From Mytilus galloprovincialis (taxonomy: Eukaryota; Mollusca; Bivalvia; Mytilida; Mytilidae): DNA of 64,000 nt. A program made the position numbers and the translations under genes. Location of the stretch: positions 64,253,078 through 64,317,077 of the forward strand of contig NC_134841.1 in the NCBI RefSeq assembly GCF_965363235.1. The letters are read 5' to 3'. The notes beneath the pieces were generated by a model that searched no databases, was not told the DNA's origin, and saw only the letters and a program-made list of their open reading frames with translations. This document shows, piece after piece, positions 1-64,000 of the stretch (positions within the stretch are counted from its first letter, which is position 1; every line of letters starts with the position of its first letter).

Positions 1-239
1 CCCCAGTTGTACCCTCAACTGCTTCAATTTCAATATTCTGAAAAAGACAGTTTTGGTAGAACAAATGTTCTTGACTCGATTGTTGCTTGCATGATTTTAA
101 CTGTATAAGGTGAAACGGTATGTGACATAAATTATCCACAGTCATTAAAATATGAAATGTAAGGTGTGGGCGAACTTTTTTGTTTGCATTGGTACGTGAA
201 GTAGAGCACCCTTGATACAAAAAGAATTATCCGTAATGA

Positions 240-990
240 ACAGCTCGATACCAGAGGAGGATTTAGGAGGACAAGGGGTTGCCCCCTTTTTGGGAAAACA
301 TTTGGTTACTTTTATATGGAATCACTGGAGCGGGCCCCTCTTAGGTAGTCATTGGACCCCTACTTATAAAAATTTCTAGATCCGCGAGTGGATACTACCA
401 CAGAGGTCAAACAATGCACATTTGGGTAATTGTACACAACATGCATGCTACAATTCATGTTTGATGATCTTAGACCCTTTGGACCTCTATGTGGGCTATT
501 TCGGTAACTTGGTAAAAATCCCCAAACTGGATACAAGGTTAGATTCAGCATGTCAAGGAACCCAAAATACCCATAAGGTCTTTTGTCTATAAAAATGCAT
601 GCACGGGATACATTTGTTATTGAAGGCATGACTGTAACAATAGGATAAAGATAAAAAAAAAATATCTTATTCTGGGGTCTCATTGGGGGGGGGGTCTGAT
701 CCCTGATCCCGCTTACTGCTTTATCAGATTCCCGTATCCCGCTTATACTATGCAGTTCTCATTTTTTTTTTAATTTTCCGTGTCCCGCTATACTTTATTT
801 CTCGTTTTCACGACACAATCATTTGACTATCAAGGGTCCCGCTTACAAAAAAAATCGGCAATTCCGCGTCACGCTTATACCCCAACGCGACCCACTATTC
901 TACTCTTTTCTGACCCATATTAAGCCCATTATAAATATATTAAAAAAGTGTGTTTTTTATCCCTTTTTATCCCGTCTCGTTTCGGGTTGA
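240..990. repeat. Two adjacent dispersed repeats of unknown class
   Basis: About 240-400 carries GAGCGGGCCCCTCTTAGG and TAGATCCGCGAGTGG. About 690-990 is built from repeated TCCCGCTTAC-type wording. Both resemble repeats I associate with mussel DNA, by recall only. I see no coding signal. Confidence 0.4.
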
Positions 991-1004
991 GCCACAGATA
1001 GATA

Positions 1005-1190
1005 AGATGTCATATGTGACAATGAGACAACTCTCAAAACGAGTCACAATTTATAAAAGTATACCTTTATACGTCAAAATACGGTCTTCAACATAGTCGT
1101 AGCTCACACCGAACAGCAAGTTATAAAGGGCCCCAGTGTAAAACCTTTTAAACGGGAAAACCAACGATTCAATCTTTATCAAGATGTACG
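1005..1190 (+). repeat. Dispersed repeat R3 (GGCTCACACCGAACAGCAAG family)
   Basis: Wording: GACAACTCTC, TATACGTCAAAATACGGTCT, AGCAAGTTATAAAGGGCCC, AACGGGAAAACCAACGATTC. Other copies: 3312-3500 (minus), 26770-27065 (plus), 34930-35135 (plus), 46405-46780 (plus), and a weak one at 11390-11565 (minus). A second half with GGGACAGG and GTGGCG wording follows in the 26.9- and 46.6-kb copies and stands alone at 34160-34330. Confidence 0.65.
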
Positions 1191-2199
1191 TAATTAGTGG
1201 TGAAGTGTCATGGAAATGGATAAAAAAACAAGGATAAAGATCCCTATACGATTCTAAGAAATTTTAAAAATAAAATACATTTGAAATAAATGTTATTTCT
1301 ATTGAATTTATTTAGAGTGTTTTAAAACCAAACTTTCCTCCGTAAGTTAAATTTTATCAAATCCGTCTCTTACTTTATCTATTGTTTGAGCAAGTCGGCT
1401 AAATTAAGGCTTTACAGCTAATTTCCTAATGCATGTAAAGCAAAACTTTGGTTGACTTGATTGCTTAGTTTGTGTAATTGTTTATACAAACTTTGTATAT
1501 AAGATTGACATCTTAAAACAATATGTATCGGCATAGTCTAACCTGTATTTATATAATTATTATATTTGAATAAAATTGGGTGTTATTATAATGATTGTAC
1601 AAAAAAAACTAAGCAAGCACGCTAACTGAAGTCTTGCTTTACATACTTAAAAAAATACGCTGTAATAGATAAAAAAAAATAAATATATCATGCAGTGAAA
1701 ATGCGCCGCATATACAATACTAATGAATCGCTCTACAGTGAAAATGAAAGAATAGTATCATTATTCGGCAGTAAACATGACTCGCATAAAGAAAGCATCA
1801 TAGTGGAATTCAGTTCAATATGAAGAAACTGAATGACAAAACCTATTCTACGTTGTACAACTTTAATAATTGTGTTGAAATGAATATTTTTTTTCTGCAA
1901 CAACATCTTACCTGTTAGTTATAAATCACCTGTACGATCTGTTCGTGAAATGTCCTAAATATTCACCTACTTTGGTATATATTTCACAGCTATTTTGATT
2001 TAGGCGCGAAAAAAAACCCGTTCGCATCTCTTACTTTGTTTTATTAGTATTATGTGTTTCTTAACATAATACTTTTTAACTAATTTTCTTCATTTTCTTC
2101 AAAAATAAAAAAAAGTCGTCTGTTTATTTATCATTCTACATCAAAAATTTCTGGCATATACAGTGAAAATGATATTTTAGGATCCGCACTTTACATACA
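1191..2199. other. Intergenic, no gene seen
   Basis: AT-rich sequence 3' of copy A without recognisable exon or repeat. Confidence 0.5.
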
Positions 2200-2365
2200 C
2201 TGGTAGTTATTCCCAATCATTTGCACTAACCATAGTAAAAGTTCTCAATAATTTGCATTAATCATGGTAAAAGTTCTCAATAATTTGCATTAACCATAGT
2301 AAAAGTTCTCAATAATTTGCATTAATCATGGTAAAAGTTCTCAATAATTTGCAAATAGTACTTGT
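2200..2365. repeat. 32-bp tandem repeat with alternating halves
   Basis: The unit TTCTCAATAATTTGCATTAA continues with CCATAGTAAAAG or TCATGGTAAAAG, and the two versions alternate, giving a 64-bp higher-order period. About four to five clear units are followed by looser relatives (TTGCATTA / TTCTCA) as far as about 2660. Confidence 0.8.
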
Positions 2366-2788
2366 TCTCAATCTCTTGCATTAAACATAGTAGGTTTTTT
2401 TCAATGAAATAAATTACTCATTGACTTGTAATAAACACATTGCATTGTATAAAACGTAGAAATTATCAGTGATTTTCATACCAGAAATTTGCATTAATAT
2501 AATTACAACATTTGCATTTAACATTGTAGTTGTTCTCAATCGTTTTGATTAATCATATAGTTATAATTACCTTTCATTTGCATACACCGATGACTGGCTC
2601 TAAACATAATAAAATTCTCATTAATTAATTAGCATTAAACAAAGAAATTCTCAGCAATTTGCATCGGAAAATAGCAGAAATGTACATTGACACAATTACA
2701 ACATTTAAAGTTTAAAAGTTGAAATGCTGAATTGTTATCGTGAACATTATATTGCTTCGTCAGTATATAAAATTTGGCTTTTAGTAGA

Positions 2789-2957
2789 TAGTTATCAAAG
2801 GTACTAGGATTATAATATAGTACGCCAGACGCGCGTTTCGTCTACATAAGACTCATCAGTGACGCTCATATCAAAATATTTATAAAGCCAAACGAGTTCA
2901 AAGTTGAAGAGCTTTGAGGACCCAAAATTCCCAAAAGTTGTGCCAAATACGGCTAAG
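2789..2957 (+). repeat. ~150-bp dispersed repeat R1 (ACGCCAGACGCGCG family)
   Basis: Full-length-looking copy beginning TAGTTATCAAAGGTACTAGG, through GACGCGCGTTTCGTCTAC and ACTCATCAGTGACGCTC, to CCCAAAATTCCC and a GCCAAATACGGCTAAG tail. It is one of about ten copies in the window. Confidence 0.75.
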
Positions 2958-3311
2958 ATTAGTTTTAATTGAGTTGATGACAATACGGAAAGTGGAGATG
3001 ATAAAACAGTAAATCGACAGTATGCTGTCAATGACGAGAAGTTATATAGTGATGAGAATGAACCAGGTATAATTGTCCTCGGTTCACTTACTGATAATAA
3101 AGAAGAAAATGACAAGGATTTGTTTAACCTCATCATGGAGGATGAAAGGGGTCCATAATATATAAGTAATTGATACCAAACAATGTTTTTCAATAATGTT
3201 CCGATATATCTTGAAGGTACTGTATCTGTTAAAATCGTACCATATAAAAAAAGTAGATATAGAATACAATATTTGAACAATTATTTTTTTTCTTTTTTTT
3301 TCTTTATATAG

Positions 3312-3500
3312 ATTAGACCATTGGTTTTCCCGTTTGAAACGGTTTTATACTAGTAATTTTGGGGCCCTTTATAGCTTGTTGTTCGGTGTGAGCCAAGGCT
3401 CCGTGTTGAAGGCCGTACATTGACCTATAATGGTTTACTTTTTTAAATTGTTATTTGAATGGAGAGTTGTCTCATTGACACTCACACCACATCTTTCTTT
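3312..3500 (-). repeat. R3 copy, reverse
   Basis: GGTTTTCCCGTTTGAAACGG, GCTCCGTGTTGAAGGCCG and GGAGAGTTGTCTCATTGACA. Confidence 0.65.
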
Positions 3501-4679
3501 GTCTAATTAAAGCCAGTAAGAAATAAAATATCGACAAGGTCTTAGTGTTTGGTTATGGACTGACTAATCCTTCTGATTGTAGATTGTGTCCCTTTCTCTT
3601 TTAATTATCGAGACATAATCACCGTAAGCCACTCCTATGATATTCTGAAACATTCAAATATATTTTTGAACGACATATTTCCATTAAATGACTAAAATTT
3701 TCTGAATGTTTACATGCAATTTATCTGCTTCAGTTGGTTTTTACAAAAACTTATGTTTGAATATCGCTATTGTCACAAACGGGAAAATTTTGTTATTGTT
3801 TTGCTTTTTAAGTGAAAATATACTGATTTCCGTGTCCGTGTTCCTAATATAATCGTCAGCAAGTTCGGCCAAGAACAACTAAAATAAGAAGGTTAAAAGA
3901 AAACGTTTCAGAGCATGAAATTGGAAAGATTCTGAGACAATCAATTTTCAAAATGCGTACATAGTGCAATAAGATTGGTGCTGTTTGTGTTATTTCAACC
4001 TCTGTTTTAGATCAGTTATATGAGAAGAAGAAATGAAATGATAGACAAAATGTCAATGAAAGGCAGACAACACTAGCCAATAAGGAGGAGACACGATCAT
4101 TAAATCAACAGCCACTAATACTACACGGTGAACTATACCAATACCAGTATCATCGTAGCCAATCAAAAATCAGGGGTATACATAAATGATCCCGAGGCAT
4201 CGAAACTGCTCGCAATTATCCTGTATAATTCCTTTGTATGATTAGCATGGACGATAGTTTACGGACTTTGTGATGTTTAATGGTTAGAATAGAATTAATT
4301 ACTAATTATTGTGTGGTGTATTTTCACTTCATATGACTTATAAAGTAATGTATAAGTGCAAAACAACTGGTTTCGCATGTTGAACAGGATCTGAAAACCA
4401 TTTTGGTCCAACTGAGATGACCCCCAGATTTTGGCGGGATTGGAGTTGCTCAGTCATGCAATGACATTATCGTCGGGTTTAGTTATCCTGTTGATATCTT
4501 CCGCTTTAAAACTACAAATTGTTCTGTCATACATTTTAATATAAATAATGTATTTGGACAATAACTTTGTCGATTTTGGTGTAATTTTTATCAACTGAAA
4601 ACATATCGTCGACAATACACAAAAACATTAATTATGGGAAAAGTATAGTATTAAAAATTGTAAACAAACAATAAGACAG
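3501..4679. other. 3' flank of copy A, no gene seen
   Basis: AT-rich. No convincing AATAAA is obvious within 200 nt of the stop, so the 3' UTR end of copy A is not placed. Confidence 0.45.
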
Positions 4680-5263
4680 TTATTGTCGTATACTGAAGAT
4701 ATTATCATCACAAGAATAATACTTTGTCATAGCAGCGAGCGACTCTAATGCTTTGAAATTATCATCTTCTGTATAAAATACTTGACTGGGATCATTCAAA
4801 ACTGCTTGCCAATTTTCCATCACACTGTCCTCCCCAGCAATAACGCCAACAACTTCTAAACCATCTTGTTTAGAATACAAGACTTCGTTCTTTATTTTAT
4901 CCATTTCTGTCCACTTCCCATTGGAGATAATTACCACGATTTTTCTATATGCTGTAAACTGTTTATTTAATCTCACATGTTGCAAGGCATGGCTGGTATT
5001 TGATGTTGATATATGGTTGTCGACGTTAATTTGTAGTGCTGCTGCGATACGTTTGTCTTTGTCTGCAGACCACGACATGGAAAACACTAATTTTGGTTCT
5101 TCAGAATATGAGTACATGCCAATTTTAGCATGTGAGTTATACGTTAATACTTTGTCTATTACATTACGTGTAGCTGCACGACGGTCGTTGTAATTGTCTA
5201 TTGTTTGGTTATTATTATTGTCGAGAAGTATGACTATTTGTGTTTCTTCTTCCAATATGCAAT
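4680..5263 (-). CDS. Copy A last exon: second VWA domain with degenerate MIDAS
   Basis: One 584-nt exon carries the whole second VWA domain and the stop. The acceptor reads CTTTACAG followed by AT, completing a GAT codon with the G ending the previous exon. The metal-site motif DxSxS is replaced by DNNNN, the loop Thr by Ser in SNTSHAL, and the third motif Asp by Asn (ISNGKW). Sequons NQT and NTS fall on the first two loops. The domain ends DNIFSIRQ-stop, as in copy C and nearly so in D and E. Confidence 0.85.
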
Positions 5264-8200
5264 CTGTAAAGCAAATACTGTATAGTTACATAGGAGAAAA
5301 TCATTAAAAATAATAGTAACAAATCATCATGATATGTAACTGTGGGAAAACATCTTTTTTTGTTTTCTATCTTATTTTGTAGAATAAGTAGAGATACAAT
5401 TTTAAACAATTTTTATTTTATTTGCTTTAAATGGTATGTTGCTGTTTCATTGATGTTTATTCTCATAGATGAATAGTATTATATATATTTTGGGTCTTTG
5501 CAAGGGGTACATGTTTCTTGTCCAAATCGAATAATAAAAACATTGTACTTTTTTTTGTTTTGATTCAACATTAATTTTACCTTTATAGGACATATGGGTT
5601 CGTGTAACGTTTAAAGGAAACTAATTATTTAATTTACAATCTAAACCGTTTTATTTCATTCCAGTATAATATGATAAGATTATTTATTTTGTGTAGTGTT
5701 GTGTGGATAAACTCATCATAGATAACAGGACTAAATTTTATATATACGCCAGACGCGCGTTTCGTCTACAAAAGACTCATCAGTGACGCTCGAATCCAAA
5801 AAAGTAAAAAAAAAAAAAAAAGCCAAATAAAGTACGAAGTTGAAGAGCATTGAGATCCAAAATTTTGTATATACGCCTGACGCGCGTTTCGTCTACAAAA
5901 GACTCATCAGTGACGCTCGAATCCTAAAAAGTTAAAAAGGCCAAATAAAGTACGAAGTTGAAGAGCATTGAGGACCAAAATTTCTAAAAATTTTGCCAAA
6001 TACAGCTAAGGTAATATATGCCTAATGTAGAAAAACCTTAGTATTTAAAAAATTCAAAATTTTGTGAACAGGTAATTTATAAATATAACCATATCAATGA
6101 TAATTCATGCCAGCACAAAAAAGTGCAGACTACTGGGCTGGTGATACCCTCGGGATGTTCGTTCTTTTCGTCATGTTCAATGTTCTGATATTCTCCAATC
6201 GGTATTTTCTGCCTTTTTTCGTACTATAGATATTGAACAAAACATAACGTAATCTTATCTGGTGTCATAACATTAAAGTTAAGAATTTGAATAGAAGCTA
6301 TAGTAGAACACGTATTCATCTTCCTGTTCATATTTGGAAGTAAACAACCAAAAGCTACGTTTTAGCAGTACTTTACAAGATACCAAATTTATTTTTTTAA
6401 CCTTCTAAAACTACAAATGATTAAAAATGAATTTTAAATAGACATTTTATAGTTATTAAGTCTTTTATATTTAAAAGTGTACCTGCACACTCAGGATGGA
6501 GTGTTTCTTTTAGAATTTGATTATACATATCATCTAAATGATGCGGACTATATGTATAATACTGTCTGTTTGATATCGTCAACATCTCTGTATATGCAAT
6601 CGACTGTCCGATTCCGACTGATAGAATACGTATACCCATTGCGTTGATTTTCTTTGCCTCTTCAAAAACATCGTTCCTGTCTGTTGATAGACCGTCATGT
6701 AGTAGAATAATGTAGCTTGTTGTTCGACGTGATCCCATAGAATAACTTGTAAGCATCTGCGATAGAAATTTTGTTTGTTTTGATAACACACAATACACAG
6801 CACAAATGTGATATTCCCTTATCGGTAATTGCTTCAACCCAGGTTAGACATTTTAAAGTTTTAAGCTTTAGAAAATAGGTTTTTAAACTTATTTAAATTG
6901 TAGCATTGATTATTTTAGAAAATCGTCAACTTGAAACACTTGCAGATTTAATATAAAACATGAATAAAAAAAAATCTCTGTTATATCATACAAACTGACA
7001 AAATATGTAAGGGTAACTGAAAATCCCTAAACAGCAAACAACAATACACAAAACGCTTTGTACACAGGAAACTAAATACTGTGCAATCAGAACTGCATCA
7101 AAAACGAGAAAGACATCATTTTCACTGGTAGGGTATCCATTTTTGATCAACTATTGTCCCTAATGTTGCACATCAAAACTTGATTATAAGTTTATTGAAA
7201 GAAAAACCAGACTGTCCATGTCTGTATTTACTCCAGAGCCCCTGCATTAAAAGAATATTTTCCCTAGTTAAACCAATATATCAGGGTTTGAGTTTCCTTT
7301 CGTAATATCTCTAATAGAGTGGTCCAACCTAGCATATAGAATGGCATTCTTGTAAAATAGGGACGAAAGATACCAAAGGGACAGTCAAACTCATAAATCG
7401 AAAATAAACTGACAACGCCATGAAATGGAAAAGACAAACAGACAAACAATATTGCACATGTCACAACATAGAAAACTAAAGAATAAACAACACGAACCCC
7501 CACCAAAAAATAGGGGTGATATCAGGTGCTCCGAAAGGGTAAACAGATCCTGCTGCACATGTGGCACCCGTCGTGTTGCTTATGTGATAAAAAATCCGGT
7601 AAATAGTCTAATTCGGTAGGTCACATTCATGAAAGGGAAGGGGATTGTAGTAACTACGTAAGGAACATATCCGATATCAATTGATACTATCAATATCTGC
7701 AACGCTCTACATCACAAGGAGGTAACATCTAAAATTCCTATTTATTTTCAAAATCAGTCTGTTCCTATGGTATCCTACAGTTACACCAAAACAATTGCAA
7801 CTAAAATATTTAACTATAAACAAGCATTGCAGGACCTTGACTTAGAACAATACATAAAATAACCTCCGACATGTGACTGTTCCCACTCGCCTTATAATTA
7901 CAGCCCCTCTGGTCATGTTATAACTGGGGATCTAAACATAATTCAACATGAAAATCTACGAAAGGTGATTTCTCATGGTCCTAAGTTTAGAGAACCCCAA
8001 CAAATCAATTGGAACCATAACTTCAAAATAATTATGGATTCCATTGAGGACTACAACAGAGCATGGGCGAAGCGAGAAGAGGTTGAACTGGACACTTTGT
8101 CAGAATGGATTAAAACTATCAGATCTCTGATAAAACGTCGCATTCACAAGTTGAAAAACTGTGAACGATCGACCAAAGTCTGTTTTCAGAGACAAAGAGG

Positions 8201-11200
8201 CAATGAAATGTCTATCATCTCTTCATGATAAGTATGTTGTTGTTCCTGCGGAAAAAGCTTCAAATAATATTGTCTTTGTATGTAAATCGTATTACTACGA
8301 ATGTCTTGTAAAAGAATTGGGTATAAAGAAGCAATCAGGTGCTCCCACATACAAAGACATATCATTTGACAAGGATGAGATTTTAGCAAATCATAAGTCC
8401 TTCATGGCTTCAATAAACATTACATTGAACACCAAATCGGAGGACTTAACCTTGTTTGTATTGGATACCAAAGCTTCATAAAATTCCGTACAAACAACGG
8501 TATATTGCTGGCTCATCTTCATGTTCCACTAAAGAATTGTCCATTAGATTGACTACAATTCTGTCCGCAGTGAAAGAGGGTCTTCTGAAATACTGTGAAA
8601 CTGTTTACTCGCGTATTGGTGTCAACCATATGTGGATTCTTAAAAATTCTTTTGAACTTCTAGACAATTTTAAATCTCGGTCTTTTTCTGAAATTAGTTC
8701 TATCAAAACTTTTGATTTTTTTTATTTTGCGTACTGATGTTGTTTATCATCTTAACAACGTGTTTTATAGTTCTTTCATTTGTCTTTGTTCTATTATTAA
8801 TAATACTTTTACTGTTGAATGGTTTTATGTGATATCCGTTTGACGTGGCTCGGTACTTATACATCTCTTCAATGTGTTTGTACTGTCTTTCATTTTTTGG
8901 TGGCGTGATTTGTATATGCGACTTTTTGTATTTCTTTGGTTCTTATAACGTGACTCTGTACTTTAAAACATCCCGTCAGTATGATGTTGTTCTATTTTAT
9001 GTCATTATGATATATTTCTATTATGAATTACAAAATACGTTGAACCATAAACGTCAAAATCATTCAATCGTGTAGTGGAATTAACTATTTGTGGATTCTT
9101 ATAAATTCTATATATAACTTTTTGACTATTTTCAATCTCGGTCTATTTCTGAAATTTATTATTACATACTTTTGATTTTTTATCCCTAAATGCTAACATT
9201 GCCTATGTAAATTTTAAAATTGTTTGTATGCACATTGAACGACAAATCTATGTGACGTATAAAATTTTCTGACGTCAGACACACAAATCAATGAATGTGT
9301 TTGTAGATAGATGGTTTTGTGTTCTGTTAAATTGTTCCTTTTAAAATTGTTATACGATGATGACTGATGTACCCATATTTTGACTATTTTATTTATTGTG
9401 TCTGTTTAGTTAACGCATCAATGTAAATATAACGGAATTTGATGAGACTGTCATCAAAGTGAGAGGGTTAGCGCTATAAAACCAGGTTTAATCCACCATT
9501 TTCTACATTTGAAAATGCCTGTACCAAGTCAGGAATATGACAATTCTTGTCCATTCGTTTTTGATGCGTTTTGTTATTTGATTTTGCCATGTGATTATGG
9601 ACTTTCCGAATTGATTTTCCTCTAAGTTCAGTATGTTTGTGATTTTACTTTTTGTGAAACGTCAACCAACTCGTGATGGCGTCCGTAAAACTTACGAAGG
9701 GATGATTTCAACTTCACCATTTGGAACTCTTGGTTTAATAGCTTCCTTGTGAGCAGCAACCCTCTATCAAGAAAATCATGATAGGAAATGCAAGCACGGG
9801 AATATCGTATCAATTCGGAGATATATAACCCGTATGCAGGTGCTGCTGGAATGTTGCTACTTAGAAATAGAAAGTTCACAATTGGAAAGCTGAAATCATC
9901 TCTTTTGTCGTAAAGTTTTGTTTTCAACCGACCCTCATTGTCAATTTCTAGATGTACATGTAAGTCAAGATATGAGGCCGACTTAACTGTATCTGTAGTA
10001 TCCTTTATCTCTAGTTCGATGGGATTGATGCGTTCCACCTTGTCAACAAATTTCGAATTATTTAGTAAAAGAACATCATCTATAACGCGGAAAGTAGAAT
10101 TAAAGGATATCGCTAACTTCTTATCTTTATAATAATAATACAGAAACAAGTCGCCAAGTAGAGGGCACAATTTGTTCCCATGGAATTCCGACAGTCTGTT
10201 AAAAAACGCGTCCTTCAAACGTATCAAACATGTTGTCAATCAAGAAATCAAGCATCTTGATAATATCAGTTTCAGAGATTTTTTTGTTTGAATCAGAGTG
10301 ATCCTTTACAAAGTAGGATTTATTCCTACCTAAGACAAGATACTTGTATCTACGTTGGCCATTCTTTTTTATGAAGCAAAGTAATACCAGCTCTTTCAAT
10401 TTGTCTTTTAGTTTGGAATGTGGAATAGTTGTGTGAAGAGTAGAAAAGTCAAATATTTTAATACTATTATAAGATAAAAGAGAGTTAGATTGCATGTACT
10501 CTTAAAAGATCTTTGGATTTTTTAAGTATCCACATCTGATTCACGCCACCTCTAGAATATGCAGTTTCACAATAACTTTGAAGCCCTTCTTTGATTGCTG
10601 TAAACTGCAACAATTTATGAAAAGAAAAACACGATAGGAGACGCATGCCTCGTACTTTTTACAAGGATATACACACTTTATGTGCAGGCAATATTGAAAT
10701 TAATAGAAATATTGAAAGCTCCTGGTACAAAGTTTTGCGTTTATGCAGTTTTGTTTACATTAACTACATGTATAAAGATGCCAATTTAACATATATACCA
10801 TTACAAAGCTAAAGATGTTTGTTGTTGGTGGAGTAGTTTTTAATGTGTTTTTATATAATTTTTATAGCCTTCACTCCACTGAAAATATCACGGGCATATA
10901 AAAAAAACCAACTGCATTTATGGTGACCTGTCAAATTTACCTGGCGAGCTTGTCGTAAGGCGATGGATGTGTACGTTGCGGCTTCTTTCCCCTTGATTGT
11001 CTCCAAAACAGCATTCATAACAGTAGCCGATGTGTAATCATCGAGATCAAACAGAACTGTGGAATTAATGTTATAGGCTATGACACCAATTTGGAAATCA
11101 TTTCGACCAATAGGAACTTTGCTGATAAATCTATTGATAAAGTCGATGCTTTTGATCACATCATTTTGCAAACTGGCAGACGTATCAACTACAAATACAA

Positions 11201-14200
11201 TGTCTGCAGGACCTGGTCTACAGTCTGTAAAAATTGAAATGCATTTATCTTGACAAACGTTAAACAAATCACACGAACGGGTAATAAATCTATTGAAAAA
11301 AAAACTATAATTCAGAGGTTGTCGTGTGTTTCTATGTTACATATTCGTTTTTTCGTAAATAAAAAAATTCTACATAAATTTAGCCATTAGTTTTCTCGTT
11401 TGATTTTTTTTTTTTACATATTTATCATTTCAGGGCCAGAGTAACTGACTATGCTGTGTGGTATTTGCTCATTTTTGAAGGCCGTACGGTGACATATAGT
11501 TGTTAATGTCTGTGTCATTTGGTTTCTTGCGAAGAGTTGTCTTATTGGCAATCACATCCCACGTTTTTATATGTAAACGATATACATTAAAAAAAAATTA
11601 TGCTGAATCTATGTTTAACATATGAGCACAGAACATGATATGGACTCTAGAATACTTTAAAATGTTTAGAAAGGATGAACAAAACTTCAGTTCAAACTTT
11701 TTTTTATTCTTTGTAGGATCCTTTCGGTCATAAATAAACTCATCATAGATACCAGGACTAAACGTATATACGCCAGACGCGCGTTTCGTCTACAAAAGAC
11801 TCATCATATTTGAAAATATCTTCAAGTAGTCATGAAATTATACAGTTCTATACAGTTCTGACATTCAGAAGTTTGAGTTTTTGCGCTAAAGGGAACTGTT
11901 GGTAAGTTCTTCGAGCACACCAAATGTATAAAATGTTATTTCATCATAACCTGATATTGCTTAACAAGGTATTTTGCATCCTACACTTTGAAACAAGTAC
12001 AATTTCAATTGACATCGTAACTTGTCTGTTGAAATCTTTTGATGCACAGACACATCGTTTCCCAAGAGATACAGTATTAAAACAAATATGATTATACTGG
12101 AATGCGACTTATACAATATCGTATTAACTGTCTACGATTATTGTGCGTTTGTACGTGTATAAATTTTATATAAACTCTACATTTTCCTTTATTTAACAAA
12201 ATTACGCGATGCCTGTACTTTAACTGATCATGTCACATTTTAAATATGTAGCGTATCACTTTCAAGTCTAGCTCAGAAGATGTCTACCAATACATGAAGC
12301 TTTATAATTATCATCCATTATACCCCTCTTCATTGTATGTGTCATTGAGTCCATATGCGTTTAACTTATATTCACTTATTACTTTAATCTCATAATTCAA
12401 ATATATTCAATTAACTAAGACAAATCAAAGTAACAACAAAAAATTAAAGGAATTGCGCGAACTTGCAAAGGAGCGTGACCACGTGCGTTTACAAAGTAAG
12501 TGCTATGTTGTATATGCATTACCCGCCATGCATTTCACAACACCAAATACAATTATTAGAGCTGGTTTTTTTTTTATTAACACATATGATAAAAGCTAAA
12601 TAGGTTCATGTAGTATGTGATGTGGATGCAAAACACAATTCTATCAAGACAATAGTTCAATAATAGCATCTTGAATTTTTAGATATCGTGTATAAATGAT
12701 TTCGAAGATTTTTTTTTATATGAAATGATTTGCAATTCACTTGAAATGATACTGATTAGTTATGGATTGTTAATTTGAGCACTACTGATGAGTATCATGT
12801 TGACAATACTGCTAGTTGATATTTGACACTGAGGGTATAACCAGCTCAGAAGTCAGCACTTTATGTTGACATGCACAAACATTTCGTTGTTGAAAATTTA
12901 GAATTATTGACACCTCATGTTGTTCTACCCACTGTCATAGATGGTCATAAATGTATTTGGCACTTTCGTTTATAATTTTTTACTTGTAAAGCTATTCCAT
13001 TTAATGTTTGATTCGCCTTCCCGACTTTTTTTTTATTTGCGCACCATTGATGAGTCATATACAGCTGGTTAACGTCAGAAGTAGAACTAGCATTAGCATT
13101 TTTCTAATATACGTTTACTTACGTCGTAACTACAATCCCCTTCCCTTTCATAAATGTGACCTACCGAATTAGACTATTTACCAGATTTGTTATCTCATAA
13201 GCAACACGACGGGTGTCACTTGTGGAACAGGATCTGCTTACCCTTCCGGATCACCTGAGATCGACCCTAGTTTTTGGTGGGGTTCGTATTGTTTATTCTC
13301 TAGTTTTCTATGTTGTGTCATGTGTACTATAATTGTTTGTTGTCCTTTCCATTTTTAGCCATGGCGTTGTCAGTTTATTTTCGATTTATGAGTTTGACTG
13401 TCCCTCAAGTATCTGTTGTCCCTCTTTTACTGACAATAGAAAAATTAAGTGAGTTTGGTGCGCAAATTTCAGTTAATTTTACACAAAATAAATGTAGTTT
13501 ATTGTCCTCAGTGATTGCTATGACAATTTTGGATTCATTCTATTTTTATTATATTTTCAATATTATTTATGTCCATAACGTTTTCATTTGAACTTATCAT
13601 CAGTATGTGAATATGGAGAACGCGGACAACATGGCACAGTCAGTGTTTATTTGGAAGGTAGTATTTTTGAATAGATTTTATTACTGCTATGCAACGTACT
13701 TCCTGCGTGATTGATTATAATTAACATTGTATAATTGACGAGCTAAAATACAATAATCTAAAGTAAAAATCTATTTAATCAAACCTTTTTCACACACACG
13801 TCCTTCATATCTGTCGGAACAGTTGCACGTGAAATTATTGAATAGATTGTTACACGACCCTCCATTTAAACATGGTACAACCTGGCATTCGTTATAATCT
13901 ATAAAACAATGAATAGATTTAATGGATAAGTACATATTGTGTAATTATAATGAGGTGTAAACTATTGCAGATATGTAAGTCTTCTATCTTAAACATGCAA
14001 CTAGAATCCGTTTATACCTTTTTTTATTAGATTAACTTTTAAAAGAATGAAGGAAAAACATCAGTTTTCAATGTGAATTTAAGTAATAAGATGCAGAAAT
14101 TAAGTAGTTTCACCGTGCCAACATTTTAAGACATCGGTTGTGTTTAACATCAAACCTCGGAAAGCAAACACGTTAAGACACACAAAGCATGAAATAGAAC

Positions 14201-16878
14201 ACCAAAACGAGTCATAGAATTACATATCCATAAGATAACGTAGTCACTGTAGTGAACATGTTCATACGTGGAAATGGTCATTTAATCTATAATTAGATCG
14301 ATACGGAACGATGGTATGCACATGTGGACAATAACGTATCAACTATTTAAACAATTACCATTTACCGGTCAACTTTTAGATAATGGATATTAGAATAAAA
14401 TTGAGAATGGAAATGGGGAATGTGTGAAAGAGACAACAACTCGACCATAGAAAAGACAACAGCAAAAGGTCACCAACAGGTGAATAAAATGTTCTTTCAA
14501 TCAGTGTATTGATTCTTAAGTATACAACATACCTGTCTTGCAATTACTGGCTGGATCCCATCCTGGCACACATTGACAAGTGTAGCTAGTACTGGTATCA
14601 TTACATGTGGCTCCGTTATGGCAAGGAAAAGAGAGGCACTGATCGTCTTGAGACAGACAAAACATTTATGAATTGACATTACTTATTTTCACGCTTCCAA
14701 AAACAAATTATTAAATGTCGAATAATGGAAGTCAAACATAGGTTGGCAAGTTCTCTGATATGTTGTGCAACTAGTGGTTTTGCATAAAAGTATATTTATA
14801 AATTTGAAAACTTTATATATTAAAGGTTGTCAATAATGTTATTTTTATGTATAAATAGTTTTGATTAATAAATTGAATTATGTTACACGTTGTATCAGCA
14901 CAAAACAGCTATCTTTAACAACCATTTGTTTTAATCCAAATCAGACAAATTTAATGTCATGTACACAAAAATCAAAATAATAAAGTCATGCAAACTGGCT
15001 ATTTACCTGAACATCCTAATTTGTAATGTGCTGGACAGGGTGTAGAAAGGTAACAAGCTTGTGTTGAAGTACAAGTATGACCCTGGTTACAATAATACTC
15101 CCGTGATTGCTCATTGTGCTCCTGAAAGCAATACATTTGTTTTTTGGTAATTCAAAATGGATAAATTCTCAAATGTTTCGTTCATGAGAGGATGTATTCT
15201 TATAATCATTAAAAAGAAAAGAACATAATTCTACGAGAAAGGATTCGTTGATAAGAAAGATTTATAAACCAATGTTTAGTTTTTACTTTATTGTTGAATT
15301 CAAATAGGAACAAACCTTTTGAAAAACATTTCTGAATAGCAATTATTTAACTGTTATAATCTGCCCCGCTTTTGTGCTGTCTAATTTTAAAGATATAAAT
15401 TTTTCAAGTAGATGACTAATGTATAAACTAAGGCTAACTAGTTAACCTATCAAATGCTTAAGTCATTACTTACCATACAGCTGTCTTTATTATTTTCACA
15501 ATAAAGCTCATTTGTATTGCAAGCGGGATCACTCCTTCTATTTCTAGTTGGAGATGTAAGGAACGAATAAGCTTCATGTCGTTGTATTTTCCATGGAGCT
15601 TCTACTTCAGCATAGTGTAAGTTCGATAATTCTACAAGGTAGTATATAAACATTAGCCAATATAATGTTTGCTTTTCTCAAATTGAGCCTTGACTATGAA
15701 TGTTTAGTTGAGTTGGGGTTTTTTTTAGTCGCCTTCGTACTATTTGGTTTGTATAGAAACCGACACTACTAAACCACACATCACGAAGATGAAACTTAAA
15801 TAGACATTGAAGTAAGTATTCCTGTTCGCTCAACATAGAAGCATGGATAAAAGGAAAATATGTTTTAAAAATAAAGGAACAACATTAAAAGAGGGCGAAA
15901 GATACCAGACGAACAGTCAAACTCATAATCGAAAACAAACTGACAACGCCATGGCTAAATAGTGAAAACGACAAACAGACAAAGAACAGTAGACAAGAAA
16001 CAACATAGAAAAATCAAGACTGAGCAACATTAACCCCACCAAAAACTGGGGGGAACTCAGGTGCTCCGGAAGGGTAAGCAGATCCTTCTCCACATGTGGC
16101 ATCCGTCGTGTTGCTCATGAATGTTATCACAAATCCGGTGAATAGTCTTATTCGGTAGGTCACAATGACATTTATGAAAAGGGAGGGGATTGTGGTTACA
16201 ACGTAAGAAACATATCAGATATCATATGTGAAACGGTTATTCCATATCGATCAACCAACTCGTGAAGGTGTCCGTAAAGTCTACGAAGGGATGATTTCAA
16301 CTTTACCATTAAAGTATACCTTTTTAAAGTCAATGGTTGGATAGATGTAAGATAGTTTACATATCGCTCAATATATGGAAAACTGTACTAGACAAGAGAT
16401 CGAGGATTTTGCAATTCTTGGACTGAGAATAATCATTAATACTTGATAGTAGTGTTTGAAAAAGAATTCAAACTTTTGTTGCAATTAAAAGTTTGAAAAG
16501 CATAAATTGTTCTTCTTCTCATGTTGTATGCAGTATATTACATTTGTTTCTCGTCTCTCGTTTAAGAAAAAGAATGATCGATTAAAAGAACAAATGTATC
16601 AAAAATATGCATGATACAAATTAAACATTGATTTATTTTGTTTAAAAACTTTACCTGTGCAGAATGATATAAACAAAAACATGTCCGTTAAATGTAAATC
16701 ATTGATATTTTTTTTTAAAGAAATTTAAACAAATACACAAGGATATGAAATTTACATTTGAAGTCATTATAAAGTATAATAACATACAATGTAATAATAT
16801 GTGAAATGGTGGTTATAACTGTAAAACAAACTTACCTATTAATAAAGTAAATATAAATGCGTAATATGATATGTACAT
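4680..16878 (-). CDS. Copy A: secreted 8-Cys / EGF / EGF / VWA / VWA protein, complete
   Basis: Eight coding exons read right to left: 16878-16836, 15631-15474, 15121-15007, 14646-14533, 13898-13785, 11224-10941, 6756-6483, 5263-4680. All have GT/AG borders and an open frame, giving about 561 residues. Order: signal peptide (MYISYYAFIF), propeptide ending RNRR before SDPAC, eight-cysteine module, an EGF starting DDQC, a calcium-type EGF starting DYNEC, VWA1 with MIDAS DTSAS, a TYT loop Thr and HDG, then VWA2 with degenerate LLDNNNN and SNG. The start is the only ATG in the first coding exon and lies just 3' of a TTTTTTCCGCAG acceptor, so a 5' non-coding exon is expected. The 4.2-kb intron between the VWA1 halves is swollen by retroelement debris. 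Likely an extracellular matrix, adhesion or recognition protein. The domain calls are firm; the role is inferred. Confidence 0.85.
5735..6012 (+). repeat. R1 dimer, two copies in tandem
   Basis: Two successive copies of the CGCCxGACGCGCGTTTCGTC core, spaced about 128 bp, each followed by AAGTACGAAGTTGAAGAGC. They lie in the last intron of copy A. Confidence 0.75.
6483..6756 (-). CDS. Copy A exon 7: second half of VWA1
   Basis: The 274-nt exon begins ATGCTTACAAG right after an AG acceptor and enters in phase 0, so this ATG is internal, not a start. It carries the third MIDAS motif as [11 protein letters not shown], then GIRILSVGIGQS and the C-terminal helix region ending HPECAG. It ends on the first base of a codon, as in copies C, D and E. 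Confidence 0.85.
7362..10625. mobile_element. Composite of broken reverse-transcriptase retroelement pieces inside a copy A intron
   Basis: Three blocks of the same element lie in mixed orientation: the 3' end in minus sense (about 7362-7683), an N-terminal part in plus sense (about 7684-8737) and the reverse-transcriptase core with an FRVIDDVL box followed by the C-terminal region (about 9638-10625, minus). The wording NIPAAPAYG and [10 protein letters not shown] marks the family, which I take to be Penelope-like; that class is uncertain. A diverged second copy of part of the plus block lies at about 9080-9185, and another repeat (about 9338-9655) abuts the core. The element is broken in many places and rearranged or nested; a fossil. 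Confidence 0.7.
9338..9655 (+). repeat. Dispersed repeat R2 (CTATAAAACCAGGTTTAATC family)
   Basis: Wording: TAAAACCAGGTTTAATCCAC, CTGTACCAAGTCAGGAATAT, GATTATGGACTTTCCG, CTCTAAGTTCAGTA. The copy at 39283-39602 (minus) is nearly the same over its whole length, so both are fairly recent. Probably the 3' part of another retroelement; class not determined. Confidence 0.65.
10941..11224 (-). CDS. Copy A exon 6: first half of VWA1, intact MIDAS
   Basis: The 284-nt exon encodes [18 protein letters not shown], giving the MIDAS DxSxS, and later EAATYTSIALRQARQ with the loop Thr. It enters in phase 1 and leaves in phase 0. It is the reference for recognising the 13-bp deletion and stop in the matching exon of copy C. 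Confidence 0.85.
11737..11806 (+). repeat. R1 fragment
   Basis: It starts AACTCATCATAGATACCAGG, then the GCCAGACGCGCGTTTCGTC core, and ends at GACTCATCAT. In a copy A intron. Confidence 0.65.
13107..13428 (+). mobile_element. 3' end fragment of the same retroelement family
   Basis: Plus-sense copy of the untranslated tail, from the GTCGTAACTACAATCCCC block to the terminal GTCCCTCTTTTA wording shared with the copies at 24.6, 39.9 and 45.6 kb. It lies in the copy A intron between EGF2 and VWA1. Strongly 5'-truncated fossil. Confidence 0.65.
15887..16312 (-). mobile_element. 3' end fragment of the same retroelement family
   Basis: Minus-sense tail plus the last part of the coding region, located in the first coding intron of copy A. 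It begins at the shared AGAGGG-type terminus and runs to the region encoding the C-terminus. Broken, 5'-truncated. Confidence 0.65.
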
Positions 16879-18807
16879 GATGTAGCTGCGGAAAAAATAA
16901 TGATCTCTTTCACACCAATACTTCTCAAATGGATAAGATTTAATGTGCATAAGCATTAAATCAAAGTTTCAATTTTATTGACTCTTGAGACTTGAAAGAT
17001 AAATATTTAAACTACTCAAATATACTAAATAAACCGATAAAAATGAACTTGAATAAGTTTTAAACGCTTCTGTATGGTAGATACAATTTACAATTTGAAC
17101 TTGAGTCGCCAAATCAAATTTGATTATGATTCTATTGCAAAAAGTTAAATCACAAAAATACTGAACTCAGAGGAAAATCAAATTGGAAAGTCCCTAATCA
17201 CATGGTAAAATCAAATGACAAAACACATAAAAAACGAGTGATTTTCTTCTTTTTTTTTTTTGTTTAATTGCATAGACCAGTTTCTTTCAATGATTTGTAA
17301 GATGAGATTTTTCGTTGTGTTTGTTTTTGACTAAATGTAGGTATGTCCTTTCTATTAAGCTTTCTGCTTTTCTACATTTGGACATAAAAAACCCACAAAA
17401 ACAACAAACGCAAATAAAGGTTTTGATGTCAGATGTAAATTACTTGAATTAAGGAACTGAAATCGATTAATAACATGAAATTTTACTTCAAAATTCTCAT
17501 TTGGAGATTTACTATCTCCTCAGTGATGATCGAGTCTATAATATTTTAAACCTAAAAACCGAACAAAAAAACGTTGAAAAGCTAATAAAAAGGGTCAAAA
17601 ATATATCCAAACAATAACAAAGAATCAGAATAAGTAAACTTTCTATAGAGGTAATCGTAATACATTAACGAACGGGTAGTACGACGAATGCCACTATTAA
17701 AGTGAGAATTATCTCTGAGTTAACACTCAGTTTTTAATGAAGTTAGTGTTGCTTAATCTTTTTTTGTGTATCATGGTTTGATAATTTATATTTGTCTGTT
17801 CGTTGTCTGTCATTTTGTCCATGGTGTTAATTGTTAAAATCAAACTAATGTTGCTTGATTTCTCTCCCCTGGTATCTACTGTCTCTTTAGAAATGTGATT
17901 ATAAAACAAATTAAAACTTGTATTCCAACTTACATAGTTTGAAGGTTACAAAAAAATAACCAAAAAAATATCGAACTATAAGGAAAAATCAAAACGGAAG
18001 AACACATATCCAGTGGCAAAATCAAAATTAAACACAAAGAAAAACAACTTTAAAAATTTGTATTCTTGAAATGGGACAAGCATTTTCTAAGCTCACTAAG
18101 AATATTTTGTATACAATTCTTTACAGCTAGTAACTAAAATTTCATCGTTAAACTCGCCCCCTTAATAAGGAAGTACTTCATTCTATATCATATTTACCTA
18201 TTGCCATTTGCAACTTACTGCTCAACACGTATACAATAAAACAATATGCTCTTGTAGTACAAATAATTAAAAACCACGAGTTATTGACTGCTATAAAGAT
18301 TAAAAAGGTATACATAAAGTATATTGTATATATAGCTCTGATTGTCCACTTTCTTTCGGTACGTCAAATGTAAATTCGAATGTTTATCCAACTTTTAATG
18401 TACAAAAAAATCATAAAATAGGCTATAGTTGTAAATGAAAGGCATTTTGAAATCAACCAGTATGAATGAATCTATATATATAGTTTTAAATGATATCTTT
18501 TTTTCCGTTATGATCTATAAACCCAGAAGATCAATGACCTAATATCATTGTACCAGAGAACAGTTTGTAAAGACCAGCACTGTACAAAACACATGACGAA
18601 GTTACAATTTGACTTTTGTTAAGTCCCTTGAATTCGAAAAACAAAAAGTATTATAACCAGTACACTGGCATACTAATTATGAAATATTTCTAAAGAATGC
18701 ACATGTACATAATTAAAGTATCATACAGTATCATGCAGTATACATAGAGTTACTTTGAACTAAGATCTTAGAACTGAGCTGGGTGAATTATAATCTTTAC
18801 TTTTAAG
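16879..18807. other. 5' flank of copy A
   Basis: A 5' non-coding exon and promoter of copy A are expected here because the ATG exon is preceded by an acceptor, but I could not pick a donor with confidence. Contains R2 fragments at 17150-17245 and, very decayed, about 17940-18030. Confidence 0.4.
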
Positions 18808-19334
18808 CCTCGGTCACACCTTACCGGATAGCACGAACGGACGCCTAACGTATGAAAATAAAAGTTGTCTGTTGACAAAATTGTTATCCATTAGGGGTCC
18901 GTTGATGTACTGACCAAATAAAACGGACGTGTAACGAATGTATAACGGACACACAGCGGATATGCAACGTTCGAGAAACGGAAACGTACCGGACAGAACG
19001 GATGTCAAACGTACATCTAACGGACGATTACCGCATAAAACGGACACCTAACGGAAGCGTACCGGATAAAACGGATAAACAAGATATACGGAAAAATTAA
19101 AGGCGACTACAATAATACATGTAAATCGCATAGATATTCAAAATGTTTCTGTGTAACTGGTTTTGGTTTGTTCTTCAAAATGCCACCAAAGGGCAGTTTT
19201 ACACGTGTTACACGTCCGTTTTATTTGGTCAGTACATCAACGGACCCCTAATGGATAACAATTTTGTCAACGGACAACTTTTATTTTCTTCTGTTAGACG
19301 TCCGTTCGTGCTATCCGGTAAAGTGTGACCGAGG
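18808..19334. mobile_element. Foldback DNA element with ~125-bp inverted arms
   Basis: The left arm starts CCTCGGTCACACCTTACCGG; the right arm, read in reverse, starts CCTCGGTCACACTTTACCGG and follows it for about 125 bp through ATCCATTAGGGGTCCGTTG to ACGGACGTGTAAC. The middle is rich in short AACGGAC-type repeats. No transposase; a non-autonomous foldback or MITE-type element. Confidence 0.85.
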
Positions 19335-19439
19335 TTTTACATACGAAAATCAATAAAAAAGGGGATATATCATATTAATTGTATTATCAAATTACTGTAT
19401 TGTGAGATTGTTTGACTTTACTACAACTATTTTGATTTT

Positions 19440-19517
19440 AGCGTCACTGATGAGTCTTATGTAGAAGAAACGCGCGTCTGGCGTATTTAATTATAATCCT
19501 GGTACCTTTGATAACTA
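19440..19517 (-). repeat. R1 copy cutting into the decayed VWA exon
   Basis: Reverse-oriented R1 from GCGTCACTGATGAGTC to the terminal CCTTTGATAACTATTGTAA. The copy B VWA remnant begins directly after it. Confidence 0.7.
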
Positions 19518-19529
19518 TTGTAAGCATAT

Positions 19530-19696
19530 ATGTTTGTGCAATCGACTGTCAAACTGTAACATAAATATTGCGTTCAACCATCGCCGTAATTACCCTAGTC
19601 TGCCTTAAAGCATCATTCCAGTATTCTACTAGGCTATCATTTGTTTGACGATGTAGCTGGTTGTTCCATGTGATCCCAAAAGAAAATTGTTGTCAT
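19530..19696 (-). pseudogene. Decayed VWA1 second-half exon (remnant of copy B)
   Basis: On the minus strand this stretch aligns by eye with exon 7 of copies A, C and D. Shared blocks are GCAATCGACTGTC, the segment around TTCCATGTGATCCCA and the acceptor context ending GTCATCTG (forward). No useful frame remains. Its 3' part is missing: the match stops where a copy of the ~150-bp dispersed repeat (about 19440-19517, reverse) begins, so that insertion or a linked deletion removed the rest of the exon. It lies between copies A and B, where the VWA exons of B should be. Confidence 0.65.
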
Positions 19697-19708
19697 CTGA
19701 AACAAAAA

Positions 19709-20003
19709 TCAAGAATATTTAATATATACCACATATAAATACTCATTGACATCTTTAAAGATATTTCGCCCAGTCTTTAAAAAAAGTATGGGGTCAATAT
19801 CACATTCATCTATTTCACACCAGGGCCATTTAAAACAAAAATCATCCAATTTCTGCGGTTTTGATAGTGTTTCTGTTGTCCAGTCTTTAGGTTTTTTATA
19901 TCGTGTTTTGTATATTTGTATTTGTCTATTAATCGCTTTTTCCAATTGCGTTGTCAACTTGTCGTCGACTAATGCGTTTGAATATCCCTTTGATATTTAT
20001 TCT
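19709..20003 (-). other. Unrecognised coding-like open stretch
   Basis: A frame open for about 97 codons, without an obvious ATG, reads for example KKPKDWTTETLSKPQKLDDF and FCFKWPWCEIDECDIDPI. The composition (W, C, charged residues) looks more like real coding sequence than translated AT-rich noise. It is adjacent to the decayed VWA exon and could be an exon or gene fragment carried in by a mobile element. I do not recognise the protein. Confidence 0.3.
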
Positions 20004-20694
20004 ATTCTATTGTAAATAATGAAGATATATCATTTTTTTTAAATATAATTTGAATAATGCAGGTCAAGGGTGTTGTTTCGTGTAAAATTTTACAAACTTA
20101 CAACTACAGTGTGGTCAATACGTCCGTTGTTGTTTGCCATATAACAACTCACAATTTCAAAACCGATGGAGCATCCAAAAATAGCATGACAACTGAAAAA
20201 TCATATTGATAAAGATGTTCATGTAGTGATAATTCATTATGCAAATATTGTTATTAGTCATTATCTTAACCTCAAAATCTCACCTTATAAAAAGTCAAAA
20301 TTAAATTTTTTCCGGGAAAAACAGACTTACAACTAATTCGTCAAAATCCAGTTGACTATACGCATGCTCATCTATGTTTCTATTAACAATCTCAGTACAA
20401 CTCCCAACATTTGTTTAGTTTACATTCATGAATATAATTATAAATCAATCATGCTATTTAAGAACAAGCAAAAATAACCTTAAAAAAGACCAATCTGACA
20501 GGAATATAAGTAAACAAACTACGAAGTTCTATATAAAACATCAGTATATGAAGGTGAATAATTGTTTAAAATAATGATGAGAACTCATAAAAAAGTGTTT
20601 TTACCTGACAAACATAATTATGTTCGGAACGTTTTATGACTGCTGTATCCCTATTTTTGACAGTTTTTCCTATTATGTCGAGGTTTTTTTTTAA

Positions 20695-20942
20695 TTCACG
20701 CATCGTTGTCAATAAGACGGAATTTGATGCGACTGTCTTACAAGTGAGACTTTTAACTAGCTATAAAACCAGGTTAAATCCTCAATTTTCTACATAAGAA
20801 AACGCTTGTACCAAAGCAGGATTATGACAGTTGTTATCCATTCGTTTTATGTGTTTGAGCTTTTGATTTTGCCATTGGATTAGGGACTTTCCGTTTTGAA
20901 TCTTCCTCGGAGTTAAGCTTTTTTGTGATTTAACTTTTTACA
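20695..20942 (+). repeat. R2 copy
   Basis: TAGCTATAAAACCAGGTTAA and TTAGGGACTTTCCG mark an R2 copy in the decayed 3' region of copy B. Confidence 0.6.
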
Positions 20943-20999
20943 CATATTTGTGATTAATTTTTTTAATCTATGTATTTTTGTAGTATAACAATCGTCTCC

Positions 21000-21040
21000 C
21001 CATTGTAAACCGACATTGCATTCGTCATAGTTATAATATA
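21000..21040 (-). pseudogene. Possible remnant of a second-EGF exon in copy B
   Basis: The minus strand reads TATGACGAATGCAATGTC, like the DYDEC start of the EGF exon of copy E, but the rest of the domain is not recognisable. Weak; could be chance. Confidence 0.2.
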
Positions 21041-21760
21041 ATACATACCTTACATATCTTTTGAGATAAATGAAATTACATAACATAACAATCATAAGCA
21101 TATCAATTATATACGCAATATTGAAATTCAAATTAAAAACTTGGCTTTACAATGTTAGAATTTTATGAAATGCATCTACAAAATACAGAAAAAAACCAAG
21201 TTAATGATCGAAATTAATTATAATGATTAAAAACAAAAACAAAAAACATAATTAACCTCTACAAATCTAAGTATTACGGAAACTTAAGACTATTGAAGAA
21301 AGTTTATTTTAATGTTTTTATAATAATTTACATTTCATAAAACATACATTTTATACATATTTTAATATATTCTCAATGTTAGTGATATTTAAAGCTATAT
21401 AGAATATTAACAGGCGTATTGCATGGGAAAACAATATATGTGACATACGTTCTATTTATATAGTGTAAAACCAGAAAGGTGACGCATTAATTAGTAAAGC
21501 AAACTGAATATTTAAAGTATAACATATAAACATTTAAAACAGTGTACATTCATGTATGTGTATATCTGAAAGCAATACAAAATTTGATATATTTGAATAG
21601 GTACTTCAATGTGATAAAGTTTTCAGATTCAACAAATATTTAGACATCACACTATGAACATATGGACAATCGTTATTTTTATTTTAAATTCTATAAATAT
21701 CAAACTTAAATTAATCTTTTGTTTTACATATATAAGTATTTTCTTTTACTTTCAACATAC

Positions 21761-21874
21761 CTGTTTGGCAATTATTTCCTGCATACCCAGACGAACAGGA
21801 ACAGTTGTAGGTATTGAATAAGTCTGAGCAGACACCACCATTTTGACACGGGTTCGATGAACATTCATTTATTT
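21761..21874 (-). CDS. Copy B EGF exon of the copy-E type
   Basis: The 114-nt exon encodes [16 protein letters not shown] and onward, six cysteines, ending NNCQT. The equivalent exon in A, C and D reads DxNECQVVPCLNGGSC. The SSNPCQN wording is close to the copy E exons at 60743-60856 and 60113-60226. Copy B has therefore kept, or received by exchange, an EGF of the older type. Confidence 0.75.
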
Positions 21875-24800
21875 CTGTGATAAGTTTGAAGTGAAAAATT
21901 ATGTAATTTATTTAATGCTTAGAATGGGAATGTTGGTATTGGTGTGTAAAATCTGCTAAGTTGATCACAAGCTTACTCAAGTTCAAAAGTGTGTGAGTAC
22001 AAAGTCACCTTTGATCGATAAACATAGGACAAATTGAGGTTCAAACCAAAACTAAATAAAAAGCGAGACTAGGTGCATCGACAAACTAATTCTTCAAATA
22101 AAAAAATTCTCAGTGATTGTATATAATAATAACATTTGACAGGTAGCACTCTCTGAAACTGTCTCTTAGGATAGATAGTAAGGCCTATGTGAATTATTTG
22201 TACCTTAAATTACCTACCCATAGCAAATGGAGTCATTCCAACCCAGCCCGGAACGCGACATCTCAATCAAAAATTCGTTAATAGAAAACCCTACCTGAAG
22301 CACAGTTTGTCGCTGGATCCCAGCCTGGAACACATTGACAGTTATAGCTAGTACTTGTGTCTTCACACGTGGCTCCGTTGTGACAAGGAAAAGAGAGGCA
22401 TTGGTCGTCTAATGATATAAGAAATACACGTATTTATTATAAATAAACTCACCATAGATACCAGGATTAAAATTTATATATACGCCAGACGCGCGTTTTA
22501 TATTAAAAATTACTTTATGAACAAAAAGGTATATGTCAAGGAGACAGCAATACACCGATGGGAGCTAGAGTAAACAAAAGATAAACTAATATTCACTCAT
22601 CGAGCCGTATCAAAGTTCGGGCATATGACAGGAACTAAAATTATCTGGGTTTAAATTGAGGCACCATTTGTTTACTGATGATAGAATTATCCATCAGAAA
22701 AAAAAAGCGAACGATTCCAAAATGATTTTCAAACACAGTCAAAGTCAATCTGACAACACCACGGCAAAAACAGGAAAACGACGAAAAGACAAACAACAGT
22801 CTACAAAAAACAACATACAAAACATAAACCTGATCGTGTACCCCATTTAGACACGGTGTTTGTATGAAGTGCTACGAGCAGATGCGAAGACGCTGCTTCA
22901 AATCTAGCACCCGCAATGTTGCTCATGTACAAATTCGGTACACATTCTGCAATGTCACATGGGAAGGTACAAATCAAAGCTACAAGTAGCAAGACCGGAT
23001 GCGACAACAAAGTTAGCGGCTTGTGCTATTCATTCATCGCAAGCCATGCAAATCTACACTAGAAAAATGTCACAATCGGAATATGGCAATGCCAATAACG
23101 TTACAGATCAGACGACCCTACTGGTAACTTAAAATCGTGGACTGCGGAAACATGTCGCTTATGAGTTTTGACGCTGAACAAGGTCAACGACGAATTCGTA
23201 GTGTTTTCCATAAATACCTCATTACGATATTTCGTATAACCGTCTTTTACTGTAGATAATTTGTGGTAAAAGTTTAGAAAGATGTGTAATGGAACATTCT
23301 ACCAACTACGGCAGATTTTCATCGTCGTTAGAGTTAAGAAGTATGATCGTTGGGCATAGTACATTTAACCAGCAGAGACACCGTAATACTGGGAATGAAT
23401 TTAGGCAACAGGTGTTTACAGATGTTCAAATCACATAATTCCATAACGGAGAATAAAAAAAGGTAAAAAAAAAAAAAAAAAAGAAAGTAAGATGGAATTG
23501 CATTAACTGTTATGAAAAGGAAATTCCTTCTTTTGTTACTGTCAAAATTTCTAAAAAAAAAATGTTTGTTTTATTTGACCATTTTTTCCACTAAAACATA
23601 GCAACAGTTATTACCTGAACAGGATAATGTGTAATGTGCTGGACAAGGTGTAGAAAGGTAACAAGCTTGTGTTGCAAGACAAGTATGACCCAGGCCACAA
23701 TAATGCTCCCGTGGTTGTTCGTTGTGCATCTGAAAAAAATAATTGTTCATTGCATTTCAGATATCGTTTGTATATTATATGTTTTGTTAAGATCACAACA
23801 TGATCAAGACAATAAATAGTGAAAAGACAGATAAATTATTCAAATAACATAAATCTGTGAGTTGTAAACCAATGTTCAATAACTACTACAACTCTTTCAG
23901 TCTTTGATTGATTTTTTTATTTATACATAAATTGTCGATGAGAAAATTTACTAAATGTTTTGACTAGTTCGAAATATCAAAAAACCTGTTGTAATATTCT
24001 TTATAGTAAACCAGAAACCTATTATTGTCCATTTGACTTCTATTTCTAAGTAGCAACATTCCAGCAGCACCTGCATACGGGGTATATATCTCCCAATTGA
24101 TACGATATTCCCGTGCTTGCATTTCCTATCATGATTTTCTTGATAGAGAGTTACTGCTCACAAGGAAGCTATTAAACCAAGAGTTCCAAATGGTGAAGTT
24201 GAAATCATCCCTTCGTAAATTTTACGGACGCCATCACGAGTTGGTTGACCGTTATGGAATAACCGTTTCACAAATGATATCGGATATGTTCCTTACGTCG
24301 TAACTACAATCCCCTTCCCTTTCATGAATGTGACCTACCGAATAAGACTATTTACCGGATTTGTAATCACATAAGCAACACGACGGGTGCCACATGTGGA
24401 GCAGGATCTGCTTACCCTTCCGGAGCACCTGAGATCACCCCTAGTTTTTGGTGGGGTTCGTGTTGTTTATTCTTTAGTTTTCTATGTTGTGTCATGTGTA
24501 CTATAGTTTTTCTGTTTGTCTTTTTCATTTTTGGCCATGGCGTTGTCAGTTTGTTTTAGATTTATGAGTTTGACTCTCCCTTTGGTATCTTTCGTCCCTC
24601 TTTTAAATTAACTGTTTACAAAATTTTGAATTTTTTGTAATACTAAGGCTTTTCTACCTCAGGCATAGATTACCTTAGCTGTATTTGGAAACACTTTTAG
24701 GAATTTTGGATCTCTATGCTCTTCAACTTCGTACTTTATTTGGCTTTTTTTACTTTTTTGGATTCGAGCGTCATTGATGAGTCTTTTGTAGACGAAACGC

Positions 24801-26458
24801 GCGTCTGGCGTATATATAAAATTGAGTTTATTTTCATTGGTGTCCTTTAATATTCAAATAGGTATAGTCACATGGTACAAAATAAACTAATAAATAGATA
24901 ACCGTTCTTTAATATGTAACAGTATTTAAGATCTTTTTATCCATATATTTACTTCAATCATTAGAATTTTTTTAGTTTTTCAAAATACAAATACTGTTAA
25001 TTAAGATTACAAGAAAATTCGCGAATGAATATTTTGGGTATATGTCATTGAATACCATAAAGTAAATATAACTTTCAAGTCTAATAAATACATTTATAAA
25101 TTGTACAGTTTTTTTATCAAAAGTTATCCCTTTTGTCGCTTTTTGTGAGAAATGTCGTGTTTCAAACGACATTACCGTCAGTTTTCTTTAAAAAGATTCA
25201 TTCCTGTTTTTGACACCCCCCCCCCCCCCCTGTCCCCTGTTTTCTCTTTTTTTCAAATTCTGTTTTGGAAAGCTCCTTATCACGTTAAAATATTCCCTAA
25301 GGTTGGAAGTTTGTTTGGCTGAACTTCAAAACCATTGATTTCAGAAAATGGGCGAGGTTAAGGGGGTTAAAGGGCATCAAAAACGCCAAAAAAGGGAAAA
25401 TCACGATTTTTAGTCATAGTTTCTTAAAATTTTATAAGGTGCGCCTACGTGACCCGGAGAAAATTACATCGATTTAGACAGCAAAAAAAAGTGCTAATGA
25501 CATTTGAATAAAACAAATCCAGGGTCACGTTGGCGCAGGCACTTAAAAACTAAAACGTTGTTGTTACAAAACACCTGAAAAATAAATAATAATTACAATA
25601 TTTGAATAATAACAGAAATTTCCCCCCCCCCCCCACTTCAACCAGTTCCTAAAATTAGTGGGTTTGAAGTTCATCCTTCAAGCATTATGGAATATTTTAC
25701 CATAATAAGTAGCTTTAAAAAACAAAATTTGAAAAATGAGATAATAGGGGGGTCAAAACCCGGTCTTTTCCTTTAAGTTCCATCAAGGTCGTATCGAAAT
25801 GATATATGACCGATAGGTCAATACAATTGTTTTTCACTTATATCATAATTTGATACTAACCTACTGTTTTTTGTTTTTTTTTAATATGTATTCATCTCAT
25901 TGTTAAATTAAGATTTTACCATACAACTGTATTTGTTCGATTCACAATAATACTCGTCTGTATTGCAGCTGGGGTCACTTCTTTTGTTTCTTGTAGGAGC
26001 TGTGAGGAACGAGTGTGCTTCATGTTGTTGAATTTTCCACGGAACTTGTATTTCAACATAATTTGCGCTAGATAATTCTACAAGGTAATCATAATAGAGT
26101 TGTTGCTAGAAGGATATTTCAAAAATATTTGTCAATACCAAAATGGATTTGGTCATAATTATGCTCAATTTACCAACATTTACAAATTATAGATGCAAAT
26201 CTAATATAAAATAAAGTAATGTTATCACCCTCTAAGGTCTGATGTTAGTTTTGTCCTAGAAATCATTTTAGCTTAATTTATACAACACAAAATTAAAACA
26301 AAATGGGTATTATTAGACATTTAAAAAATATTCTGAAATAGAGCATTTGTTCATTTTTATAGTAGATTTGAATACTCGTTTTAAAACTTGTATAACTATA
26401 CATTCAAACTTAGCTTACCTATCAAAATAGAAACAACTGTAAAATGTGAAATGTACAT
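21761..26458 (-). CDS. Copy B: 5' half of a paralogue (signal, 8-Cys, two EGFs), VWA part lost
   Basis: Five open exons with GT/AG borders: 26458-26419 (signal peptide [13 protein letters not shown]), 26077-25920 (propeptide, RNKR site), 23729-23615 (rest of the eight-Cys module), 22408-22295 (EGF, DDQC type) and 21874-21761 (EGF, EINEC type). The last EGF resembles those of copy E more than the second EGF of A, C and D. No intact VWA exon follows before copy A begins; only a remnant at 19530-19696 is visible. The last exon ends in phase 1 with donor ACAG|GTATGT, so it could in principle splice to the phase-1 exon 2 or a later exon of copy A, giving a B-A fusion. Otherwise it is a truncated pseudogene. 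Confidence 0.6.
22440..22500 (+). repeat. R1 5' fragment
   Basis: TAGATACCAGGATTAAAATT followed by TATACGCCAGACGCGCGTTT, then the match stops. In a copy B intron. Confidence 0.6.
24040..24606 (+). mobile_element. 3' fragment of the retroelement: C-terminal coding part and tail
   Basis: Plus-sense copy with the conserved C-terminal wording ([26 protein letters not shown]) and the complete tail ending GTCCCTCTTTT. It lies in a copy B intron next to a reverse-oriented copy of the ~150-bp repeat. Truncated at its 5' end; fossil of moderate age. Confidence 0.75.
24625..24825 (-). repeat. R1 copy, reverse
   Basis: Runs from the CTTAGCTGTATTTGG tail to CGCGCGTCTGGCGTATATA, just after the retroelement fragment 24040-24606. 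Confidence 0.7.
25190..25785. mobile_element. Foldback element with C-runs in both arms
   Basis: Outer arms: TTTTTGACACCCCCC on the left against reverse TTTTGACCCCCC on the right, then CAAATTCTGTTTTGGAAAGC against CAAATTTTGTTTTTTAAAGC. Inner arms share GTGCGCCTACGTGACCC and reverse GTGCCTGCGCCAACGTGACC. No open frame. In the copy B intron between exons 2 and 3. Confidence 0.7.
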
Positions 26459-26769
26459 TCTAATGCTGTAAAGAAAACCCACAACTTCTCTATCAAAGAC
26501 TGTGAGACAGATGATCTGAAGTGGACAATACTTTTGGTTATCTTAAATAAGCATAAAATAGGAAAAGATAAATACACAAAGGCAACATTTCTTACTATTT
26601 CAAACATACATTATTTATTCGGTACAAAATCCAAAGCTTCAGCTTTATGATGAAAACACTGTAAGATTTTTTCATCCTCAAAATTGGAGAGCAATTCAAT
26701 ATATGAAAATAAAATTAAAGCCAAAGATGAACATATATTTTGAAAATTCATAGTAGATATAAGACGATA

Positions 26770-27065
26770 TGTTATGAGTGTCTATGAGACAACTCTCCAT
26801 CCCAGTCACAATTTGTAAAAAGTTTACCATTATAAGTCAAAGTATCGGCTTCAACATGGAGCCGTGGCTCATTCCAAACAGCAAGCTATAAAAGGCCCAA
26901 AAATTGACTAGTATAAAAACATTCGAACAGAAAAACCAACCGTCTAATCTAATAAAAATCGAGAAACATTTATGAACCTCATCATTAAACGACATCCACT
27001 GAACATCAGGTTCCTAGCTAACTTAGGACAGGTGCAAAAGATGAAGCGGCCGTCATAAACACCTT
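26770..27065 (+). repeat. R3 copy, longer form, 5' flank of copy B
   Basis: GAGACAACTCTCCATCCCAG to GGACAGGTGCAAAAG; includes both halves of the family. Confidence 0.65.
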
Positions 27066-27449
27066 TGTCCACCTTTTGTTTTATGAGAAACCTAATATAT
27101 GTCTATCCATTTGGGTTTTTTTCATGTTGAAAATAACACGTGTACATCCGAAGAATATTAAGTTATTTCCCATCATAAATATTAATTAACTATGTAAGTT
27201 AGAAAGATAATCAAAATCAAACACAAATCCAAACACGTGAAATGAAAAAATAGCAATTCATATCAAGCTTATATAAAAAAAATATCAGGAGACGTATATG
27301 TCATAACAAAGGACTGACGTTGAGGTTGGTAATTAAGCATTTTACCATGAATAAACATACATATTTATGTGGTAATTGTTTTGTTTTAGTTGTTCTGTTG
27401 TTCGAAGCTGCCACTTATTTAAATTAAAAAAGGACTACGACATTTTCCA

Positions 27450-27625
27450 AAGATAAAACTGAAAATACTCGATTTTCTACAGCCTGTTCCTAGTCAGGTA
27501 TATGAGAGTTATTATCCATTCGTTATAAGTGTTGAGGTATTTGATTTTGACATTTGATTACGATCTTTCCGTTCTAAATTTTCCTCGGAGTTCTTTAATT
27601 TTGTTATTTTACTTTTTGCATATGT
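27450..27625 (+). repeat. R2 fragment
   Basis: CTCGATTTTCTACAGCCTG through CGATCTTTCCGTTC; 5' part missing. Upstream of copy B. Confidence 0.5.
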
Positions 27626-27765
27626 GCTTATCATATTTTTTAGTTTTCAAAGCAATAGTTTAGCAAAGGATAGCTGTTAAAACATTTAAAGAATCAGCAA
27701 AATGTATCGATATATCAATATACTCTAGTAATTACTGTACATTTACAATGAATTAAAACGTTTAC

Positions 27766-27840
27766 CTTGATTGGTTCTCTTCTTTTCAATTTTTTTCTTC
27801 AAATTTTCACCAGATTGAGGACATTCGTCTAAGGTCACTC
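27766..27840 (-). other. Candidate 5' non-coding exon of copy B
   Basis: The minus strand carries GAAAAGAAGAGAACCAATC then AAG|GTAAAC. A second similar block, GAAAAGAAGAG followed at 28655 by AAAG|GTAAGC, lies about 0.9 kb further upstream. Either could be the leader exon that splices to the ATG exon at 26458. Support is donor shape and shared purine-rich wording only. Confidence 0.22.
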
Positions 27841-28713
27841 TTTAGAAAAGATTTAAATTCTTAATTGTATAGAATAGTACCCGACTTCCTTATTCCTCGC
27901 CTTGAATGTGTGAATGGTATTTAAACATATAGGTAAAATTTGAATTCTGTTGAATATCGTCACATAACAGACTCTCTGTAAACGTATTTGGGAAATCCTA
28001 TAAAATGCGGAATTAAGCATCGGTCTGTTCAAAAACTCACGATTTATTCAGATCATGATGATATATAATCAGTTCTTGAAATTTTCTTTATATACAATTG
28101 ATGTTGTTGAAGTGGTACTTGCGTTAATGTCTTTTTGAGAGAGAAAAAAATAATCACCTTATCATTCAAACATAATTATTTTACAGTGTGCATCCCCCTG
28201 TTTTCGTTCGAGTACATTATGCAAGTTTGTCTTTGACTTTTAAAATGGAAAATCGTCTTGGATATTGTTTTCAGATGTGATTGATTACGATTCTTTATTT
28301 CTTTTAAATTCAAAAAGGTCTTCGTTTCCTTACTACTAGGAAAACGCTTATTCAAAGTACATGAGGAATTGTATCCCAATACAAACATAGAAAGGATGGC
28401 AATTAATTAAAAACAAATGAGTCAAATATTAAGAGATATTATCATGCATACTAAGATTATAAGTAACTAAACGTGTTCATTTCTGTCATTATAAAAAAAA
28501 AACGCTTATATAGGTCTTTCCGTATGACCTTTTGTTACCTACATGTTGAAAATAACATTTAAAGAATAAAAAATAATCAGACTTTTTATAATGTATCATG
28601 TATCAAGATAATCATGCACATATTGTATATTTTCCTATAAATTCAGACGCTTACCTTTCTTAAATTTAGGCTAATACTCTTCTTTTCAATACTTTTTTTA
28701 ATAATAGTTCACA

Positions 28714-29111
28714 TTAAGGACGCTGGCTTGTCATGTTTTATTTAGTTTGTCAGATTTTCGGAATCCTCTGGTTTTATTCATTTGAATGCCTTGCAAAATT
28801 TTGCCCGGTGACCCCAATTTTTCTTTTTGTAAATCTTTTACACGTATAATAATAATCCATCTGTAAAAGTCTGATAAAATTCTAATTACTTTTTAACAGT
28901 TTTTGAGAACTTCACCTTGTCAATACTAAAGCTATGAAAAGTCAAGAGAGAATATTTTCCCGCCAAAATTTCAATGGCTTATATCTCGAAAACAAGCACG
29001 GTGACCTATATATTTTTTTGGCTCTTTGGATTCCTTTATTAATCCCGTATTAATATGAACTAGTGTTTTAAAAAGTTAATTACTTTGAAACTGAGAAGCG
29101 AACTCCCTTAA
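28714..29111. mobile_element. Probable TTAA-flanked non-autonomous element
   Basis: The left end TTAAGGACGCTGGCTTGTCA and the right end, reversed, TTAAGGGAGTTCGCTTCTCA agree at most positions. The interior is AT-rich without a frame. Upstream of copy B. Confidence 0.45.
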
Positions 29112-30163
29112 AAAAATGAAGATATTTTTCCAAGGTCGCTCTTAAAACGATTTTATTGGCTAAATGAACACAACTCTTCCTTGTAATTGGTATTTTAATG
29201 AGTGTATCAATATGAAAACCCGTAATTAAAAACTAAAGTTAATACCCGTTGAATATTTCAATAAAACTGACCTCCTTTTAAATCATTGGGAAAACCTAAT
29301 AAATTGTCCTGTACAATTAGATAAAGTGTAAATGAACTATATAAAAAGAGTATGACACTTGCGTCCGATTTGCTTTTAAAATTTACCCTCGCCAGGAACG
29401 CTCCAATGTGAATATTGGAGGGTCCAGGCTGATATATAAAAACCAAAAAAGGTGAAGAGCTATATCAACAAAAAAGACATTAAAATAATATACAATACCA
29501 ATTTTGCTGCAACATGTAAACGTTTCAGTATTTACTAGTTTTTGTGAAAGTGATGGTAAAGGTGTTTTTATATAAGATCTTTGTATTAAAATAATTTTTA
29601 AGTGGTACTTTCATTTACTAGCACTTGTTATATCCCTCTGCTGTTGAACTGATAGTCCCTGATGGTATCGTCAGCTAGCAGTAAAAGGTTTTAACTCCTT
29701 CAGGCATGATTGACTTTGATGGATTTGACTATTCTTTTCAAAACCATTGTGTTAATTTATCTTGTCGAGTTTTCAAGAACTTATATATTCTTGTCATTCA
29801 AATCTTGGATTTTGGTGTTCAAGATGACTCAATAAATTTGTAAAGTGTTATCTTTTTTAGTCTTGATCTTTTTGAATTGAAAACCTGCCTTTTTTGCATT
29901 TTATTGGTAAGTTGAAACTTCAATTGGTCATGTTTTTCTTATATAGTAAATATGAAGATGTATTACTCTAAACCAGATATATACAAAGAAATATTATATT
30001 CTTGTATGTATATCTAATGAAAATAACCTGTCTTACTGTTTCCAGAACAGGTTGTTAAGGACCCTTTTATTTTTTTGCTTTCAGTTTTTTATGAGATTAT
30101 TACAATATATTGGTAGAGTAACAACATAACTTTTTCTCTAACAAATAAAAACAAGTAATACAT
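28715..30163. other. Gap between copies B and C
   Basis: Apart from the TTAA-type element at its left, AT-rich sequence without exon signals. An AATAAA on the minus strand at 30066-30071 may serve copy C. Confidence 0.4.
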
Positions 30164-30744
30164 TTATTGTCGTATACTAAATATATTGTCAACACAAACA
30201 TAATATTTTGTCATTGCAGTGAGAGAGTCTAATGCTCTAAAGTCGTCATTTTCTGTATAAAACACATGACTAGGATCATTCAATACTTTCTGAAAATTTT
30301 CTATTACATTGTCTTCTCCAGCTACAACGCCATTAACTTCTATGCCATCTACTTCAGAATACGATACTTCCTTCTTTATTTTATCCATATCAGTCCACAA
30401 ACCATTTGAAACAATTACCACCATCTTTCTTAGTGATGTAAACTGGTTACTTATTCGTATATTTTGAAAGGCATGACTTAGGTTTGATGATAAATGATTG
30501 TCAAGGTCATTTTGTAGCGCTGCTGCGATACGTTTATCTTTGTCACCTGACCATGTTAAAGAAAACACCTCTTTCGGTTCGTCTGAATACGAATACATGC
30601 CGATATTAACACTTGGGTTATATGATAACATTTTGACTATGATGTTTCGTGTGGCTGTTAGACGATCGTTGCAATTTTTTGTCGTTTGGTTGCCGTTTGA
30701 ATCCAAAAGAATGATTACCTGGGCATCTTCCTCCAAGTTGCAAT
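30164..30744 (-). CDS. Copy C last exon: second VWA domain, still open
   Basis: The 581-nt exon is fully open from the DCNLEED start to DNIFSIRQ-stop even though exon 6 of the same copy is broken. The metal motifs read LLDSNGN, SNLSHAF and VSNGLW, so no classical MIDAS. Sequons NQT and NLS are present as in copies D and E. Confidence 0.8.
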
Positions 30745-30999
30745 CTGTATAAAGATATATACAAATCCATATACAATGCTGTTTCAAAATGTTTTGAATT
30801 GTGAGTGTACAGTGTTTTGCAATGAGGATTGTTCAACTATAAAGTACAACAGAATCGGTGAATATTGAAGGTATTTAAAAAAAGCTTAAAATTGTATTTC
30901 TGTATGGAAATAGAAGGAGTAGGGGGAGGGGTGTTAAGAAGCAATTTTCTTTTCTACTTTGTTTCACTTATCTTGTTGCTGGCTCATTGAGGTTACGTT

Positions 31000-31248
31000 A
31001 TTTTCTATATAATGGAAATTTATGTGACTGTCATACAAGTGACAGGTTTAGCTAGCTATAAAACCAGGTTCAATCCGTCATTTTTTTACATAAGAAAAAG
31101 CCTGTACAGAGGCTGAATTATGACAGTTTTTATTATCCATTTGTCAGAAGACTTTAAGCGTTTAATTTTGCCATTTGATTGGTGACTTTCCATTTTGAAT
31201 TTTCCTTTGAGTTCAGTATTTTAGTGATTTTACCTTTTTCTAGCATAT
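31000..31248 (+). repeat. R2 copy
   Basis: GTGACAGGTTTAGCTAGC, ATAAAACCAGGTTCAATC and the end TTTGAGTTCAGTATTTTAG. In the last intron of copy C. Confidence 0.6.
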
Positions 31249-32962
31249 GACTTATTTTTAAAAGATTGTATTGCTATTTTATGTACAGTTTAAAATAAAA
31301 AAGTGAAAAGAAAAAAAATAGTTGCTTCAATTCAAATGTAGCATAGAAGAGGCAGAAGAAAACATTTCAGATCCCTGTAATTGAAAAATACTAACATTCA
31401 ACGTTCTGACAGTTCTTCAAAAGAAATATAGAGTTGTGTACTTATCCATTCAAATAAGTTCTAATATATATATATATATATATATACAGTTCCATTCTAT
31501 CGATTTCATCCTTCCATTGGGACTCTTCAGGATAACTGATGTAGTGTATATATATATATATAATCAGAATACATAATCAGAATACCTGTACAATGAGTAT
31601 GAACTGTTTCTTTGAGAATCTGGTTATACATATCATCTAGATGATTTGGACTAAAAGTATAAAACGGACTTTTTGAAATGGTCAACATCTCTGTATATGC
31701 AATCGACTGTCCGATTCCGACTGATAGAATACGAATACCTATTGAGTTTATTATCTGTGCCTCGTTCCTGTCTGTTGAGAGACCATCATGCATAAGGACA
31801 ATATAGCTTGCTGTTCCACGTGATCCGATTGAAGAGCTTGTTATCATCTGCAACAAGAATTCTGCTAGTTTTTAAAGCTGATAAATGTTCTCAAAGGGAT
31901 AATTTGATATCCATATTGACTATTTTTTTTAAGCCTTCCTACGTTTTCCTTAGAGGTTTTATTTTAAGTAAGGAATATTGTAAACACGTTTGAAAAGACA
32001 ACATTTTTAGTCATATTTAAGATAAGCATTTTAAAACACAAACGGAATGAAGAAATAATCAATCAAATTATTAAATGACTTATTCAGGCCAAGTCAAGAG
32101 GTTCATTCAACAAAAAGGTCATATTTAAAAACATATTTGCTACGCATAACTATAACATTTTATATACTAGAGGACATTTTGTATCCAATGAAAACTCTCT
32201 ACGAAGATCACTTGTTGAAATTCTATTTTGGCTTTAAAATATACATACGGAATCGAAATAAGAGGGCGTACAATGCCTTTTGTTCAGATCAAATCATCTC
32301 TTTTTTACCACCAAACCTTCGGGGAATAGTGTGCTCCTATACAACAGGACATGGATTAGTTTTGACAGGAAATATTTTTTTTATTGTAGATAACATAGCT
32401 ATTAATTCTTTAAATTGCATCATTGAACATTGAAAGGGATTTCTTCAATGGAACAGTGTTTTCCTTGTTTTACCCTTTGACAGATTATAAACAGAAGATA
32501 CGAAAGGAAAATCATTATTATTCATTAAATACTGTATATATTTTTTTAGTTTGATACCACTTTATTTGATTTCGAAGATACAGAATCTAAATGCTCAACG
32601 AATCGCAACTTGTTAATTAGCTTGCATGCATACTTTGGCGGCAAAACACGAAATCAAATATCCATGAACATTCACTTTTTTCTCAATCACCGAAAATTGG
32701 TATCCACAGAAATAAATGAATCGACCTTTAAACAATTTTGCGCCATTTGTGAAATTATGTATGCATTTAGATCTCAATGAAATTGGTCTGTTATCTACAA
32801 AATGATATATGTGAAGTTTATTCTTTCACCAATAAAATCTTATTAAATATATAAACAGCATAAAATTCGATGACTTCGTGAGTGTTTGTTTTATATAGAA
32901 TTCACACCATACAATAAGAAAACACCTTGTAAGAGTATTTTTTTTTTAAATTTCCAGTTTAC

Positions 32963-33233
32963 CTCACGAGCTTGTTGCAAAGCTTTAGCTGTGTTTGTTG
33001 CAGCTTCCTCTCCCTTGATAGTCTTAAAAATAGAATTCATATTAGAAGCCGATGTGTAGTCATCGAGATCAAATAGTACTGTGGAATAAAAGTTATAGGC
33101 TATAGCACCAATTTGGAAATCATTTCAACCAATAGGAACTTTGCGATAAAGTCGATGCTTTTGTTAAGACCATTTTTTAAGCTGTCAGATGTATCCACTG
33201 CAAATACGATGTCTGCAGGACCTGGTCTACAGT
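32963..33233 (-). pseudogene. Copy C exon 6: first half of VWA1, frameshifted and with a stop
   Basis: The exon is 271 nt against 284 nt in A, D and E. Compared with copy A, 13 nt are missing between AACTTTGC and GATAAAGTCG (forward strand, near 33144), shifting the frame, and the codon after VPIG is TGA instead of CGA. The MIDAS DTSDS is still visible upstream of both lesions. Splice borders are kept. Confidence 0.85.
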
Positions 33234-33732
33234 CTGAAAAAGATAGGTTAAAAATGTCTTAAATTTATAAAAAAAAAATGTTTCTCACCCTATGAACACA
33301 TGTTTTCATTTGTTTAATTTCTGGTTTAGATGATATCACATATACTACGAAAGATCAAGAGCTTACTGGTTAAAATGTATGTTTTTAAAACAATTACTGT
33401 ATACCTATACATATGTTTTCGACTATCGTCCATATTCGTCTTATATAGGAAATGAAGATCTTTTTATTGATGATCTCACCTGTTTCACAAACACTTCCTT
33501 CATATCTCCCCGTACAGTCACATGTGAAATCATTAAATAAATTGTTACACGACCCTCCATTTAAACAGGGAACAACCTGGCATTCGTTAAAATCTGTAAA
33601 ACATAAAACAAAGTACATTGTGTGTAAATAAAACATATTTTTTTAGACTTTTAGACGCATTTCAGCATTTAAATATTTTGGAAAATGACAAAATTAGTAG
33701 TACAAAACGATACTTTTAGCATACTCGAACTT

Positions 33733-33835
33733 TATTTGGCCTTTTAAACTTGTTTGATTCTAGCGTCACTGTTGAGTATTTTGTTGACGAAACGCGTGTC
33801 TAGCGCAAAAAAGTTTAATCCTAGTATCTATGTTA
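33733..33835 (-). repeat. R1 copy, old and mutated
   Basis: GCGTCACTGTTGAGTATTTT and GACGAAACGCGTGTCTAGCG are recognisable but altered. In a copy C intron. Confidence 0.55.
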
Positions 33836-34929
33836 AAGTGATTTACTAGTAACCGCTAGATCACAGACTGTAAAGTGTTTAAATTCGCTGGATTCCTGCC
33901 TTGATTAAGACGCCCCTTTGATTTATTTGTAGAGAAATATTATATAAAATTGAGAACGGAAATGGGCAATGTGTATATTTACAGTCATTAACTTCGTCCG
34001 CGTTTTGAAAATAACGTTCCAGCTATTTATTTGTTAAAAAATTTACTTTCAGCTCAGTCTGTAGCATAGTCATAGCTTGAAACACAACACTTTAGAGATT
34101 TATTTGTTTAAAGAGAGATTTCTTTGTACAAAACATCATATTCAGCAACAAACGACAATTATGAACAAGTAGGCTCCCGACTTGGGACAAGCACATAAAA
34201 ATGTGGCGATGTTAAACTAGTTTGATTGCGCCAAACCATCCCTCTAACCTTGTATTGAAGTGTAACAGCAAAAAGACATATAAAACCCCACAGTCATGAT
34301 ATGGCAGGGTATTTATACATCCCAACATTTAAAAAGTTCAGATCTGGGAGGACACAAAGTTACTGACAGCTAGTTCAAAACCAATACCAAATAATGAGAT
34401 TGTCATGTCTCTAAGACTAAAATAGCAATCAGAACATATTCAACATTCAATTGATTTAGTGAAAAGACGTCATTTACAGTCTTAGAAAAAAAATGATCTT
34501 GTGCACTACCAAGATACATGTATCGACATATTTGAGAGTCGCAGATGTGCATGTATATTTAAAAATGATATTTAGCTTGATTTTGATGTACTGATAAAGA
34601 AATAAATAGTAATACCAATAAAATCAATTTTCAAAGATCCAATTAAAGAAAACCCTACCTGTAGCACAATCGGTTACTGGATCCCAGCCTGGAACACATT
34701 GACAGTTATAGCTGGTACTTGTGTCTTGGCACGTGGCTCCGTTATGGCATGGAAATGATAGGCACTGGTCATCTGATTATACAAAATTGCTATTCAATGC
34801 AAACTTATCACACCACGAACAGAAACATTAGCTAATAATATATTGTTTATACTTTGAGTTATTTTTCTTTAAATGATATTCAGGTAATATAATTAGCACT
34901 TTATCTAAACTATTTCTTACTATATTGAT

Positions 34930-35135
34930 ACAAGAAAAATGTGGTATGAGTGCCAATAGACAACCCCTCATCCATGTCACAATTTGTTAAAGTAAACTAT
35001 TATAGGTCAAAGAACGGTCTTCAACACGGGGCCTTGGCTCACAACGAAAAACAAGTTATAAAGGGCCTCAAAAATGACTACTGTAAAACCATTCAAACGG
35101 GAAAACCAACAGTCTAATCTTTAAAAAAAAAAAGA
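34930..35135 (+). repeat. R3 copy in a copy C intron
   Basis: TGTGGTATGAGTGCCAATAG to AACGGGAAAACCAACAGTC. The second half of the family appears separately at about 34160-34330. Confidence 0.65.
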
Positions 35136-36211
35136 GAAACGAGAAACATCTTTCTTAAAAAATATTATGTTTTAAAGTTAATCCTATGAACTTTTAATTT
35201 ACGTGTACAGCCTAACGTGTAATGTTCTGGACAGGGTGTAGCTAGGTAACAAGCTTGTGTTGCAGTACATGTATGACCCTGACCACAATAATGCTCCCGA
35301 GTCTGTTCGTTGTGCATCTGGAATGAATTGTTTTTGGTACATACTAGACTAATTATTAAGCGAAAATTTGGGAAAATGCAGAATTAATACTAGAAAAGTC
35401 TTGATAATTTGTTAGACTAAAACAATTTCATTATCACAACAGCTGTTCACTTCAGACAATTTTGAACGAAAATTGCACATGTTTGAATTACCAGCTTTTG
35501 CATCAGAAGACATCGTTACCCAGTTCCAATTCATTTTTATCTGTACTCAAAGTACGTAGTAGTTTTACTTCCGAATTAGGGGGAAAATGTCTTTCTTATA
35601 AACAGTTAGTGAAATATTACCAGATTTTTGCAGTTTTAGCCATATTTTATCTTGAGAATATAAGTAAACAGAAATATGCAATATTGGTTTGAACGTATCA
35701 TGCACAAACATGAAGTTGTGATACTTAGATTAATGTGCCTGTTTATTTGATGTGCATGTTAATCCATTGCTGTTTATATTTGTTTCTGTTCGTATTTTTT
35801 TTTTTTTTAGTAAGTTTGTTATGGTATATGTCTTCGCTCTTCTCGGTTGAGTCGCTTTTCATTTTGTTATTCTGGAACATTTAGTACCTTACTATACTGC
35901 ATATGTTTTGCTAATTGTTGATGGTTGTACGGTGACATATATAGAGTTAGACACCCTTAGAACAGTTCATGACACACACAGCTCTAAGGAGAACCAATCC
36001 TAAAAAAAATAGCCGTGGTGTGAAATAGATTTAGGGATATTTGTCAAATGTCTGTGAGGTTTGCGTCTCATCAACGTGTCACCATTTCTACTTTTTCTAC
36101 CGCCATTTAGTACGTCGAGAAAGATATATTTGTGTTTCTATTTGATATTATCGTTTCTTAATTTTGTTTCATTATATCAAGTATTTATTTAGATGTTTTT
36201 TAAGTGTTTAC

Positions 36212-36375
36212 CATGCAATTGGCTTTGTTTGCTTCAGCTTCACAATAAGGCTCGTCTGTGTTGCATCTAGGATTACTTCTTTTGTTTCTAGTTGGAGCTT
36301 TGAGGAACGAGTGTGCTTCACGACTTTGTATTTTCCATGGAGCTTCTACTTCTGCATAGTGTGTGTTAATGAATT
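36212..36375 (-). pseudogene. Copy C exon 2: propeptide exon with lost splice acceptor
   Basis: The exon matches exon 2 of A, B and D, including the RNKR site (here followed by SNPRC), but the base pair before it is AT instead of AG. It is 164 nt rather than 158, with a two-codon insertion in EAEANKANC. Without a nearby substitute AG the exon would be skipped; skipping a phase 1-to-0 exon would also break the frame. Confidence 0.7.
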
Positions 36376-36724
36376 ATACAAGATCAATATTGTTCAGTGT
36401 TAGTTTTGAAAAGAGGATGTCCTTTAAAAACAATTGAAATAAATTGCATTTGAAATGGTTTTATTCGCTTATTCATTACCCAAAATGTATTGAACATAGC
36501 CGTTATAAACATTCAATCAAAATGCGCTGCAAAAATTTAAACATTTCCAACTCTCTCTCTGTTGTTTCCTTGTTGTATTTATCCCCTCAAAATTGAGAAA
36601 TCAAATATGTATGTGAAATCATTTTTTTTATACGTAACGACATAAAAACACTATTAAAGATATATATAACAAATGATATAATCGTTATTATGTTTGGCAG
36701 CTAACTTACCTAACTTAAAAGTGC

Positions 36725-37140
36725 GAGGTTTGGCATTCCACAAAACCAGGTTCAACCCACCATTTTTTCCTTTAAAAATGCCCTGTACCAAGTCAGGAAT
36801 ATGGCCATTGTTATATTATAGTTCGTTTCTGTGTGTATTACATTATAACGTTGTGTCGTTTGTTTTCTCTTATTTTTGAGTGTAAATTCACATTGCGATA
36901 AGACGTGTCACGGTACTTGTCTATCCCAAATTCATGTATTTGGTTTTGATGTTATATATATATGTTATATTTGTTATTCTCGTGGGATTTTGTCTATGTG
37001 TGTTACATTTTTGTGTTATGTCGTTGTTCTCCTCTTATATTTAATGCGTTTCCCTCGGTTTTAGTTTGTTACCCCAATTTTGTTTTTTGTCCATGGATTT
37101 ATGAGTTTTGAACAGCGGTATACTATATACTGTAGCCTTT
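36725..37140 (+). repeat. R2-related repeat tail in the first coding intron of copy C
   Basis: AAAACCAGGTTCAACCCACC opens a block continuing through a T-rich tail with GTTATGTCGTTGTTCTCC and TGCGTTTCCCTCGGTTTTAG. A relative of its second half lies at 61240-61455. Likely a retroelement 3' end of undetermined class. Confidence 0.5.
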
Positions 37141-37695
37141 ATTTACCTATCAAAGACAAGACTACGACAATATGTGAAATATACATCGTGCTACTTCTGA
37201 AAAGAGAGTAGATAATATTCTCTATACATAAATATGTCTGCAGTAGATGACAATTCCCTTTATTGTATGATAAGGATAACACCAGAAATATTTGCCTTTT
37301 CTTTTTTTGCGACTCGAAGCAGACAAATAGTTCTATAGCAAGACATACAAACTAACCAATAGAATCAGAAGTATCTTGAGTTGTTTAATAATTTTCTAGT
37401 CTTTAGTGTAGTGACAATTTCAAAATCTTAACTAAGAATTTCTGTGTAACAATGTCCATTCTTAATTTTATATGCAGTATATACAGTTGATAAGTTACAG
37501 TCGCATTAATTCAGCCTTGATAACTGATTTTATACTGGTAAATTTATTTTCTTTGAATTTGTATTTATCATTGGGATCTTTTGAGAGTATTACGGCAAAA
37601 AGTTATCAGATGGTTCTTAATTCAAGTTTTTGCTTGTTAAAGTTTGATTGCTGAATAGCAACATCATCCTATCAAATTTGGGACGTTTACTCAAA

Positions 37696-37843
37696 TAGTT
37701 ATCAAATGTACTAGGTTTATAATTTAGTACGCCAGACGCGCGTTTCGTCTACATAAGACTCATCAGTGACGCTCATATCAAAATATATATAAAGCCAAAC
37801 AAGTAAAAAGTGGAAGAGCATTGAGGATCCAAAATTCCAAAAA
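37696..37843 (+). repeat. R1 copy with an empty site in copy D
   Basis: The flanks GGACGTTTACTCAAA and ATTCTTC match copy D near 51290, where nothing lies between them. The insertion is therefore about 148 bp, from TAGTTATCAAATG to CCAAAATTCC. Confidence 0.75.
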
Positions 37844-38079
37844 ATTCTTCCAACATCGTAAGTAATATCCATGTGTGCATGACCTGTTGCAAGGACAATT
37901 TGTTAATATCTTTAAGTCTACAACTTTTATATTTACATCAGGGGGCAGTAACATATTTAGATATTTAGATTTAGAGCTCGACATATTGTTTGTACTGTAG
38001 TCTTCTATTGATGAACACCGCATGTAGATGTCGTTTTATGGTTTTTTTTAACCGTTGAACTGATAGAGAGAAAACTTAC

Positions 38080-38130
38080 CTTGCCTCGTCTGGTAAATAA
38101 TCTTCTTTTAACTATTATTTCACAATCTAA
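38080..38130 (-). other. Candidate 5' non-coding exon of copy C (donor supported, 5' end unknown)
   Basis: On the minus strand a purine-rich stretch ends GAGGCAAG|GTAAGT, a strong donor. The same position in the duplicated flank of copy D (about 52269-52315) ends AAGGCAAG|GTAGGC. The ATG exons of these copies begin with an acceptor just before the ATG, so a spliced 5' UTR exon must exist upstream, and conservation of this donor between C and D makes it the best candidate. The transcription start cannot be placed. Confidence 0.35.
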
Positions 38131-38472
38131 TTTTCTTATTCAAATGGTTACATAATTTTGATTGGATGCCATGTAAAATATATTGTCCATACATATATAT
38201 AATTAATAAGTGCATTGAATGAAATTGAATACCTGTTAAATCTCTTTTAAAATAGGAAAACATTTCAACATATTGGAAATTCCCGACAGTCTATTGTAAT
38301 TATCTTTACAATACTTAATTAAAAAACATTTGAAATACGTTTACAAACTTATAGGTCAATAAGCATAACTTATATTCACAAACATATATTTTGTTTAAAA
38401 AATATGTAGATATTTTGGTTGATGGTATAATGGTAATATTTTTTATATAATATCTCACGAATCTTAAGTTAA

Positions 38473-38745
38473 GGTGGTACCCAACACTTTCACTAAAATT
38501 AATTTGGCTCGTTTAATTTTCATAAAATTTTGACAAAGTATTTACTTTGACCCTTTGACAAAAATATAAAAATTTCAAAAAATTTGAACCAACCACTTTA
38601 TCAGAAAAATTACACAGGTTATATAGCAGTTTGACAAACACTAGTTTTGATCATTGAGAAGCTTGATATTCCCTTAACAACACAACGTCATTAAAACGTT
38701 CTGCTGATTTTACAGAGTTATCTCCCTGTAGTGTTAGGTACCACC
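38473..38745. mobile_element. TTAA-flanked MITE, 273 bp
   Basis: The ends are GGTGGTACCCAACACT and its near-perfect inverse AGTGTTAGGTACCACC, each bordered by TTAA (38469-38472 and 38746-38749). The TTAA target is typical of piggyBac-type transposition; no transposase is encoded. It lies in the 5' flank of copy C. Confidence 0.75.
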
Positions 38746-39282
38746 TTAATTTAGATTCAACCCAATCGTTCTAGTTTTTATTAATATTCCTCAACATGAT
38801 TCAATATTTTCATTTTATTGTAAATGTTTTTGATACTATAATTGCTAAAGTGGCTTTTCCTCGACAGTAATACAGCTCATAATACTACTCCATTTTTCAA
38901 ACAAATGTCTGTTAAGATGGTACTGACCTGATATCGAAAGTTGTTCTTATATATACGCATTATGTCCTATTCGATTAGTGATATTTAATTTAATTTTATT
39001 TTTATTTATCAATGAGAGCGGGAAAAAAACAAAAGTATTTTTTCTGCAATACTGTTTTAAAAAAGGGACACAACAAAAATAAAAGTCAGATAGATAAAAC
39101 AGACAACACCATAACAAAAGGAAACACGATAGGACAAACAATTTCATAAACTAAACTAAAATACACCGAAAAGGTCTACAGTTCATACTCAAATCTGTAA
39201 TATGACACTCTTCATGTTACTCCTCATAAAAAAACGTTGAAGAATCATACACCGTGATAAGGCATTACACAATGCGGATAGG

Positions 39283-39602
39283 TAAAAAGTAAAATCACAA
39301 AAATACTGAACTTACAGGAAAATAAATTCGGAAAGTCCATAATCACATGGAAAAATCAAATAACAAAACGCATCAAAAACGAATTGACAAGAACTGTCAT
39401 ATTCCTGACTCGGTACAGGCATTTTCAAATGTAGAAAATGGTGGATTAAGCCTGATTTTATAGCGCTAACCCTCTCATTTTGATGACAGTCTCATCAAAT
39501 TCCGTTATATTTACAATGATGCGTTAACTAAACAGACACTATAAATAAAATAGTCAAAATATGGGTACTGCAATCATCATCGTGTAACAATTTTAAAAGG
39601 AA
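39283..39602 (-). repeat. R2 copy, nearly the same as 9338-9655
   Basis: The reverse complement follows the 9.4-kb copy from the ATTTTGACTATTTTAT segment to the GAGGAAAAT end. Intergenic, between C and D. Confidence 0.65.
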
Positions 39603-39866
39603 TAATTATCTTAATTAACCATGAGAAATCACTTAATTCATAAAACCATAGATCGCGTAACTTTTCTTTTCCCAAAATCTAACAAATGTAAAAGATAGAA
39701 ATAGACACATCATTTTCATTAACAAAATAAAGATAAAACTGATCCTTGTTGAAAAACAGATTATGGAAAATAAAATAATAACAATGCGTGCTAAATGAAA
39801 AAGGCAAACATAAAAACATTTAAATAAGGCGCAAGTTCCTGTGCCAGTGGCAAGCTCGTTGTTGGT

Positions 39867-40590
39867 AAAAGAGGGACGAAAGATACCAAAGGGACAGTCA
39901 AACTCATAAATCTAAAACAAACTGACAACGCCATGGCTAAAAATTAAAAAGACAAACAGACAAACAATAGTACACATGACACAACATAGAAAACCAAAGA
40001 ATAAACAACACGAACCCCACCAAACACTAAGGGTGATCTCAGGTTCTCCGGAAGGGTAAGCAGATCCTGCTCCACATGTGGCACCCGTCGTTTTGCTTAT
40101 GTATTAACAAATCCGGTAAATAGTCTAATTTGGTAGGTCACATTCATCAAAGGGAAGGGGATTGTAGTTACGACGTAAGGAACATATCCGATATCATTTG
40201 TGAAACGGTTATTCCATAACGGTCAACCAACTCGTGATGGCGTCCGTAAAGTTTACGAAGGGATGATCTCAACTTCACCATTTGGAACTCTTGGTTTAAT
40301 AGCTTCCTTGTAAGCAGCAACCCTCTATCAAGAAAATCATGATAGGAAATGCAAGCACAGGAATATCGTATCAAATGGGAGATATATACCCCGTATGCAG
40401 GTGCTGCTGGAATGTTGCTACTTAGAAATGGAAAGTTCACAATTGAAAAGCTGAAATCATCTCCTTTGTCGTAAAGTTTTGTTTTCAACCGTCCCTCATT
40501 GTCAATTTCTAGATGTAAGTCAAGATATGAGGCCGACTTAACTGTATCTGTGATATCCTTTATCTCTAGTTCGATGGGATAGATGCGTTC
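39867..40590 (-). mobile_element. 3' fragment of the retroelement, longest single-piece copy of the tail
   Basis: Minus-sense copy from the AGAGGGACGAAAGATACC end through the tail into the coding part with NIPAAPAYG and TKLYDKGDDF. Intergenic, between copies C and D. Broken and 5'-truncated. Confidence 0.75.
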
Positions 40591-40804
40591 CAGTAGAAAT
40601 TAAGTTGCCTTCGGTGATTGAGCCAAAATATGAAAGTGTAACTTTGACAATTGGACTTGATCAATAATACTGTTAATGTAAATTGATAACAGTATCTTCA
40701 AAAAATCTTTAAAAACTGGATTTTTTTTAAATTCCACCAAAATAAAGAAATATAATTACATTTATTATAAATTGCTTAGCGACATCGCTGTTGATCACAC
40801 AAAA

Positions 40805-41145
40805 GGTTCTTCATAAAATAGTGACAAAAGATACCATAGGAAAATTCAAACTCATAAATCAAAAATAAACTGACAACGCAATGGCAAACAAAAAATGACA
40901 CACAGACAAACAATAGTACACAAAATACAACATAGAAAACTAAAGGCCAAGCAGCACAAACCCCACGACAAACTGGGGGTGATCTCCGGTGCTTAGGAAG
41001 TGTAAGCAGATCCTGTCCCACTGTGGCACTCATCGCGTTGTTCTTGTTATTACAAACCCCGTTATAAAAGGAAACGGGATTGTAGCTATATATTTCATAA
41101 CGGTCAAACAAATCGTAATGGCGTCCGTAAAATTCACGAAATTCT
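40805..41145 (-). mobile_element. Diverged 3' end of the retroelement family
   Basis: Tail wording (GACAAAAGATACCATAGG, AACTGACAACGC, GGGGGTGATCTCCGGTGC) is recognisable but clearly older than the neighbour at 39867-40590, lying about 200 bp away in the same orientation. Fossil. Confidence 0.55.
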
Positions 41146-41847
41146 AAAACTTATTCCAAGGTATAGAAAAAAGTAAAATAACGCCTAATATGAAATAATT
41201 CTTTGTCTTGGTGCATTCACGAGTGTGCAAATTTTAAACCTGTGTTGATAAGGCATTCACCCTTTAGTTGTGCCTCGTTAAAATTTTGCATAACCCTGAT
41301 TAAACCAGCTAAAATCCGCCTTTGGGTGCATGATTTGTCACTTCGAATATGCTCTGAATATATATGCGTATTATTAACATGTATAATCTACTGTTAATCA
41401 ATCTTTTGACGATATATCACAATGTTGAAACAAAATATGTTATTGTGCGAACAAACAGTATTACTACCTTGCAAGCGTTGGGTATGTCTTTTTTGGGATT
41501 CTTTTTTTTTTTTTCGTTCAAGGAATTTTAATTCTTTGGTTTTTTTCATCCATAATTCAAATTTCTTTCTTGCAGTAGACAGATATTGCATTAATTTTTC
41601 TTTATTTTTCTCCATACAAAAAGAATGCATCAATTTGATTTGTTTTCTGAATTTTATTCCTTTTAATCATATCAGTTCTTGAATTTCATTACTAAAGCAA
41701 AACTTAAGAGATATTTGGTGCAGTAGAGTAACTACAATCTAATATAATAAACCCCTTTCGATGAACGTTTTTTTCTCTCCGAAAAACTAACTAAATAACT
41801 ATGTGCGCCTATATGACGTCATTTACCAGATAGATAGCCTGTACTAT

Positions 41848-42120
41848 TAATGTTCATCACGCGTCTTCATGATCTTCATTATGCAGGATCAACTAGAAAT
41901 GATAGTTATTTCGTAGGTACTTAATCACAATTCCCTTATATCAACAGTACTGATTAAGAATTATAAGAATTCATTATGCGGAACATTCATGCAAAATCGC
42001 ATCACATTTGTTTTAACCGTTCGCTCAACATTGGAAGGAAGTGACGTTTCTCCTAAATGCACGAATAATGTCAATAAAACGAAAGTTTTGGACAGAAATG
42101 CACCGAACTCAAAAGTGGTA
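41848..42120 (-). repeat. Old repeat shared, in opposite orientation, with the right edge
   Basis: This stretch aligns by eye with the reverse complement of about 63700-64000: GTTCATCACGCGTCTT against GTTCATCAAGCGTCTT, and CGCTCAACATTGGAAGGAAG against CGCTCAACATTGAAACGGAA. Divergence is substantial. Confidence 0.6.
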
Positions 42121-42124
42121 ACGT

Positions 42125-42345
42125 TATAGAAAAAAGTAAAATCACAAAAATACTGAACTCAGAGGAAAATCAATTCGGAAAGTCCATAATCACATGGCAA
42201 AATCAAATAACAAAACGCATCAAAACAAATGGACAAGAACTGTCATATTCCTGACTTGGTACAGGCATTTTCAAATGTAGAAAATGGTGGATTGAACCTG
42301 GTTTTATAGCTAGCTAAACCTCTCACTTGTATGACAGACAGATAT
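42125..42345 (-). repeat. R2 copy
   Basis: AAAAATACTGAACTCAGAGG to GGTTTTATAGCTAGCTAAAC in reverse sense; 3' flank of copy D. Confidence 0.6.
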
Positions 42346-42856
42346 AACAGCGCTTCAGACGCATGAAATTTATAACGTGTTGTTTTCTTAAATCATCGCA
42401 ATATGTTATGCATCGTCTTTCGTATATATAAGTCTATACCAATAACAACTTAAACTATGTATGCAAGGTTCCAAATCCCTTAGGCAAATTTAGACCTAAG
42501 ATGAATTCGACTTTTCATGTGAGGTCCGTTTTAGTCTTATCACTAATCAATTTAAATCACTAGTATATTCTTGGTTTAAACATTTTTGTTTTGGCTTTTA
42601 ACGTTCCAGATAAGTTCTTCGGATGAAAAACAATTAAAAAGAGTTTATTAAGAAGCGCTTTGTCTATAACATTAGCAGTTGGATTCCTTGTGTCCGACAA
42701 TATCGACAGCTCAGCAGTCAGTGATTTGGTACAGAGATGTTTCATATCATAATCTCTTTTCATAACTTCCAAATTTTTTAAGAAACTAAACTCTCTCAGG
42801 CAAAACTGAAATTCGATTATTTTTCTAACAAACATAAAATAGAAATACATGTACAC

Positions 42857-43437
42857 TTATTGTCGCTTACTAAATATATTGTCAACACAAACATGATATT
42901 TTGTCATTGCAATGAGCGAGTCTAATGCTCTGAAGTCGCCCTCTTCTGTGTAAAACACTTGACTAGGGTCATTCAAAACTGTCTGATAATTTTGGACTAT
43001 GCTGTCTTCTCCAGCAACAACGCCAACCACTTCTATACCATCTTGTTCAGTATACGAGACTTCATTCTTTATATGATCCATATCAGTCCATATTCCATCT
43101 GAGACAATTACCACCATCTTTCTTAATGATGTGAACTGATTACTTATTCGTAAATGTTGCAAAGCATGACTAAGGTTTGATGATAAATGATTGTCAAGGT
43201 CAATTTGCAGCGCTGCTGCGATACGTTTATCTTTGTCACCTGACCACGTTATAGAAAACACTTCTTCTGGTTCGTCTGAATATGAATACATGCCAATTTT
43301 AGCACTTGGATTGTATGTCAATACTTTGTCTATGAAGTTACGCGTGGCTAAAAGACGATCGTTATAACCATCAATCGTCTGATTGCCGTTTGTGTCAAGA
43401 AGAATAATTACTTGAGTATCTTCTTCTATGTTGCAAT
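42857..43437 (-). CDS. Copy D last exon: second VWA domain
   Basis: The exon runs 116 nt further 5' than the first Met in its frame: DCNIEEDTQVIILLDTNGNQ is in frame and preceded by a TTTTTTTCACAG acceptor. It is the only copy whose third metal motif still has Asp (VSDGIW), while the first motif is DTNGN and the loop Thr is Ser. It ends NIFSKRQ-stop. Confidence 0.87.
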
Positions 43438-46400
43438 CTGTGAAAAAAAAACATACAATGTCGTCAAATGTGTGCTCAGCTTAAATATACACAGCTGTAT
43501 TGCAACAAAATTTGTAAAACAATCAGGGAAATAGACGCAGTAAATAGTAATGAATTCAGAAAAGTTAAAACTGGTTATTTTGTATAGTAGCAGAACGAGT
43601 ACAGTAAGAATAATTGAATTTCTTATCCATTTCATATTCTGCTTAGTTTCGTTTGTTTTTAAGATGCCTCGATGAGGTTAACTATCTGTCTCTAGTGTTA
43701 AACCAAACATTGTATTTAGTTGAATACACATATATCACTGAAGCAGTAGAAGAGCATATTTTCAGATAGATGTGATTTGAAAAGAACGACATTTTATTTT
43801 TAAACAGTTCTTGAAAAAATGTATACTTTTGTATTTATCCAATCAATTTTGTAATTTTACGAAATGGTATTGAATATTATGTTTTCCTTTTCATATCAAT
43901 AATATCAATATTCTCAATACTCTTCAACTTCGTACTTTATTTGGCCTTTTAAACTTTTTTGGATTCGAGCGTCACTGATGAGTCTTTTGTAGACGAAACG
44001 CGCATCTGGCGTATATACTAAATTAAGTCCTGGTATCTATGATGAGTTTATTTCTAATATATATAATCAGAATACCTGTACAATCAGTATGAACTGTTTC
44101 TTTGAGAATCTGGTTATACATATCATCTAGATGATTTGGACTGTAAGTATAAAACGGACTGTTCGAAATAGTCAACATCTCTGTATATGCAATCGACTGT
44201 CCGATTCCAACTGATAGAATACGTATACCCATTGAGTGTATTATCTGTGCTTCGTAGAAAGCCTCGTTCCTATCTGTTGACAGACCGTCATGCATCAGTA
44301 CAATGTAGCTTGCTGTTCCACGTGATCCCATAGAATAGCTGGTTATCATCTGCAACAAGAATCCTGCTAGTTTTTAAAACAAATACATTTCTTAATAAAA
44401 GAAATTGATAACTTTACTATTTTAAAATTACTTAAGAAGAGAGGCCAAAGATACTAAAGAGATTTAAACACATACGTCGAAAATAAAATGACAATGCCTC
44501 ACTACATTTTTCTCATAGGTCATATTTCAGACACGGAATATTTGTTTACATGTTTAAAGAGAAAAACTTATTCGCCATATTTTAAAATAAGCATATTAAA
44601 ACACAAGTACAATTAATATGTAATTATAAAAAATCTAAATTATTTGTAGATTAGTTACAAAGTTTATACAACACTGATAAACTAAATGATGCCGCACTTG
44701 CCTATAACATAACGTTACGAAGAAACATAAATCGTAAACGGCAGCTGTATTTTTCGGTAATAAGCATTTTATATAAATTTCATTACATTTGGTTAAAACC
44801 ACATTTAGAGAATAGAAACAAATCTTGGGGCGGACGAACGTACGGACAGACAAGGGTAACACTTAATGTCAATCCGGGGAAGGCTGGGGAACTGTTATAA
44901 AATAATGTATTAAATAGAAATTAGAAAGCATATTTTTCCTTATACTCATACTTTTTTGTTTCTTGTACCAAAATGTCCCGGAAACAGTGACCTCTTATGC
45001 AATTGAAGGTATGGTCAACTTTGCAGGATACACCAGAATATGGATTGGTTTAGACAGGAAATGACTCATATTATTTAATTCAAGAGAGCATAGCTATGAA
45101 TGCTTGAAATTGCGTATTTAAACATAGAAAACAATACGGCAAACATTGATATATTATTAATTAAACACCAAAGATCAATCAATATCATATGATTTTGTAG
45201 AAACACACACAATTTTCTAAATTATGTATGCATTTCCATCACGAGTTGGTTGACCGTTATGAAATAACCGTTTCACAAATGATATCGAATATGTTCATTA
45301 CGTCGTAACTACAATCCCCTTCCCTTTCATGAATGTGACCTACCGAATTAGACTATTTACCGGATTTGTTATCACATAAGCAACACGACGGGTGCCACAT
45401 CTGCTTACCTTTCCGGAGCACCTGAGATCACCCCTAGTTTTTTGGTGGGGTTCGTGTTGTTTATTCTTTAGTTTTCTATGTTGTGTCATGTGTGCTGTTG
45501 TTTGTTTGTCTTTTTCATTTTTAGCCATGGCGTTGTCAGTTTGTTTAGATTTATGAGTTTGTCTGTCCCTTTGGTATCTTTCGTCACTCTTTGATATCAT
45601 TGATTTTGTTCGTCAAAATGATTTGCGTAAGATTTATACTTTCAGATATATAGACAATTATAAATGTACGATGACTTCATTACAGCCGACTCCATACAGT
45701 GTGTAAGCAAAGGTAATATCTTTGGTTAGCTGGCATGTAGACGAAACGCGCGTCTGGCGTACTAAATTTCAATCCTGGTACCTTGGATAACTATTGTAAG
45801 TTGAACGGTAAAGTCTTTATTAGTTAAGGTATACCACCCTCCTTTCGAAGTAGCCTAGTCATACAGACAAATAGATTGGTTATATTTCGGACTATTCCAC
45901 TCTAAGAGGAGGGTAGTTTACCTAACCTAATAATGTCTTCGCGGTTCAGCTAACAAGCAAGCCAACCAAAGCTTTGAACTTTGTCTACACACTCAATGGG
46001 ATCGGCTGGAATGTTTTATATTTAATTATACCATACATTGATATATCACGTTTAAACAATTTTTTATATATCAAGTTTACCTCTCTAGCCTGTCGTAAGG
46101 CAGTGGCTGTGTACGTTGCTGCTTTTTCTCCCCTAAGAGTATTCAAATCAGATGACATATCAGAAGCCGAAGTGTAATCATCTAGATCGAACAGTACTGT
46201 GGTATCAAAGTTATAGGTTATAACACCAATTTGGAAATCATTTGGACCAATAGAAACTTGGCTGATAAATTCTTTAATAAAGTCGACGCTTTTATTAACA
46301 CCTTTTTGCAAACTATCAGATGTATCAACTACAAACACGATATCTGCAGGACCTGGTCTACAGTCTGAAAAAGATAGATTAAAAAAAATTCTCAAATATA

Positions 46401-49400
46401 AAAAAGTAGATGTGGTATGATTGTCAATGATACAACTTTTAACAAGAGACCAAAACTTAACAACTATGGGTCACCGCACGGTCTCAACAATTAGCAAATC
46501 TATAAATGGCCTCGAAATGACAATGTAAAACAATTCAAATGCGAAAACTAACGGTCTAATTCATGTATAAAAAATAAACGAAAAACAAATATGTAACACA
46601 TCAACCAAAGACAACCACTGAATTACAGGCTCCTAACTTGGGACAGGCACATACATACAGAATGTGGCGGGGTTAAAAATGTTAGCGAGATCCCAACCCT
46701 CCCTCTAACCTGGGACAGTGGTGTAACAATACAACAAAGGAACGAACAATAACAACCAGTTAAAAAGGCTGCACTCATCAGATGGATAAAAATACAAATA
46801 CTGCAAATACAAATGGACGTTGCCGGGTACTTTTACATACCAACAACAAAATGACACTACGTACAGATCTGAGAGTACTTGCAGTTACTCAAATGCATTT
46901 AATAAGACAAAGTACATATTCTATGATCAAACAACAGTCTAAAGTCAATATACCTAATACACTGACCGTCTTTCTTGTAGTCTTCAAAACTTGAAAAATT
47001 GCTTATACAAGAATTAACTATCGTTTGTCCGTCAAACAAATCATAGGACAGCAAAAAGATTGTACAGAAGAAAAATCATTGAGCAGCTATGCAAATGAAA
47101 CATTAAGCAACGTATGAAAAGAAATATGAGCCGCATTTGAAAACTAAACAATGGACATCATATAAAAACTGAACATTTCGAAGTATATGGAAACTAAGCG
47201 TTGAGCAGCATTCAAATATTTATAATTTTATACAACGGACATTCTAGTATTTTCTAGCGTAAAGTGGTCTTTTAATTGTCAAATAAGTTTGATTATTTTA
47301 TGTGTGGAAGAAATGTTATAATCTTTACTCCGAAAGATAAAGAGCTTATAGAAGATAGGCGGAAAAACTATTAGTGATATTCAAACTATAAGTCGAAAAC
47401 TAACTTACAACGCCATGGAATAAAACGAAAAAGGAAAGAAAAACAAACAACAGTAGGCAAAACAATGAAACTAAAGACTGAGCTGCAGGAACCTCACCAA
47501 AACTTTATAGTATTCCAGAAACCAGATCATTTTATATATACTATATCGGATATCAAAGCCTATTTTCAATTGCATTTAAAAGTGGTTCTTTACATCTAGA
47601 GTCCAAACTCATTGCTTAACATGAATTCTTTCTAATCAAATTTTTTTATACTTGTGTACTGGACCATCGAACTTAATGATTCTTTTTATCTATAGGAAAT
47701 TATGAATTATCATTTTACATCTAACCTGTTTCACAAACAGTTCCTTCGTATCTCCCCGTACAGTCACAAGTAAAAGCGTTCCATAAATTGTTACATGAGC
47801 CTCCATTTAAACAGGGAACAACCTGACACTCGTTAAGATCTGTAAAACAACGAACCAAATGAATACTAGGTAAGAATATAATAAAACACTTTTTTTTCAT
47901 TTATCTAACTGAACTTTTTCTGGTATGAAGCTCATAGAAGTATTATATTGACGTCAGAGTTAAGCTTATACTTCTATGGGTAGCTTTAGTGCAATTATAT
48001 TTTATATCAGGGAAAAGTTCTGTTCAGATGCCAACGGAGCTTTCCAAGGAAATACAAAATATCAGCATATATCAATCTTCAACAGTGGTGCTTGGCGCTA
48101 AATACCTAAAAGCTGCATTTGTTTAACTTAAACGGTATTGTATATCTATTGGTAGTGTATGCTACTCTATGAACTTATACTTAGGTTTTTTAGATTGAAG
48201 TATACTGGAAAAACAAAAACTCAGTTAGTTATTTATACCTACTCGTAGTGCATTAAGTCATCTAATACTGGATCAAAACAACATTTCTCAGCAAAATAAT
48301 TGTAAAAGAAACATGTTTACTCACATTTAAAACAAGTGGTATACAACCTAAGAGTTACTTATTTGAAAACCCTACCTGTAGCACAGTCAGTTGCCGGATC
48401 CCAGCCTGGGACACATTGACAGTTATAGCTGGTACTTGTGTCCTGACACGTGGCTCCATTGTGGCATGGAAACGATAGGCATTGGTCATCTAATGACAAT
48501 ACAAAATTGATATATAATTCAAAGTCCACATCACACAAATAGATAAAAATAATAAAATTTTATATTGCTTGTACTTTGAATTACATTTTTTTGTATGATA
48601 TATAGGTTATACCTATTATTGGTTCTTTGATTAAATTGGTTCTTTACTATGTTTTCTAGTCAACAAAAGAAAAGAAACAAGACAATGTGTTCCCATATAT
48701 AATGAAATTTGATACACGTACCAAGTTAAATAATTGCCAAATTGCTATATTTAGTGTTATTTTCCTACTTTTTTCACTCAAAAATTTTAAAATCGATATT
48801 ACAACTTAAAATTTCAAACTGACACATGGTCTGCCTAAAATTTTGAAAGCCTTTGCTGACATTTGAATACTTAATTATCATCTTCGATATTAGGTCCCGA
48901 TTGTTGTCATCATATTCCGCAAAATGAATTTGACCCCTATGTTCAATATCACGGAATTTTTTGCTTTCCAATATGGTTAGATCTTTTAATCATATGCATA
49001 TGTTTTTTTCAATGACTATTTTTATTGGATAATTTAACAGTTTTTCCTATTCATTAAATTTTCTAATGAGGTTCAGAAATGTGTATCGTTACTTGCGCTC
49101 ACTAGTATATATTATTGAGTTATATCTGTCCTTAATTTAATTTTACATTACCTGTACATCCTAATGCGTAATGTGCTGGACAGGGTGTAGATAGGTAACA
49201 CGCTTGTGTAGAAGTACAGGTATGACCCACACAATAAAGCTCACGAGATTGTTCGTTGTGCATCTGAAATTAATTGTTATTTTGTATATTTGACATGGAA
49301 AGCAACATAATAGTATAGGGTGAAAAGTTGGAAGTGTGCAGAACTACAACTAGTTAGTTGTTGATGTGTGAGACTAAAAATGCCACAACAGCTGTGTAAT

Positions 49401-50780
49401 TGCGTCATCGCTGTTTCAGACCATTTTTAATTACTTGATTGAATATAATGCACATTTGTACCCATATGGGTTGAAGGCATACATAAATCAACATAGTAAT
49501 TTTACAATACATCATACAGAAAAAAACAACAAAAGAACCAAATGAAAATTACCATGATGGATGGTTGACACTTGTTACTGTATGCGATGGTTGTTTTCGT
49601 TTATTGTTTAACCATTGAATAAACCGTTGTTTTCTCTTTTGCATAGTTTCATATTTTTTCATTATAGGACCCTTTGAATCTTACTAGATCTGTACGGTTT
49701 TTGCTCATTATTAAAGGTAGTAAGGTGATCTACACACAGTTGATATAAATTCTAACCTCTCTGAAATATATCAGGAAAGACACCATTAAAACAGAAGCGA
49801 TTCTACCGTAGAATAATTTTAGACAGTTCCAACCTAGAATAGTTATAAATAGTTTCAACATCTGAAATACTCTCACAGTTCTATCCCTGAACAAATGGAT
49901 AGTTCTTCTAGCGAACAGTTTTATACATGTTTATCCTACAAATCAATTTCAGTTCTATATACCAGTTCTGTGACAGATCATTTCGACAGTTTTAAAAAGA
50001 AGTTAGAACTTATCCCAAACATTTACGTCTTTTGGTTTCCAGTGGATAATTTTCCAATTGGCAATCATACCACATCTCCTTAAACATTTTCGTATTTCTA
50101 TTTCTCAAAGAGGAGCCGCTATTTCTACTTTTTCTACAGCCCCTATTTGGACGTCGTCGTTGAATACTCGGTATATTTATTTCGTTTGATATTATTATAA
50201 GTAAAATTTGTATTATTGTTTCAGAACTTAATTCTTTACCATACAGCTTGCTTTGTTTGCTTCACAATAATACTCGTCTGTATTGCAAATGGGATCACTT
50301 CTTTTGTTTCTTGTTGGAGCTTTGAGGAACGAGTGTGCTTCATGTCGTGGTATTTTCCATGGAGCTTCGACTTCTGCATAGTGTGCGTTAGACAATTCTA
50401 CAAATAAGATATATGTAGTTGTTCAATATTAGCCTTGTATAGAGGATAACTCTTAAAATAAATGTAATATTGCACTTTGTATGGTTCATTCGTTAATGTG
50501 TTATTCAAAATGTATAGCACTTAGAACTTATAAAAATAAATTCAAATGCGTTACAAGACAAGAATAATATTTTTAACTCTCTCTCTGTGACGGAAGCATT
50601 AATCACCTCTAAATTGAAAAGTTAATTACATTTGTATATAATTCATTTATAATCTTTTTAAGAAATCACTGAATATTGAATAAATTAAACTCTTCAAAAC
50701 ATAAAAATATTATTGCTAGTATGTCTAATAGCTAACTTACCTATGAAAGAAAATACTAAGGCAATTTGTAAAATGAACAT
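42857..50780 (-). CDS. Copy D: secreted 8-Cys / EGF / EGF / VWA / VWA protein, complete
   Basis: Exons right to left: 50780-50741, 50397-50240, 49263-49152, 48489-48376, 47839-47726, 46364-46081, 44349-44076, 43437-42857. All borders are GT/AG and the frame is open for about 558 residues: signal 1 to about 17, furin-type site after R46 (RNKR|SD), eight-Cys module 51-103, EGF1 104-141, EGF2 142-179 (DLNEC, calcium type, with the Asn-hydroxylation pattern CxNxxxxFxCxC), VWA1 180-365 (DTSDS, TYT, HDG), VWA2 366-558 (LLDTNGN, SNLS, SDG). The eight-Cys exon is one codon shorter than in A, B and C. The acceptor TTCTTTTCAG lies just before the ATG, so there is an upstream non-coding exon. AATAAA at 42644-42649 (minus) is about 210 nt past the stop. 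It is the best-preserved close relative of copy C. Confidence 0.87.
43910..44052 (-). repeat. R1 copy beside a splice donor of copy D
   Basis: Reverse R1 ending GTCCTGGTATCTATGATGAG about 25 nt from the donor of the exon at 44076-44349. Confidence 0.7.
44076..44349 (-). CDS. Copy D exon 7: second half of VWA1
   Basis: This exon carries [18 protein letters not shown]; copy C lacks the FYEA segment. Its donor is about 25 nt from the end of a reverse-oriented copy of the ~150-bp repeat (about 43910-44052), which has therefore inserted almost against the splice site without damaging it. Confidence 0.85.
45225..45595 (+). mobile_element. 3' fragment of the retroelement in a copy D intron
   Basis: Plus-sense tail with the end of the coding part (TCACGAGTTGGTTGACCG). 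It sits between exons 6 and 7 of copy D; the matching intron of copy C lacks it, so it probably arrived after the C/D duplication. Truncated fossil. Confidence 0.7.
45737..45797 (-). repeat. R1 fragment, reverse
   Basis: TAGACGAAACGCGCGTCTGG to CCTTGGATAACTATTG, in the intron between the VWA1 halves of copy D. Confidence 0.65.
45824..45930. mobile_element. Small palindromic MITE, ~107 bp
   Basis: TTAAGGTATACCACCCTCCT at one end against reverse TTAGGTAAACTACCCTCCT at the other. In the copy D intron between the VWA1 halves. Confidence 0.55.
46081..46364 (-). CDS. Copy D exon 6: first half of VWA1, intact MIDAS
   Basis: The exon encodes [18 protein letters not shown] and EKAATYTATALRQARE, with the DxSxS and loop Thr of the MIDAS. 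It is 284 nt, enters in phase 1 and leaves in phase 0. It is the intact counterpart of the disabled exon at 32963-33233. Confidence 0.87.
46405..46780 (+). repeat. R3 copy, long form, in a copy D intron
   Basis: It begins GTAGATGTGGTATGATTGTC next to exon 6 and runs to ACCTGGGACAGTGGTGTAAC; the first half is clearly mutated. Confidence 0.6.
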
Positions 50781-52268
50781 GTTGGTGCTGCTGAAAAGAA
50801 GGAAATATTCTTCTTCACATCAATATGTCTGCAGTAGATACTGATTCCCTTTATCTTAGATGATCTAACAAGAGAAGTATTTTTATTTTATTTGTTGGGG
50901 ACTTTCGGGAAAAAAAATCTGTAGTAGAAAATGAAGAAAAAGAAAAGAAACAGGATAAGATTGAAATATTTAATAAATTTCTATTCTGTAGTGACTATTT
51001 CACGAACTTCAAATTTCTGGTTAATAAGTTTATATGTTTATATACAGTTAATTAAATTAGTAACTACTGTCGCCTTAATTTAGCCTTACTAACTGATTTT
51101 ATATTGTAACCTATTTTTCTGTGAATTATGATTTATCATAGAATCTTTTTAGATTAATAACCAAGGAAATTGTCGTGAATGAAGGTCATGATAAAGATTT
51201 GCTTTCATCAAATGATTTCTAAATGTATTTATATGCTTAAGTTTGATTCCTGAATAGCAATATTACTCGATCAAAATAGGGACGTTTCCTCAAATTCTTC
51301 GTGAAAAGAGATTACCAAACTTTCGGCATATAGATCAATCCGTTTAGTAACTTTAAGAAATGTCCTTGTGTTTCTGTTGCAAGAAAAGTTGCTGCCAATA
51401 TCGAATTAATTATCTTTGAGTCTACAACTTTTATATTTACATCAGAGATCAGTTACATCTTGCATGCAATGATTTTGTATTATAAAAAAAAGCTGCTGTT
51501 CAAACTTGGTCAGGTACGTTCAAGCAAAAAACTGGAATGAAGAAAAAACCAAGATAATTGAGGGGAAAATATCAAAAGCGATATTAAATATTGGAATGAT
51601 GAAGATGACCATCCCTCGTACAAAACAGTTTAACCATAGTACTTGCTTTCTGTCTTTCCCAAATCTGAACATCGTAAGCGGTTGTATATATTTTGCATCA
51701 TAATGGTATGTCATTCGAAATATTTGTGTTTACGGTAGACCATGAACTATCTCTTATATTTTACCAATCGCATCCATTTTAGAGCATAACATATTGTTTA
51801 TACACTTGTCTACAATTGAACTTTTTATATAGATGTCTTTTAATTTATTTTGTTTTCCGTTGAATTGCTGTCTTATTGCTACATACACAATTTTTTTCCG
51901 ACTTTTAGTTTTCATTATAGTGTTTATCATTGATGTTCACTATTCGCAGGTTTTTGTCTGTTTTGTTTTGTCATTTTGTTTTCTATTTTATTGTCTTTGC
52001 GAATAATATAAAAAAAAATCTGAAATGAGAATACATTGACAACAAAAATGAAAAGGCGATCATCAAAAAGTTGTATTACTATTCTCGTTGATTTTACCAT
52101 ACGATTTATTAACTGTCATTCTATATTCACATAAACCATACACTGTATAAAAACTTCGATAAATCATAGCGGAAACAAATGATCTAGTCATCATTTAGAC
52201 CACTACTTAATTTGTCAAGTAAACGAGCGGTATATTGTTTATTTTTTTCATTGATATAAACAGCCTAC

Positions 52269-52315
52269 CTTGCCTTTGTCTTGGTAAATATTCTTCTGAC
52301 TATAATTTCACAATA
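52269..52315 (-). other. Candidate 5' non-coding exon of copy D
   Basis: The minus strand reads TATTTACCAAGACAAAGG then CAAG|GTAGGC, parallel to the copy C candidate at 38080-38130, inside flanks that align between the two copies. Only the donor is supported; the 5' border is a guess. Confidence 0.35.
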
Positions 52316-52949
52316 TAATGCTCTTTTATAAAGGATTAAATATATATATATATGATTGGATGACAGAATTCGACTTCCTTGTTCCTATATTCTATCTACT
52401 AGTACACATATACATAAATAATTAACCTATTCAGTGAAATTAAATACCTGTTAAATCTCTTAATAATAGAAAAACCTTTAAACATAATGGAAATTCCAAA
52501 GTCAATTATATTTTAAAAATAAAGCTATTATATTAAAAATGTTTAAACACTTATATGTCTTTGAGCATAACTAAATGTAAACATTTAAATTTTGATTATT
52601 AAATTTATGTTATTTTTTTTAAAAAGATGATACACTGGAATTATTGTGCATGATACTTCATAACTGTAATTTTTGAATTCAGATTCAACCAGCCCTACTA
52701 GTTGTTACCATCTATGTTGTTACCAATATCATCCACTCAGTTAACACATGATTCAAGTTTGTCATTGGCTTTAAAAGATGCTAGGATGAAAAAAATGTTA
52801 ATGTGTATCGTTCACAGCAATACATCAAATACATCAAATACTATCTTTTGAAAAATTGTCTATTGATTAGTATAAAAAAGTACTGACATGATATCAAGAG
52901 GGTTTTTTTTCATATACACATACGCATTTAAAGTCTGTAGCGATTTAAT

Positions 52950-54699
52950 GTAACAGGTTATGAGAGCGCTAAATACCGAAAATTAAATAAAATGAGGGAG
53001 GCAATAAAAAATACTCAAATGAAACAGATCATAGAAAGAAGGAGGACGAAAAGACCAACAATTCGATAAAAGCACAATAACAACATAGTTTAGTGACAAT
53101 GGATTAACAGCTCGTTATACTAAATTGCGTATTTCCTAATAGATCAGAATCATGGACCATATTCACGTGTATATATAGAGGAACTTGCTTATCTAATTAG
53201 AATAATGACGCCTTCAATTTCTATGTTCATTTTTCAAGTACATATAAAAGTAGGAGATATGGTTTAATTATCCGTAGGGCTACTATTCATGATAGTTCAA
53301 ATAAAGTCAAAGTAAGCCGGCATAGGTCATCGTCAAGCCTTGAACAATGCGAGAAAATATATATAGTATTTTTGAGCTATGAAAGGCTGGTATATAATTC
53401 ACATGTTTAACTTTTTACGTTTATATGTATTAAAGCAATAACAACTTAAAAATTTGTTTTCTATGATTTCTTTTTTCTTGCAAACATAACAAAATGAAAT
53501 TATATCCAAACATACATATTTAACAAAACAAACTGATACAATCTATGTAGTCCTGAAGTCCGAGTAGTCCGCATTGACAATACAAACAGAACTAGGTTTG
53601 GTGTTACTTTGAGCATCTGATTGGTTCCTTAAATATTTTTCCCCTCCCTAAACCAGATATTTGTATCTACAATAGCCATTTTGTTTTATTGAAGTTGAAA
53701 CGAACCAAGTTTGTCTAAAGAATGGTTCATAGTAAAGATTGAAACCATTACACTAGGATAACAGCTTTGACTTATTGAGTTGCAATTTAATTTCTACTGA
53801 CATACAATTGCCAAAATATAAAACAGACGATCACGATTTAAATACATTATTAAACTGTCAAATCTGAAGCACTAAATGATTTGAGGATGCTCACGTCGAG
53901 GAATGATATTTATAGAAATTGTATTGAATATATAGAACTATTTTCCCACTTGTTCACAGTAAACTAGATTGGTCTCATCTGTACTTATTAAGTATGCCTT
54001 TTTTTATTACAAACATGGAGACTGGACTACCAACAACAGACTTTTCATTGCCTAATGTTATGTTCATAAAATTATAAAAGTTGTAAGGTTTTTTGATAAT
54101 TCGGCAAAAAAAGTGTATTGCTTTGACGACAGCATGTCCGTCTTTTTTATGTTTAGAATTATTTGTACATACATATTGTCAGCTATTTAATACTTTATTC
54201 CAAACGTAAAAAGGATACACATAGTGATAATAATTTTATATGCAATAATGTTAAGAATGTTTACCGAATATTCTTGAGTGACGCAATATATGAATATAAA
54301 ATTGTTCATGTATATGAAAAACAATATAATACATAAAACAAAATACGAAGGTTCACGGAGAATAATATATTTAATTGAACCCAATATGTGAGAACATATC
54401 TACTATAAGGACTATACACTGTTTCATGCAAATACATTTTATTTTTTTCTGCTGATTTAAAAAAAAAACACCTAAATTACCTACTCTTTGATATATTCTT
54501 TAGACTGTAATAAACGGTCGTCGAAACATTTGCAGACGCACATTGCTGTCTCAGTCGAAAAGGGGGAAAAGACACAGTTAAAATAAACAAACAAAAAACT
54601 TCAAAAAAAATAAATAAAAAGATTTTGATAATTTCAATTTAAAAAAAATGTTAGACCCACAGTTAAAACATGTTCAACATAAGTCTCTGAATTGTACCA
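52950..54699. other. Gap between copies D and E
   Basis: AT-rich; the match to the 5' flank of copy C fades out around 53100. No exon or clear repeat seen between 53200 and 54700. Confidence 0.4.
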
Positions 54700-54835
54700 A
54701 AAAGTAAAACACAAAATAACCGAAATCCGAGGAAAATTGAAATCGGAAAGTCCCTAATCAAATGGAACTTTCAAAAGCTCAAAAACATCAAACAAATAGA
54801 TAACAATTTTCATATTCTTCACATGGGACATGCAT
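54700..54835 (-). repeat. R2 fragment
   Basis: CCGAGGAAAATTGAAATCGG and AGTCCCTAATCAAATGG; just 3' of copy E. A similar fragment lies at 57665-57765 in a copy E intron and another at 17150-17245 upstream of copy A. Confidence 0.5.
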
Positions 54836-54905
54836 TGAACAAAGTAAACGATTCCTTAAACGAGAACCGACACCAAATGTATTTTGAATTTTTAGATTTG
54901 ACTGT

Positions 54906-55489
54906 TTACTGTCGCTTGATAAAAATGTTCTCAGTACAATTATGATATTTTGTTACTGCTGCAAGCGACTCTAAGGACGTGTAGCCGTCATCTTGAACAT
55001 CAAATATATAACTTGGATCGTTCAAAACACCTGCAAGATTATCAACGTTACAATCGTCGCCTGCCGCTACACCAAAGGTATGTATGTTTTGCTGCTTTAA
55101 TAATTTAACCTCCGTGTTTATTTCAGCTAAATTATTCCAATTTGCATTAGAGAATAACACAATAATTCTTCGTGAGGTTTTAAATAAGTCACTTTCCCGT
55201 ATATGATTTAATGCATGACTCAGGTTTGAAACCGTATTCAATTTATCAACCTTAACCTGCAATGCAGCGGCAATTAATTCGTCGATATTAGATGACCACG
55301 ATAAATTAAACACTTGTTCAACTTCGTCGGAATATGAAAACATGCCAATATCTGCATTTGGATTGTAAGTTGTTATTTGTTCTATTGTTCGTCGTATTGC
55401 TGTTAGTCGCAGGTTATACTCTTCTTTTGTTTGATTCTTGCTTGTATCTAACAGGAGAATGACCTCTGATCTTGTTACCATTAAACAGT
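54906..55489 (-). CDS. Copy E last exon: second VWA domain
   Basis: The 584-nt exon begins (G)AC TGT TTA ATG GTA, so the DC opening is conserved although the rest of the N-terminus (LMVTRSE) differs from the other copies. Metal motifs are DTSKN, SNLSHAL and SNANW, so the MIDAS is lost here too. Sequons NQT and NLS are kept despite wide divergence elsewhere. Confidence 0.85.
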
Positions 55490-58400
55490 CTGTAAATATC
55501 AAAGATGTGTTCAAATGTTTAAAAAATTAATTTGTTGAGTTTCAATACATTCAAAACAAAACAGTTCATTTTTATAGGAATACAACTTTTCCTATTTTAA
55601 GTGTTATTGATATTGTATACAACGCCGTGTTGTTGGTTATTCACTTGCAAAATATCCTAAACATTTTTTACATAGATATCCCATCACTTTTTAACAATTA
55701 TGATGACGTCCATAATAATTTTGAGAAGATGTATTCAACTTTAAGATTCAGATAACTTATATGTAAGCTTTTAACTTCTATCAAAGAAATAAGAATTGAA
55801 CAAATAAGCTATGTTATATCAAATACTGTATCCACTAGGAAATATATGATCATTATGCAGACTCTGCTCTAATGGAGCTACACTGAAAATGGAAAGTTCA
55901 CAATGGGAAAATAGTGACAAATTCTTCTGGCGTAAAGTTTAGTTTTCAACCGACCCTCTTTTAAATGCGAGATTGCTAAATCAAGAAATTAGGCAGACTT
56001 AATCGTATGCTATTTCACGGTCGTAGTAATTTGTGCGCTTTAAATGGTTACCAAATTTTCATTTATTCGGTGAAATAAGCAGATGTTGAAATTAAACGTT
56101 GATGTCAGATTTTTCTCTCCCTTCAAGCAGCTCATGTATGAAGTCGCATACGCTGTTAGTAGAATAATAAAGCATTTTGATGATGTTCAGAATCAGCTGC
56201 CTTTTTGATATAATCAGAGAATTTAAAAAAATATGATTTGTCTCTTTCTAAAACATTATATTTGTAACTGTGTTTTTATTAAACTGATTGCCCGGTCTGT
56301 CTATAAGTTTAGAATGAGAAATATTTGTGTAAAAAGGAGATCCGTTAAACGAAAAGTGTTCCTTTACAAATATCAAACTAATCCTATATATCAAAACAAT
56401 GAATATCGGTTGTAGTTAAATTCATTTTAAGATTATTACCTTTTTCGTAATAAAGAACACAAAATTATGTATCATTTTGTTTCTGTTTGATCAAAGACTT
56501 CTGTGTACAACATATTCTTAACAACAACAAAAAACATTTTGTAAATAATGTTAACAATATTAATATTTCAAAGTGAATGAAATTCTATTATGAAATATAA
56601 TTCGTGTGACGAAACAAACTTCATACTACACATACAATTAAATTTTAAAGCTGTACTACCTGTGCAATTATCTGGAACAGTTTCCTTATAAATATAATTC
56701 AACATATCACCTAAAAAGGATGTGCTGAAAGTGTAGTATTGTTTCTCTGAAATCGATAACAACTCAGAGTATGATATAGATTGACCAACAGCAGCAGTGA
56801 TGATACGTCCACCAATGGAGTTTATTAACTTAGCCTCATTTACAGCGTTATTCCTGTCTGTTGATAAACCATCGTAGAGTAATATCATATAGCTAGAAGT
56901 TCTACGTGCTCCCATAGAACTGTTAGTTATCATCTACAACAGTTAACAGTTAGAGAACATTTAAGGTATGATTTGTATTTTTCTTAGTAATCTTACTCTG
57001 AATTCTAAATAATAACTAACAAATAATGCATCAACAAATCGAAACCGAACTTTTGTAGTTGTCAGTGTTCGTTAATAGTTTAGCTTGCCATAAGTTTTGA
57101 TTCGAGAGCCACTTAAATTACTTATGTAGACGAAATTAATTGGATTGCAATAAATTATAAGTAGATTTCATCCCGTAGTCAACACTGTTGCTTTTTAAAA
57201 TATCATTGATATGGTAACTATGGTAACACGTATGACGTATTTAATTACAACCTGGTATCTTTGATGATTTTTATGAACTATAAGAAATAAATAAGATCTC
57301 CGCCAATAAATCACAGTTATGTGTTAAACATACTTTGTTGTCTCTTTGGCACATTCCCCATTTCCATTCTCAATTTTATTTATTGTTGGTGTCAGTCAGG
57401 TATTTTGGTCAATTTTATTTCTTAAATATCCATAAATGCACACGACTAGATTATTCTTTGTGCTTAAAATCATGTTTCGTACATATTTTTTTATTTTATT
57501 TCCATTCAGTTTAAGCGAGGTTTTATTGTCATAGAAATTATGGGAACCGATTAATCATACGTTTGAGATGTTTTTGAAGACATTCACAAATCTGCTTTTC
57601 TATGACGTGTAATAACATATGTCTCATCAAAATGTTTTTGTTTTTATTTATTTAGTAGTAGCATGGTAAAAAAAAACTAAATTAGAAAAATACTGAAGTC
57701 CAAAGAAAATTCTTATATGAAATTCTCTAATCAAATGACAAAAGCTCAAACACATCAAACGAATGCAGATGTCACTAGTGCACAGAAACGGACCATCTAA
57801 TTTCATTACTGATTTAGTGAGGATTCGTGGTTTTTCACATCGAATTTACATCTTTTTCCGTTCAAGATCACATATTAACAATTTTAAGATCATTTATATA
57901 TTTACCTCTTTTGCTTTCTGTAATGCTGGTAAGGTATACGTGGCAGAATCTTCCCCTTTGATACGCTGCAGTTCGGCAATCATACTCAAAGAAGTATTGT
58001 GATCATCAAGGTCGAAAAGAACATTTGCTTCAAAATCATAAGTGATAACACCCACTTGAAAGTCATCTGGACCAATCGGTATTCTTTTGATAAATTCAGT
58101 AATAAAATCGAGACTTCTGTTGGCACTTGTTTCTAAACTAGAAGAAGTGTCAACAATGAATACGATATCTGCTGGTCCAGGTCTACAATCTGTTGAAAAA
58201 CACAATATCTTAACTCAAAACAGTGTTCTCATATCTCTGATGTATAAGGTGTAACACCACTAATTCAGGCCCGACCAGAAAGCACATACTAGAAAGTAGT
58301 ACATATTTAATACAAAATAGTTCCTACGCATATGTGTTACTTTCGAAATATGTAGATCATTTAGGTATTTTTGGTATGAAATGAAAGCTGGAGGACTGGT

Positions 58401-60856
58401 GATTATTTCAGAACACTTTTTGACTTATTATTTTGAATATTAAAAAAACTGCATCAAATTTTAAAAAGAGGGTACATTTTGTCTGTTTCTCAGATATGAA
58501 GTACCTGTTTTGGTATATATGAAGTTCCGGGAAGCAGTTCTTTCTTATATTCCACTAAAGGTATGTTGATTTCTTCAGTACAAGACACCATAAAGTGTTG
58601 CTTTGACATGCAATGATTTTCACTTTATTTGAACTTAAAACAAAAGAGGTGCATGCTTGAAACGTAGGAATTTAACACAGAGAAAGCAATGGGACCATGA
58701 ATTAGTGGTGTACTTCCTATTAGTGTGATGATTTCAAAGCATTCAAATGTGTCTTATTTTCGTATTTGATTGGGAATGTAAACTGTTTAATCTTTAAAAA
58801 GATGCTTACAAATGCGGCGACTATACTTAAGATTCATATGACGCTGATGTTAACACCATTCCCACTTGTAACACGCTTCTTATTATTTTTGATTGTTTCC
58901 TTGGTATTGTTTCCTTTATAACAAGTAATAATTAATCAGTTTATTACGAGTGTCTTTCATAGTTTGCCGGGTTTTTTTAAATAAAGAATATGAATTTACA
59001 TTAGGTACAAAGCAAAATAGATGCATGATCTTAAATTTCTCATTCTTTATACCAAAAAAAGCTTTCATCACCTGTTTGACAGATATCACCTTCGTATCTT
59101 CCTGTGCAGTCACAACTGTAGCTGTTGATTAAGTTTTTGCATGATCCCGTATTCATACATGGATTTGACTGGCATTCGTCATAGTCTGTCGTAAAAAAAA
59201 TATATCAGATGTCTGGTATGTAAACATATGTTATTTTAAAATAAAAACTTAATATGCCATTTTCTGATAATAAACTAGTTCAAAACACTATCTTAAAAGA
59301 TGTAATCAAGCAACATTAACTCTTCAAACCTTGCAGTTAGTTTCGATTGTCAATAATATTAACCTCGAGCATCGCTGAAGACACAAAAATGTCGACATGC
59401 ACATCTTGTGCACCATTAATGGTAATATAACAACTGGATCGATAACTGTTAGTTCCTAAGATCATAAATCCTCAAGAAGCTCAGTACTACGGTGCAGGAA
59501 TGGAAATACGGATAATGTTTTATTATAATCTGTTGTAAATCTCTGAATTCAGACTATGTTATGTTTCTCTGCCATGCATGGCGCTGATTCCTTTTTTGAG
59601 TTTGGCATATCAATTGTTATTCTTTTCGCTTATATCAATTTATCAAAGTCTGAATTGTGTTAGGATCTTTATGTATTTCGGCATCGAGCAATACTTAAAA
59701 GACATTAACAGTCGATATGCGCATCTGGTACCATTTATTTATGTCAGTCCGTGTGCACAATATGTATTCCTTATATTTTACCAGGTATGCCCCGACTTAA
59801 ACTGTAAAAAGTCAAATATGAAACGTTTGAAAGCATCAATGCCAAGAGAGCAAAATAGTCAATTTGATGCTACTACTTCAATCGTTTAATCTTCAAGTTT
59901 CGATCTAAAATGACCCATATAAATAAGACAAATACCAAAGCACTGGCTATTAGGTAGATGGTCACTACATGAATAATAGTCAACCATGGCCAGTAGTGGT
60001 ACCGATCATATTGTAGTTAATCATACATGAAGTGAATCAATTCGCCCATTATGAGTTGTTGTTCGTGTTTGACTTCGGAAATTTCAAATTCATAGATTTT
60101 TATTTTCATTACCTGTCTGACAGTTAGATCCAAGATACCCAGGTTCACATGAGCAAGTGTATCCGTTCACGTGATCTGTACAACTTCCGCCATTTTCACA
60201 AGGGTTCGACGCACATTCATTAATATCTAAAACATGATAGTATTTTTATTGCATATCTAAAACATGATACATCTTTATTTAAGGGATAATAATACTGTAG
60301 TTGAAGAGTTGACGCCGTCAATTTGGGATTTGCAAATGATGTTTCACTGGCGACAAAAAAAATAGCTTGTAAGCATTTCCTGCACCGTATACGGCACCCG
60401 TCGTGTTATTTCTTTGTTCAGTTCGGTAATGATGGAAGGTTATTATAACAGAGGCAGAACATCCTACATGATTTCTGACACAACTTTGTCATAATGTCCA
60501 ATCAGCTCATGATGGCGACCGTAAAATTTCTTGAGTGATGACCTTAATTTGAAAATTTCTTGAGTGATGACCTTAATTTAATTGATGAATAGCCCTGTCT
60601 ATAGAACAATATCTTCATAATTAAAAATATGACTATCATATCCGGAATCATTTAAAATAAACGATCGTGTTTATAGTTTTGTTATAATTTTTTTGGCATA
60701 AGTTTTTTTATATTATACTTTATCTGCCTAAAATGACAATACCTGTTTGACATACAACTCCAGTATATCCTAGCATACATGCACACATGAAAGCGTTTAC
60801 TTGGTCTGTACACGTCCCAGCATTCTGACATGGGTTTGAGGAACATTCATTTATAT
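54906..60856 (-). CDS. Copy E: diverged EGF / EGF / EGF / VWA / VWA gene, 5' end off the window
   Basis: Exons right to left: 60856-60743 ([13 protein letters not shown]), 60226-60113 ([13 protein letters not shown]), 59185-59072 ([13 protein letters not shown]), 58189-57906 and 56933-56660 (VWA1; DTSSS, TYT, YDG), 55489-54906 (VWA2; LLDTSKN, SNLSHAL, FSNANW; ends NIFIKRQ-stop). All borders are GT/AG and the frame is open. The three EGFs are calcium-type; the DDQC-type EGF, eight-Cys module and signal exon of the other copies are not seen up to the right edge, so the gene is partial here. VWA exon lengths and phases equal those of A and D. It is the most divergent member and possibly closest to the ancestral form. 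Confidence 0.85.
55886..56015 (-). mobile_element. Very diverged internal fragment of the retroelement
   Basis: Wording such as GGAAAGTTCACAAT and TTTTCAACCGACCCTC aligns with the coding part seen at 40440-40560. It lies in the intron between the last two exons of copy E. Old fossil. Confidence 0.45.
56660..56933 (-). CDS. Copy E exon 7: second half of VWA1
   Basis: The exon is open from [16 protein letters not shown] to VPDNCTG and carries the third MIDAS motif as [11 protein letters not shown]. Same length and phase as A and D. The residues around [19 protein letters not shown] show the divergence of this copy. Confidence 0.85.
57906..58189 (-). CDS. Copy E exon 6: first half of VWA1, intact MIDAS
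   Basis: The exon encodes [18 protein letters not shown] and [14 protein letters not shown], so DxSxS and the loop Thr are kept. Acceptor TTTTTCAACAG and donor GAG|GTAAA are good matches to consensus. Confidence 0.85.
60375..60595 (-). mobile_element. Very diverged 3' part of the retroelement in a copy E intron
   Basis: GGCACCCGTCGTGTT and CTCATGATGGCGACCGTAAA match the tail and end of the coding part of the family. A segment AAATTTCTTGAGTGATGACC is repeated in tandem. Old fossil between two EGF exons. Confidence 0.45.
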
Positions 60857-61604
60857 CTATAATAGTACAATTTCAGATGTGTATTAAAGTATATACCAGG
60901 ATAAGGGAAAGCTTGCCGCATCAGAAACTATGACTGTAAGTACAAGTTATGTTATAAATTGTGTATATCGTCCGTTTTTTTTTTTTTTTTTTTTTTTTTG
61001 CTTATGTTAAACAACCCGTTTATTTTACATTTGGAGATTACTGATTTCACAGTGAAATCCTGATGTAAACTGCCAAGCACAATATTATCACAGGCTGTCT
61101 CAATGAATATTAACACCGGCTTTTATCAATGGCTGACTTCCTTTCTATTGTTGAACAGCTTATTTTCCCCCTAATTTGTATATTCTAAATGAATTTATGA
61201 GAATTGCATGCAGGTATACTATTATTGCCTCTTTTATTTTTTTCTTCAAATGCCCTGTATAAAGTCAGGAAAATTGGACATAGTTATGTTATAGTTCTTT
61301 TCTTGTGTGTTACATTTTAATGTTGTGTTTCTGTTGTGACGTAGTTCTTTATATTTGATGCGTTTCCCTCAGTCTTAGTTTGTAACATTGATTTGTTTTT
61401 TTCTCTATCGATTTATGTATTGCGAATAGCGGTTTACTACTGTTGCCTTTATTTCACTATGTCTAAACCACACCGGCAAAATTTGTTCGGACTCGATGGT
61501 ATCTAACATCGGGCACAATGACGGAACATCAATAGACAGAAGAAAGATCGATTTCTCCTTATTTTCTTATTTTTTTCATGATATAAAAGAATATATATAC
61601 ATAT
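60857..61604. other. Copy E intron or 5' region, no exon seen
   Basis: Contains a T-run of about 25 (about 60977-61001) and a repeat tail at 61240-61455 related to 36725-37140. No further EGF, eight-Cys or signal exon is visible from here to the right edge. Confidence 0.45.
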
Positions 61605-63604
61605 ACAACTATTTTCTATTGTGATATGCAATATTTTCTACAACTGTTCTATATTAACGGAGAAATAAGTAAAAATGCATGTCAAAATGACGAATTGAGT
61701 GAACCTTGCCTCGAAATTGTTTAATTTCTCGTTAAATTGTTCACATTGTTCGAAAATAAAGGTACGGGAAGATAGATACTGACACGAAGATTGCAAATTT
61801 GTTTATTATGAGCATCTCAATACTTGTATTTCTGTGTATGGAACGGAAGAAAAGGGTCATGTCAAATTAAAATAGACCGGTTTCGTCAATGTTGTTTACT
61901 ACACAATCACCCGGTTTCGTCTACAGATATCACCCGGTTTTTTTGGTTTTTTTTTAAACAAACAAATTAATAAAAAGCAACGTTGACACGGATCTGAAGA
62001 TTGTCTTTCGAGAATTTAAATATATATTCATTGTAAAGTAAACTTGGCGTGTTAAAATCTATTTTAAACGGGCACGTCTGGACATAGGTAATTATGGTAA
62101 CATACATTTTCCTAATGAAAGGTGTATCCCTTATTTCATTTAACTTCAAACTAATTTTAAATTTGTCAAAGAGGGGAATTTTGTACAATAATTGGCAATA
62201 AACAGCTGCGCCATGACCGCATGATACGCCCGTCGTCTTGTGAGTGAAGTTGTATGCAATAATCAGGAATAGTTTCTGAGATAGGGCGCACCATGTGAAA
62301 ACATCTATTCTTTTTTACAAAAAACTCAATAACTCTAAAATAAAAGTTTGAATCATGATCTAAAAGTATAGGGATCTTAAGATTAATATTAATAAGAAGT
62401 GAGTAAAATTTAAACAATAATCATAAATAGGTTTTGAGATACATCGCAATACGTCCTGTCAAAATTGTGACGCGCGTGTAAAAACGCAAAGAAATGGAAA
62501 AAAAACTCGTAATTAAAGGTCAATAAGTTTTATTAGGATGTCGGCCAAGTGGACTTATTTGTATATTTTGTCTTCCTTATAACTTTTATATATATTTGAA
62601 AAAAAATGCATAGAAATCGATAAAAAGAACTTGAAATTCGTCACTTATCTTTTAAAGTGTATACCGAATTAAAATATTGTAAGAAATAAGAAAACAGGGA
62701 CATCCGCGAAATCGGATTATGTGAATTGGATTATGTTTATTATAAACAAGAAAGAAATCGTTAGATCTGTGTACCATACATGTATACGTTCCAGTCAAAC
62801 CTGCTAACTTTTGACATATGCAGCTTTATACAATAGTTCAAAACGCTATGAATTCGAATCACTATGTCTCGCTTGTTTAAAAATATCAAAGAGAATGTTT
62901 ATAATAAACATAATCCAACTCACATAATCCGATTTCCCGGTTGTCCCTGTTTTCTCATTTCTTACAATATTTTAATTCGGTATACACTTTATACGATAAG
63001 TGGCGAATCTGGAAGACGTATAGGTTGCACGCACCCGACCCCACCTTTGGTTGCCAAAACTATATTGATTCATGTATTTAACGATTTTGTAAAGCAAACA
63101 ATAATCAAAATATTGTTCAACTCGGCGGTATGTATCTGAGACTCATATAAATAATAAGCCGCTGTCCGGTGAAAGAAGTTGTTTTCCAACGTCCCACAAA
63201 ACTCATTTTCAACGCTGAAGTTAAATGATCAATTATAATGAAATGCGATTATATTTGTTTTTATTTGACCAAACCGGGTTATGCATTGTGAAATCTATGA
63301 CGAAACCGGGTGGTAAACATTGACGAAACCGGCCAGTTCCATTTTGACATGACCCATTTCTTTCGTTCCATACACAGAGATACAAGTATTGAGATGCTCA
63401 TAATGACTAGTTTTGCAATCTCCGTGTCAGTATCTATCTTCCCGTACCTTTCTTTTCGTACAATGTGAACAATTTAACGAGAAATTAAACAATTTCGAGG
63501 CAAGGTTCACTCAATTCGTCATTTTGACATGCATTTTTACTTATTTCTCCGTTAATATAGAACAGTTGTAGAAAATATTGCATATCACAAAAGAAAATAG
63601 TTGT
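61605..63604. mobile_element. 2-kb foldback/palindromic element near the right edge
   Basis: Outer arms of about 340 bp (from about 61605 and ending about 63604) match in inverse orientation: ATTTTCTACAACTGTTCTAT, GCATGTCAAAATGACGAATT, CCGGTTTCGTC. Inner arms (about 62655-62750 and 62885-62995) also match: ATTAAAATATTGTAAGAAAT and AACAGGGACA. The segments between outer and inner arms differ, so the palindrome is imperfect. Its length, arms and lack of a transposase frame suggest a non-autonomous element. Confidence 0.75.
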
Positions 63605-63699
63605 AATTGAATCATTAAATATCTAAATGCACATTTCTTCACTGCCAATTTCTTTTAACTTGATAGTGGTACAGCTAGGAAAGCTCTTTGGGATAACCA

Positions 63700-64000
63700 A
63701 ATTTATTAATAGACAAAGTGCGAGCTTGGTGCATTTCCGCCAAAAACTTTGGTTTTAGTGAACATCATTTGTGGGTTTAGGGCAATCGTCACTTCCGTTT
63801 CAATGTTGAGCGAGTGGTTGGAATAATATGATGCAATATTGCACGAATGATTATGCAAATTGAATGATCATAATTGACAAACAGCACTGCTGTCATTAGG
63901 GAGATGTGATTAAATACCTACGAAAAAAAAACATTATTTCTAGTTTATCCTGCACAATGGCGATCACTAAGACGCTTGATGAACGTTAATAGTGCAGGGA
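63700..64000 (+). repeat. Partner of the repeat at 41848-42120
   Basis: Inverse match to the 41.9-kb copy; runs off the window, so its full extent is unknown. It lies directly right of the 2-kb palindrome. Confidence 0.6.

Follow-up and report, generated by a model that had tools for sequence, protein, structure and literature searches.

A tandem cluster of five EGF-VWA genes in Mytilus galloprovincialis that may encode secreted matrix or adhesion proteins

VWA and EGF modules occur in proteins of mussel byssus and shell, and more widely among the matrix proteins of animals. In matrilins they are arranged in the order VWA-EGF-VWA-coiled coil, and mussel foot protein 2 is not known to contain VWA. 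The secreted mussel protein PTMP1 (PDB 4cn8) has two adjacent VWA domains (residues 53-242 and 249-439), which make up most of its chain of 454 amino acids. Some of the VWA domains of collagen VI alpha 3 (PDB 9han) have altered MIDAS loops.

The stretch of DNA analysed here, 64,000 nucleotides of M. galloprovincialis, is called the window; positions are counted from its first letter and those above 64,000 lie beyond it. Exon-by-exon modelling bore out the first-pass annotation of this stretch in that five EGF-VWA genes lie head-to-tail on the minus strand, in the transcription order E-D-C-B-A, with A and D complete (open models), C disabled by lesions, B a half gene of five exons, and exon lengths and phases nearly fixed between copies. 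Gene E had been described as diverged, which holds for its VWA exons; it is modelled, however, as a complete gene and the longest member, and it is probably a mosaic with two 8-Cys exons near those of A-D. The genes and the parts of gene D are located as follows.

4680-16878, minus strand: gene A, 8 exons, 561 amino acids, open throughout
21761-26458, minus strand: gene B, five exons (signal, two 8-Cys, EGF1 and an internal-type EGF), all open, with AG/GT junctions
30164-37186, minus strand: gene C, broken
42857-50780, minus strand: gene D, 8 exons, 558 amino acids, open throughout
50780-50741, minus strand: gene D, signal exon
50397-50240, minus strand: gene D, propeptide, furin-type site and first half of the 8-Cys module
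49263-49152, minus strand: gene D, second half of the 8-Cys module
49152-50397, minus strand: gene D, 8-Cys module as a whole, two exons, with the furin-type site NKR/SD
48489-48376, minus strand: gene D, EGF1
47839-47726, minus strand: gene D, EGF2
46364-46081 and 44349-44076, minus strand: gene D, VWA1 exons
46309-46326, minus strand: gene D, MIDAS loop 1 of VWA1 (DTSDS)
43437-42857, minus strand: gene D, VWA2
43376-43384, minus strand: gene D, sequon N-Q-T of VWA2, in the loop where a canonical MIDAS has DxSxS
43169-43177, minus strand: gene D, sequon N-L-S of VWA2, adjoining the MIDAS threonine position (loop 2)
76997-54906, minus strand: gene E, 17 exons, 904 amino acids, 11 EGFs, open throughout
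54906-64000, minus strand: part of gene E within the window (EGF9-11, VWA1 and VWA2)

A six-frame comparison over the window and 80 kb on each side (224 kb) showed family matches on the minus strand alone, from 4683 to 76436; with the candidate signal exon of E, the limit moves to 76997. No sixth copy was found in the 80 kb on either side when the exons of gene D were compared with the six-frame fragments (blastp, E value up to 0.05). All five copies have a candidate signal-peptide exon of 40-43 nt, followed by an exon with the propeptide, the furin-type site and three Cys. The common plan continues with an exon carrying five more Cys, the EGF exons, VWA1 (two exons) and VWA2 (one exon), which in the copies of the window ends in C..NIF(S/I)(K/I)RQ-stop. 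Exon 2 is 158 nt long (164 nt in C), exon 3 112-115 nt, each EGF exon 114-117 nt, the two VWA1 exons 284 and 274 nt (271 and 262 nt in C) and the VWA2 exon 581-584 nt. Introns of the coding models are in phase 1, phase 0 being used only within VWA1 and within the 8-Cys module, and all junctions are AG/GT with the sole exception of exon 2 of gene C, where AT occupies the acceptor position.

The window contains no Rfam match, and none of ten further open frames in it gave a Pfam match above the cut-off. Two related open frames (9631-10239 and 40171-40599, both on the minus strand, with 94% identical DNA over 381 bp) and a third related fragment (16199-16387) are situated in an A intron and on the 3' side of D; they look like a retroelement remnant and did not reach the Pfam cut-off for any family. 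The introns and spacers of the cluster also contain a dispersed repeat, present in both orientations and approximately 80-96% identical, with units of about 330 bp or longer (7352-7683, 13109-13436, 15883-16310, 24038-24605, 39859-40433 and 45236-45592). An open frame of 770 amino acids consisting of fp-1-type decapeptide repeats is located on the same chromosome as the cluster and identifies the genome as that of a Mytilus, most likely one of the edulis group.

The signal, furin-type site, 8-Cys and EGF1-8 exons of gene E lie outside the window, up to 13 kb beyond its end. Mature A and D each contain 24 Cys, an even number, and E contains 79. In gene C, the acceptor of exon 2 is lost, VWA1 exon a has both a 13-nt deletion and a stop codon, and VWA1 exon b lacks 12 nt without a shift of frame; since omega between C and D is still 0.20, a recent inactivation is suggested. 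Between the second EGF exon of gene B and gene A, neither a VWA exon nor any other exon of the family was found. In an EGF tree of 37 columns only, the last EGF of E and the second EGFs of A, C and D were split (99/99) from the rest, including the second EGF of B, which clustered with the internal EGFs of E. From this position, gene B resembles the 5' portion of some longer form. The last exon of B ends in a phase-1 donor and exons 2, 4, 5, 6 and 8 of A begin in phase 1, so that a putative read-through transcript from B to A (21761 to 16878) could remain in frame.

Divergence was estimated by the method of Nei and Gojobori (NG86) over all shared modules in ten pairs; in some single modules dS was saturated and undefined. 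The lowest dS was obtained for C-D (0.42), followed by B-C (0.53) and B-D (0.55), with values of 0.71-0.75 for A versus B, C and D, and of 0.9-2.2 for the pairs with E. The copies had been called fast-evolving, a description that finds no support here because overall omega was 0.15-0.24 in all ten pairs. YN00 gave omega values of 0.30 (A-B), 0.18 (A-C), 0.16 (A-D) and 0.29 (B-C). The highest value for a single module was 0.96 (second 8-Cys exon, A-B, 38 codons) and the next 0.39; no positive selection was seen in the pairwise comparisons. Gene B gave omega values of 0.17-0.24 against the four other copies, which suggests that constraint acted on its five exons during most of their history. The copies are old, constrained duplicates.

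With dS values of 0.42-0.75, A-D are thus neither alleles nor assembly duplicates, and haplotigs or assembly duplication were ruled out by dS together with the absence of near-identical copies elsewhere. The genome assembly holding the cluster comprises 1.385 Gb in 331 contigs. An assembly artefact is unlikely, because the matched exons of A, C and D have a DNA identity of 77-89%, the 224 kb do not contain a single N, and the nearest VWA2 match elsewhere in the assembly, outside the cluster, is only 52% identical at the protein level.

A genome search with VWA2 gave 17 matches, corresponding to 15 family loci (one of them split over two rows) and one ordinary VWA. The 15 loci are distributed over four chromosomes, with four in the present cluster, three at C4:94.72-94.75 Mb, three at C12:46.0 Mb, two on C2 and three on C5; in-frame stops are present in three of them. 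Each of three arrays contains broken copies, namely gene C in this cluster, two VWA2 copies at C4:94.7 and one copy on C12. The paralogues L035 (C12:46032600-46033350), L030 and L031 (C4:94.72-94.74 Mb) and L046 (C4:94.79 Mb) are interrupted by in-frame stops or by a break of the frame. The C4 and C12 arrays likewise mix open and broken copies. Dense groups of ordinary VWA domains, the majority complete in a single open frame, occur at C14:67.11-67.31 Mb and C4:74.14-74.29 Mb.

The first-pass annotation could not name the architecture, and indeed the order signal, furin site, 8-Cys, EGFs, VWA, VWA has no Pfam name, nor was a description found in the open-access literature searched, as far as the accessible parts of those sources go. 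Pfam recognized EGF above the cut-off in 11 stretches of E and in two of D; VWA was recognized above the cut-off as well. The protein of gene D, queried with seven wrong-frame residues in its 8-Cys part, outside the VWAs, scored 134.3 bits against the VWA superfamily PF00092, and VWA2 alone scored 47.5 bits, at a cut-off of 23.8; both domains thus belong to this superfamily. No Pfam family above the cut-off was obtained for the 8-Cys module in the three copies searched. One of these gave two weak matches below the cut-off (E values of 0.015 and 0.089), which were judged to be chance. When the second 8-Cys exon was compared with the genome at E values up to 1, nine matches were obtained: five in the cluster, a further three on C12 and the last at C4:94.78 Mb. 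At the VWA2 loci on C2 and C5 no such match was found, and in this genome the module was detected solely beside exons of the EGF-VWA family.

A VWA with a MIDAS followed by one without, as had been noted from the sequence of the window, is what the wider comparison revealed as well. DxSxS and the loop-2 Thr of VWA1 are present in all eight sequences examined, a set drawn from at least 13 first exons in the family and leaving out the broken gene C and the stop-bearing C12 copy; the loop-3 Asp is present in the three full-length sequences (A, D and E). VWA1 thus has a MIDAS motif. VWA2, in contrast, has DxSxS at none of the 15 loci. Alignment with PTMP1 and collagen VI, by which the sequon positions were assigned, places a sequon N-Q-(S/T) in loop 1 in 12 of the 15, with its Asn at the position of the second serine, and a sequon N-x-(S/T) adjoining the MIDAS Thr position in loop 2 in 13 of the 15. 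The C2:83 and C5:10 loci have neither and C12:46013 has the loop-2 sequon only; in A, C and D, the two are the sole sequons in the domain. The loop-2 sequon was absent from all 13 control VWA sequences of the genome (three VWA1 and ten ordinary VWAs). The ten ordinary controls were chosen by DxSxS and are therefore uninformative for loop 1, and as the ordinary loop, TNTxxAL, already carries the Asn, only a small change separates it from the loop-2 sequon.

VWA2 has lost the MIDAS metal site and seems to have acquired sequons in two MIDAS loops in its place. We infer that N-glycans may be attached at these loops and cover the face of the former metal site; exposure of the Asn residues rests on the alignment, since the AlphaFold model of VWA2 (four window copies) is poor, with a mean pLDDT of 53.3. 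A rather doubtful alternative is that VWA2 contains another metal site, with D-x-N-x-N as a potential calcium-binding loop, or serves as a dimer interface, and is not capped by glycans. Loop 1 does retain Asp, often together with Asn (DTNGN, DNNNN, DINNN), but nine of the 13 readable copies have N or S at the loop-3 position and four have D, and the N-x-S/T pattern has been kept in the large majority of the copies in both loops.

Gene E is probably a mosaic of 8-Cys exons near those of A-D and much older VWA exons. Over the two 8-Cys exons, dS of E versus A, C and D is 0.80, 0.45 and 0.81, compared with 0.36-0.65 among A, C and D; over VWA1 exon b plus VWA2, it is saturated, 2.03 and 1.91, respectively, compared with 0.41-0.76. 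The lower dS of the 8-Cys exons was recovered in 99.0-100% of the bootstraps for pairs that include E, the figure for pairs within A, C and D being 64-88%. At the protein level, the 8-Cys module of E is 77-84% identical to those of A-D and 50% to that of the copy at C4:94, while its VWA2 is 45-48% identical to those of A, C and D and 69% to that of C4:94. The N-terminal exons at C4:94, one of which contains a stop, are assumed to belong to the same gene as the VWA2 there. In the VWA2 tree, the partner of E is the copy at C4:94.7 Mb (97/98); a clade of E, A, C and D was rejected (p-AU 0.011), this clade having been named for the AU test after an earlier VWA2 tree had been inspected.

The 8-Cys tree is less clear: the long, damaged C4:94 row falls among A-D (81/79) and E is not itself grouped with A-D. 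Neither E with C4:94 (p-AU 0.07) nor A-E together (p-AU 0.258) was rejected, and the AU value for VWA1 exon a was 0.426. EGF1 gave high dS values with E (1.3-2.1), yet A-C was also high (2.9). Introns 1-3 of E did not match those of A-D, and patches of the introns of C and D do match each other. The simplest reading for E would be that copies exchanged exons or that two halves were fused, although this is not proven.

We lean towards the view that the products of the cluster are secreted proteins of the extracellular matrix or of adhesion, which would undergo furin cleavage, bind a ligand through VWA1 and carry a glycan-covered VWA2, in a family with turnover of its copies. The signal, the furin-type site, the EGF array, the VWA with a metal site and the even number of Cys in mature A and D all fit such proteins. 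After secretion and cleavage by furin, the EGF repeats (two or eleven) could act as a calcium-stiffened spacer, and VWA1 would use its metal site to bind a ligand in the matrix or on the cell surface. VWA2 would no longer bind in a metal-dependent manner, the face of its former metal site being covered by N-glycans. Tandem duplication, truncation, loss and probably exon exchange between copies would renew the family, giving rise to the two-EGF forms A, C and D, of which C would be a recent pseudogene, to the 5' fragment B and to the long form E, probably a mosaic. The earlier proposal of a family of secreted EGF/VWA proteins with several domains, in which copies are gained, truncated and left to decay, is supported. 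Very improbable, in our estimation, is the further reading of a recombining recognition or adhesion system in which neighbours share and exchange the 8-Cys assembly module, the ligand-binding VWA halves diverge and VWA2 displays sugars or is shielded by them. Its odds are lowered somewhat by the circular loop-1 control, by the presence of the loop-2 Asn in ordinary VWAs and by the failure of the 8-Cys tree to group E with A-D.

Three more specific settings may be considered, all of them unlikely taken singly. The proteins could form part of a load-bearing matrix of byssus or foot, with a VWA that binds collagen-type fibres in the manner of PTMP1 and EGF repeats comparable to those of foot protein 2. 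Among named mussel proteins of solved structure, PTMP1 is the closest relative; byssal proteins with EGF and with VWA domains are described in the accessible part of a Limnoperna study (PMC5911496), and EGF proteins are reported from the foot of Mytilisepta (PMC5549309, excerpt). PTMP1 nevertheless retains DxSxS in both VWA domains according to the alignment, and EGF, VWA, von Willebrand and matrilin are all absent as terms from the main text of a 2025 paper on byssogenesis (PMC12607631). This setting is unlikely; a role in shell or mantle matrix is more doubtful still. Excerpts report that the Mytilus shell contains VWA-containing 'collagen-like' proteins and an EGF protein (PMC4517812) and that VWA and EGF genes are upregulated in shell repair (PMC8194122), but this EGF protein, compared by its description, is 241 amino acids long and unlike A, D and E (PMC4517812, same excerpt). 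Equally improbable are recognition proteins of haemolymph or mucosa, for which the arrays, with their gain, loss and exon exchange, would resemble an immune gene cluster. The broken copies in three arrays and the mosaic E would suit such proteins, as would the massive gene presence-absence variation in mussels (PMC7653742, the accessible main text of which mentions neither EGF nor VWA); there is, however, no excess of amino-acid change, overall omega remaining at 0.15-0.24 in every pair and the single-module values peaking at 0.96 and then 0.39.

The cluster offers a test case for family renewal, with living, broken and fragmentary copies side by side in a genus reported to show massive gene presence-absence variation. 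When the pair of VWA domains was compared with solved structures, collagen VI alpha 3 ranked first for both domains and PTMP1 next, the latter with E values of 3.1e-26 for the pair and 1.7e-18 for the VWA2 profile, a significant match to both VWAs of the cluster. The proteins modelled here differ from collagen VI in lacking a Gly-X-Y triple-helical stretch and in having EGF repeats, and they are not members of that family. Nor are they PTMP1 proteins: the PTMP1 chain leaves little room for EGF or 8-Cys modules, and both of its VWAs have the DxSxS that VWA2 of the cluster lacks. Matrilins and the 'matrilin-like' glue proteins of a semislug (PMC11178922, excerpt) are similar in being secreted matrix proteins that combine VWA with EGF, but A, D and E have the order EGF-VWA-VWA-stop, with no long segment past VWA2, which sets them apart from matrilins. 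Mussel foot protein 2 has eleven EGF domains (PMC5911496, excerpt), the same number as E. Distinctive of the cluster are its architecture, for which no name was found, an 8-Cys module seen only in the family, and a VWA2 in which conserved sequons seem to have replaced the metal site.
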